From contig SCHM01000002.1 in assembly GCA_004123355.1 (NCBI GenBank), positions 4,747,569 through 4,811,568 of the forward strand: 64,000 nt of DNA, in the 5' to 3' direction. The notes below the pieces were generated by a model, which saw only the letters and a program-made list of their open reading frames with translations, made no database searches and was not told the origin of the DNA. Below are positions 1 to 64,000 of the stretch, piece after piece. Every line of letters begins with the position of its first letter. Position 1 is the first letter of the stretch. The translations under genes were made by a program, and so were the position numbers. The stretch comes from Amphirosellinia nigrospora. Taxonomy: Eukaryota > Ascomycota > Sordariomycetes > Xylariales > Xylariaceae.

Positions 1-3000
1 TAATTATTAATTTAAAAGTTTATTTTTTTTTTTTTATTAAAAAATTTATAATATTTAATTATTATATAAAATATATTTAAATATTATATAATAATAAAGC
101 TAAGTTTTTTTTTTAGCTAGTTATATTTTTTTTAATAATTATTAATTATATAAATTATATATTATTTTAATTTAAATTATTTATTTAAATATTTTTATAT
201 AATAATATAGTTTAATTTATATATATTAAAATATATTAATTTATTAATTAAAGCTATAATATATTTAATTTTTAATTATTTTAATTTTATATAGTTTTTT
301 TTATTTTATTTTTTTTTTTATATTAAAATTTTATTTTAAAAAAAAATATAAATATATTATATAAAAATAGTTTATTTTATTTATTAATCGTATAATTAAT
401 TTCGATTTTTATATAGTTTTATATAATATTTTTATTATTTTTTAAATAGTTATTATTTTTTATATAATAAAAAAATAAAAAAGATTTTTTTATTAATATA
501 AAAATAAACTTTAAAAATAAAAAAAATTAATATAAATTATTAAATTTAATAATATTATTTAATATTTTTATTATTATTTATAAAATTAATTTATTATTTA
601 TATATATCGATTTTTTTTTAAAAAATATTATATATATATTTAAATAGTTATATATTTATTTTATTTTATTTATTATTTAATATATTTTAATAAATATTTA
701 TAATATTATATATTAGTTATTTTATATATTTTTTAAATTTATTTAATAAAAATTTATTTTAAATTATATAATATTATTAAAAAGTTTTTAATAAATATTA
801 ATTTAATATTTATATAATATTTTTTATATATTTTATATAAATATTAATTTAAAAAAAATTATTATTTAAAATAATATAATAATATTAATAATATATATAT
901 TTTAATTGTTTATTTATATAATATTTATAATTATTTTATAATTAAATTTATAGTTATTTTAATTATAAATTTAAATTATTGCGGAGTTTTATTATATTTT
1001 AATATAATAAATAATTTTTAGATTTTTTTTAAAATAAATTATTTAATTTTATATTTTATATAAAATAATATTTTATATAGTTTTTTTATATAAAATATTT
1101 AAATTATTTATATAAATAATATAGTTTAGTTTTTATAAAATAGCTAGTTATTTTATATAAACTAATATTAAAAAATAAATAATTTATTTATAATATAATA
1201 AATATTATTTTTATTTTTTCGTACGATAATTTTTTTAATTATTAAAATATATTTTTAAACAGTTTATATTTTTTAAAAAAATAAAAATAAAATAAAATAT
1301 TTAAAATATAAAATATTATATAGTTAATTTAATTATTAATTTTTATTATATTAACTAAAATTATTATATAATTTTTATTAAAGTTTATTTTATTATTTTA
1401 AAAGTTTAAATAATTTTAGTTTTTAAGTTTTTTATATATAATTTTTATTTATAGTTTTTTTATAATAAAAAATTTTAAAGTTTTTATATTTTAAATAATA
1501 TTTTAATATTTTATATAATATTAATTATTAAATATAAATAAATTAAATATTAGTTTATAATTATTAATTAAATATTTTTTTTTTATTATATAATATATAA
1601 TATATATTATTTATAATATATTATATAATATTTTATTTTATATATTTAAATTTTTTTTTTTTTTTATTATATTATTTAAATAGTTTTTTATATTTAATTA
1701 AATAAATTAAAAATTTTTCGGAAATTAGTTATTTTTAAATATTATTTTATATATATTAAAATATTAGTTTTTTATATAAAATTTTTTTAAAAAATAATTA
1801 ATTAATTAGTATTTTTTTTTTAATAAATAAAATATTTTTATTTATATATAAGTTTTTTAAAAAATAGCTATTTATATAATTTTAATTAATATATTTTTTA
1901 AAAATTTTTAAAATATTATATATTTTTTATATTATAAAATATATAATTAATTAATTATATTATTAGTTTATATAATAAATTTTTTATTTTTTATATAAAA
2001 TATTAAATTATTAGGTTTTTTTAACTTAAAAATATAAACAAAAGTTTAAAAAAAATTTTTATATATAATTTTTAAAAAATAAATATTATTTTTAAATTTT
2101 AAAATATTTTTATACGTATATAATAGTTATATTTAATAAATTTTTTTTAAATATTTTATTTTAAATATTTTTTAAACTTTAAATAATTTATTAATTATAA
2201 TTTTTAACGCTTTATATAAAAATGGTTTTTTTTTATTTATATATTTATATAAAAATAATATTAGTTTAATTAGTTTAATATTAATTATAGTTTATAATTA
2301 TATTAAAATATATATTTATATATTATATGTTTTTTTTTATATATAATTAAAGCTAATATAATATATATAATAATTTTTTATATAATTAGTTAATATTATA
2401 AAAAATATTATAAATTAATTTTTTATAATTTTAAGCTTATAATAATAATTAACGAATTATTATATTTTATTATAAAATAAATTATATAGTTTTTAAAATA
2501 GTTTTTTTTTTTTTGCTAAATTTTTAAAAAAATTTAATATTTTATAATAAAATAGTTTTATTTTAAATATTATATATAAAAAAATTTAAATTTTAAATAA
2601 AAGTATTTTTATATTTAATATTATATAATAAATAACTATTTTAAAATTTAAAAAAAATTTTAAAAAATTAAATATTTTATTATATATTAAATATAATATA
2701 TTTTTTATTTATATAAAAAATAAATTATTAATTAAAACAAATAATAAATAATATTTAATAGTTATAAAAAATTTTTAAAATTTTATTTTTAATATTTTAT
2801 TTTTATATAATGTTTTTATTTAAAATTAAAAAGTTAATTTTTAGTTATATATATAAGTTATTTTACGGCTATTTTTTGTTTATTTTTTTGTTTTTTTTTT
2901 TATTTGTTTTTTATTTAAAAAAAAAAATTATAAAATTATTTTATTATATAAAAAAACTTTATTAATTTTAAAATTATTAATTTAATATAAAAATATAATA

Positions 3001-4096
3001 TTATTTAAAATAATTATATAAAAATTTAAAATTTATATATTAAAATATATTTATTTTTATAAATTATATAATATAGTTTTTTTTAATTTTTTATAAATTT
3101 TTAATTTAAAACGTTTTTTATATAAAAAACGTTATAAATTTTTTAATAATTTAAATATTAATTTTATTAAATATTTTAAGTTTTATTATTTTAAAGTTTT
3201 TTATTAATATTTTTAAAAGTTTTTTAAATTATATAAAATATAATTATATTTATATATAAATATATTATTTAAATATTAATTTATTTATAATAGTTATTTT
3301 AAAGTTTTATAAAATATTTTTATATATATAGAAATTAATAGTTTTTTATATAAAATTTAAAAATATATTAGTTTTTTAAACGATTTTTTTAGCTATATTA
3401 TTATATAAAATATTAGCTAAAAAAATAAAAAATTATTTTAGTTATTTTTTTAAAATATAGCATTTTTATATATTTAATTATATTAATTATTATATAATTA
3501 ATTATTATTATTTATTATATTTAAAAATATTATAAATAAAAAATTATTAAATTATATTATAAACTTTTATATAGTTTATATAATAATAATTAAAAAATAA
3601 TATAATTATATTATTAATTAAACTTTATATAAAAATATAATATTAAAATATATTAAAATAATTAATTTTTTTTTTATTAATATAATATTAAAAAAACTAA
3701 AATATAATATAAAAAAATAGCTTATATAATTAAGTTTAAATTTTGTTTTATTTTTATTAATTTATATTTTTTAGCTAAAAATATTAATTAATATTAAATA
3801 GCTAAAAAGTATAATATTATATATAATAAAAAATAAAATAAATATTAATATATATTAATTTATTTTTTTTAACTATTTATATAAAAATTAAGTTTTTATA
3901 TAAAAAATTTTTTATATAAAAAAATTCTATATAATATACTATATAACTAAATTAAATAAAAATACTAGTTTAATTTTATTATATAAATAATTAATATTAT
4001 AATTAATAATTAGTTATTATATATAATTAATATTAATATATTAACTTTATATATAATAATATTATAATTATACAATATATTAATTTTATAATTAAT
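1..4096. other. RIP-degraded DNA, no feature recognised
   Basis: Extremely AT-rich sequence with scattered poly-T and TA runs. I see no gene, no RNA gene and no clear terminal repeats. It is presumably old transposon sequence, but the family cannot be read. Confidence 0.7.
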
Positions 4097-4387
4097 ATTA
4101 CGCTTTATATACTTAAAAAAATAAAGCTTTAATATATATAATATTTATATATAAAATTTATAAATAAAATAAAAAAGAAAAAAAGTTTAACTTTATAATA
4201 TAAGTAGCTATTTAAATATTTACGTAAATAGCTATATTTATTATTAAATATTTACTTTTATTTATTATACTATATTTATTATAAATAACAATTATATATT
4301 TATTATAAATATATAGTTATTATAAATAAAAATTATAAATATTATAGCTAGTATAAAGTAAGCTATTAAAGCTTATAAATTTATAAT
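4097..4387 (+). mobile_element. MITE family, copy A (RIP-saturated)
   Basis: This 291 bp segment is a heavily mutated version of the elements at 17189 and 29733. It can be aligned end to end with them: it begins ATTACGCTTTATATACTTAA where the 17 kb copy has GTTACGCTTCACACACTCGA, and ends TTTATAAT followed by TA where the others end in CCGTAAC followed by TA. Almost every C or G outside CpG is now T or A, so it is as RIP-mutated as its surroundings. A non-autonomous Tc1/mariner-like DNA element is the most likely class, from the TA target site and short TIRs of the fresher copies. The left TA is not clean here, so the first base is uncertain by one or two positions. Confidence 0.75.
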
Positions 4388-6454
4388 TATTTTTTTTTTA
4401 AAAAAAAAAATAATTTAACTAAAATTAAAGTTATAACTACTTTTTAACAAAAACAAAAATCGCTTTAAAGTTTTTATTAATATAATTTTTTATAAAGTTT
4501 TTATATTATTAAATTATTATATTAGTTTTTTAATACGTTATTAAAATTTTTTTATTTAATATAATATTTAATATATATAATATTTATATATTTTTTTTTT
4601 TATACGTTTTTTTTTATATTATTTTTTTTTTTATATTATAGCTTTATTATTGTTTAAATATAGCTTATTAAATTTAGTTTTTTATATTATTTTTAGCTAT
4701 ATTTATAATATTATTAAAGTTTAATTAAATTAAAATTTATATTATAAAAGTTTTTTAATATTTTTATATTATTTTTAAATTTTTGCTAATATTATATATT
4801 ATTAAGGTTTTAATTTTTTAATTTATTTAATATTATAACTTTAATAATAAAATTAAAATATTTATATTTTTTTAATAGTAAATTTTTTTTATTTTTAAGT
4901 TTTATTATTTTTTTTTTTAAGTTTTTTATTTTTAACTTAATAATAAATTATTAAATATTTTTATAATTAATTTATATAATAATAATTTAATATTTTTTTA
5001 AATATAAAACTTTTAATATAAAATATTTTTATTTTTTTATATATTTTAAACTTTATTATATTATAAAAAAATTTAATTTATTTAATAAATAGTTTATTTT
5101 TTAAAACTATTTTTTTTTTAAAATTAATATATAATTTTTATATTAAAATTAAGTTTTATTAATTTTTATTAGTTTAGTTAATTATACGTTTTTAAATATA
5201 TTATAGGTTTTTTTAATTAATTTAATAAACTATGTTATTTTTTTATTTTTTTTTATATATTTATTCGAATTATTTTTTTTTTTTAAAAAGTTTTTATAGT
5301 TTTTTATTTATAGTCCGATTTTTTTAATTAAAATTAAATAATATTAAAAAACTTATTTTAATTTTATAAAATAATAATTTTATTAAAATATAAAAAAATT
5401 AACGTTTAAATATAATTATAATAAATATATATTTTAAACTAATTATTTTAATAATAATTTATATATATTATAATTTTTAATTAATATATTTATTTATAAT
5501 TTTTATTTATTTTATAATTTTATAATATTTTATAATAATTAAATATATTTTTTTTTATTAGTTTATATAATTTATTTATAAAATAAAAATAAATTAAAGT
5601 TTTATAGTTTAAATTATAATTATAATATTTAAAAATTTAAAAAAATTTTTTATAATATATTTAATAATATTTTTTATAGTTATTTTTATATATAAAATAT
5701 AATTTATATTTATTTGCTTAAATAGTTTATTATAATTAATATTATTATATTTATATTTATTTTTAAATATTTATTTAAAATTAATAATAAATAATATTAT
5801 ATACGCTTAAATATTAAAAAAAAATAAATTTATTAAAAATTTTATTTTAAATTTTTAATAAACTTATATTTTATATAATTTATTATATATAATTATAATT
5901 TTATTTATTTAAGCTATTAATAACGTTTAATAATAAATTTATATTAATTAGTTTATTTTTCGTTTATTAGTAAATTTAATGTTAAAGTTTATTTAGTTAA
6001 ATATATTTTTTATAGCTAAATAATTTATTAGTACGATTATTAAATTATAGCTAGCTTATATTATAGTTTATAGTTGTTTATACGTTTATATTATATATAT
6101 AATTTTTATTTTAAAAGTTTATATTATATTTTTAGTTAAAATAAATATTTATTAAAAAATATAATTAATAATATTTAAATATTAAAAATTACTTATTTTA
6201 GTTTTTATATATAGCTATTTTTTACGTAAAATATTATAATCTTAAAATTATATTTTAATAAAACGTTTATTTATATAAATAATAACTTATTTAAGTTATA
6301 ATAATATAATAATATATTTATATATTAAGTTTTATATTGTTTAAAATAACGTTTTTTTGTTTAATAAGTTTATAATATATTAATTTATAGTACGTTTATT
6401 TTTTCTTAGGTTTTTAACCGGTGTTTTATTTAAAATTCGCTTTTTATTAAGTAA
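4388..6454. other. RIP-degraded DNA left of the outer LTR element
   Basis: AT-rich sequence without a recognisable gene or repeat end. Residual CpG and GpC are somewhat more frequent after about 5.9 kb. It is continuous, across the outer retroelement, with the sequence starting at 23512, judged by the shared AGTAA target duplication. Confidence 0.6.
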
Positions 6455-6623
6455 TATAAAAGGTTATAGCTTTAAGGCTAAAAAATACTATTTATTAACT
6501 ATAATAAAAAAAAAAAATCTATACGCGCTAATATATATAAAAAAGCTATTATATAATAGTTTTAACTTAAGGCTAAAACTATAACTTAAGTTATAAGTTT
6601 ATTAGCTTAGTTAACTTATAATA
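6455..6623 (-). repeat. LTR of outer retroelement (left copy)
   Basis: A 169 bp terminal repeat matching 23337-23506 along its length. It shares the central block with ATCTATACGCGCTA and the GC-retaining inverted motif around the AGCTTTA/TAAAGCT core. The AGTAA target duplication lies immediately outside. This copy is more RIP-mutated than its partner. Confidence 0.8.
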
Positions 6624-6789
6624 TTATTTTTTTTTTACTTGTTTATAAGCGTAAATATAACTAATAAAACGTAAAAATTAATTTTTTATTATTAAATTTT
6701 ATTTAATAATATATATGCTTTTATATTGTTTGTTTATTAATATTATTGCTTATATTATTTTTGTTTAGCTATATAAAAAAGAAAGGTTT

Positions 6790-6827
<38 letters not shown>

Positions 6828-7016
6828 TTATTTTTATAAGTTTTATTATTTTTAAACGCTTAGCTTATAATTAAAATACGAGCTGTTTTTTATTTATATT
6901 AAAGCGGTAAAAAGTTATTTATTTTTAATATATTTAAAATAAATATATATTTTAAACTAGTATAATTATTAATTAGCTATTTATTAGCTGTTTTTATTTT
7001 GTTTTTGTTTTATTTT
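6624..7016. other. Outer element internal sequence between LTR and nested insertion
   Basis: About 390 bp of RIP-mutated internal sequence of the outer retroelement, lying between its left LTR and the nested element. It starts with a T-rich tract (A-rich on the minus strand) that may be the polypurine tract. It ends in ATTTT (7012-7016), the left target duplication of the nested element. Confidence 0.6.
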
Positions 7017-7359
7017 TATAAAATATTAGCGTTTTTATAGCTTAATAAAAGATTAAACTAATATATATATAAATAAACGTACTAAAATAAGTTTAAAAAA
7101 TTTAATAAATTAAGTTTAATTATAAATTTAGTTTATAGTTTTATATTTATATATATATATATATAAAATATAATTAATTTGTTTAAAGTTAATAAAGCTT
7201 ATTAAGCTTGTTTATAAGCTTAAATATATTTAAGCTTATTAATACGTTTTATATGTTTTATTTTTATTTAAATAAACTAGTTAAGCTAATATATTTTAGT
7301 TTTATTTAAATAAGCTAATAAAGCTAGTATGCTTAAGTTAAAAAGGTTATTTTATTATA
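7017..7359 (-). repeat. 3' LTR of inner retrotransposon
   Basis: A 343 bp terminal repeat that aligns with 15024-15368 from end to end and carries the same HindIII-like AAGCTT-rich block in its middle. It is more strongly RIP-mutated than the 5' LTR. Confidence 0.8.
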
Positions 7360-9364
7360 TATTTTTTAAATAAGTATTTTTTTAGCTTTAAAGTTTAAAA
7401 TAAAAGTTTGTTACGTTTATTAAAAAGGCTCGGTAAAAATAATTTTTTTTTTTTCGTTTATATATAAAATATATAAAAAAAAATAATAATTATAATTATT
7501 TTAAAATTAGCTATTTTATTATATAATAATAAAATTTATATATTTTTAATTAAATTGGCGCGCGCGTTAAATAGTATAATTGCTATTAAAAAATAAAAAT
7601 ATATATATATTTTTTATATATATAAACAATTATAATACGCGTAATATTTAAAACAATATATATAGCTATAAATAATAATAAAGCGTATAAATACTATAAT
7701 AGTTTGTGGTTAATAGTTATATATTAATTCGTATATATAAAGCTTTTTATTTTTATTTTTTTTTTTTTTTTAAATTTTATATAATTTTTATATATTAATA
7801 ATTAAAATTATTTAACGCTTTTTATATTATTTTAAGATTTTAACTAATTTTAATTTTATTATAGTTAAAATTTATTTAATTATTATTTTATATTAATATT
7901 ATTTATTTTTGCGTAATTATATATATATATAAAATTATATAATAATAATTAATTTATATATAATAATATAATTTTTTTATTTTGCTAATATATTACGTTT
8001 TATATATTAATAGTTGCTTTAATAATTTAACTAATTTAACGTTTAGTTTATATATTATTATTTTTATTATTATTATTACCGCTAAACTATAAGCTTATTT
8101 AGTTTTTTAGCTTGTTTAGCTATAAAATTCATATATTAACTAATAATTATTAAACTTATTTTTTTTTTTTTTTTTTTTTTTTTATATATATATATATTAA
8201 TTCGGAAAAATATAACTATAATAGTTTTGTTTAATTATTTATTATAGCTTTAATTTTATTTTTACTATTTTATAAACGTTATTATTAAATTATAAATATA
8301 TTTTTAAACTTAGTTAATAAATTTTAGCTAATTATTATATTATAGCGATTTTTTTATTTTTTTTTTAGAAAATAATAAAAAATCAGCTTAAATTAACTTA
8401 ACCGATTTATTATTTTTTACGCCTATACTTATACTTTTTTATTTTTATTAAACCTATTAGCTATTAATATTTTTATTTTACGCTACGTTTATTTTATTAT
8501 AATATATTTATTAGCCTAGCTTTATTAGGTTATTTGTTTAAGCTATTTATTACGGTTTAAATAGCTTTACTAATAAAGTTAGCAATAATAATAAAAAAAA
8601 AAAAAAAAAAGAAAATAAAAAAAAAAAGAAAAAATAGCTTTTAAGTACTAATCGTTTTATGCCGCGCTTGCGCTAATTTTTTCGAGCTTTTATAAAAACG
8701 TTATTATATTAATGCTTTTTTTTTTTTTGCTAAGCTTACGTTTATAGCGCTTTTATTAGTCCGCTATTACTAATTAATTTTTAAGCTATATTTTGCTTAA
8801 ACTACGCTTATTTAGCTTTTTATAATAAATTATATAAAAATATATTATTTTTAATAGTTATATTTTTATTATAGCTATTACTATAAAAAAACTATAAATA
8901 TAAAAAATATAAATTAATTAAAGTTTATAATTTATATTTAAACAATATTAATTTATAATATATATAGTTTTTTATATATAGTTTTTTTGCTATTATTTTT
9001 ATTAACGCGTTTATTATTACTATTAAAAAAGAAAAAAAAAACAAAAAAAAATTATTAATTTTATAATAACGTTATATTATTAAACGTACTTTTATAAATA
9101 TATTTTTATTATTTAAATATATTAAACTATTTAGTATATTTTTTCTATTTATTTAAATACGTTAAATTTTAATATATTTTATTATTTTATATATTATATT
9201 TTATAAACAATTATATTAATATAATAATAAAAAAAAATTATATATTTTAAACTATGTTAAAGCTTATTTTAGCGCGGTTTTATAAATATATATTTTAATA
9301 ATATTTTTTAAAATAGTTCGCGTTTATTTTTGCTTTTATTTTTACTTTTATTACTACTATTATT

Positions 9365-9367
<3 letters not shown>

Positions 9368-9404
<37 letters not shown>
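9368..9404. repeat. (AAT)n microsatellite
   Basis: About a dozen consecutive AAT units inside the inner retrotransposon. Confidence 0.9.
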
Positions 9405-12400
9405 TATTAACGCGCGTCCGGCGTTATTTACGCAATAACTAATATTATTAAAAAGCAGAAAAAAAAAAAAAATAAAAACTATAATATTTTTCGTACTTTT
9501 TTTACCGCCGCTACTACTTTTTTTTTTTTTTTTTTTTATTTTTTATAACGCTAAAACGTTATATTATAATATAATTAATAAATAAAAGTTAATATTTTTT
9601 TACTAAGCTTAGCTTATTTACTATAAATATATTTTATTTAAAAGCTTTTATTTAAATTAATAAAAATTTTTTATAATTATTTAATATTAATTTTATTTTT
9701 TTTATAATATATAATTTATATTTTATAAATTAATAAACGCTTAAAAATATTTAAACTAAATATATAAAAAGTTTTTAGTAAGCTTATTTATTAATATTTA
9801 ATCTGTTAATAAATATATTATTTTAAACGTTTTTTTATTATATTTTTATTTTATTTATATTTTTATATTTATATATTTTAATATAGTATTAATTTTTTAT
9901 TTTTATTTATAATAAATTTAATCGTTTAAATATTATTTAAAAAAATTTTTTATTTTTTATTTAAAATAAAGTTTAAATTTTTAAATAGCTTTTAAAATAT
10001 TATAGTTTTTTTTTTTATTATTTTAAACGTATTAAATTTAATTTTAGTTATAAATATAAAAATAATAGTTTATTTTATTATTTTTATATAATTATATTAT
10101 TATATAATAATAAATATATTTATATAAATTTTTTATTTTAATATTATTAATAAATAAAACGTTTTTTATAATTATTAAAGCTTATATATAATTATCTTAT
10201 ATTTTATATATAATTTTTAAAAATCGAATATTATATAAATATTAAATTATTTAATTTATTATTTTTAAATATTTTTTGTTTAAGTTAATAAAATATTTTA
10301 ATAATTAAATAGCTATATATATTATATTTAATTATAATATAATAGCTATATATAAAATCGATTTAATTTGTTTTTAATACGTTTTAATTTATATTTTTAT
10401 TATTATATTTAAGTTTTTAATAAGCTTTTTTATTAATAATAAAATTATAAACGTTTAATTATTATTATTTAAATTATAATATTTTATTATTTTTTTAATA
10501 TATTATTTATAAATTAAAATAATAAATCTAGTTTTTTAGTTATAAATAATTTATATTTTAAAAAATTATATTATATTATTTTATTTTTTAAGTTTATATG
10601 TTTTTTAATATTTTTTATAATATTTTTAATTTATTTAGTATATTTTTTTTAAAAAAATATTAAAAATTATTTATATAAAATACTAAAAATACTATTTTAT
10701 TTTTATATAAAATATATAATTTTTTTAATAAAATATATATATTATTTATTATTAATATTTTTACGAATTTTTATATTAAAACAAAAAAAATCTTATAGTT
10801 TATATAATATTTTATTAAATAAACTTATTATATTATTTTAAAAAAACTTTTTAATAATTTAACTATTATTAAAAGTTTTTTTTTTTTTATAATATTTAAA
10901 AATACTTTAATAATATTAAACTATTTAATTTTTATATTAAATATATAACTATTATTATTATTAAATAAAACGTTTTAATAATAATATTATTATATAAATT
11001 AATTAAAAAAAATATTTTTTATAAATTTTTTAAACTATTAATTATATTTTATAAGTTTTTAAGAATTTTTTTTATTTTATTTATATATAAATATTTATTT
11101 TAAAAATAATAATATATTTATAGTTTTATTTTTAAAAAAGCTTTAATGTTTTTTTTTTTATAGCTATTTATATTTTTTATAAATATTTTATTTAAATTGT
11201 TTTTTAATTAATATTTTATAAGATTTTTCTAGCTTTTAAAAAATAGTTTAAAAAAATCGGTTTTATAAAAGCGTTTTTTTTTAAAATTTATAAAAATCCG
11301 TTTTATTTTTATTAATTTATTATAACTATAAAAACTATATATAATATTTTATATTTTTAGTTTTTTAATAAATAGTTTTTTATTAATTAAATATAAAAGT
11401 TTTTAAAAAGCTTAATTAGTTTAAATTTATAAAAAAAATTATTTTATTTTTTATATATATAATTATTATAAATATAATATTTTTATTACGTTTTTATAAA
11501 CTTTTAGCTTTTTTAAAGTTTTTATTTTAATTTTTTAGCTTAAATATAAAATTAAAAAATAAATTATATAAATATTTTTATTTAACTAGTTTAAAATTAT
11601 TTTAATTTAAATAATATATTTTTATATATTTTTATTTAATTTTATATTTTTATTATTATATACTTTTAAATAAAAAGTTTAAAAATTATTATTATTTTTT
11701 TATTATTATTAAAGCTTATTTTATATTAGTTTATTATTTTTTAAATTTAGGCGTTTTTAAAAAATTATAAATTTATATAGTTAATTTTTATATATTATAT
11801 TTTATTTTTTTTAATATATTAAACGTTTTTACTTTTAATTTTTGCTTTTTTTATTAAATAATAAAAAGCTTATTAAATAAATTAAAAGTTTTTTTTTATT
11901 ATTTAAAGCATTAATATTTAATTTATATTTTATTTTTTATTTATTTTTATATATAATAATATTATTTAAATTTTTTAAAAAAAGTTTAATAATTTTAATT
12001 TTATTAGTTTATTAATAGTTAATTTTAATTATAAGTTTTTTATATTTTTTATAATAAAATAATTTTTATTAAATTTTATATTTTATATAATAATTATTTA
12101 TTTTAATTAAAAGATTTATATTTAATATAAATTTTAGTTTATAATTTATTAAATATTTAATATAAATTTATATTTTAGTTTTATAAGCTTATCGATTTTT
12201 ATTAATAAGCTTAAGTTTTTTTATAAATATATTTAATATTATATATATAAGTTTTATTTTAGTTTAATTTTAAATTGTTTATTAATATTTATATTTTTTT
12301 TAGCTAATATTATTTAAAATATTATATAAATTATATAAAATATTTTATAAAATATATAAAATTATAAACTTTTAATAAATTTATATTATATAGCTATATT

Positions 12401-15023
12401 ATTATTTAAACGATTTTTAATTATAAAAAAATTAAAAAGTTTATATTTAAAAATATTTTAAAAGCTTTTTAATAATTTTTTTTTTAGCTTTTTTTTTTGT
12501 TTAAAAGCTTATTATTATAAACAAAAATAATTTAAATTAATTTTTTTATTTTAGTTTAAAATTAATAATAAGTTTTTTATTTATTATAATTATTATTTTT
12601 ATTATTATTATATATTATTATAATTAATAGCTAATATTTTTTATAATTTATTTTTTAAACTTTTAAATTTTTTTAAATATTTTTAATAAGTTTTTTTTTA
12701 TATAAAAATATTTAAATTATTTTATTATATTTATTTTTTAAGCTAAATAATTAATTTAATTTATTATATATTTTAAAATAATTAAAAATTTTTTAATAAA
12801 TTTTATAAAAAAAGCGCGATATATATTTTTTAAAAACTTTTTTAAATATAATTTAATATTATTATAAATATATAATATTTATATTTTTATAAAATTTTAT
12901 TTATTTTTACGTTTTTTATTTTAATTATAAAGCTTTTAAAAATTTTAAGCTTAAATATTTTATTTTAAATATTATAACTATTTAAAATTTTATTTTAGTT
13001 TTAGCAAATTTTTTAATAATTATTATAAATATTTATTAAATATTTTTATAAATAGTTTATATAAAAAATTATATATATTTATAAAAATATTTTATAAAAT
13101 AAAAAAAATTAATTATAAACGTTTTAATTAAAAAAATTTAATAAAATATATTAAATAAAAACTAGGTTATATTTTTAAACTAGCTAAATAATTAAATTGT
13201 TTTTTTTATAGTTTTATATTTAAATATATAATTAAATTTTAAATATTATATTTTAATTTTTATAAATACGCTTTAAAAAATAATATTTATATAAAACTTT
13301 TTATAAACATTATATTATTTAAAATTAAATTTATTTTTTTATTTTTATTTTAGTTAAAAAAATCCGTTTAATAATTTTTGTTTTTTTTTTAAAAATAAAA
13401 ATTAAACGTTTTTATATTTATTATTTCGCTATTTTTATTTTAATAAATAACTTAAGTTTAAATAAGTTTTTATTATTAATTATATAAATTGTTTTATAAT
13501 TATCGATAAATATATTATTTAATAAAATATTAATATTTATAAATATATTAAAAAATATTTAAAGTTTAATTAAATATAATAAAATTAATAATAATATATT
13601 ACGTTATTTAACTATTTATTTTATTTTAATTAAGTTATTTTTATTTTATTAAAATATTTTAATTATTTTTAATAATTTGTTTATATATATTATTAAACTA
13701 AATATATATTTATTATTTTTTAATATTTTTAACTTTTAATAAAAAAGTTTTAAATAATTAATAATTAATTTATTAATTATAATATATTATAAAATTTATA
13801 ATTATTTAATAATTATAAATATATTTTATTTATTAGTTTTTTATAAATAAATAATATTTTTTAATATTTTATATATATTTAGTTTAATAAAAAGCGATTA
13901 TTATTTAGTTAATATTATTTAATATTTTATTTTTAAAAATAATAGTATAAACGTTAGCTTTTTTTTACTTTTAAATATATTATTATAAATAATAATAATA
14001 AGAATTTATTTTAGTTTTTAAATAATATAATTAAAGTTTTAAAATATTTTAGCTTTAATAGTTAATATATTAATTAATTTGTTATAAAAATATTAGTTTA
14101 ATATTAATTATAATTAAAAAATTTTTAATAAAAATACGTTAAATATATTAAAGATTTTATTATTTTTATTCGTTAATATATAATTTTTTAATTTTAATTA
14201 TTTTATAATATTAATATTATTATTTATAGCTTTTTTTAATATTATTTTATAGTTTATTAAAAATTAATATATATAATTAATTTAATAAAACAAAAATTAT
14301 TTATAACGTATTAATTAAGTTTTAAAGCATTAAATATTTTTTATATTAATTTTATTAATATTATTTTAAATAATAAAAAATAATAGTTTTATTAATTTAA
14401 TTAAATATAACGTTATATTTAATTATTATAGTAATAAATATTAAAATATATTTAAAATATTTTATTTATTAATTAATAAATTATTTTTTAATTTTTATTT
14501 TTATAAGCTTAATTAATTTATAAATAAATAGTTTTTTTAATTAGTTTATATTATTTATTAGCTTATTTTATTTAATTAAACTTTATAAATAAATTTAACG
14601 AATGTTTTATTTTAAATTTTTAATAATTTTTTTTTAAAAAAGTTTTAATAATTATTTTAAAATAAAGTTTATTTTAAAACATTAAAGTTTATTATATTTA
14701 AATATTTTATATTTTATATATATTAAAGCTTAATATATTATATTAGCTAGTTTTATTATTTTTTAAAAACTATATTTTTTAAAATAGTTAATAAGCTTTT
14801 TAATATAATAATAAATAAGCTATTAATAAAATTAATATATATATATATATAAAATTAAAAAAAGCTTATAAAATAAGCTTAAAATATTTAGTTTAATATT
14901 ATATATTTATTATATAATTAATTAAAGTTAAAAAAATTTAAAAAAAATAAAATCGTACTATTAGTTTTAAAAAAATATTATATTTTAAAAATATTAGTTT
15001 TATAAATAAACTAAATTTATAAC

Positions 15024-15368
15024 TATAAAATATTAGCGTATTTTTATAGCTTAATAAAAAGATTAAACTAATATATATAAATAAACGTATTAAAATAGTT
15101 TTAAAAAATTTAATAAATTAAGTTTAATTATAAAATTTAGTTTATAGTTTATATTTATATATATATACGTATATAAATATAATTAATTTATTTAAAGCTA
15201 ATAAAGCTTATTAAGCTTATTTATAAGCTTAAATATATTTAAGCTTATTAATACGTTTTATATATTTATTTTTATTTAAACAAACTAGCTAAGCTAGCGT
15301 GCTTTAGTTTTATTTAAGCAAGCTAGCAAGGCTAACGTGCTTAGGTTAAAGTGGGTTACTCCGTTACA
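15024..15368 (-). repeat. 5' LTR of inner retrotransposon
   Basis: A 345 bp terminal repeat. The outer half keeps several GC-rich motifs, including imperfect tandem units built on GCTAGC and TTTATTTAA at about 15280-15350. The primer-binding site should start just below 15024 on the minus strand but is too mutated to assign to a tRNA. Confidence 0.8.
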
Positions 15369-15373
15369 ATTTT

Positions 15374-17188
15374 TATTTTTATTTTAAAAAAAAACTAATC
15401 GCTATAAGTTTAAATATCTTTTTTTCGGCTTATATATTATTTATTATTTATTTAAAAAACTTAAGATTTTTTATTATAAAATAATTATTTAGTTATTTTT
15501 AATTATTTAATATTTATTTATAATTATATATAATATTTTTTATTTAGCTAAAAATTTTTAAGCTTTTTATATTAACGCCGAAAATATATAACGGTTTGTT
15601 TAATATTTTTAACTATTTTTAAGCTTTATGTTTTAAAGCTGTTTATTTTTATTAATATTTATTAAATATTAATAAACGTTATAATGTTTATACTAGCTTA
15701 AATAAAAAATTAAAATATATATATTTTTATAAATATTTATATTTATTTTTATTTTTAACTATTAATAAGTTATTTTATAGCTATTTATATTATTAATATA
15801 GTTAAAGTTTTTAATAAATTATATAAAGCTATATATATTTTTAATAGCTAAAATAAAATAAATATTTATATATTATATTAGCTTAATAGCTATTAATTTT
15901 TATTTAATATTTATATAGTTTAAAAAGCTATTAATATATTTATTATATAAATTATAAGTTTTTATAGCTTTAAAGCTATTATTTTTTATTAATAAGCTAT
16001 TTAAACGCTAAAAAAAAATTTTAGCTTTTATTTATTATTTTTATAAGTTTAATAGTTTATATTATAAATAAATAGTTTATTATATAGTAAAAAATAAGTA
16101 AATATTTATAAACTATTAATAATTTTTTATAATATTAAGTATATATTACGTAATATTTACGATTTTATAAAAAAGCGCTAGGTATTTTTAAAGTAGTTGT
16201 TTTTATGCTGTTTTTATGTTTATTTTTTAATTAAAGTTTTTATTTAACGAAAAAATAACTTAAAAACTATTTTTAAGCTACGTAGTTATAACGTTAATTA
16301 TAACGCTTTATTAATAATATAATAAATAAATAAAAATATTAATATAAAACTTAGTTAATAGTTTTATTTTTATTTTTATAAATTTATTAATAGTTTTTAT
16401 TTATTTTTTAATAAAATAGTTTAAGCTTTTTATAGTTTAAACTTTAGTTAATACGGTTATTTTTTTTTATAAACTATTTATTTTTTTTTATTTTTAAATA
16501 AAATTAACTAATTTATTATTAATTAAAATAAAAAAAAAATAAATAAAAATAAAAAAAAAACAAATAATATATTTTATATAATTTATTATATAAATTTAGC
16601 TAATAAATTATTATTCGGTTATTTTTTAATTATTTAAATATTTTTTAAAAATATATTTTAAAAATATTTTTATTTTATTATTTAATAGCATAAGTTTTTT
16701 TTTTTTTACTATTAATTTAGTATGTTATTTATAGCTTTATAATAATATTTAAATAATTTTAATGTTTTTATTTTTTTAAAATTATAGATCGGCTTTTATA
16801 TAATTATTAATAACTTTTTTATTTTATTAAAATTTATTAATAAATAAAGCTTTTTTGTTTTTTTACGTTTATTTTTGCTTAAATATATTTTTTATTTAAT
16901 ATTTATTTTATTTAAATATTATTATTAAAAATTAAACGTTTAAATTTAATTATAAAAATAAAAAATTAATAATAATTTATTATAATAAATTAATATAAAA
17001 AAAAATATATTTTTTAAAAATATCGAACTTTATTATATATAAACTAATAATTTTAATAATTTTATATTTAAAATATAATAAGCTAATTTTTAAAAAAGCT
17101 AGTTTATAATAATATTTTTTAAATTTAGCTATATTTAATTATTTATTTTATATATTCGGTTAAAAATCGTTTAATATTAGCTATTTTA
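15374..17188. other. Outer element internal sequence right of the nested insertion
   Basis: RIP-mutated internal sequence of the outer retroelement resumes here after the ATTTT target duplication. No coding frame survives. It runs to the TA dinucleotide used as target by the MITE at 17189. Confidence 0.6.
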
Positions 17189-17481
17189 GTTACGCTTCAC
17201 ACACTCGAAGAGACAAGGCTCCAGTATATGTGGTATATTGCATATAAAATCTACAGATAAAGTAGGAAGGAAGGAAGGTCTAAATCTACAGTACAGGCAG
17301 CTGCTTAAATACTCGCGTAGGGCAGCTGCATTCACTGCTAGTGCCTGCCTTTATTCACTGCACTGCATTCACTACGAATGGCAGTCACGCATTCACTGTG
17401 AGTGGCAGTTACTGCAAGTGGAGATTACGGGTGCTGTGGCTAGTGGTGGGGCACAGCCACCAGAGCCTGCAAATCCGTAAC
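17189..17481 (+). mobile_element. MITE family, copy B (nearly RIP-free)
   Basis: A 293 bp island of normal composition within the AT-rich outer element. The ends are GTTACG...CGTAAC (6 bp TIR) flanked by TA on both sides (17187-17188, 17482-17483), as expected for Tc1/mariner-type insertion. It has no coding capacity; the short frames that cross it are chance. The middle contains degenerate tandem units of about 15 bp built on ATTCACTGC and AAGTGGCAGT, and unit number differs from copy C. Low RIP load shows that it inserted after the surrounding element had been mutated, or escaped because it is shorter than the roughly 400 bp that RIP is known to need in Neurospora. Confidence 0.85.
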
Positions 17482-17483
17482 TA

Positions 17484-18082
17484 TTTTGTTTATTTTTTAT
17501 TATATTATTATTATTATTGTTTAAACGAACTATTAAATATTTTATAACTTTTAAATAAAAATTTTATTAAAGCTTTTAGTTCGTAAATAAATATAAATAA
17601 ATATTTATTTATTTTATAAGTTTAATATAATATTTATATTATAAAAAAAAAGCTTAATTTATAATTAATAAGTTTTTATTATTAATTATAAATATTATTT
17701 TAAAAGTAAATTTTTTAATTAAACTATATATAATTATAAAAACATAAAAATAAACTAGTATTTTTTAGTTTATTTATTTTATTATTTTATTAATTTTTAA
17801 ATAATAAATTATATTTAGTTTTATTAATATTAACTAATTTATATATTATTATAAAAGTTTTTATTTAGTTTAATTTTAATTATTATAATATTTTAAAAAA
17901 TTTATAAAAACGTTAAAAATAATTAATAAACTATTTAATATATATTTTTATATTTATTAAGTTTATTTTTTATTATAATTATTTTATTTAGTTTATTTTA
18001 ATAATATTATAAAAAATAAATTATTTTTATTTTTATTAATAAAATTATTATAAATTTATTAATAGCTTATTTTAAAACTATT
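17484..18082. other. RIP-degraded internal sequence of outer element
   Basis: AT-rich DNA between the MITE and the 1.5 kb repeat. Nothing else is recognisable. Confidence 0.5.
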
Positions 18083-19565
18083 TTAATATTAAAGGCTTTT
18101 TAATTTAAAGGTAAAAATACTTAAGTTTTTAATATATATATTTAAGTTAATAAATAAATTATAGTTATTAGTTATATTAGTTTGCTTTTTTTTAATAAAT
18201 TATATATAATAAAACTTATATTTATTTTAATTTATTAATTATAATATTTTATTTTTTACGTAATTATATAATTATATTATAAAAATATTCGGCTATTTAA
18301 TTAATAATAATAATAAATTTACTTATAAATATAAATATTAATATATAATATTTTTTATATATTTATTTTATTAATAGTAATAATATACGCTAAAATTATA
18401 TTATTATTTTATAATTAGATTATAATTTTAAGCTATAAAACAAAATTAAAAAGTTAAATATTATAGTAAATAATTAATTTTTATTTTAAATAAAAAAAAC
18501 TTATTATAATATTAAAATTTTTAAAACGATTTTTAATTTAAATAAAATTAAAAAAGTTTTTTAATAAATATAAATTACTATTTTAAATTTTAAATATAAT
18601 TATAAACTATTTTTAATTTTAAATATAATTATAAATTTTATATTTTAAATAATAACGCTATTAAAATATATTAATTTTTATAATATATTAAATTTTTATT
18701 TTTTTTTAAAAAAGCTTAAATTTGCCGATAAATTTAAAAAAAACTTTATAAATTAGCTAAAACGTTTAAAAAAAAAAACTTTTTAAAAAAGCTTAAATTT
18801 ATTAATAATCCAAAAAAACTTTATAAGCTAGCTAAAACATTTAAAAAAAAAACTTAAAAACTTAAAAAATACGTTTATTATAATTAATTTAAAACTTTAA
18901 AGTTTTAAAACTTTAAAAACTACGTTTAAAATATTATAATAAAAAATAAAAAAATAACAAAAAAAATTATAAATAAATATTTATAAAAATATTATTATAT
19001 TTAACGTTAATATAATAATTAATTTTATAATAATTATAGTTTTTTAAAAAATAATTTAATAAAAATTATATTTAAGCAAAGTTTATAATAATAATATTAA
19101 TTTATAATTTAAAAATAATAAATATTTAAATTAATATTAAATTAAAAAAATAAAAAAATAAAATAACTATAAATATAATTAAATAAATAATATTAAATAA
19201 TTACGTTTAATATAATATATAATTATTAAATAATTAAGTTTAATAAAATATATAACTATTAAATAATTAAATTTAGTATAACTTATAATAAAAAAAAATT
19301 AAAAATAAAATTTTATAATTTATTTATATTATATTATTATTTTTAATATAAATATTTAATTTTAAATTATTTTATTAAATTTATAATTATTTATATAATA
19401 AAAAATAAATATTAAAAATTAAATATATATAAAATAAATAAAATAAAAAAGTTTTTAATTTAAATTAAAAAATTTTTATTTAAAATATAAAAAATAAAAA
19501 TTTTTTTATCGATAAAAAACTTTTTTTATTTAATTATATTTTTTTTAAAACTTAAGTATTAATAA
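18083..19565 (+). repeat. 1.5 kb dispersed repeat, copy 1
   Basis: This segment matches the reverse complement of about 27530-29091 along its length, with differences mainly C/T and G/A. Conserved landmarks are the ATATTCGGC patch near 18.29 kb, the AAACTTTATAA/AGCTAGC block near 18.75-18.83 kb and the palindrome TTTTTTATCGATAAAAAA near 19.51 kb. Near the two ends a similar motif occurs in inverted orientation (ATACTTAAGTTTT and AAAACTTAAGTAT), which could be terminal inverted repeats of a DNA transposon, but homology runs about 35 bp past the left one. Class undetermined; it may also be part of the outer element. Confidence 0.6.
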
Positions 19566-22500
19566 AACTTAAAAAGTTTTTATTTTTTATATTTTTAAAT
19601 ATTTTTTTACTATATATATTATAATTATTATAAAATAATATATTATTTAATATATTTTAGCTAAAAAATTTTTAATAAAATAGCTAAAATATTATTATAT
19701 TTAAATAATTAATTAATATAAAATTATAATAGTTTTAAATTAAATTAATTTAAAAGTTTTTATTTTAATATTTATATTTAGTTTTAATATTTAAATAAAT
19801 TATTAGCTCCGATTTTATATTTAAATATTAATATATTAAAAAGTTTTTTTTAATTTTAAAATTTATAAAGAACTTTTTTTTATTATTTTTATAGTTTTAT
19901 AACTAATTAATAGTTTAAATATTATTTTATTATATTTATTTTTATTATAAGTTTTTATTTATAAAAACGTTTTATTTTATAAAGATTTTTTATTTATTAG
20001 TTTTATACTATTATATAAATATTAGTTTTTATTTTTTTTTATTTATTTTTTTTTTAAAATTAAAATTTTCGGCTAAAAATTATTTATTAGTTTTAAAAAA
20101 TAAATTTTATTTTTATTTAAAAAAATATTTAATTATTTATTATTTATTTTAGTTTTATAAAATAATATAAATTTAAAATTATAAAAAATTTAGTTTATTA
20201 AATTATTATTTAAAAAGTTTTTAGTTATTATAAAATATTTTAATTTTTATAGTTTAATAAAATTAAAAATATTTTTTTTAAATTTAAAGTTTAATATTTT
20301 ATTTTTAAATAATTTATTATTATTAATAGTTTTTATTATATATTTTATAATTAATTTTATAAATAAAAATTTCGAAAAAAATAAATTATTAAAAAATTTT
20401 ATTTATTATATTAAAATAAATATTTTTATAAATTATTTTAAATAATTAGTTTTTATAATTATAATTTATTTAAATTAAATTAAATAAAAACTAGTTTTAA
20501 TATAAAAAACTTTTAAACTTTTCGAAAGCTATTTTTTTTTTTTTTTTAATAAAAAAAACTTTTTTTTTTATAAATAAAATAAATAATATAAATATTTAAA
20601 TATTTAAAAAAACTATTAATAAAATTTATAAATTTTAAAAACTTTTTATATTTTTAACGATTTAAAACTTTTTATTTTTAAATAATTTTTATTTTTTAAT
20701 TATATATATTTTAACGTTTATTTTAATAATAAACTTAAAATATTTAGTTTTATTATTTTAAATTTATATTTATTAATATTAAAATATAATTTTATAGCTT
20801 TTAAAACGTTTAATATTTATTTTATTTTTTTTATATAGTTTTTTTTTAATTTATTAAACTATATTAAATATTATTTATATATATAATATAAATATATTTA
20901 AATATTAATATAAAACTAAGTTTATATAGTATTAAAATATAACTAAAGTTTTTAATAGCCCGAAAAAAATAATTAATTATTTAAAAAATCCGAATTAAAT
21001 ATAAATTGTTTTTTTTATTTATTTTTTTTTAATATAAAGTTTATAAAAATAACTTTTATATTTAGTTTAATAAACTAATCTATTTTTAATAAATTTATTA
21101 ACGTTTTTTTAATTAAAAAAAAAATTTATTTATTTATTATATATTAAATATTTAATAATTATATAAAAATATAATTTTTTTTTAATTTTTTTATAAATAA
21201 TATTAAATTTTATTAATAAACTATTAATATAAATATAGTTTTTATTAAATAGTTTTATAAATATTTTTTATAATATTAATAGTTTATTTTTCGATATATT
21301 ATATAATAGTTTTTATAAAACTAAAAGTTTTTATTTTTTATTATTTTATATAATAAAGATTTTATAATTTATTTTTTATAATATAAAAATAGTTGTTTTT
21401 TTTTTTTTATTAAATAATTTTATTTAAAGTTTAAGCTTTTTTAATAATTATATTTTTATTTTATTATATTTTTTAGCGTAAGCGTTTTTATAATATTTAT
21501 TAATATAATTATAAATATTAATATATTTATTATTTTAAAACGTTTTAATTTTTTAATTTTTATTTTAAAAACTATATTATTAAATTATTTAATTTTTATA
21601 TTTATTATAGCTATTAAATTTTTAATATATAATTTAACTTTTATACTTTAAATAATTAGCTTTTTTATATTAATTATATATTTATAAACTATATATATTA
21701 TTTTTAATTTTTTTATTTATAGCTTTTTTAAAATTAAATTATATTATAAATAGTTTATTATATATATTAATATTTATTATTAAAAACTATTTATATTAAT
21801 TTTTATATAAATTATTTTATTAATAATTTTTTATTTTATTATTATTTTTATAATTTTTTTAATATAATATTAATATATAATAAATAAACGCTAAATAATA
21901 AACTATTTATAATTATATATTTATAACTTTAATTTATTAATATTTTAATAATTAATATTTTATTATAAATAAAGTTTATATAAAAAATATATTATTTATA
22001 TATTATTTTAGTTTAGCTTTTAAGTTTATAAAAATTAAATTTTTTATATATTTTATTTATAATTAAAAAAAAAACTATTTATTTTCCGATTTTTTAAAGT
22101 TTATTAATAAATTTTTAGTATTTATTATTATATTTATACTTTTATTTTATTATTATATTATATTAGTAAAAAAATTTATTAATAAAATAGTTATTTTTTT
22201 ATATTTAAAATATTATTTATTAATTTTTTATTTATTTAGCTTAATATTTAATATTTAATAAGCTTAAATTTATAATAAACTAAAATAACGCTAATATTTT
22301 AATTTTATTATAATTATATTATTTTTAATATTTATAATAAAAATAAAAATTAATAAATAAATAATAATTATTATTTTTTTATTATTTTTTATATTAGTTT
22401 AATATAATAGCTTTAGCTTTTAAAACAGCTAATTATAGCTATAATTTTATTAATTTATTTATTATAGTTTTTAAAAAAATTATTTTAAAAAATTAAAATA

Positions 22501-23336
22501 AAAATAAACTATTCGTTTAATATTTTTTTAGTATAATTAATTTAGTTTTATTAATTTATAGCGTACTATTTATATTTATAAATATATATTTTATTTTAAA
22601 AAAATTTAAAAAATAGTTTTTTTTTATATAAATAAAAATAAATTTAAAATAACTTTTCGTAAATAGTTAATATTAAAATAATAATTATAAAAAAACTATA
22701 TAAATTTTATAAAGTTATAAGTTTAAAAACGTTTTTAATAATAAAAAATAATATAATTATAACTTTAATAATATTTTAAATTATTTATTATTTAATAAAA
22801 CTTATTATAGTTATTTTTTATAAATTTAATATTTTAATCGAGTTTTTATTTTATAGCTATTTTTACGCAAAAAATTTATATAAATATTTATAAATTTATT
22901 TAGCTAAAAAAAAATTTACGTTTTAATTCGTTAAAAAAATTAGCCGTTTTTATAAAATTTTTTTATTTATAATTGCTTTATTATAAAAAATAATAATATT
23001 AGTATTAAATATTAAAGCATAAAAATAAAACAATATTATAATATATTTATTTATTTTTATAGCTATTATATATAACTTAACGTTTATTTATTAGTTATTA
23101 AAAATAGTTTAAATTTATTTAAAAAATATTAATATTATTTAATTAATAATAATTATTTATTTTTATAGCTTTTATTAAAAGCTATTTAATAAAGTTTAAA
23201 TTATATTATTTAAGCTTTAAATTATTATAAAAAGTTTTATAAAAAACTTTTTATATATTTATATATTTATTAATTTTATTATTACGTAGCTAATAAACTA
23301 TATTTATTATTTAAAATAAAATAATTATAATTAATA
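19566..23336. other. RIP-degraded internal sequence of outer element
   Basis: AT-rich DNA up to the right LTR. Occasional CpG-containing words survive, but no frame or domain can be read. Confidence 0.5.
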
Positions 23337-23506
23337 TATAAAAATTATAGCTTTAAAGCTAAAAAATATTATTTATTAACTATAATAAAAAAAAAAAAAA
23401 TCTATACGCGCTAGCGTATACAAAAAAGCTACTATATAGTAGCTTTAGCTTAAAGCTAAAGCTATAACCTAGGTTATAAGCTTATTAGCCTAGCTAACCT
23501 ATAATA
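23337..23506 (-). repeat. LTR of outer retroelement (right copy)
   Basis: A 170 bp repeat of 6455-6623. It keeps more CpA/TpG sites, for example in the block CTAGCGTATAC and in AACCTAGGTT, so it is the less mutated of the pair. AGTAA follows at 23507-23511. Confidence 0.8.
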
Positions 23507-23511
23507 AGTAA

Positions 23512-26500
23512 TACTATTTTTATTTTTATAAAAGTTTTACATATTAAACATAATATAATAAAAGCAGTTATAAAAACTTGCTATTTTTAAAGTATTATTT
23601 TAAAGCTTTAAATTAATTAAAAAAAGCTAGGTTTTAAAAAACTATTAGTTATTTTTTAGTAATAAATAATTTTAAGCTATTAATTTTATACTTTAAAAGT
23701 TTTATAAAAAATATTTAAAAATAACTTTTTAAATAAAAAAATATACGTTTTTTATTAAAAAATCTAAAAATAGTTTATAATTGTTTAATATAGTTTTTTT
23801 AATATTAAAAATATAATTATATTATTAATAAAAGTTTATAAAATTTTTTATATAGTTTTAAAAAATATTTATAAATTTTATTTATATATAAATAAGTTTT
23901 AAAAACTTATTAATATTATTATAAATTTTTTAAGTTTTTATAAATTTATTATTATAAATCGGTTTTATAATTAAAATATATTAAAAATTAATAAAAAAAT
24001 AAAATAACGTTAATATTATATATATAGCTTATTTTATAATAATAATATAACTTTTATTTATAATAATAATAAATAGTTATTAAATATTATTATATAATTT
24101 ATTGTTTATAAATTAACTATAAGTTTATTTTTTTTAACGTTTTTAACGACTTTTTAAATAACGAATATAAAATATATAAATAAAGTTAGTTTTTTAATTT
24201 ATTTTATACGTTTTTACGCGTATAGTTTATTATTTATTTCGTTAAATATTTTATAGTATATATATATTAAAAAATAAAAACAATTATTAAATTTATATTT
24301 TTATTAATTATTTATAAGTAGTATTTTATTTGTTTTTTTTTAAAATATTAACTATTTTTTAATTACGTTAAATTTTTAAATATTTTTAATAATTTTTATA
24401 ATTTTTTTATTTATAGCGCTTTTTTTATATATATAAACTATTTATTTAAAGCTATTATTTTTAGTATTTTAAAAAGCTTTTTAATTTTTAATAAAATAAA
24501 CTTTATATATTTTAAATTTATTATATTTTTATTTTAGTTTTTATTTTTTAATTATATTATATATTTAATTAGTTAATAATATATTATTTATTATTAATTT
24601 ATATAATATATTAGTTTATCGAATAAATTATAATTTATTAATATTTATATTTATATTATATATTATTATATTATAAATATTTTTTATCGTTATAATTTTA
24701 ATTATTAAAATTATATCGAACTTTTAATTTATATAATAAATATTTAAAATATTAATATTATTAAAATTATATTTAATTATTTTTAATTTATTAGTATTAT
24801 TTAGCGCAAAAACTAGTTTATTTATTATTATTATAATTATAATTGCTATAATATATTTTTTTTAAATAGTTTTTAAAAATTAATATTTTTTTATTTATTA
24901 ATATAATTTATATATATATTTTTATAGATTATTTTTTTGCATAATAATAAATTATTTAATATAATTTAAAATATTATATTAAATTATACTATTAATATTA
25001 TTTTATTTTTATATATAAAATTAAATACGAAATTTTTATTAAAAAATAATAGTTTATATATAGCTAATATAATATACGTTTTATTTAAAGCTAGCTTAAT
25101 ATTTTTTTTAAAGTTATTTTTTTTATAAAAATATAATTTTAATATTATTTAAAAAAATATTTTAAAATTTAAATATTTTTAAAAATAGCTTTTTCGTTTA
25201 AAAAATCTATTATTATTTTATTAAAATATAAAAAACTATTATTTAATAATATTTATAATTCGATATTTTAGTTTAATATTTATATTAAACATTTATATTT
25301 TAATAATATTAAGTTTTTTAAACGTTATTTTTAAAAAAATAAAATATAAAATAGTTTATTTTTTATATTTATTTGTTTTTTGTTTATTTTGCGTACTTTT
25401 TATATTTATAATATTATAGTATATTTAAATATATTTAATAATTTTTTATAATAATATTTCGGTTTATTTTTATATTAAAATATATAATAATATTTAAGCT
25501 TTTTTTATTTTTTATATTATTATTTTAAAATAAATATATAAATATATTAAGTTATTTTTTTTTTGCGCTATATTTTTAAAATTTAATATTTATAAATAAT
25601 AAATAAAATTTTATTTTTATTGCTTTTATTTTTAATATATTATTTTTATTTTTAAAGTTGTTTATATTTTTAAAGCGTTATTATTTTTAACGTTTAATAG
25701 TTTATATTTTTTATTAATATTATTATTAAATATTTTATAAGCTATAAATATTATTTTTTTATTATTAAAGCGCTATAATTTTTTAAATATTTAAATAATT
25801 TATTTTTAAATATAAATAATATATAATATTTATTATATGTTTATTATAAAAAATTTATTATTTTTAAGTTTAAAAATTTTAAAAAATATTTATAATAATA
25901 GCGTATATATTTTTATTTTAGCTTTTCGAAATTAAAAGTTTTATCGTAATATTTATAAATAATATTTATATTTATAATTATAAATATAAAATTTTTATTA
26001 TTATTATTATTTAATAATAATTTATTAAAAGTTAAATTAAGATTAAAATTATCCGGGTTAACGAAATATATATTTTTTTTTTAGCTTTTTATATTTTTTT
26101 TATTTTATATTTTTTTTTTTGCTTTATTATAACTTTTTATTTTTTATTTTTTTTTTTATATTTTTTTTTATTATTTTTATTATAATTTTTTTTTATTTGT
26201 TTTAAATTATTATTATTATTATTAAACTAATAATAAAGTTTACGTTTTTTTAATAAACGTTTAATATATTTATTTTATTTTATTTTATATTTTTTTTTAT
26301 TAATATATAAATATATATTTTTATAGCTATTAATAATATTAATTTTTATTTTATTATATATATTATATATTTATTTAATTTTATATTTATATTAAAATTA
26401 TTTAAAAACTTTTTAATATTAAGTTTTATAATAATTTAAATTTATATTATAATTTTATATTAATTAATATTATTTTACGTTAATATTTTTATAGCTTTAA

Positions 26501-27529
26501 TATATTTTAATTTTTTTAAATAAATATTATTAAAGCCGATTTATTATACGTTAAATTTTTAATATAAAATTAAAAATATTAAACTTTTCGGTTATTATTA
26601 TTAATTATATTAAAAATCGTTTTATAAAACGTTTAATAATACTATTTAAACTTTTATATTAAAATTTTTAATATTTAATATTTATTAGTTTGTTATTTTA
26701 TTATAAAATAGCTAGTTTTTTAAAATATTTAAAATATAGTTAAAATTTATTATATATTATTTTTAGTAGTTTTTTTATTTTTAAAAAAAAAGTTAATTTT
26801 TTAATAAAATAATAAATATTAATAAATATTAATTATATTTTTTTTACTATTATTTTTATATTTTATAAGTTTTTTTATAAAAGTTAAATTATTTTATATT
26901 ATTTTATTTAATATAATAATTATTATAAAATTTTAAGCTTATTAAATAATAAAAAATAAAATTTCGTTTTAATAAATTATTAAAATTTTATAAGTTATAT
27001 ATTAATAGTTTTAAAGTTTATTAAAGCGGATTTTTTTTATTATTGTTATTATTATTAAAGTTTTTTTTTAAATTTAAAGCTTTTTTAACTATTTATAAAT
27101 ATATCGCGGATTTTAATTTATATTTAATTAAACTAATTATAAAATTAAATATAATAAAAAATTATTTATATTTAGTTTTTATAATTTAAGTTTTAATTTA
27201 ATAATAAATATTATTAAAAATTTAATTATTATTTATAATATATTTAATATAAATATATTTATTTATTACTAGCTATAAATATTAATATAAAAAAATATTA
27301 ATATTAATAAAAGTTAGCTTTATATAATTATAGTTTTAAATATAAATATATTAAAAGTTTAACTATTTATTAATAAGCTAAATTTTAATATTTAATTTAT
27401 ATATTAATTAAAGCTTAACGCGTTAAATTAATTTTATTAATTAAGTTAATTATTTTTTAATAATATATAACTAGTTTATTATAATATTATATTTGTTTAT
27501 ATTTTTAATTAAAGTATATTTTTTTTAAT
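23512..27529. other. RIP-degraded DNA right of outer element
   Basis: AT-rich sequence. The first 250 bases retain slightly more CpA than the surroundings. I found no terminal repeats, coding frames or RNA genes. Confidence 0.5.
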
Positions 27530-29091
27530 ATATTTAAGTTTTAAAAAAAATATAACTAAATAAAAAAAGGTTTTTTATCGATAAAAAATTTTTTTGTTTT
27601 TTATATTTTAAATAAAAAATTTTTTTACTTAAATTAAAAACCTTTTTGTTTTTATTTATTATTATATATATTTAGTTTTTAGTATTTATTTTTTATTATA
27701 TAAATAACTATTAATTTAATAAAATAATTTAAAATTAAATATTTATATTAAAAGTAATAATATAATATAAATAAATTATAAAGTTTTATTTTTAATTTTT
27801 TTTTTATTATAAATTATATTAAATTTAATTTTTATTAAATTTAATTATTTAATAGTTATACGTTTTATTAAACTTAATTATTTAATAGTTATATATTATA
27901 TTAAATATAATTATTTAATATTATTTGTTTAATTATATTTATAGTTATTTTATTTTTTATTTTTTTAATTTAATATTAATTTAAATATTTATTATTTTTA
28001 AATTATAAACTAATATTATTATTGTAAATTTTATTTAAATATAATTTTTATTAAGCTATTTTTTAAAAAAATTATAATTATTATAAAATTAGCTATTATA
28101 TTAACGTAATAAATATAGCGGTATTTTTTATAAAGTGTTTATTTATAACTTTTTTTGTTTATTTTTTTGCTTTTTATTATAATATTTTAAGCGTAGTTTT
28201 TAAGTTTTTAAAAATTTTAAAGCTTTAAATCGATTATAATAAACGCGTTTTTTAAGTTTTCGAGTTTTTTTTTTAAACGTTTTAGCTAGCTTATAAGGTT
28301 TTTTTTAAATTTATTAATAAGCTTAAGCTTTTTCGAAAGGTTTTTTTTTTTAAACGTTTTAGCTAATTTATAAGGTTTTTTTTAAATTTATTAGTAAGCT
28401 TAAACTTTTTTTAAAAAAAATAAAAATTTAATACGTTAAAAATTAATATATTTTATAATACTATTATTATTTAAAATATAAAGTTTATAGTTATATTTAA
28501 AATTAAAAATAGCTTATAATTATATTTAAAATTAAAAATAGTTTATAATTATATTTAAAATTAAAAATAATTTATAGTTATATTTAAAATTTAAAATAAT
28601 AATTTATATTTACTAAAGAATTTTTTTAATTTTATTTAAATTAAAAATCGTTTTAAAGATTTTAATATTATAATAAGTTTTTTTTATTTAAAATAAAAAT
28701 TAATTATTTGCTATAATATTTAACTTTTTAATTTTATTTTATAGCTTAAAATTATAGTTTAATTATAAAACAATAGTATAACTTTAGCGTATATTGCTAT
28801 TATTAATAAAACAAATATATAAAAAATATTATATTAATATTTATATTTATAAATAAATTTATTATTACTATTAATTAAACGGCCGAATATTTTTATAACG
28901 TAATTATATAATTATATAAAAAAAAAAATATTATAATTAATAAATTAAAATAAAATAATAAGTTTTTATATATAATTTATTAAAAAAAAACGAACTAATA
29001 TAACTAGTAATTATAACTTATTTATTAACTTAAATATATAGTTCTTAAAAACTTAAGCATTTTTGCCCTTAAATTAAAGGGCTTTTAATAT
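27530..29091 (-). repeat. 1.5 kb dispersed repeat, copy 2 (inverted)
   Basis: Inverted relative of 18083-19565. It is less mutated at its right end, where GCCCTT and AAGGGC (29065-29070 and 29077-29082) form a 6 bp stem around a 6 base loop, one of the few GC-rich words in this area. The palindromic ATCGAT block is at about 27,570-27,590. The two copies end at the same points, so the element has defined borders. Confidence 0.6.
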
Positions 29092-29732
29092 TATATTTTT
29101 TAAAAATTATATAAAAAAAAAAAAATTTAAAATATAATAAATTAATAATAAAAATAATTTAGCTAATATATTTATTAAACGTACGTAAAACTAAATATTA
29201 AAAGCTTTAGTTTTTATAAATAAATTATTTATATAAATCGAAATATTTATTAAAAAACTATAAAAAATATATTTATATAAAATAATAGCTAAATATATAT
29301 AAAAACGAATATATATATATAAATATTAAAAAAACTAAATTATATATAAATAATAAAAAAGTTAAAAAATTATAATAAAAATAATAACTAAAATTATATT
29401 TTAAAAAATAATATATATAATTAATTTCTTTTTTTTTTTTTTAAACTTAAACTATATATAATAAAAGTAATAAATTTATATTAATTATTATATATAAACG
29501 TTATAACATTATTTTAAAACCTAGCATTATATAATATTAATTAAATAAAATATTTTAATAATTAATATAATTATTATATAAACTATTTAAATATAAATAA
29601 TAATTTAGTTATAATTTTAAATAAGAATTATATAAAATATTTTTTTAATAAATAAACTTTATTTATATATTAACGAAAATAATAATTAAAAATATTTAAA
29701 AAATAATATTATATAAAAAAGTAAAAACAATA
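29092..29732. other. RIP-degraded DNA between repeat and MITE
   Basis: AT-rich sequence with no recognisable feature. Confidence 0.5.
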
Positions 29733-30025
29733 ATTACGCTTTACACACTCGAAAAGACAAAGCTCTAGCATATATAGTATATTGCATATAAAATCTACAA
29801 ATAGAGTAAGAAGGAAGGAAGGTCTAAATCTATAGTATAAGCAGCTGCTTAAATACTCGCGTGGGGCAGCTGCATTCACTGCCAGTGCCTGCCTTCATTC
29901 CCTGCAACTGCATTCACTGCAAATGCATTCACTGCAAATGGCAGTCACGCATTCACTGCAAGTGGAGATTACAGGTGCTGTGGCTAGTGGTGGGGCACAG
30001 CCACCAGAGCTTGCAGATCCGTAAC
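29733..30025 (+). mobile_element. MITE family, copy C (lightly RIP-mutated)
   Basis: A 293 bp copy of the element at 17189, with TA at 29731-29732 and 30026-30027. The left TIR reads ATTACG instead of GTTACG, a G to A change. Relative to copy B most differences are C to T or G to A and cluster in the first 120 bases. The right half, including CAGCTGCTTAAATACTCGCG, is nearly unchanged. One internal ATTCACTGCAAATG-type unit is gained and one unit present in copy B is absent, so the equal lengths are a coincidence of unit exchange. Confidence 0.85.
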
Positions 30026-30409
30026 TACGATTATATTTTTTTTGTTTTATTATATAATAAAACAAATTAATTAAAATATATTAAAAATTATTTATATATA
30101 ATATTAATATAAAAGCTTTATAAGTTTAATTTTTAATTAAAAAACTATAAACTTTTATAACGTTATTATTTTTTAAACGTACGAAATTTTAAAACTATAT
30201 AATATTATTAAAAACAAAAAACGTAAAATATAAATAAAAAACCCCAACAAAATTAATAAATTTAATAATAATTATTATTAATATTAATAATAATTTTATT
30301 TTATTATTAATTATAATATTTAAAAAACTTAAAAAGCTTATATATAATAATATAATAATAATAATAATAATAATAATATTGCTATTAATATTATTAATAT
30401 TATTAATTA
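30026..30409. other. AT-rich DNA with (ATA)n repeat
   Basis: RIP-type sequence. A run of about nine ATA units sits near 30351-30377, just left of the truncated LTR element. The short minus-strand frame that crosses it is low-complexity Ile/Asn and is not a gene. Confidence 0.6.
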
Positions 30410-30759
30410 TATAAAATAGCCCCACTTTAACTTAAGCACGCTAGCCTTGCTAGCTTGCTTAAATAAAACTAAAGCATATTAGTTTAACTAGCTTGTTTAA
30501 ATAAAAATAAAACATATAAATATATTAATAAGCTTAAATATATTTAAGCTTATTTATAAGCTTTATAAACTTTATTAGCTTTAAATAAATTAACTATTTT
30601 ATATATATATATATATATATAAATATAAAACTATAAACTAAATTTTATAATTAAACTTAATTTATAAAATCTTTTAAAATTATTTTAATATGTTTATTTA
30701 TATATATATTAGTTTAATTTTTTTATTAAAAAACTATAAAAATACGCTAATATTTTATA
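30410..30759 (+). repeat. 5' LTR of truncated retrotransposon
   Basis: A 350 bp counterpart of the LTRs at 7017 and 15024, inverted with respect to them. The GCTAGC-rich tandem block is well kept at 30430-30500. Confidence 0.75.
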
Positions 30760-33230
30760 ATTATAAGCCCGGTTTATTTATAAAATTAATGTTTTTTAAA
30801 ATATAATAATTTTTTTAAAGCTAATAGTATAATTTTATTTTTTTTTAATTTTTTTTAATTTTAACTAGTTATATAATATAATATATATAATATTAAACTA
30901 AATATTTTAAGCTTATTTTATAAGCTTTTTTTAATTTTTATATATATATTAACTTTATTAATAAGCTTATATATTATTATATTAAAAAGCTTATTAGTTA
31001 TTTTAAAAAATATAGTTATTAAAAAATAATAAAACTAATTAATATAATATATTAAGCTTTAAATATATAAAAATATAAAATATTTAAAGTATAATAAACT
31101 TTAATATTTTTAAAATAAACTTTATTTTAAAATAATTAAAACTTTTTATAAAAAAAAAAATTATTAAAAATTTAAAACAAAACGTTCGCTAAATTTATTT
31201 ATAAAATTTAGCTAAATAAAACAAGCTAATAAATAATATAAACCGACTAAAAAAACTATTTATTATAAACTAATTAAGCTTATAAAAATAAAAATCGAAA
31301 AATAACTTATTAATTAATTAATAAAATATTTTAAATATATTTTAATATTATTATTATAATAATTAAATATAATATTATATTTAATTAAATTAATAAAACT
31401 ATTATTTTTTATTATTTTAAAATAATATTAATAAAAATTAACGTAAAAAATATTTAATATTTTAAAATTTAATTAATATATTATAAATAATTTTTGCTTT
31501 TATTAAATTAATTATATATATTAATTTTAATAAAATTATAAAATAATATTAAAAAAAGCTATAAATAATAATATTAATATTATAAAATAAATTAAAAATT
31601 AAAAAATTATATATTAATAAATAAAATAATAAAAATTTTTAGTATATTTAACGTATTTTTATTAAAAACTTTTTTAACGTAATTAATATTAAATTAATAT
31701 TTTTATAAATAATTAATTAATATATTAAACTTATTAAAATTAAAACGTTTAAAACTTTAATTTTATTATTTAAAAACTAAAATAAAATCTTTATTATTAT
31801 TATTTATAATAATATATTTAAAGCTAAAAAAAAAGCTAACGTTTATTATTATTTTTAAAAATAAAATATTAAATAATATTAACTAAAATAATAATCGCTT
31901 TTTATTAAGCTAAATATATAAAAAAAATATTAAAAAATTATATATACTTATAAAAAACTAATAAATAAAATATATTTATAATTATTAAATAGCTATAAAA
32001 TTTTATATATATTATAATTTATAAAACTAATCGTTAATTATTTAAAGCTTTTTTATTAAAATAAATTAAAAATATTAAAAAATAATAATATATATTTAGT
32101 TTAATAATATATATAAATAAATTATTAAAAATAATTAAAACGTTTTAATAAAATAAAAATAATTTAATTAAAATAAAATAAAATAGCTAAATAATATAAT
32201 ATATATTATTAATTTAATTATATTTAATTAAGCTTTAAATTTTTTTAATATATTTATAAATATTATATACTTTATTAAATAATATATTTATTAATAATTA
32301 TAAAACGATTTATATAATTAATAATAAAAACTTATTTAAATTTAAATTATTTATTAAAATAAAAAATAATAAAATAATAAATATAAAAAATATTTAATTT
32401 TTTATTTTTAAAAAATATATAAAATTATTAAATATATTTTTTTAACTAAAATAAAAAATAAAAAATAAATTTAATTTTAAATAATATAATATTTATAAAA
32501 AAGTTTTATATAAATATTATTTTAAAATATATTTATAAAAAATTAAAATATAATATTTAAAATTTAATTATATATTTAAATATAAAACTATAAAAAAAAT
32601 AATTTAATTATTTAAATAGTTTAAAAATATAATTAAGTTTTTATTTAATATAACTTTATTAAATTTATTTAATTAAAACGTTTATAATTAATTTTTTTTA
32701 TTTTTATAAAAACTTTTTATAAATATATATAAATTAATTTTATATAAACTATTTATAAAAATATTTAATAAACGTTTATAATAATTATTAAAAAGTTTAT
32801 TAAAATTAAAATAAAATTTTAAATAGTTATAATATTTAAAAATAAAATATTTAAGCTTAAAACTTTTAAAAATTTTTATAATAAATAAAAAAATATAAAA
32901 ATAAATAAAATTTTATAAAAAAAATATAAATATTATATATTTATAATAATATATTAAATTATATTTAAAAAGATTTTAAAAAATATATAGCGTATTTTTT
33001 TTATAAAATTTATTAAAATTTTTTAACTATTTTAAAATATATAATAAATTAAACTAGCTATTTAGTTTAAAAAATAAATATAATAAAATAATTTCAATAT
33101 TTTTATTATTAAAAAAAACTTATTAAAAATATTTAAAAAAATTTAAAAATTTAAAAAATAAATTATAAAAAATATCGGCTATTAATTATAATATATAATA
33201 ATAATAAAAAAATAATAATTATAATAGTAA
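30410..33230 (+). mobile_element. Truncated relative of inner LTR retrotransposon
   Basis: A 350 bp LTR (30410-30759) and about 2.5 kb of internal sequence match the 15368 to about 12550 part of the inner element in reverse orientation. The match is lost near 33,230, and no second LTR is seen before the isochore ends, so the 3' two thirds of the element is missing or replaced. It keeps CCCACTTTAACTTAAGCACG near its start and a CCCGG word just inside the LTR, and so has escaped some mutation there. It is a broken fossil. The two relatives lie 15 kb apart in inverted orientation. Confidence 0.7.
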
Positions 33231-34388
33231 AAAAAATACGTACTATAAAAAATCGGCAATTAAATCGGCTTTTAAACTTTTTTTAGCGCTAAAAACAAAA
33301 CGTTAGTTTAAATAAATAAATTAATTATAAAATAATAATTAGTTTTTTAAACTAAACGTATAAAATAATCTAGATTTTATAATAATTTAATTTAATAAAA
33401 CTTTTAAAATAATAAGCTTAAAAAGCAAAAAAAACATTACGAATTAAATAAAAATTCTTTTTTTTAAATTAATATAGCTTTAATTTTATATTTAATTATA
33501 TTTAGCTTTATATATTTTTATATTTAAAACTAGCGATTATTTTATAAATATTATTTATTTTTATAGTTTTATATTTATTTTATATTAAATATTAAACTTA
33601 AATATAATAAATTTTAAGCTTAAATAAATATAAAAAATAATATATATTAAATAAAAAACTAGCTAATATTTATAAATAAACGAAGTTTATATAGCTTATT
33701 TATTTAAATAAAAATATATAAACTTTTAGTTATATAGTTATATTATTACGCTATAATATTTAAATATTTATTTATTTAATAATATATAAACTAAATTAGT
33801 TTTTTTATTTTATTTTTTTATTTTATTAATTTAATTTAATAAAATATAATTTAATAAACTATATTATTTTTTTAAAAATTAATAATTATTTATTTTTAAT
33901 ATTAATTATAGTAAACTATTTATATATAAAATATATTTACGTAATAAACTATTTTTATAAAAAAAAAAAAAATATAGTTTAATTTATATATATAACGTAA
34001 GTTAAAAATTAAAAAAATAGCTTTTTATAATAATTTTAATTTTAATATAATTTTGTTTAAAGTTTTTATTTATAAATAAATTTTTAGGTTTTTTATTAAA
34101 GCTATTTTAATTAATATAATTATATATTTTAGTTTATAATAATATTTTAAAATAGTATTTATTTTTCAAGTTTTTTTAGGATTTTTTAAAAATTTTTAAA
34201 AATTTATATAGCTTTTATAGCTAAATTTTATAGCTAACTTTTAAAATAATCTATATAATATTTTTAAAAATATAATATAATAAAAAAAATATAAACTATT
34301 ATTTTAAAATAAGTTTATAATAAAGTTTAATTTTTTTAAGTAGTTTATTTTATTGTTTTTAAGTTTTTCGGCGAAGCTTTTTATATTT

Positions 34389-34428
<40 letters not shown>

Positions 34429-36311
34429 AACCGAAAAAAAAAACCTATATAACTAATAAAACAAATATTTTAGTATTTAAGTTTAGCTTAATATTTATTT
34501 TTAAAATTTATAAAAATTTTATATAATTATTTTAGCTTTATAAAATAATATTTATAAGCTTTATATAAAACTTTATATAATATTATATTATATATTAATT
34601 AAAATTTATATAATAATATAATAAAAATAAATAATAAATATTTTATAGTTTTTTTTTTAAATTATAATATTATATTAAAATATATATAATTTAAATTATA
34701 TTATAAAATAACTTAATATAATAAAAACTTATAATAAAGCTTATAATTAATTAATAATTTTTTTTATTTAAAAAAGTTTTTAATATTTTAATTTGTTTTA
34801 CTAAAAAGTTAATAAACGTTTTTATTTAGTTTTAGCTATATAATAATTAAAAGCTATTATTTTTTTAAAATTAACGTTATATAAACTTTTTTTTTTTATT
34901 TTTTTTCCGGGGCGTTTTAAAATATTTAATATTATATAATTAATTATAAGTTCGGATTTTTAATAATATAATTATTTAAAAATAAAACTATTAATATAAA
35001 TAATTTTTAAACTTTTTAATAATATTTTTAATAAAAAATAAATTTTAATATTATTTTATTATAATAATATTATTAAATATTATTTATTTTAAACTTAAAT
35101 ATTTTAAAACTTAAGCTATATTTTTTAATTTTTAATTATATATTTATTATTAATATTAATAATTTTAGCTAATATAAGCTAATATAAATATTAAAAATAT
35201 TAAGTTTAAATAATAAGTTTATATTTTTTTGCTTATTAAAAAAAATAAAGTTTATTATTTTATTAGTTTTTTATAAGCTCGATTAATATAATAATCTAAA
35301 ATTATATATAAATATATTAATTTATTTTTTTAAGCTAATATTTCGATTAAAACTATAAAATTAAATTTATTTTAAATAATAGCTAAACTTATTTATTATA
35401 TAAAATATATTTAAAAAATAAAGCAAATAAATATTAAATATATATTTTAATAAAAAATAACTATTTATAAATAAAAATTAAAATAAACTTAAACTATTTA
35501 ATAATAAAATCGATTATTTAATAATAGATTTTTAGCTATAATTGGTTTTAATATATTTTTTAATTAGTTTATTTAATTAATTGTTTTTTTTATTAGTTCT
35601 ATATTAAAAATATAAAACATAATTATTATAAAAATTATGTTTAAATATATATTAATATTATTATTATTACTTATAAAATATTAATTATTAAGTTTAAAGT
35701 TATAAAAATATTTAAACGTTAATTATTTTTACTAAAAAAATTAATTATTTTATTAAAAACTTTTAAAATATAATAATAAAATATTTATTTTTAATAATAG
35801 TTTAATTATTAATATTATTATTATTATTTTATATTTAACGAAAAATAGTTAAAAAAATAATATAAAATTAAAAAATAAGTTTTATTAAATATATAAAAAA
35901 TAAAAAACTATTATATATATATATATTTATATATTTAAAAGCTTAATATTTTTAATATTATATAAATAATTATATAATTATAATAAACTATTTAAATTAA
36001 ATTATATTAAGTTTTCCGATTTAATTTAATTTAATCGATATTTAAAAAAATCTACGAACTTTTTAAGTTTATAAGGTTTTTTTTATATTTATATTTTATA
36101 ATAGCTTTTTATAATAATAGCTAAATTTTACCCCGGTTTTTTATTTAAAGCTAAAATAAAATATTAATATACTTTAAAAAAAAAAATAAAAAAAAAAACA
36201 AACCGTTAATATAAAAATATAAAATCTTTTAATATTATAATACTATTCGGTTAAAACAGTTAAAACTTTATAAAAAAAAAAACCTTTCTAAAAAAAGAAA
36301 TAAACAATTAA

Positions 36312-36345
<34 letters not shown>
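33231..36345. other. RIP-degraded DNA up to the isochore edge
   Basis: AT-rich sequence that does not match the inner element. It contains a long T tract near 34,400-34,424 and isolated GC words such as TTTTTTTCCGGGGCG near 34.9 kb and TACCCCGG near 36.13 kb. No gene is recognisable. Confidence 0.6.
36315..36344. repeat. Poly-A tract at the isochore boundary
   Basis: Thirty consecutive A bases directly before the shift to normal base composition. It could be the 3' end of a retroposed element or plain slippage; nothing to the left identifies a LINE or SINE. Confidence 0.9.
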
Positions 36346-36447
36346 CATAAAAAAACGTGTTTACTTTTGATTCCCTTCGGCTACTTTATCTTTATGCTTC
36401 CTTTTCTAGAAAGGGAAGAAAAAAATGAAAAATCAACATAATTTCAC

Positions 36448-37020
36448 TCACGCGGGGCAATGATGGTTTACAGAAAGGACCACCCCAAAGTAGCCTAAAG
36501 TCGTCAGACCCACAGATGGCGCCCAAAGACGGACAATATGTCGTTGTAAAGGAGGAAACGGGCTCTCCCATCTTAGTCTCAACTCAGGGATAAGATTTGA
36601 ACGAACTGCACTATATTCTTCGCATCTTTCGTTGCTGTCTAAGGTGATTGATCCAGAGAAATATACCTGGTCACTGATTTCGTGCATTTGCATGTTTATG
36701 CTTGCTCTCGTCAACCCTAGTCGTAATTTACCCAGATACTTACTGCCGATCTTTATACATGTCCAGTGTGGTTCTAACTCACCATTTATGAAAGCCCTTA
36801 TCCGACGCCATGATAATAACTTCATCTTCTGCTCACGGTACCTTGGTAGAGGCATGGTAATGGCGAAGCCGCAAATATAACATGCAATTTGGCTTGTTCT
36901 CTTAGGCGTCACCGTTTCTGCTTCCACGGTGGGATGTACACAGCGAGACTTTAGATAATCTTGATATGGCCATCCAACCCTTAGGTATTCAAATCTCATG
37001 GTAGTATTGCCGGTTGTCAT
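36448..37020 (-). CDS. Possible hypothetical protein next to the isochore
   Basis: An open frame of 190 residues from the ATG at 37020 (the frame extends five codons further to a GTG). I recognise no domain. It contains one C-x-x-C pair (about residue 47-50), many Arg and Ser, no signal peptide and no membrane segment. The opposite strand has a shorter frame over the same bases. The position only 100 bp from the RIP isochore, the lack of family resemblance and the lack of visible promoter elements make a chance frame as likely as a gene. Confidence 0.22.
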   Translation of the reverse strand: MTTGNTTMRFEYLRVGWPYQDYLKSRCVHPTVEAETVTPKRTSQIACYICGFAITMPLPRYREQKMKLLSWRRIRAFINGELEPHWTCIKIGSKYLGKLRLGLTRASINMQMHEISDQVYFSGSITLDSNERCEEYSAVRSNLIPELRLRWESPFPPLQRHIVRLWAPSVGLTTLGYFGVVLSVNHHCPA

Positions 37021-37035
37021 ATTTGTTTTGATCAC

Positions 37036-38092
37036 TTACGTCATAGTTCTGTCCTACGAGAGGATAGGGTAGTCATATTGGGGAGTGCAGCCTAGCAACT
37101 AACCGCATGTAACATGGGGTCTGAACCTTTCCAGGAGGCGACCTGACTTATATAAGCCGACAGGTGACAAAGTTGCAGAACTATTTTTAGATTCCGTTAT
37201 TCCCCAGTTGCAGGCAGATGGTGAGGCCACAGCCCGATTCCTGCGATTAATATGGCCTACACGATTGGCTACCTACCTATAGTGAGATGTGCTTTGCATG
37301 CAGGAAAGGGAAGTGTGCAAAATCCTTTGCGACCCTAAATCTGACGTTGGCACCTAACCGTTCATTTTGCCAACATATACGATAAGAAATGATTGCCCGC
37401 AAGAAGATGACACGAAGCAGTCGCAATATCATGTCACGTAGCGGCGGCAAGACTGGAGCTGCTTGGTTGTAACTTTACGGCCGTTTGACCTATGAAGCCT
37501 CCGACGCGTGATCGCTCCTCCAGCTGGCTAGGATGCGGAGTCTAGACCCCAAACAAACTGCCATTTCAGCACCCGTGGTCGGATAGATTTTGGTCCGGAA
37601 CCAATGACCACCACAGATGTTGGATATCAAGGCAAAGCAACGCCAAGCGAAGTCTTACCATGAGGTTACACAGAATTACGTCTACATGGCAAGTCACAGT
37701 TACTTTGTTCCATTTCAGAGAAGTATATTTACTTTCATGGCTTTTAGTCGGAATTAATGGGTAGCAGGGCCGAATCCCGATTATGAGGTTACATATGGCT
37801 TGACGAGAATATCGTATCCCAATGGCTGTCTTAACACCAATTGGACATACAGGCCAGCATGCATTTCCCCTGACGCTGTGCTAACGAGCTGTTGTAGACA
37901 ATTAAGCTATGTGAGTGTTAAAGAGAATGTTTTGAGCGTCAAGCAGGCCTGTGATAACGGCGCGCGAACCGGTTACTTAAATGGGGTTACTGGACGATCC
38001 CAGCCTATTAGTTTGGGGCTTTTGAGAGATCGCATTATTTACTGAGTGTGATTGTTCAGCGGGACTATCCTTCCAACGGCATCGTCGCGAAC
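37036..38092. other. Intergenic, nothing recognised
   Basis: Sequence of normal composition upstream of the P450-like gene. No convincing frame, repeat or RNA gene is seen; it must hold the P450 promoter, but no TATA box stands out. Confidence 0.5.
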
Positions 38093-39791
38093 ATGCTGAT
38101 CCCAATCCCTTATGCATTCGTGTCTGGCACATTGGCGCTTTGTCACGAGTATCTGTCTCGTCATAGCCTCGCCAAATACGACGAACTCTTACAGCTGCCA
38201 GCTTCACTTTTTTGGGGTAACCTGATGACCCTCTCCAAGACCTCAAACCTACAGTGGATAGGCCGTCATCCCGGTAAGACTTCATATCTGCTTTGAGGCT
38301 TATTTACTTCGCTTCTGACAAGGGATAGATCATGGTTTTCTTGAGTTGCTGAAGTCTTTCAACCACCCCCCTCTGGTGTTTTTTGGATCCCAGCCACTGG
38401 GAAAACCACTTCTAGTCGTTACCAGTCATGAGGTACTCGAGCAATTGTCGATGTCAACGGGATTGTTTTCCCATGTCTCGGCCCGGTCCCTAGGAATGGC
38501 ATCCGTTCTACGGCGACTCAATGGCACAGCTTCGGCGCACTTGGGGTTTGATGAAAAATGGGACGTGATGCAGAAGAAACTCAGCGATGCCTTCGCCTGC
38601 CAGCAGCTCCAAGCGATCTCTCCATTGGTAGTAGAGAAGATACAGATTTTCATCACAGAAATCGACGTCTATGCCACATCAGGGGCCCTGTTTCGGCTGT
38701 TACCCCTTGCTCAAGACCTTCTACTTGACATACTCAGTATACGAGTTTTGGGGCTAGATGTTTGCGCCCAAGGTGGGGTCCCACAGCGCTTTGCATCAGA
38801 CCTCCGTGAGCTTCTGGATAGTTTTTACGGCTTCACTTCATCAGCTCCGGCCTGGCTGATTCCAATGATTCGACTGAGGCGGAGATATCTCAGGAACTCT
38901 GTTCGCATGACCACGTCGAGCCGAATTCACAACGTTTCGGAAAATTTGGATCAGTCAATTTCGATTATTGACGACTCTCAAAATGCTCAAAGTGTACTGT
39001 TCGAGATTTTACGACATAATAGTGCGACTCTCACAGCCTTTCCCGATATCAGTGTGCACTTGGATGCTTTCTTGGTATCTAGTCGCGATACAACAGCGGT
39101 TACACTAGTGTGGGCAATTTACGAGCTATCCCTCAATCCCCACGCTCTGAAAAGGTTGAGAGAAGAGGCAAATACAGCATTTGACCGGAGAATTGATGCT
39201 GCCGAAATCTGTTCGGCTTTGGTATCACAAGGAATAAATAGCCAGGACCTCTTGCAAATGCTGCCATACACATTAGCAGTGATCTGTGAGACACTCAGAC
39301 TTTACCCCCCAGATGTGGAGTTCAGACATATCGATGAGAATTCAAGTCTCACTGTGCATGATTCATCAACAGGAGAGACTCACAGTCTCCGTGGTTGCGA
39401 TGCCTACTTATGCATGTCAGCTCTTGGCCGAGATCCCAAGGTCTACGGAGAATTTCCGGAAAGATTTTCGCCCGAGCGCTGGCTGCATCAGTCCGTGACG
39501 CACAGCACACAGCCAGCATCGCGAAGTCGACTGAAGATGGACCTTCAAGGAGCCATCCACTACCCAGGCATTGCCGTCGCTGATGTTATCTTGACCCTCG
39601 TCTTGCTTTCTCGGCGTTATGCATTTCATAAGCGAGGGCCCGGGGAAGTCACGTTGGACATCAACCATGAACCCATGCTGGACGAGCAGACAGGGAGACA
39701 TGTCGTTAACAAAGAACTTTACAAAGTCAGTGGCTCCTGCACCAACACAGAGGGAATTGCGGCAGCTGGTGACTGTATTGGGAGTTGCTAA
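38093..39791 (+). CDS. Cytochrome P450-like protein lacking the haem cysteine
   Basis: Model: exons 38093-38273 and 38329-39791, about 547 residues. The intron has donor GTAAGA and acceptor GATAG; a second in-frame acceptor at 38322 is possible. The start ATG precedes a hydrophobic stretch (membrane anchor, residues 1-20) and a WGNL linker. P450 landmarks follow: I-helix SRDTT (about 312-316, where A/G-G-x-D-T-T is usual), ExxR as ETLR (381-384), and FPERFSPERW (436-445). The loop that should read F-x-x-G-x-R-x-C-x-G reads LQGAIHYPG (466-474): it is one residue short and has no cysteine, and the arginine is histidine. Without the thiolate ligand ordinary monooxygenase chemistry is not expected. 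The overall pattern is nearest to CYP59/CYP52-like fungal P450s. It is either a decayed gene with an intact frame or a P450 fold with another use. Confidence 0.75.
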
Positions 39792-41217
39792 TACTTTCAC
39801 AGGTGCTGGGTGTGGCGTCTGAGCCCTTCGACGGAATGGAGGTGCAGGTAGAGCTCATATAAAATGGATTGAAAATGAGCTTCGCTACAGATGCATCCAA
39901 CTCTCTTTCTTATTTTGTAGCAGTTTATCTGTCACGCAGAACTGGGATCAAAAAGCCATATATTTCTGTGTGTGTGGGCGCAGGGCACTCTGACTGCGCT
40001 GTGCCCCTATATACAGACCTGTGTACCCGATCACGTGACCTAACCTCCGAAGATCCCCTATATGGGTCTATAGACCCCTTGGGAATAGCTTCATATAGCG
40101 GGGCAGTCTCCACTTTACCGTGACATTATCGGCTTCTTGGTCCTGGTGAAGAATCCGACTGATGAGCTGGGTGTATATGTTATGAAACATAACCTGAGAA
40201 GAGGCCTAGCGCACTCTGACCCTGGTCATACACCGATAAAAGAATCTCTTTCTGTATATTCTCACATGTTTGTCGCTTTTGTCAATATGCGTGCTTGGTA
40301 GCCATTACCTACTGAATGGGATCTACGGGCCTTTATTATTGCGGTTAAGGCTTGCAGATCTATATTTGATATGTATTAATTAATAATAGTTTATAGTTGA
40401 AGATAAATGTTGTAGCTACTTACATTTATATATAATAAAACACCATATTTTTATGTATATTGAGCTAGTTATTAATAAACTTTTTTTATGTTAGGTAATA
40501 TTATATTTTTATAATGCAACAATGCTTTTTGCTATCACTTTACGCTCGTACACGAAGATACTGGAAGATTTCTCGCGTAATGTTGGCCTACCTAACGTAA
40601 TCATTTGCATTAGTTCTGACCACTGGTTCTCAAGTGTCTGTGTATCAACCTGTGTGAATCTCCATGAGGTATGGGAAAATATTGCGTCTCTACAGGACTT
40701 GTCACACCTTATTAAAGCCTAGTGCCTCGATTACTCGGAGATTTCGGTCAAAGCCACGTAGGCTAGTACGGCGTGAGGAAGGGTGACTGCAAACTTTACC
40801 TCCCCAACACCCATGATCCCTTCAATATAAGCTTAAACATCGCACTTTAATATTCGTCTCCTTTCTAATCAGGGACAACGCTTAGTTATTACGAACTAAT
40901 TGTTGACGAATGGCGACGCGGTTGACTCTGGACGAAAACAATCATCATAGCCCGCTATCGCGACGAGGATCTTTCATTGTGGTAAAATACTCGTTTTCCA
41001 AACTCGTCTGGGGAGGTTGAACTTTTGTTTTCGGTATATGCAGGGCCCTTCCCTGAATAGTCACTATTATCCAGGTACGAGCCGGTCTGGCGTGTCCTAC
41101 TAGGCTAAGTTTCGTCCGGTCTATGAGCAACAATTAAGCTTTCGTAACTAGCGACTACTGAGTACTGCTGATGTGGCTTAACTTGGGGCGGGGAGAAATT
41201 CACCTTGTAGTTCTGAA
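39792..41217. other. Intergenic with an AT-rich patch
   Basis: No believable gene. Two short frames (39.87-40.12 kb on the plus strand and its antisense) have no family resemblance. At about 40,350-40,520 the sequence becomes AT-rich (TATTAATTAATAATAG and similar), possibly a small RIP-mutated relic. The end of this stretch carries GTTCTGAA at 41210-41217, the left target duplication of the hAT MITE. Confidence 0.5.
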
Positions 41218-41468
41218 TAGGGTTTGGATTTTTTACCCAAAACCCAATAACCCACGACCCACGAAAACCTACGTGGGTGCCGGGGTTTTTTTTACTCGTG
41301 GATATAAAAAACCTATAGAACCAACATTGTTTAAAAAATTTTAAACCAAAAAAACCTTAATTTTTAAATTTCAGACTAGTATAAAAGAATAGCATATTTT
41401 TTTGCGTGCTAAATTTTATATGCGTGAGTTTTCCATGGGTACCCATGGGTACCCGTTTCCGAACCCTA
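41218..41468 (+). mobile_element. hAT-type MITE (251 bp)
   Basis: The ends are TAGGGTTTGGA and, inverted, TAGGGTTCGGA, giving an imperfect 11 bp TIR. The same 8 bp GTTCTGAA lies outside each end (41210-41217 and 41469-41476); an 8 bp duplication is the hallmark of hAT transposases. The interior has no coding capacity. It contains repeated ACCC/GGGT words, including CCCACGACCCACG against CTACGTGGGTG, and near the right end a doubled CCATGGGTAC unit, so single strands could fold extensively. It is non-autonomous; a hAT transposase must be elsewhere. It is not RIP-mutated. Confidence 0.8.
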
Positions 41469-41801
41469 GTTCTGAATATCAATTATGCCTAAACCTCAAG
41501 TTCATGACCGGTATTCGGTAGCTACTTTCCAATTGAACTCACTTCCTCGACTTGATGTGTGAGCGTACATGCATCTTGTTTGAGTTGGCCGTAGTGATTA
41601 GGTGAAATCGAACAGTTTTTGTTGTTCGGTGGTTGGATAAACTTGGACATTGCTTCAAGTTCACCCCTTTTTGACTCACGGCTTTCGTAATGTATCTAGG
41701 TTTGAAACTAAGATTATTTATAGGGTTGCTGTAAGTAGGTTTAAAAACGGTGAACCTTATTAGGACACGGCCACGTAATGCGAATTCCGTGTTTATTTGG
41801 C

Positions 41802-41808
41802 TATATAA
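41802..41808 (+). promoter_or_regulatory. TATA box of the gene at 42015
   Basis: TATATAA about 210 bp before the ATG. A pyrimidine-rich tract (CTTCTACTTCTTTTCGTGCCTC) of the sort found at fungal transcription starts follows at once, then a CA-rich leader. Confidence 0.5.
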
Positions 41809-42014
41809 TGAGGTGCTTCTACTTCTTTTCGTGCCTCTCCTTCCTTTTCCTTTTCACCCACACGCGAATACCCACAATCAGATCACTACCGACAAATCAC
41901 TACAGACATATCACCAGAGACCTATTATCAATCGCCAGTCAATTCAATCACTATCATCATTTACATTCACTCTCATCAGTTTCTACTCACTCACTCCAGT
42001 CATATTCACTCACA

Positions 42015-42812
42015 ATGTCTCTCCATCGTGTATTCGCCAACATGAGCATCGGCTCCCGCCAATCACCCGCTCACGAACAACTCAACAGCAGCCAGGAATG
42101 TCTCCTGCCCCCTGCTACCCAACGAGTCAGCTCAGCGGACTCGCACTTATCAAGCTACGACAACATACACTCATTGCCTGAATGCCGGGCTATCATCTCC
42201 AAGTCGCTAGCCCGAGCCACCAGTTTCACACGTCAAGTGGCTGGCATATTCACACCGCGCCGCACCAAGAAGCCGGCACCAGTCACCCCAGAGCACCAAG
42301 CCGTGCTAAACCAGATCACACGCATCGAGGCTGAGCTCAGTCTCGGCCGAGAACTCCAGGCTGCCACCAAATACCGACAACAGCTTGAAGACGCCTGGGA
42401 CACGCAATCACGCACGCCCTCGGAACGTGATGATGATCTCTACGACCTGCTACAAGCCGCCAAACACACAGAAGACATCTATGACCGCCTCATCGATCTC
42501 CTGAAGATCTACACCAAGCCGCAAATGTGCCTCCCCGGGACAAGGGGAGCCGAACTTATTCGCCAAAAGCTTGAGCACTTACACAAGCTCGAATCACTAC
42601 ACTGCGACATGGCTCATTGCGTTTCCATGAAGGAACGCTTACAGTGGGCCATGGTCTGCCCCAAGTACTCGGGCATGAGCGCGACGCGCGCTATCAAAAG
42701 AATGGGGGAACTCACGAGGTGGAGCTATGAAGTCGCCAATGAGATGATGGATACCAGGAGCAAAATATCACGGGTGGAAGATCTCATCGAACAGTTGGGC
42801 AAGAAGAATTAA
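42015..42812 (+). CDS. Hypothetical helical protein
   Basis: A 265-residue intronless protein. The frame is open further upstream to 41778, but that part is a typical CA-rich untranslated leader; the ATG at 42015 sits in CACAATGTC, a good fungal start context, after TATA box and leader. I recognise no domain. The first 75 residues are Ser/Gln/Pro-rich and look disordered. A basic stretch (about 74-83, PRRTKKP) could be a nuclear signal. From about residue 88 the sequence is rich in Glu, Leu, Lys and Arg with heptad-like spacing (IEAELSLGRELQAATKYRQQ), suggesting long helices or a coiled coil to the C terminus. No signal peptide or membrane segment. Codon use resembles the neighbouring genes, so it is probably real, but any link with the metabolite genes is only positional. 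Confidence 0.65.
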   Translation: MSLHRVFANMSIGSRQSPAHEQLNSSQECLLPPATQRVSSADSHLSSYDNIHSLPECRAIISKSLARATSFTRQVAGIFTPRRTKKPAPVTPEHQAVLNQITRIEAELSLGRELQAATKYRQQLEDAWDTQSRTPSERDDDLYDLLQAAKHTEDIYDRLIDLLKIYTKPQMCLPGTRGAELIRQKLEHLHKLESLHCDMAHCVSMKERLQWAMVCPKYSGMSATRAIKRMGELTRWSYEVANEMMDTRSKISRVEDLIEQLGKKN

Positions 42813-43659
42813 GCCAGCGAGGCTTGGATTTGCGGTGGAAGGAGTTGGGATTTTACGATACCATTTGAATATCTCTATGTTGTTTATAATGTTCAATGTT
42901 CAATATCTTTTATTCTGTTCAAACTTGGCATCACAATAATAAAATCATACCCTCCTCTAATCGTGTATACTATTGGTGATCCAGTGAATGCTAACATATC
43001 ATGGTGACTCGCCATTAGTGAGTCATAAATACGATATGCTTTTTTTCTGAACTCTAACTATACACCAGCTTTTTTCTGTTGTGCCTTTAGTCAACATCTG
43101 CGGCTCTAATCTTAATGCAAATGCTCGCAAAACCTAGGAGAGTGCTGATGTCCTATCCAGGACTATTCCAATGACACTCTCAACGTGAGAATTACTCCTT
43201 GACTCTAGAAGACTGCCATATACCTCGAAAACAGGTTATAGTAGATGAGTAATATGAGGGCCACCGAAAAACTTTATCCTCAAAAAACTGTACATTCTTC
43301 TGCATTATAGTCTAGTAGTATCTTACTAAGGATAAGTCGGTAGGGTTTTGTTAATTATCTGGAATGGTCCGTCATTTGCAAAACATTCATTTATCAAGTT
43401 ATTTAGTTTTACAGAGATGTTTTCGAGAATAAATCAGTTCGTGGCGCGTCATGGATTTAAAATTACACAACCTTTCCCACATAGAACCTTCCAGGCCATG
43501 CCAAGATGCCTTGATAGAATAGGGGTTCTATCAGACTTCTTCATTATCTGCATTATCGTAGTTTTCTTATACAATCGGTCTTAATTAAATATCAGATATG
43601 ATGGCTTGAGATGCTTCTATATCTGGCAGCCCTCTGGATATCATCAGCTTATAATCATG
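42813..43659. other. Intergenic between convergent genes
   Basis: 3' regions of the gene at 42015 and of the NRPS-like gene. AATAAAA at about 42,936-42,943 may serve as polyadenylation signal for the former. The 78-codon plus-strand frame at 43348-43584 has no family resemblance and no start context. Nothing else is seen. Confidence 0.5.
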
Positions 43660-46600
43660 CTATACCCCACTGCTTCGACCATGCGTCCATCCACTGCTGA
43701 TTAACCGGCCCCATCCGCGCAGCGTCTCGCTAGCCTGGGCGGCCTTCCACGTCATCATCCGCCTAGGGGCACTAGCCTTACCAGCTGCGCGATAAAATTC
43801 CACAAGTTTAACGGCGGGGTTCTTGTCGACGTCATCGAACGGCTCATCACAGCCTTCAAGCTTATCTAGCCATTCGTCGAAGGAGGCGGGTTTGAGTCGA
43901 AGGCTATCGATCGTCCATGGGACAATATTACTCCACGATATAGCATGCGGGTTGGCGATGTGGTATACTGGCAATAGGGCCTTTGACGATGTTCCCAGCG
44001 TCGAGGTAGCCGATTCCAAGATCTCAGTTAGGACACGTGCGACCTTATCTACGGGCAACCAATCAATGTTATCCCGTGAAGGAAACGACGTAGGGAAGCA
44101 TCCGAGGTGCACGGACGAATTAATAAGCTAGAAAGATCAGCATATTTCATGTTAGGAAACCCAAGACTGTATCCATGTTACTTACCGCTGGGATGTACTC
44201 ATGCCTATTCCACATGCCCTCCTTCCTCTCTACGGGACCTGCCACAACACCTACCCGACAAACCGCAGCCCTCAGTCCCGAGGTGGCAGCGGCTTCCCGA
44301 AGTAGGCACTCTGAGACGAGCTTGGCTTGTCCATATCCCATAGACGCGCTACCCAGATCAGACACAGCGTCTTCGGGTACGGGGCCAGGCCCACTCCAGG
44401 CGCCAACGGCCGAAACGCTCGACACGAAGAGCAACACAGCATGTCTAGCTGATCCCAAACATAGATCAACAAGGTTGCGCACACACGCACGAACGGGTCA
44501 AACGAAGCGACGCGCCAGTGGAAGTTGACGGGCCATTGATTATGCACGACGTGCGTCACGTTATCGACGAGCGCTTGGTACTCCGGTGGCGAAAGCCCCA
44601 GGAACGGCGCCGCCAAGTCAGCTTGAAGGAACGAGACGCGCTGCGTCTGCCAGGGGCAAGTTAAGCCGCGCTCCTTGGATACGATTCCCTGTCGGCTTTC
44701 GCCATCCTCGGTGCGGTTGAGACATATGATGCGTGCGACGTGAGGGGTATGATAAAGAGTGTCGAGAATATAAGAGCCCAGTGACCCTGTACTGCAGTCA
44801 GTAACACAGTCATAGGCTCAGTATGCTCGCTCGGTCGCGGGAGATCTGCCACGCACGACGAGAGCAGTTCGCGCATATCGTCGATGTCGGTAGTCGACAC
44901 CTCGGTAGGCGCGGTATCCGCGTCGCTTTCCGAGCCGCTTGACGAGTCCCGTCTCCTATGCTCCAAGAATTCTGCTAGGGCATCGAGGGTGTGATGTCTG
45001 TAGATATCTGTCGTAGAGACGCCGGCGATCTCGCGCGCCATCTTCATGACCTGGAGAGAATCAATCCCAGCTCTGAAGAAGTCGTCCCCGGGGTCGAGTT
45101 CCGCACCGCCAACCCCGACAACAGTTCGCCGCAGCCAAGCGACTGTCTCATCGTGGCCTGCAGGCACTATACCGTGTGGGGCTACGGAGGAATCACCCTC
45201 CTCAATCTCACGATACGCAGTCGTGATAGCGTCTTCATAGGCCTGATACGTGCGTCGTCGCTGAATCTTCCCTTGGCCCAGGTACTCAATCGGGCGGTCG
45301 GGCTTAGTAAACACGACATGCTGGGTATCAAGTCGTGCATGACCAGGTGCAAGTTTATTGGCTTCCTCAATAAACGGCTTCAACTTCATTAATATCTCTC
45401 TACTGAGTCTCTCCCACCCTCCGTCAGCTCCACGAGAACCAAGGGGTGGAATCGCCCCTGTCCGACCACCATCGCACCCCGCACAAGCGATGAGCTGGAG
45501 ATCGCGGCCTCCATGAGTGCAGGCGTGATCTTTTCGCCATTACTCAGAACGATGACGTCATCCTTGCGACCGCGGTAACGCCATAGGAACGGCTTGGTAG
45601 GGTGGCGATCATACAGATCGTTCATAGACCACTCACGAAGCTCAGGGAAGGCGTAGAACACGCCCTGATAAGGCTCAAGGCTGGGCCCGCCACGGATGAT
45701 GAACAGTTCGTGTAGTCCGGATCCAGAGTCATCGGGCCGAAGCTCGATGCCTGAGTGCGTAGGGTGCCAGTAGAAGTACTCCCAGTCTTCCGGCGCAGGG
45801 GCCAGGCGCGGGAGATTGGCGGTCTCTGTCGCGCCAAGGTTGCCGATAACGCGCGTGTAGATGGATATAAGATCCCCTGCTTTGTGAGACAGTGGTGCTG
45901 TGGTGAAACTATGTCAGTTATGTTTTGGCACAAGCGTGAGAAGATTGGGGATTAACTCACCCCCACTAGCAACCACGTAATGCATCTTCTTCAGGCCCTC
46001 AAGCCATTCCTCCCTGCTACTCAACTCCTCATATAGAGATGGCGCGCCCATCGTCGCATTGACACCTGCGAATTGATGCATGTCGGCGACATACGCAGCG
46101 TTGGGAGGGACGTGGGGATCCCCATACACAAAGGTCACACCGAGACACAGCGCCCATGTGATGGCCGCGTTGATCCCGCTCGTGTGGAACAATGGCATGG
46201 AGGTATAGGCGCGAGTAGCCTGCTGGTACACCTCCGTCGTCGGACATATCCATTGACGGGGGCACCAAGCGCCAGGCCTCGTACGTAGTCAACATACCAT
46301 TCTTCCAGACGATGGGCTTTGGAAGTCCAGTTGAGCCGGTGGTATGTAAGACTAGGCACGGATCGTGTCGCGCATCTTCAAAACTTTTACTGTAGGGGTA
46401 GACGTTCACCCGGGAGAGGTCTAGTAGCTCGTTCAGGCTTGGCACTGTCAGTGTGCGCATCGGTCTCCTGTCTAAGATAGGTTTAACATCGGTGTGGCAG
46501 TCACTTGCCGACAGGAAGATGCCGCAGTTAGACTTTTCGAGGACATTGAGGTGCCCATCTAAATTATTCCGTGGCGAAGTGAAGAGCATCTGGACACGAT

Positions 46601-47025
46601 ATTAGGGGCGGCGTTATTAGTGATAAAATGAAATAGAGTCCATACCTTGTAGCCAACCTTATGGCGGCCAACATGAATAGGAGGTAGCGGATATCGTCTA
46701 ATAAATATTAGTTTAAGTCGAAGTTAAGATATTCTATCGTGGGCGTACTAGAGCCGATGTATGCCACAGTCTCAAACTGTGATGGCTGGCCGATGCTCTC
46801 TACCATCCACCAGGCCGCTCTATTGATGGCATTTGCGAAGCATCTTGCTGAGACGTCTGTGAATCCACCACGCAGATCTTCTGTCTTGGGAAATGAGAAA
46901 AGGGGGTGCTCTGGGACGGTTTCGGCGAGTTCATCTGGTATAAGATGAATCAGGCGCCGCGGCGAGGCACGTGCTACTCGAAAAATGGAGTGGACATCAT
47001 TCCGAGATGAATGAAGCTCAGACAT
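43660..47025 (-). CDS. NRPS-like adenylate-forming reductase (A-T-R)
   Basis: Model (minus strand): exons 47025-46749, 46697-46646, 46589-45961, 45897-44186 and 44127-43660, about 1046 residues. Introns are 51-63 bp. Enzymes of this type activate a carboxylic acid as AMP ester, load it on a phosphopantetheine arm and reduce it with NAD(P)H to an aldehyde. Adenylation domain: P-loop HTTGSTGLPKP (about 192), GATE (about 343), YRGRKDDVIVLSNGEK (about 428). Thiolation domain: DDFFRAGIDSLQV, the Ser carrying the arm at about 600. Reductase domain from about 683: TGSLGSYILDTLY nucleotide loop, SSVSA, and YGQAK for the catalytic Y-x-x-x-K. There is no condensation domain. Five single-base frame shifts (about 46654, 46238, 45413, 44794, 44483) interrupt the frame although the protein is well conserved on both sides of each. 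Sequence error is more likely than a pseudogene. Substrate unknown. Confidence 0.85.
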
Positions 47026-47734
47026 GATGAACACTTAGTGAAGATAATATTTATGTGTGAGGGTTGAAGTTGTTAATTGAGTTGCAGCATGTAAGTGATA
47101 TGATAATGTTGATAGACATTGTGAAGCGACGGAGCCGGCCTAGAAATGGAATGCCATGTTCAAATTCTTTATCTTACTCTATACTCTATACTCACTATAC
47201 TCATCCAATTTGTCTCTATAGAATCGTCGCGAGATGTAATAATCGAAGTTGGGGGTATGATGAAGCTGATCTTTCATGTCCTATCGATGACATCAATAGA
47301 GGATCAACGACGAGCTATCCCATGTCCCCAGTCGGTAAGCATAGCATAAAGATAAGCAAGATCGTTGAAGAAGGCGATTTCTCGAATCATCTTCTCGCTC
47401 AAACGGACATAAATCTATACTCTCGGCGTCGTCCGGGATCAACGCCAGATGTTAGCCCCTAGTTCTACAGTAGAGGGGCCCTCTCGGCGCGCGAACCACC
47501 AATGACATAAAGAGGGTCCGGGCCGATCCGCACGGATGCTATAGTACTATACATGCAATCTGCCGGTGAGGGGTGTGGGAGTAGTAAGACGATAAAGTTC
47601 TTTCTCCGGCACCAGACGTGGGTCACGGGGTAGGTGGCTAGTTGATTCCTATAACCGCGGTACTTATAAGTATAGCCGGTTGGATTAAGCTACGTCAGCA
47701 TCAAGAATACCTCCTCACTTAACCAAACGCCATC
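47026..47734. promoter_or_regulatory. Divergent promoter region, NRPS-like / GFA genes
   Basis: The 709 bp between the starts of two oppositely directed genes. A TATA-like TATAAG lies at 47665-47670, 65 bp before the GFA ATG. Several CGG/CCG words (47.46-47.63 kb, for example GGGCCGATCCGCACGG) could bind Zn2Cys6 regulators; this is inference only. Overlapping short frames here are not convincing genes. The shared region would allow co-regulation of the pair. Confidence 0.45.
47665..47670 (+). promoter_or_regulatory. TATA-like box of the GFA gene
   Basis: TATAAG 65 bp upstream of the ATG, within the divergent promoter. Confidence 0.4.
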
Positions 47735-48285
47735 ATGAAATCACCACAAGGAGACCCGAAAGACCACCCTATCACTGAATTTGAGCATGGCCTCACAGGG
47801 ACTTGCCTCTGTGGCTCCATTCGCGTCACCATACATGAGCAGAGCTCTTCACTAGGCCGCGCGGTCATCTCTGCCACTGTTCCAACTGTCGCAAGGTAGC
47901 CGGAAGCTTTGTGGCGACTAATTTCATTATCGAGGAAGAGAAAGTAGACATACAGGATAGTCAAGGAACACTGAAAACCTACGACGACTACGACACTTTG
48001 TCTGGGAATCCTGTCTTCCGCTCCTTTTGCAGCGTGGATGGAAAGTGAGTTCATTTCGCGTCAATTCAGTCATGGCGAGCTACTAACCGTAAACGCGACG
48101 CCCAGTCCAATTAAGTCCGTGACACCCCTGTCCCTGGAAAGGTGATTCTGAAGATGGGCATCTTCCCGCGCATCCCAGAACCAGAAATGGAAGGCTTTGC
48201 GATGCATAGGCATCCCTGGGAAGCTGATCTGGAGGGCACTGTCAAGTATAAGTTTGCACGAGGTGGGGAAAAATTGGGAGAGTAG
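47735..48285 (+). CDS. GFA-family (DUF636/CENP-V) zinc protein
   Basis: Model: exons 47735-48044 and 48106-48285, 163 residues; intron of 61 bp with GTGAGT donor, TACTAAC branch site and CCCAG acceptor. The fold is that of glutathione-dependent formaldehyde-activating enzyme relatives, which bind structural and catalytic zinc through Cys. Visible ligands: C-L-C in GTCLCGSIRV (about 24-26), then CHCSNCRKVAGSF, and later FCSVDGNP. The C-terminal half ends with HPWEADLEGTVKYKFARGG. Two one-base losses (about 47857 and, in a CCC run, 48133) break the frame; on either side the match is normal. Family members occur in several fungal metabolite clusters, but a specific reaction cannot be named. It starts 709 bp from the NRPS-like gene, divergently. 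Confidence 0.75.
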
Positions 48286-49015
48286 GTAGCTATGGTCATC
48301 CTAAAGCGGTTCGTCACAGCGTACAGATGTAGATATGTGGATGCAAGGTGGGATAATTCTATGCGGGGAATACATAAGCGATATTTGCTAAGTACCTAAT
48401 AAGTTTGGGAAGCACAAAATCTATTTCCTTCACTCCACGTTTCAGGAAGCGGTCTTGTACATCTTGTAGTAAACATCGGTGGTACAGTATGCTATTTGCA
48501 GGCTAGTTGAGCTGGGCCAAGCATGAAAACTCTGTGGGGAACGATAAAAATTGAGGGGAACAGTTCCTACGATATGCTCTTCGTTTTAGCTGTGGCAGTC
48601 GTTTAGACACATTACAACTCCCAAGTCGTATAGAGTTCCTGTATTAGTTCCATTAAACGTTTTATGTCTCTTTGCCGAGCAAATAGGATGTCAGGCCGCC
48701 CCTTAGGGATTACAGCAATGATGCAGTGGCTTACAGGGAAGATCACGGATCAGCACTTTAGATAACCTCTGCAGCGGATCGCCACAGGGCACGTACTTCC
48801 TACCAACACACTGCTGCCTTTTTGTGGTCAATATCGACAAATATCATTTGCCGTTAACATTAATCAAAAGTACCCAGTAATTATTGCCGTCTTACTACGT
48901 ATCACAACTCTACTAGCCCAATTCTCTGTTCTTTCGTGTTTTTTTTTCTTTCTCACCCCGCAATCTTATACCATACCCACAAAGCTCTATAGAATCGCCA
49001 AGACACTGACTCAAA
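48286..49015. other. Intergenic, MFS promoter
   Basis: No gene. A pyrimidine-rich tract (TTTCGTGTTTTTTTTTCTTT, about 48932-48951) and an A/C-rich leader precede the MFS start, as is usual for transcription starts in filamentous fungi. Confidence 0.5.
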
Positions 49016-50443
49016 ATGAACATATCGCAGCAGAATACCACGGCCGAAGCGCCAGGCGCGTCACCAGTAGACAGTCCTCGGCAAAATAGCGCAACAGAGT
49101 CTCTTAGGGAGAAATCGACCAAACAACAAGGATGGTGGCAACGAATTTGGCATGTCCATTTGGAAGCTGAAGACCAACCACCACCCGGGCCACCACCGGA
49201 CGGCGGTATCGTGGCCTGGACACAAGTTGCCATGGGACATCTCGTTATCTTCAATACATGGGGATTCGTGAATTCCTTTGGTGTCTTCCAATCGTACTAC
49301 ACGGGAGCCCTCCATCAGTCGCGGTCCAATATATCATGGATAGGGTCCGTCCAAATCTTTCTGCTGTTCGCCGTCGGCGCATTCTCCGGGCGGGCTCTTG
49401 ATGCAGGACGGTTTCGCCTGGTCACATTCGCCGGCTATGTTATTCACATCCTGGGCATCTTCCTGACGTCTATTTCCACGCAGTATTGGCATGTACTACT
49501 TACCAAGGCTTTCTGGTCGGTATTGGCAACGGCTTGTTATTCTGCCCTACCATCTCGCTTGTAGGCACGTATTTCAGTTCCTGGAAGTCGCTCGCAATGG
49601 GAGTCGCGGCAGCAGGTTCGGCGACAGGGAGCCTCATATACCCAGTCGTTGTTCAAAAGCTGCTTCCGGTTGTTGGCTTTGGCTGGACGGCCCGCATCCT
49701 CGGCTTCATCACGCTCTTCACTAGCAGTTTAGCGTTCGCGCTACTGAGAACGCGACTCCCACCCCGTCCTTCGGGCCCTATGGTCGATTGGGCCGCATTC
49801 AAAGAGCCGGCCTATGTTTTATACTGCGTAGGAATATTTCTCATCTTTCTCGGTCTCTATTTCGCGTTCTACTACGTAAGTTGAGCTTCTCAATTACTAT
49901 AATACCTTAACAAGAGTTGCTAATTGACACTAGATTGGGGCTTATGCTCGGGATATTATTGGCCTAAACTATTCCGAATCTATAAATCTCATTCTTATTA
50001 TTAACGGCGTTGGCTATGTTGGGCGCATTCTACCCGCTATAATTGCGGATAAGTATACCGGTGCATTAAACGCCATCATACCCTCCGCTTTCGGCTCAGG
50101 CGTCCTCCTATTTGGGATTGGTGTTCGCGACCAAGGAGGCCAAATTGCGTTCGCAGTTTTTTACGGGCTGTTCGCATCAGGCGTGCAGAGCATGTTTGCC
50201 ATTGCTCTATCAAGCCTCACGAAGGACCTCGGAAAGATTGGCACGCGCAATGGCATGTGTTTTACGATTGTGTCTATATCTACTCTGATTGGGCCACCCA
50301 TAGCCGGTGTCCTGATAGGGCAAGACGGTGGAAATTATCTACTTGCGCAAGCTTACGGGGGAAGCGCTGTGATTGCAGGCAGCTTAGTACTGGTGGCAGC
50401 TCGACTCTGTTTGACGGGGCCGCATCTTGTGGCGCGAGCGTAA
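49016..50443 (+). CDS. MFS transporter, monocarboxylate-porter type
   Basis: Model: exons 49016-49875 and 49934-50443, about 456 residues; 58 bp intron with GTAAGT donor and TAG acceptor, in phase 0. The N terminus (1-60) is hydrophilic and Gln/Ser-rich, followed by PPPDGGIVAWTQV, the PDGG(W/I)GW-type motif that opens the first membrane helix in the MCT family. About twelve hydrophobic segments follow, with NSFGVFQSYY after helix 1, SISWIGS-like SNISWIGSVQ before helix 2, and GRILPAIIADK in the loop after helix 7 or 8. Such proteins sit in the plasma or vacuolar membrane and move small acids or metabolites with protons. One base is missing near 49503 (CC run) between VLLT and QGFLVGIG. It lies between the GFA and O-methyltransferase genes on the same strand; export of the cluster product is a reasonable inference. 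Confidence 0.85.
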
Positions 50444-51474
50444 ATAGTTATCTAGGTCAATACGTCGGATGTGGTGTCGAATTAACTAGAACTATTTCTT
50501 CATTGACACAGAAACTTAAGTAAACATATGAGAGACAATTTAGTTGGGCCCACTGTACCGTTGGTAAGCCCATGATACGCCGTACCACTCCCGCACTGAG
50601 ACTCCCCCACGATAATTCCCGAAATGGATTTTGCCTACAGCCCAAATAGGCACGATCGGCGATATCCCGTCACAAATCAGGGTTTACAGGGTTGTGACGA
50701 TGCGCTGCAGAATTCGCTCTCCGAAGATAGAGCCGCATCCCAGTAAATTAAGCTACAACTCTCAACGGGCCAGATATCCGGAATTAGATCGTCACATTTA
50801 CAAGCATAATTGGTCTATCTAGCATAACTGGGCGAAGTGATCGGCTGGTGAAGTATAGACCCTTACGCCGAAGAAAACGCCATCGCCAACATCATCTGCC
50901 AACTTATATCGACATATGTGATGATAAGCTCACCTACAGAGTATCTAGTATAGCCCATGTTTGTGAGTATTATCTCGTTCTGCATGACTAAATAAAAAAC
51001 CGATAACTAGTAATATCTCACTAATTGAAATGCAATTGAGTAGAGAGGCACAACATTACGGACGCTAGGAGTTAACAAATGTAGGAGTTAACAGGTGTAG
51101 ATTACGTGATATCGAACCTAAAACGATATAGCAAGGATAGAGAGGTTTGCTATCTCGGATGGCTTTGAAGCCACGTTTTACGGCATTCAGAGTATGCTAA
51201 TTTGTGGGTAGGATCATGATACCCGTAAGACGGTGAAACCATTCAGCCGCCTGACCTTGCTCCAGTTACGATTACGACTGTGGCTTTTCCAACTCCATTC
51301 TATTATGGAACCGTCAAACTAAATTAGGAAATAAGGAAATGATTTCAGCATACTCGATATGCATATTCTACTCTTGACTTCTAGACTCGCACCTCTTTTA
51401 TCGCCGATTTCGCACATTACCTCCGACATCACGTCACTCGATGGGTTGTTGGAAACATGATCTCAATCTCTCCT

Positions 51475-51563
51475 GTCGTCGATGATCATTTCGACATAGA
51501 GCAGCGCGTAAGCAGAGATACCACGGCAGTTAATCTATGATCGTTCTTCTGATCATCGACGAC
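51475..51563. repeat. 14 bp perfect inverted repeat upstream of the OMT
   Basis: GTCGTCGATGATCA (51475-51488) and TGATCATCGACGAC (51550-51563) are exact inverted copies 61 bp apart, about 370-455 bp before the O-methyltransferase ATG. Each arm contains TGATCA. They may be paired regulator sites or a small foldback relic. Confidence 0.6.
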
Positions 51564-51788
51564 AATCGTTACTACAGACACCCTCAGCGATGATCTTCAA
51601 CTTCAAGAGAGTGACTGACGAATATGTTGCCTCCTAATAATGCCGAAAATGGTCTTCGCCGTGGTGATGGCGAAAGTCCGCATACCGAGAGTGTGTGAAG
51701 TGTCTGAATGGAGTCATCACATACGTGTTGCGGAGACTCAAGAATCATAGTATTGCTGAACCTCAGGAGGTTGACTCTGAGACCAGAT

Positions 51789-51795
51789 TATAAAG
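51789..51795 (+). promoter_or_regulatory. TATA box of the O-methyltransferase gene
   Basis: TATAAAG 137 bp before the ATG, followed by a CA-rich untranslated leader with repeated ATCAGCA words and then CAAAATG. Confidence 0.55.
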
Positions 51796-51931
51796 CTTCA
51801 CGAATTCCCTCGATAATCAAAACATACTCATCATCATCAACACAAACATCAGCAAGAGCATCAGCACAAGCATCAGCATAAGCACAAAACCTCAATTTTA
51901 TTGACTACTTCACACATCAAATACAATCAAA

Positions 51932-52851
51932 ATGTTGTCCAGTGTCCTATCCTTCACTGTACGTTTCCATAATGATTTCCACCGACAGGTTTTTATACTA
52001 ACCAGCCTTTTTAGCCTGAAATCTCAGCTCAGGTCTCCGACTATTGCACAAAGAAGTCCAATGATGTATCCCCAGCCTCTAATGAGCTATGGGATTGGAC
52101 CTGCAACAGATTCGAGGACGCAGATAAAATGTCTTCGCCCTTGCAGAATGCCACGATGAAGTTTCTAGCTGAGTTCATCGGCGCACGCAGAGGTACGCCA
52201 CCACTTTCTATAAAATACCAGAAATGACTCCGTCGCTAACGCTTTCTCACGATAGTCCTTGAGATCGGATGCTACACGGGATACAGTGCCCTGGCCTGGT
52301 ACGAGGCCACAGAGAAAAACAAGGCCGAGATAGTCACACTTGAGCTAGATCCCAAGATGATCGCCGCCAGCCGGGAAACATTCAACAGTACCATCTCAAT
52401 GACCGCGTGAGACTAGTCGAGGGGCCCGCCGGCGAGTCTCTGAAGAAGCTCACCGGTACCTTCGACCTCATCTTTGTTGACGCTAATAAAGAGGGCTACG
52501 AGGGCTACGTGAAATACATCCTCGACCACAAACTGCTGTCTCCATCGGGTCTAATCATGTGCGATAATGGTAAGTCGGCTCGTCGCTCCATTTCAGAGTG
52601 CCCGGAATCAGTCAGTGCTAACCGCTATAGTCTTTGCTCGAGGCATGACCATCTCGACGGACGCGAACCCGGAGCTGCCCTCCAAGGTCCGACCGTATTG
52701 GACTGAGAACGGAAAGGCGTTGCGCAAGTTCTGCGACTTCTGCAAGGATGACGAGCGCGTGGATGTTGTTCTGCTACCCCTCTTCGATGGCGTTACCTGG
52801 ATCAAGTGGCGCGACAATAAGAGTTCCTTCCTTCCCGTGAACGGGCAGTGA
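51932..52851 (+). CDS. SAM-dependent O-methyltransferase (catechol/caffeoyl-CoA type)
   Basis: Model: exons 51932-51958, 52015-52192, 52256-52569 and 52631-52851, 246 residues. All three introns (56, 63 and 61 bp) have good ends, with CTAAC branch sites at 10-20 bp from the acceptors. Class I methyltransferase of the family that methylates phenolic hydroxyls using SAM and a divalent metal. Motif I is VLEIGCYTGYSALAW (about 69-83). The metal-binding Asp is in LIFVDANKEGYEGYV, and CDNVFARGMTI carries the next metal ligands. The C terminus is WIKWRDNK..., near the usual family end. No signal peptide, so cytosolic. One base is missing at about 52386 between RETFN and YHLNDRV. The product of the NRPS-like enzyme, an aromatic aldehyde or acid, could be its substrate; this is inference. 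Confidence 0.88.
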
Positions 52852-53548
52852 GATACCATTCAACATGGCATCTAGAAGCTAGGCGTCAAAGAAAGGCATA
52901 CTTGTAGGATAGGAATATCATCATGAACAATCGTTTATCATTAAAGTTTTGAAATTGCAATGGTACTCGCTAGTGAATGCAACATAACTGACTTGGCAAG
53001 AGAACTTCAGCAAAAATACGACATCTTATTCTAAACCAATGACAAAAGTGATCTCATTTATTTCTAATAGGCGACTCATTCAATCTGGAGGACTTTTCCA
53101 GGCCTGCTAACCATTAACATTGGTGGTTGCTTTGTTAAGTTAAAATATTAAATACGTTGAAACTGACGCTATTACTCCAGTTCAATAATTACATAATAGG
53201 CAGTCAGCAGATACTTGCTAAGGAAGAGACATGGAAACTCATTTTATCGAGGAATTTGCCTAGTCCATTTCTAATTAAGCTCACGATACCGACAAACCTT
53301 CGTAATGGTGGGTTTAAAACTCGGATCTGGTCATAATTCACAGGGTAGCTAAGATTTGGATGTAATCTCTCATTCTCATTCTCATTCGTAGGTATCGTCA
53401 CAGGACTATCATAACAATGCTATTGTATATACAGCTAAGGTTCAGCCCAGCGTGCACCTTAAAACTCCATCACTCTTCTCAAAGCCATCTCGCATACGAC
53501 GATAGTCGTCTTCCATTGGCGCCTCTTATCCATCACAGAGCAGCTAAT
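52852..53548. other. Intergenic between convergent genes
   Basis: 3' regions of the O-methyltransferase and protease genes. ATTAAA near 52940 may be a polyadenylation signal. A short (CATTCT)n-like repeat (CTCATTCTCATTCTCATTCG, about 53370-53389) is present. No gene is recognised. Confidence 0.5.
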
Positions 53549-54773
53549 TTACAAGTCCTTGTTAGCCCAGCCGAGGCGGGGAGAGCCCTCGCTCTGGTCG
53601 AAGACGACGAAGGCAGCCTTGAGGGCGATGTCACCGTAGATGTTGGTGGGCAGACCATTGCTGGACTGGATGCCACCGAAGCAGTTGGTGCCCTGCTCGT
53701 CGGCGGGGGAGTAGTTGATGTACTGGCCGGGATGGTGATCTGAGCATCACCGGGGCTGAAGGTGAAGTCGGGAACGTTAGAGTTGCAAGGGAAGATGTAT
53801 CCACCTTGCTGCTGGTCAACCTGAGCACCGTCGACCTGCTGGTAATAGGCGTCGACAACTTCATCGGGGAAAAGGGCAAGGGTGGTACCGGTATCGGCAA
53901 TACCGTCAACATCCTGGCCGTTGATGTTGGCGGTGAAGCCCCACCAGCCCCTGCTGGTGTCAACATCGACGTAGGTGATGTCGCCAGTGTACTTGGAGTT
54001 ATCAACGACACCAAAGTCGTAAGTACCAGCCGTGTGGTACTTGAGGTCGGCGGTGAAAGCAGCCGTGTCCAGGTTGCCGACGACGTTATCGAAGAAGGTC
54101 TTCTCGGGCTTGGGGGTGACGGTGTTCAGGGTGCTGAAGGCAAGGCCGAGCAGACCATCACTGTCGGTGTCTTGCGCAAACTGGTCGGAGACCTTCTTGG
54201 CGGACTCGACACCCTGGGTAGAGGCCTTGACACCTCCGACGCTAACGACATCGTGGTAGACGGAACCGCTGGAGCTGCTGTTATCACCGTACATGATTTC
54301 CCAGCTAGCACCACTGACTTGCTTCGCGGTAGAGGACTTCTTGGGGTTGTACTGGGTTTGGCCGTTGACAGAGGAGCTAGGGGTATCGGTGCTGAAGACC
54401 CATAGGTCGGAAGATCCGGTGTCGAAGTCCAAGTTCAAAGTCTGAGCGGGAGTACCAATCTGGACGGGAGTCAAGTACTGGACATCGAACTGCTCGGGGT
54501 GGTCTTGACACTGCCGGAGGTGCGCTTCGCAATCTTCTCGGCGTTGTACTTGGCGACAGTCTGGGCTAGACCCGCGGGGACCGGGACACCATACTTGTTG
54601 TATGCCTTGGCGAGCTGGAAGGGACCGTGAGGCTTGAAGGCAGCGTTGGCGACCTGGTTGACGGAGAAAGAGCCGGTCTTGGCGGTGGTACCAATCTTGC
54701 CAGTGATGGGGCTGGCAGCAGCCAAGCCGGCAAGGGCCGCAGTAAGGGCGACGGTGGTGGGTTGGGGAACCAT
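53549..54773 (-). CDS. Secreted aspartic protease (penicillopepsin-like, A1)
   Basis: A single-exon gene of about 408 residues. Acid endopeptidase of the pepsin family, secreted to digest proteins. Signal peptide: [20 protein letters not shown], with cleavage near ASP. The propeptide runs to about residue 90 and has a KR site (about 83-84, IAKRTSG). Mature enzyme: [20 protein letters not shown] with the first catalytic Asp, flap Tyr in [11 protein letters not shown], second Asp in [13 protein letters not shown], a C-x(n)-C pair (FPCNSN ... TNCFGGI) and the end [19 protein letters not shown]. Two one-base losses in C runs (about 53730 between ITIP and [13 protein letters not shown], and 54495-54498 between KTTP and EQFDVQYL) break the frame. 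The rest is fully conserved, so sequence error is favoured. It is read toward the O-methyltransferase and is probably unrelated to the cluster. Confidence 0.92.
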
Positions 54774-54896
54774 TGTGTCGACGGCAACAAGTATGGGTGC
54801 TCGAGAGAAGAGAGAACGGAAGGTGCGCGAGGCTGTGAGAGAGTGATGATGGTGGTGTCGAAACTAACTCTGTGAAGGAGACGGGAGGCCGGAGCT

Positions 54897-54902
54897 CTTA
54901 TA
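54897..54902 (-). promoter_or_regulatory. TATA box of the aspartic protease gene
   Basis: TATAAG on the minus strand, about 125 bp before the ATG at 54773, followed by a short pyrimidine-rich leader (CTTCACAGAG, then CTCTCTTCTCTCG). Confidence 0.5.
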
Positions 54903-57900
54903 GATTTTGAGAACCGACGACACTGAACGTCCTCACGATAGCATGTCAACCCGATCGAGAAGGAGCGGGATGTTCCCGTAAGACACTAGAGTCTTTGCCA
55001 TCTCTGGCTTGGTAGAGGCTGAGCCGACTGCCTTCTTTGGAATATCGTCCGTGATGACAGAGCAAACACCAAAACAACCATCGGGTGTAGCGGGTGTCTG
55101 GTGTGGATATGACGACGATCGCGGGCCTACTGCAGGTCCGGCCGAGAGAGCAGTGATAGCATCAGACGACAAGATGATCCTTGAATTTACCCATTGTTCG
55201 AATCATAGCTTTGGATTGGGCTCGGTGCCGAGGGAGCTTATGAGCTGGCAATACTCTCCGCCCTTTCCGTGGGACCCTATCCTGGGTTCCCGCTGAACTT
55301 CAACTTTGTGGTTCTTAGCTCGATGCGTGATACCGAGTGCCAATTGCACGACAATGTAAACAGCTAAATCAATGTTGGTAGCAGTTCCCTGGGCTAGCGC
55401 ACCTATCACAGCGCGGGCTGCCATCATTTTTCGAGGCACATTGGTTTCTAGTCCCTCCCTCGAGTGTGGCCTTGATGTTCTCGGTCGTTAATTGGACGTT
55501 ATAGTTAGCCTCCTAAATTGGATTAGCAGATCTTACGGCCTTTAGATCTGGAGACCCTGGCCCTGCCCTGGACAAGGATGTCGGTTTGCCTGATAAGGAA
55601 TTAGGTCCCAAATGTAAGGAAAGGGGTGTCCTTCTGAAGAGCCATGATTGGCGGGAAAGGGAGATGGAAGCATAGCACAGCATACGCCAAATCGATCGCT
55701 CAATTGCCATGTTGCGCGCATTCAACAGTCCCCCTTTTCGCAGGTCACCAAAGTCGGACTGAAATCAACTTCCTGAACTTCCTCGGATTCGCCACAAACT
55801 GCGCCATCCTCTCATCTGCCTGCCGGCGAGGCTTGGTCAAATGCGAGTGATTCGGACCCCTGGTCGACAACTTTCCTGCCTATCCCAGACAAGCGCACCG
55901 TAGATTCCTGTTCCTTCGTTTCATCTGCCGACGTTTGACCCACACCCAAATCACAAGTCAATTGTGTCTTTAGCGGCCCATCTCGGCATCATACCACACC
56001 TCTGCGGAAAACTACCGACGATACCACTCAGACAAGCTTTACCCCCAGGTCTTGGCAACTTGGCTGCAGCGCCAAGTGTGTTGCCGCCTTCATTCTGGAA
56101 GCTTGCCGTCATGAGGCTCAAAATATTGCTCGTTTCAAACTGACGTACACTGGATATATAGATGTATAGGTAAAGTAAACTATCTGCAAATAAGGCTGCG
56201 ATCTAATGCGTTCTCTATCCCTCGCTGGTGTATTCTATTTACAGTATGTCCCATATGCTGCCCACATAACGTGATCCCTGATTTTCATTTACTAGGAAGT
56301 TCCTGGATTAGACCGCTTCTGTTTCAATGCGGCGCCTGTCAGATGAAGATCACATTATAAAGATACCCGCGCCAAGCCCGGACGATTAACATTATGGCCC
56401 AATGAAACAGCACTGATCACCAATGGTGGCATAATGCTGTGATCCAAAAAGCGACTAACCCCAGCATCAGTTTACCTATTTCCGCTCTGAAATGGTCAAA
56501 TTCGACCTGAGGTAAGTCATAATGGAAACGCTTCTACTATGTCAGCTGCCCTTTATCGACCACAATCGTCGATCGCTCATATGCCACGGACTCTCAATGT
56601 GCGCAGCTTATCCAATCACGCTTTCCATACCGTATCTAGAAGGCTTTCTGCAGCAGAAGCTATCTCGAGGAGCATTACCTCGGCATGTGACATGATAGGG
56701 CGTTTGTTTCGCTCTTCTGCCCCACACGATGCCGATCACCATTTGACGCTAAGTCGAATAGCCACTGTCACCGCCATCACACTTCTTACCAGACAAAGCC
56801 AGGTTAGGCAACTACAATACTAGGGAAAACAAGCGGCATTTACTAACTGAACACGAACTTCCTTATCGCCATCTTTCACTAATGCCCCGCGCCTTTCCAT
56901 TGTTTTCTATTCATACGAATTTAGCTCATCGATTGCCTCACCTCCAAACATCGCGCTTGATACGTATCTAGTGGAATCGTCAATTTTCGCAATAACAAAC
57001 CTCTCTATCGCCATCCTTCCTACCGCCAACAGCGGACTACGCCGAGGCAGTTCCAAGCCTGTCCTAAAGTCCGAAGCACTAGTAATACCCTAAAATATCG
57101 ATACGGAAGCTAGGACAGCGCACCCGCAAGAGGTGTCAAGTGTCCTTCGTTTTTTGACAGACGGCCGCGCGCAGCGAATATTACAGGATTCGCCAGAAGG
57201 TGTTTCCGGTTCCATGATGTTCTAAGATCAGGTCGAGGAATCAAGCTACTTAGATTTCGTTATGGCTAGTGGTACATGTTCCACTACTTGAATCTTCCCT
57301 CAGATATCGTAAGTCGTCTGGAGCGGACCGTGTGCAACATAGAGTATCTTAGTAAACAGAACGCCGTCTCTTCGTAACACCCGTGAACACGACGAGAAAT
57401 GCAAGGACGGTGTGACAGTTTACAAACTCTCTGGGAGCACACGGGGGAAATGTGTCTAGTTTCATCACTTGCTCTATTTATCGTCTTGTGTAAACAATCC
57501 GTCTGGTCATCACAGTCATGGCCTCTCCTTCTCTTCCCATCGTCATGAGTTCTTATGTCATTCTGACCTCAAAACAGGCGTCGTGAGCTACGCCCTACGT
57601 ACCCTCTCCAGTCATCCAGGCGGTAACCTCCGCACTACCCATTTGGGGGCGGGGAGCACTAGAAGAATTAGCTAGCCAAAAGGTCTAGAAGGTCACAAGT
57701 ACCCGCCGATAACAAGCCACTCTGACAATCGTATAACATAAGAGTAAGTGGAGAGTCTCATAGCACGCCGTTTTTTGATGAGGAGGTATATCCTCCGACC
57801 TCGGTCCTTGTTGCAGCTAAGTGGCCGAGGAGGCCACGAGGCACCGGCGACCCCAGAACCAGGAACCAAAACCATACCCGCCCACTAACGAGGTAACCGA

Positions 57901-59764
57901 CTTGTGGAAGTGCCGCGGTGACTCGAACGATGACTTTGACGATACCTCGGCGCCATTTCGTCGAAGTGGTCCATGAGCCTCTATCACCAGAGCCTGGGGA
58001 TCTTACGCCTCTCAATGAAACATACGATCGGAAGTACATGGAAAGGCGCTGGGCTCACTTCTTCCAAGGTCTTTGGTCAGCGAAAATCTAATCAACCTGA
58101 GGATTTTTAGGCTATAAGAAAAAGAATGAAGTATCTTACATTGATGCTAGACTGATGGCCGATAACGAAGCAAACATATGACAACGCCCTCGAGCACAGT
58201 TAAACCATATACGAACGAAAGTAAGAACGGAGCGCCATCAGAAGCGGGTTAATTGACCCCTTCGCTCTGTTTAAAATTATTCGTGATCGGGCAATCCGGC
58301 TATGACAAAGCCAGTGCATTGAACCGTCAGCACTTAGCGGGCAGCGCCCATTGATATTAGAACTAAAATGATGAGGCATCGTTTCCAATTTCATGAGGGA
58401 GTCAAGATACGTATGATATTAGCACGAGCAGGTAACCGAAACCAAGTCCAGATTCTACCATCGATTGAAGAGAACCGTCGATGACGACGATGCATTCATT
58501 CCATCTGGTTTGCCTTATCAGTACCCACTAGATCTGGGAAAAACCCCTGTTCACGGCGGTTTCTAGCGCAGGGCCAACAACGTTTAGTCGAGGGTGGGCC
58601 GAATAAGTACCAAGACTAACCCAGTACCGTATATCACTATAAAGGACGCCAAACAAGCGACTTGGGGGCGGAGTGCCATCTGCCGCGCACAGTCGTCTAT
58701 ATACGAGACGCACAGAGAGCTCCGTCCAAACCAAAAGCAATAGGACCACTGAGACAGATACACCGGGTCGTAGGCAAAGATGACGACGAAGGGAGAACGT
58801 AAATTGATGGTTTATGTTGGCTTGATATTATGGTTCAACAATGAAAGCACTAACAGGTGAAAGTACTGAGTTATGTTCGCAAAGAAGCCAGTGGGCCTTC
58901 TATCACGATTTATAAGCTGGGAAGGCTGAGATATTCCATGCTATAGAGCTATATGCCGGAGTCAGCACGACACTGGTTGATCATCTCTTTCTGAAACGAG
59001 TTGAATACTGTAGAAACAATCACATCGGTTGCCTGATCTGGCCTTGTATGGTAAGAAGTGTGATGATGGTGACAGTGGTTATTCAACTTAACAACAAGTT
59101 GCGGTGAGTGCCTTCACCTCTAGCAGAATTCATGGCTAGAGCTCCAAGAAAGAAGCCATTGGCTGCCATCTTACCAAGAACGCACGCTGCGCAGGACATG
59201 GCAGGTTTCATTTGAGCAAATCAGGTAACAAAATGAACTATCAGCTAAACTGCTCAAACTCCTAGCATACTTCGGCCAAAGTGATGTTTGGTTTGAGGTA
59301 TTGCAGTCTGGGAGCTCCACCGGCCCAGATTGGATACAAGATATGACTACAAACAAATTCTGCTTCGATGTGGCAGTGAGAGTGTTATGTCCATATGGAT
59401 TCCTTTTCCCATACTTTTCTCACACATGTGCCAGATCAGGTGGTTATGCCATGCACAATGAGTGTACTTAATCGAGGGACGAAAGCGTAACTCATCTCGC
59501 CCTGAGATGTATATCGTCCCAAGTGCCTACCGAGGACCAAAAAGATTGGTGGATTTTGCAGCGAAAACTCCTTGGGCATGCTAATAGTTGCATGCAATTC
59601 ATTGCGAATGGGAAAATAAAAACCTATAGGATAGAGTAGGCGTTGATAGAATTAGGTTATCTCTATGAATGTCGAGAGAAACAGGACAAGTCAACATTGA
59701 TGTATAACTAGGTAGGTATCGACAGATTATGAAAAAGTGTTTAAATCGGAAAGGCCAGACCTAG
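54903..59764. other. Long gene-poor stretch
   Basis: Almost 4.9 kb without a recognisable gene. Several frames of 60-95 codons exist on both strands (for example 55009-55296 plus, 56539-56823 plus, 57758-58039 minus), but none has a domain, a believable start context or spliceable neighbours that I can see. Base composition is normal, so this is not RIP isochore. No tRNA, LTR or TIR was found. It may hold a diverged gene, a noncoding RNA or old decayed sequence. Confidence 0.5.
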
Positions 59765-60240
59765 AAATTCTTAGTAATTTAGGCAGCATTTACACCCGTC
59801 AAAATAGATTAGCACATGCGGAAGTATAATTGAATAGAGCGTTAGAAAGCTACGAGATTTCCCATAGACCAACGCACACGTCCACGATGACCGCTGTTTA
59901 CGCTTTAAGTAAGGTATATAGAGACCAAGAAAAGTTAACAGATGCTGAGGCGATGCTTGAACGAGCGCAACAAGGGTATAAAGAATCTTTTGGAATAAGG
60001 CGTACCCTAACGTTACATACCTCTAATGCTTTAGACAATCTTTAATTAATCTAAGGTAAGAGGGCACAAGCAGAGGCGACGCATTCCCTGGCGTTGAAAG
60101 AATATGAGGCCACACTTGGACGAAAGCATATATCGACACTTGGCGTAACGTATAATCTCCGCCACCTTTCTCAGAGGCTAACCGGGATGATGAGGCAATG
60201 GCCGTCTACACTGAGGCTTTGGCAAGATATAAAATTGCTG
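59765..60240 (+). pseudogene. TPR (kinesin-light-chain-type) repeat fragment
   Basis: One frame gives consecutive 42-residue TPR units of the type found at the C terminus of fungal NACHT/NB-ARC NLR-like proteins: LSNLGSIYTRQNRLAHAE, then ALSKVYRDQEKLTDAEAMLE and AQAEATHSLALKEYEATLG followed by KHISTLGVTYNL. Three in-frame stops lie within it (one after HAEV, two around DNL) and the match fades after about 60200 where the frame seems to shift. No NTPase or effector domain is present nearby. This is a decayed end fragment of an NLR-like gene. Its codons are more AT-rich than those of neighbouring genes, consistent with mild RIP or long decay. Confidence 0.7.
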
Positions 60241-60684
60241 GAGTGCCTGTATAACAAATCAATCGAACCATTGAACTGAAGTTACGGGAATTATACCTTA
60301 GAACAACTGAGAATTTAGGTCGTCGAGATTCGGCATCGGCTGGTGCGTGATGCAAAATAAGAAATTTGAAGCGGGAAGCTTTGGGCGAACCTAGACACTA
60401 CTCAGTACTAAACGGATACAACCGTAGCGTCGACACAGTATATTACGTCAAGTTAACGGATACACCGTAATCTAGCTGATGGCCTCCATATTTTTTTACC
60501 CCGAACCTTCGACTGGGCTGTATGAGTGACTCTGGCAGTTCTGTCGTTTGGAATTATAGCTCGCGCCTAAGGGCAATTAAATGTCGTGAAACAGAAAGGC
60601 TGCCGTCAAGCTTATAAGAGAGAGCTCTAGTTTTCTACAAGATAGCAGCTATCATTGTGAGATGTCCGATTTTACATCAGACTA
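60241..60684. other. Intergenic, nothing recognised
   Basis: About 440 bp between the TPR relic and the 3' end of the transporter gene. No feature is visible. Confidence 0.5.
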
Positions 60685-62400
60685 CTACCTATTCTTGGCG
60701 GCTTCGGCGGCTGCCAGCGCCCCTACGACGGCAAATGAAATCAAGGGTGTGATCATGTATGATAACTAGAGCAACATTGCATACGGATATTAGTGAGAGC
60801 ACCAACTTCTCTTCTCCGATCAAGCCCCTGCATGGATATGGATGGGAGATCTAAAGTAGGAAAGGTGATGAAACAAGGGCTTACCGTCAAAAATTTGGCG
60901 ATCGACATCCTTGTCCGTTGATCCGCGCCGCTCACGTCCGCCAGAGCGAGGTTCTTCATGGCTGGCGGGCCGACGGGCATCATCATCATGGCCCACCAGA
61001 GCATCGGGTCGTCGGTGAGTAAGCCGGTGCGTGATGCGAGGGCCCAAATCAGGGGGATACTGATCCTGCAATTCGTGTAAGTGGCCACGGTTCCGATGAC
61101 AAGTAAGACAAGTGTTAAAGTTATTAAGATGGAGTTGGGACGCTTACGCCGGCCAGAGGATGAAGCGAATAAGTACGGCGCAGACGACGGTGCCAAGGGG
61201 CACGGAGCCAGCCTCCTCATTCTCGCCCTGCTTCCATAACCGCAGGCTCAAGCTCAGCTTGACGCCGACGACGACGACCTGTAGCGCGACGAAGAGCTCG
61301 CCGACGTTCTGGAGCGACTTGGCTAGCCACGCGTTGAGGTATCCACCGTCAGCCATATCGGCGAAAAACAAGCGATGTAGCGGCGGGCTAATGCCGATCA
61401 CCACTCCCGTCAGCGCCCCGACGAATGGCGGGTTCACGAATGTCCCGAGGGCCTTGAGTGCCTTCTGCACGGGCGTCGGACACGCTTGGTAATACCGCTC
61501 CAGCCGGGGCATTAGGCCGTCCCGGACCTTGGCACTCGAGCGCCGGACCCTTTTAGGGAGGAGGGAGGTCCGCTCATCTAGCTCATCCGAATTGCCATCT
61601 TCACTCTCGTTATCGTTTTCCTCATCGCCCTCTGGGGTCCCTCGCACTGCGTTTGGGTTTTCCCGTTCGCCAACCTGGCCCCGCTGGCCCTCGGGTCTTC
61701 GCGAATGGCTCCTTCACGATGGCCTGGATTAGGGTTGCCTATGATCCACTGAAAGGCTCTGACAGAGGCCGAGTCATGGTTGGAGCTGGTGAGGATCTCG
61801 GGGCCCCTGCCAAAGGTGATGGTATTGGTGATAACAGAGCAGGCGAGAAAGTACGAGCGGGCTCGCTCGATGCCACCGTGCTCGTCGCCGGCCCCGACGA
61901 GCGATGCCAGGACGCCAGTGGTCGAGAGTGACTGCAGGAGCAGCAGCGGAAGCGACTCGGTGTTGTTGAACGCCGTCACCGAGACGAACCACCTCGGTAG
62001 GCCAAAGGCCGCCGCCACTATCCGGCCAATAGCGATCGAGAAGACCGTGTATAGCGCGGCCCAGACTGGTCATGCCGAGGAACGAGTCAGCTCTTTCATC
62101 GCATGCACAATTCAGGGCTGAAAAGGAGGGGAAGGGGCCGGCCAAGGAAATAAGAGCATGCTTATGCATACTTATGATGGGCACATATCGTAGGAGTGTG
62201 TCTAAGTGAAGCTCAGATCCTAGATTGCTGATGAGCAGACACGGAAGTAGCAGTTTCACGCAAACCCTCGAGACCTCTTCCGCGGCGGTTGTCGACAGCA
62301 GGCCGAACTGGGCCGCGACGACGCCGACGAAGATGGTCAGGAGCACCGAGATCGAGGCCTGCACGGCGCCGACAAACGAAGTGGCGATCCCTGATGGCAT
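60685..62400 (-). CDS. Auxin efflux carrier (PIN-like) family transporter
   Basis: Model (minus strand): exons 62400-62172, 62065-61148, 61065-60885 and 60765-60685, about 469 residues; introns of 106, 82 and 119 bp. The start ATG is at 62400 (a GTG lies one codon before). Layout is typical of fungal members: an N-terminal block of about five membrane helices (SFVGAVQASISVLLTIFVGV ... YVPII, LWAALYTVFSIAIGR, NTESLPLLLLQSL, ACSVITNTITF), a long acidic cytosolic loop (EGDEENDNESEDGNSDELDE, then RTSLLPKR), and a C-terminal block (FVNPPFVGALTGVVIG, LFVALQVVVVGVKLSL, TVVCAVLIRFILWPA, MMMMPVGPPAM, ISFAVVGALAAAEAA). GPPAM and LADVSGADQ are family motifs. These proteins sit in the ER or plasma membrane and may export organic anions; the substrate is unknown. 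One base is missing near 61694 (a CCC run), between IREDP and EGQRGQVG. Confidence 0.85.
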
Positions 62401-63203
62401 CACGTGGGGGTGATCGTGTGCTCAAGGGAGTAACTATATGGTTATAGGGTCGCTGTTATACAATCCTGCCTTGCTGAATCTAGATTGATAGCAGTCTACT
62501 ACTTTGTATAGTACATACTTGGTGGTTTGTTGACATCAGCGCTCCAGAAAATACTACGTCATCGCCTCTCAGTGCCTTAACATGGATGATTATGCTTATC
62601 TGCTTATCTAGGACAAGGGTCTCTGAATGGTACCAAGAGCCCGGACCCTGCTGGGAACATCCCGGATTTGAGACCCATTTCATGTTCTCAGGTAGAGTGT
62701 TGACGGTCGTCGAAAATGTTGATTAGAAGCTGAAGTACATCAGCTAAGACGTATGAATAAATAATCTAAATAGCAACTTTTCTAGGCGATCTTAGCAGAC
62801 AGCATGGTAATGATGAAATACCCTCCGTCACCACATACATCAACCTTTGGGACGCTTCATGCGCAAAGCTTGTTGCGGCGCGACTCGAGCAACGAGGAAA
62901 ATCACAATCGCGCTTACGAGGGTTGTCAGTTCGTCCCTCTGTGACCTTCAGTTTGGCGGCGTGTTGAGTGGCTCTTGACCCCTAATTGTATTATTAATTC
63001 CTATTTTAAATGATTCTTTCATTTATTATCACCGATAGTAATGTTTGACATTTTAAGTTTCTGTTATGCCCTCATTTCTCCATAATTACGTCCAAGCCAA
63101 CAAGCCTTTTCCGGTCCGGTTTCTTACACCGCAATAAGTCATGGGTATCAAGATGTAAAGGCTCATTACGCATTCCCCACGACAAAAACGAATCGAAATC
63201 AAA
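62401..63203. other. Intergenic between tail-to-head minus-strand genes
   Basis: Promoter of the carrier gene and 3' region of the P450. No gene is recognised. AT-rich around 62990-63060. Confidence 0.5.
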
Positions 63204-64000
63204 CTAGATAGCTCGCGGCTTCACCTTGGCATAGAAGTCAATAGGACGGACGTTGAACCAGCCGTCCTGCTCGAGCTTGTAGCCAGGGTCCACGGCCTCG
63301 AAGTCGACCTCCTTGATCATCTTGGCCAGGACCACCATGCTAAACTGCATGGCCCAGTGCTTGCCGACGCACTCCCTCTTACCATTACCAAACCACTTCT
63401 TCACGCCCGCCGGCAGCTTCTCAAACGCCTCGCCGATCATGCGCTCGGGCTTGAACGCCAGCGGGTCCTCGAAGACCTCGGGGTCGCGGTTGACGCCCGC
63501 CAGCACGATGATGACGGCCTGGTTGTGCGCGATCTGGTACTTGCCGCCGCCGAGCAGCACGGGGCTCTTGTCGCCCTCCTTGGGGATCGGCTCGATGTTG
63601 AACCCCGGCGCCGCGAACGACAGCCGGAGGGACTCCCGCATCACGCCCTCGATGTAATTGAGCTGCGCCAGGTGCTCGTGCTGGAGCTCGCCGTCGCCGA
63701 CGACGGCGTCGAGCTCCTGCCGCGCCTTGGTCACGGCCTCGGGGTTCTGCAGCAAGAACAGGATGCTCGCGGCCAGCATGCAGGGCGCCGTGCTGCTGCC
63801 GATGGGCATGGTGGCGATCTCGTCGATCACTTGGGGCTCTGTCAGCCCCTTGCCCGTCTCCGGGTCCTTTGCTGTGAGGAGCGCGTCGAGGAGGTCTCGT
63901 CGCTCGGTGGGGTTGTCTTTGCGGTACTGCACTAGTTCCGCTGCCCAGTTTCGTTGCACCTTGTTTGCCGACTTGAACTTGCTGGCATAGAACAAGTTAA
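63204..64000 (-). CDS. Cytochrome P450, CYP505/CYP540-like (3' part)
   Basis: The C-terminal 265 residues of a P450; the gene continues beyond the window, and the apparent first codon at 63995 is a TTG inside the frame. Visible parts: I-helix MPIGSSTAPC, where the usual A-G-x-x-T is P-I-G-S-S-T; ExxR as ESLR; NRDPEVFEDPLAFKPERM; and the haem loop FGNGKRECVG with the Cys ligand, followed by KHWAMQFSMVVLA. The loop and the KxxM/Q tail resemble the P450 domain of CYP505-type fatty acid hydroxylases, but the frame stops shortly after the haem domain (KVKPRAI), so no fused reductase follows; CYP540-like stand-alone enzymes have this layout. No frame shifts are seen. It is strongly GC-rich in codon third positions, more than the cluster genes. 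Confidence 0.85.
   Translation of the reverse strand, partial: NLFYASKFKSANKVQRNWAAELVQYRKDNPTERRDLLDALLTAKDPETGKGLTEPQVIDEIATMPIGSSTAPCMLAASILFLLQNPEAVTKARQELDAVVGDGELQHEHLAQLNYIEGVMRESLRLSFAAPGFNIEPIPKEGDKSPVLLGGGKYQIAHNQAVIIVLAGVNRDPEVFEDPLAFKPERMIGEAFEKLPAGVKKWFGNGKRECVGKHWAMQFSMVVLAKMIKEVDFEAVDPGYKLEQDGWFNVRPIDFYAKVKPRAI

Follow-up and report, generated by a model that had tools for sequence, protein, structure and literature searches.

Three copies of one repeat in the window

The window, a stretch of 64,000 nucleotides from Amphirosellinia nigrospora (contig SCHM01000002.1, assembly GCA_004123355.1), contains three copies of one repeat, A, B and C (Table 1). Their positions and end-to-end alignment, first described in the initial annotation, were confirmed; a fourth copy was not found in the window, the best other scores being 26 (positions 1-36,000) and 27 (36,001-64,000). 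Copy B is the reference LTR to which the loads refer. Plain BLAST of copy A against AT-rich DNA was uninformative because chance AT matches swamp the signal, and RIP-aware log-odds scoring with shuffled controls was used in its place. The scores were 259 for B to A and 216 for C to A, while shuffled B against A reached a mean of 15.7 and a maximum of 33.5, and B against shuffled A a mean of 15.6 and a maximum of 26.9 (500 shuffles each). The kinship of A and B, which the initial annotation had made dependent on a comparison with shuffled AT-rich sequence, is therefore upheld.

Table 1. Repeat copies and associated features in the window
Feature	Position	Strand	Description
Copy A	4096..4388	-	Coding-3' LTR of RIP-saturated chromovirus relic; element coding strand -; load 0.80 of 138 C/G sites
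Relic interior adjoining copy A	4391..5944	-	Coding 3' end, C-to-T/G-to-A saturated, truncated
Target-site duplication of B, left	17183..17187	.	ATTTT
Copy B	17188..17482	-	Solo LTR, AGTTACG...CGTAACT, 295 bp; 5-bp duplication, free of internal sequence for 2 kb to both sides
Target-site duplication of B, right	17483..17487	.	ATTTT
Target-site duplication of C, left	29727..29731	.	ACAAT; one G-to-A from right copy
Copy C	29732..30026	-	Solo LTR, load 0.13 relative to B
Target-site duplication of C, right	30027..30031	.	ACGAT

Copy A represents the coding-3' LTR of an element that is truncated and saturated with RIP mutations, and not a stand-alone element of 291 bp, as had been supposed, since the interior of a retrotransposon continues from it. 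In an alignment of this interior to that of L018 (score 1148), 727 of 805 C/G sites are converted and 735 of 745 A/T sites unchanged; the internal match ends where the relic does. A partner LTR was found neither in L046 (upstream 7.1 kb; best score 19) nor in the remaining window (best score 27), and no 5-bp target duplication surrounds copy A (ATTAA / ATTTT). The loss of C and G was originally ascribed to non-CpG positions; CpG sites are struck too, 12 of 14 in copy A. Among 111 counted sites 20 are unconverted, 15 of them in GpC context.

Copies B and C are solo LTRs. Each is a single LTR bordered by a target duplication and devoid of an internal region, and the scores for internal ends within 2 kb on either side (17-22) are at background level. 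The description of both as having kept almost all of their C and G does not hold entirely for C, which is lightly loaded.

Identity of the repeated element

The three repeats are 295-bp LTRs of a Ty3/gypsy chromovirus of about 6.5 kb, of which the genome contains dozens of copies. A RIP-tolerant pattern located 181 LTR ends across the genome, its reversed control none. Same-strand LTR pairs at a distance of 5.5-7.5 kb number 33, 29 of these lying at 6.2-6.61 kb, and six opposite-strand pairs were obtained over the full 5.5-7.5 kb. In the one element examined (C4:4988194-4995041), a single LTR pair encloses reverse transcriptase (RT), RNase H, integrase and chromodomain. Along the coding strand the order is PF00078, PF17917/PF17919, PF17921 and PF00665, with integrase downstream of RT and RNase H as is typical of gypsy elements, and the chromodomain PF00385 follows behind rve (E 4.8e-07, residues 716-764). 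The target duplication of 5 bp is within the 4-6 bp expected of a Ty3/gypsy chromovirus. LTR ends of the type TG...CA are usual, although not obligatory; the termini found here, AG...CT, are an exception to the usual form and no defining failure. As to a polypurine tract and a primer binding site, the junctions, which were read by eye, show GAGGGGGG before the coding-3' LTR, and no TGG-type start was seen after the coding-5' LTR.

According to the initial annotation the repeats would constitute a MITE family, that is, a non-autonomous DNA transposon with TA duplication, whose movements both preceded and followed the main RIP episode; the load would then date the copies. The 7-bp inverted ends, the length of 291-295 bp and the many dispersed copies would agree with such an origin, which has nevertheless to be rejected and to which we assign practically no probability. 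It is refuted by the same-strand pairs at about 6.4 kb, one of which surrounds the gypsy domains. The 5-bp duplications also count against it; of the 32 unbroken copies that are not attached, 22 have an exact one (permuted mean 1.15, maximum 7; six fragments left out). In 14 sequenced LTR pairs, the outer 5-bp duplications are identical in nine, RIP-compatible in two and not matching in three. The supposed TA-type target sites do not hold either; the repeat itself extends from AGTTACG to CGTAACT with the 5-bp duplications outside, and TA is present on both sides in only seven of 25 solos. Attachment of 46 of the 84 sequenced copies to retrotransposon interior counts against a stand-alone, non-coding MITE, and the age derived from transversions does not account for the load.

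RIP load of the copies and its gradient along the element

The sequenced sample comprises 84 of 177 listed LTR places; for the two patterns, with 181 and 158 places, 100 each entered the listing. Copies L009-L045 were picked as best matches to B, which biases them to low load; C1 and C4 below 6.46 Mb, where all 60 listed places were sequenced, served as control. Among the 84 copies, the C-to-T load of solos (n=25) has a median of 0.03 and a maximum of 0.27, that of attached copies (n=46) a median of 0.48 and a range of 0.04-0.80 (p = 1.3e-10). The control subset contains 10 solos with loads of 0-0.15, 43 attached copies with 0.04-0.80, four fragments and three places of unresolved class. A relation between load and flank composition, as had been anticipated, was not seen in the 84 copies; high load is not predicted by an AT-rich flank, 20 of the 25 solos lying in flanks (190 bp) of less than 20% G+C and yet carrying loads of just 0-0.27. 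The load tracks attachment to the long element rather than the composition of the flanks; among the 25 solos, none that bears a 5-bp duplication is loaded above 0.27. Three truncated LTR pieces (L058, L062, L064), which lack internal sequence over the adjoining 95 bp, carry loads of 0.40-0.61; detached copies are thus not always clean. Two copies of unresolved class (L044, L045) have loads of 0.27 and 0.29.

The CpA preference of RIP is evident; in copies with a load above 0.4, conversion amounts to 0.76 at CpA, 0.59 at CpG, 0.49 at CpT and 0.35 at CpC, and the light loads of non-attached copies follow the same ranking (0.11, 0.08, 0.07 and 0.01). The 14 LTR pairs together contain 607 transitions and 16 transversions; the LTRs of the one unmutated pair are identical, those of the 13 mutated pairs 78-90% identical. 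It is this mutation signature, rather than direct observation of the process, that points to RIP, which operates on duplicated DNA during the sexual cycle. Matches to the cytosine methyltransferase domain PF00145, candidates for the RID or DIM-2 type, are found at C7:915031-915912, C1:3425633-3426511 and C4:9750315-9751312.

Private transversions occur at three of 6,692 sites in solos and at four of 11,653 sites in attached copies. No age difference is detectable, and equal age is only weakly indicated by these small counts. All transversions relative to B amount to 0.0024 per site in solos and 0.0014 per site in attached copies with a load above 0.4 (p = 0.09). Identical AT-rich target duplications often flank heavily loaded elements, too (e.g., ATTAT/ATTAT at loads of 0.75/0.68), which suggests that the target was AT-rich already at landing. 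With similar transversion rates and AT-rich duplications around RIPped elements, the proposed molecular clock, with movement both preceding and following a main RIP episode, is not sustained. Support is found for the alternative considered in the initial annotation, by which copy A was accessible to RIP only through its location in duplicated DNA; copy A forms one end of a long element that is itself repeated.

In both LTRs the load falls from the inner to the outer side. RIP weakens as the element's outer edge is approached, and its steepest drop is close to the promoter in the coding-5' LTR, where the load is 0.54 before and 0.10 after a TATA-like site (LTR bp ~109 in query orientation; nine copies pooled). 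In each of the 13 mutated pairs, positions 101-295 of the coding-5' LTR carry a lower load than those of its coding-3' partner. The interior comparison was made without L035, beyond whose junction there is no matching interior. RIP-tolerant patterns along the interior were found at 61, 53, 71 and 57 places genome-wide (reversed controls, 0); these numbers are without a 3' excess, and a surplus of 3'-end fragments is thereby dismissed as source of the difference between 3' and 5' loads. Limitation of RIP to the transcribed unit is not supported, because the outer coding-3' LTR is not sharply spared. An outward leak of RIP was not seen in C1:8296077-8302531, the sole element whose flanks are clearly rich in G+C (0.42-0.67 in each 100 bp, the first included). 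Three other LTRs checked have a G+C content of 0.22-0.33 in the first 100 bp. In two of these, L030 and L035, the G+C content is lower in the first 100-200 bp of the outer flank and has reached about 0.5 before 300 bp, which may reflect a short outward leak. A literature search on RIP edge gradients with limited terms yielded nothing useful.

Origin of clean solo LTRs and comparison with known systems

Solos could be clean merely through youth, their parents having inserted after RIP had stopped, in which case length would be irrelevant. Most solos indeed have a low load, recent insertions do occur, as evident from a full-length pair with identical LTRs and loads of 0.04/0.04, and the duplications of solos in AT-rich flanks contain 11% G+C (17 exact cases), which indicates that these copies landed after the isochore had formed. 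However, AT-rich duplications surround RIPped elements as well, solos have neither fewer private transversions than attached copies nor fewer transversions relative to B, and the RIP context ranking in lightly loaded non-attached copies indicates that some of them, or their parents, were touched by RIP. Youth is regarded as an unlikely cause. Slightly less likely still is gene conversion, by which solos and outer LTR halves would have been cleaned from unmutated LTRs elsewhere. Donors would be available, 15 full-length LTRs including B being at least 94% identical to B, and this option is named for crapaud in the Podospora study (PMC10787394); the clean outer side is, however, that of the coding-5' LTR in each mutated pair, a directionality unexpected from conversion.

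The preferred explanation is based on the length of the repeated unit. The long element would be recognized by RIP once duplicated and be mutated most strongly inside. Recombination between the LTRs before RIP, or after light RIP only, would leave a solo LTR of about 295 bp, which would be too short for efficient RIP. After RIP, with LTRs differing by 10-22%, recombination would be blocked and the element frozen at full length; such freezing would account for the lack of heavily mutated, duplication-bearing solos among the sequenced copies. This account as a whole, comprising chromovirus LTRs, RIP of attached and sparing of solo copies, and freezing by LTR divergence, is considered highly probable. 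The decay of the three LTRs is, hence, no clock; the intact copies B and C seem to have been spared through shortness, and the load of such short repeats records the history of the parent element instead of time and should not serve for dating. More tentatively, and rather doubtfully, RIP might halt inside the coding-5' LTR near the TATA-like promoter, leaving U3 almost untouched and the coding-3' LTR more evenly mutated, and might itself block the LTR recombination that removes elements; if so, promoter-bound proteins or the direction of transcription would shape where RIP acts. The occurrence of one 295-bp sequence in a single genome, both by itself and as the border of a ~6.5-kb repeat, represents a natural experiment, in which the fall-off of RIP at repeat ends can be measured and the cleanness of solos approached.

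The RIP length rule of roughly 400 bp, on which the initial annotation relied, is looser than stated. In the Neurospora homology assay, perfect homology over 155-220 bp may be enough for RIP (PMC4858203); those repeats were engineered and closely placed, and an LTR of 295 bp does not lie strictly under the limit. Mutations in compound Neurospora repeats lie around the centre, as they do here, and their number follows homology lengths of 220-520 bp (PMC4858203). In Mycosphaerella graminicola, much as for the solos here, MITEs shorter than the RIP length threshold are described as without clear RIP bias, which was ascribed to length (PMC4522978). There, MITEs and unclassified repeats are concerned, whereas here one sequence occurs both mutated in a long repeat and spared alone, which controls for sequence. 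In a plant-pathogenic fungus, RIP is likewise uneven along the element, with LTRs unlike the interior, but de novo mutations are most frequent in the distal parts of LTR elements (PMC10294615), which have the lowest accumulated load here. Both patterns would be compatible if interiors were already saturated. The lichen fungus Cladonia rangiformis shares RIPped retrotransposons in TE regions of very low G+C content with sharp borders to gene space, and short TEs possibly spared by size; its spared families are DNA transposons of ~730 bp, unlike the LTRs here (PMC12542154).

The closest parallel is found in the Podospora LTR retrotransposons crapaud and grenouille, for which RIP is described in the LTRs of full copies and hardly in solo or fragment LTRs, small size being invoked (PMC10787394). 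The contrast between solo and full copies is, thus, already published for crapaud. A minor low-GC peak exists there among solo and fragment copies, while here no duplication-bearing solo exceeds 0.27 (25 solos among the 84 sequenced copies), although the three truncated fragments do. Beyond the Podospora findings, the present analysis adds target duplications of 5 bp, ages from transversions and a gradient at the element edge, and we propose, as a further reason, that divergence of the LTRs blocks their recombination.

Identity of the repeats

Copies A, B and C, three related repeats in the window (see the table), align over their full length, end to end. With a RIP-aware score, in which C-to-T and G-to-A are cheap and all other changes dear, copy A reaches 259 against B and 216 against C, while in 500 shuffles each the maximum was 33.5 for shuffled B against A and 26.9 for B against shuffled A. 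Judged by these scores, copy A is a true relative of B and C, and the kinship proposed in the initial annotation stands well above shuffled AT-rich sequence. No fourth copy is found in the window, the best score outside the three being 27.

The window (G000:C4:4747569-4811568) belongs to a 48.1-Mb genome of 11 contigs, which was searched with B, C and A as queries (40 candidates scored per query) and with two RIP-tolerant LTR patterns, giving 181 and 158 matches genome-wide and none in reversed controls. The searches and the 100 listed matches of each pattern were merged into 177 places. Among these, 33 same-strand LTR pairs lie 5.5-7.5 kb apart, including 29 at 6.2-6.61 kb, versus six opposite-strand pairs. 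The little-mutated pair C4:4988194 / 4994746, the sole element examined for domains, encloses open frames, searched separately, with RT, RNase H, integrase and chromodomain; its coding strand is opposite to the orientation used for the repeats. The repeats are LTRs of a Ty3/gypsy chromovirus. The LTR has 295 bp (AGTTACG...CGTAACT), non-canonical AG...CT instead of TG...CA termini, and 5-bp target duplications. Of 32 unbroken, non-attached copies, 22 have an exact duplication (six fragments excluded; permuted mean 1.15, maximum 7). In 14 sequenced pairs, the outer duplications are identical in nine, RIP-compatible in two, and neither in three. Past the coding-5' LTR of two copies (L018, L020), the sequence begins ATCTACAGAT, which, read by eye, is complementary to ATCTGTAGAT within the LTR; this might reflect self-priming of the element. 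The full-length C4 copy and the unmutated C9 stretches listed in the table point to recent movement of the family.

Features in and around the window
Feature	Position	Strand	Description
Copy A	window 4096-4388	-	
Copy B	window 17188-17482	-	solo LTR; duplication ATTTT/ATTTT
Copy C	window 29732-30026	-	solo LTR; duplication ACAAT/ACGAT
Cytochrome P450 frame	window 38319-39791		gene-rich part, near AT isochore border at ~36 kb
Adenylating-enzyme C-terminus + carrier domain frame	window 44661-45539		gene-rich part
Aspartyl protease frame	window 53533-54897		gene-rich part
Inverted repeat	window 56743-56812 / 59028-59097		70-nt arms, 84% complementary, 2.2 kb apart; gene-rich part
L046	C4:4740600-4747700		second saturated interior piece of the element, without LTR, ~3-6 kb before window start
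Full-length copy	G000:C4:4988194-4995041		LTRs identical and little mutated
C9 copy	G000:C9:206197-206616		unmutated in the two 35-base stretches covered, one in the LTR and one in the 3' end beside it

The interior adjoining copy A shows conversion at 727 of 805 C/G sites and no change at 735 of 745 A/T sites. Since no partner LTR is found upstream in L046 (best score 19) or elsewhere in the window, copy A is interpreted as the coding-3' LTR of a truncated relic. The L046 interior piece itself has RIP-aware scores of 267, 281 and 178 (background ~20). Both ends of the internal region, sought within 2 kb of B and C, gave background scores of 17-22.

Spectrum and distribution of the load

Load denotes the fraction of C/G sites converted relative to B. 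In copies with load >0.4, conversion is 0.76 at CpA, 0.59 at CpG, 0.49 at CpT and 0.35 at CpC, and C following G is spared (GCT and GCC, 0.15 each); lightly loaded non-attached copies show an equal ranking (0.11, 0.08, 0.07 and 0.01). The initial annotation had confined the loss in copy A to non-CpG C and G, which is wrong: conversion has reached 12 of its 14 CpG sites, and of 111 counted sites the 20 left unconverted include 15 in GpC context. In the isochore (window 1-36000), leftover C is mainly in ACT, GCT and ACG; GpC is 9-fold and CpG 6-fold above base-composition expectation, so the C-to-T process of this fungus has a strong 5'-neighbour effect, with C after G spared.

Sequence was obtained for 84 of the 177 places: 46 LTRs attached to an interior (45 assigned by flank score and L074 manually), 25 solo, seven unresolved and six fragments. 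Median load is 0.03 in solos (maximum 0.27) and 0.48 in attached copies (range 0.04-0.80; p = 1.3e-10), in a sample that leans to low load because L009-L045 were picked as best matches to B. A control subset, C1 plus C4 below 6.46 Mb with all 60 listed places sequenced, holds 10 solos at 0-0.15, 43 attached copies at 0.04-0.80, four fragments and three unresolved copies.

Load had also been expected to track flank composition and to act as a clock. Neither is borne out: 20 of 25 solos lie in 190-bp flanks <20% G+C, yet carry loads of 0-0.27, and private transversions number 3 in 6,692 sites of solos and 4 in 11,653 of attached copies. When every transversion against B is counted, the rate per site is 0.0024 for solos and 0.0014 for attached copies whose load exceeds 0.4 (p = 0.09); they are few, but without sign of solos being younger. 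Where a solo with an exact target duplication lies in an AT-rich flank (17 cases), the duplicated bases are 11% G+C overall, and loaded pairs likewise have identical AT-rich duplications, so that both seem to have landed mostly in already AT-rich DNA. Against a simple rule that detached LTRs are clean speak three truncated LTR pieces with no interior within 95 bp (L058, L062, L064; loads 0.40-0.61) and two unresolved copies at 0.27 and 0.29.

Edge gradient and proposed mechanism

In eight cases from seven elements (L033 and L036 being two ends of one), all selected via low-load LTRs, an LTR could be compared with 3 kb of the interior next to it: interior load is 0.71-0.86 versus 0.09-0.25 in the adjoining LTR, which is lower at 16 of 16 trinucleotides. 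After context correction, attached LTRs with load 0.1-0.75 are more loaded in the inner than the outer half in 21 of 26 coding-3' and 16 of 17 coding-5' cases. In 13 mutated pairs, load is higher at the inner than the outer position in 13/13 for bp 101-295 and in 10/13 for bp 1-100. Both flanks of the element at C1:8296077-8302531 are already G+C-rich in their first 100 bp (0.49 and 0.67), and hence no outward leak is seen there; with 0.22-0.33 G+C in the first 100 bp beyond three other LTRs, a short leak may occur at some other elements.

Of 13 untied pairs, 12 have a higher load in the coding-3' than in the coding-5' LTR (p = 0.0019). Differing numbers of fragments along the element do not account for this asymmetry (61, 53, 71 and 57 matches). 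Among the coding-5' LTRs, nine whose load is 0.1-0.36 show a step at bp ~109, where load falls from 0.54 to 0.10; six of these were fetched as good B matches, favouring a clean U3, and eight lie within the fully sequenced subset. Single-copy change points are at 108-112 in six and at 85, 90 and 184 in the rest. By sequence reading, the step lies close to a TATA-like stretch, its exact position being blurred by protected GpC sites just past it.

RIP would be strong within a long repeat and weaken across its last few hundred bases, so that a solo LTR would be all edge. LTR-LTR identity within an element is 78-90% in the 13 mutated pairs and 100% in the unmutated pair. RIP would soon rule out LTR-LTR recombination and freeze elements at full length, and solos would thus derive from elements recombined before RIP or after light RIP only.

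Comparison with published systems

A limited literature search found no published statement of RIP-blocked recombination or of a RIP stop at an LTR promoter. The missing RIP bias of MITE families has been put down to length (PMC4522978). Reportedly, 155-220 bp can trigger RIP between close repeats, and mutations centre within compound repeats (PMC4858203). De novo RIP mutations are described as commonest in distal parts of LTR elements (PMC10294615), which is the opposite of the accumulated load found here. For Podospora crapaud, RIP is described from the LTRs of full copies and scarcely from solo or fragment LTRs; the authors suggest small size, and leave open whether unmutated solos arose by recombination before RIP or by gene conversion (PMC10787394). 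The contrast between solo and full copies is already known from Podospora; the edge gradient is the observation added here.
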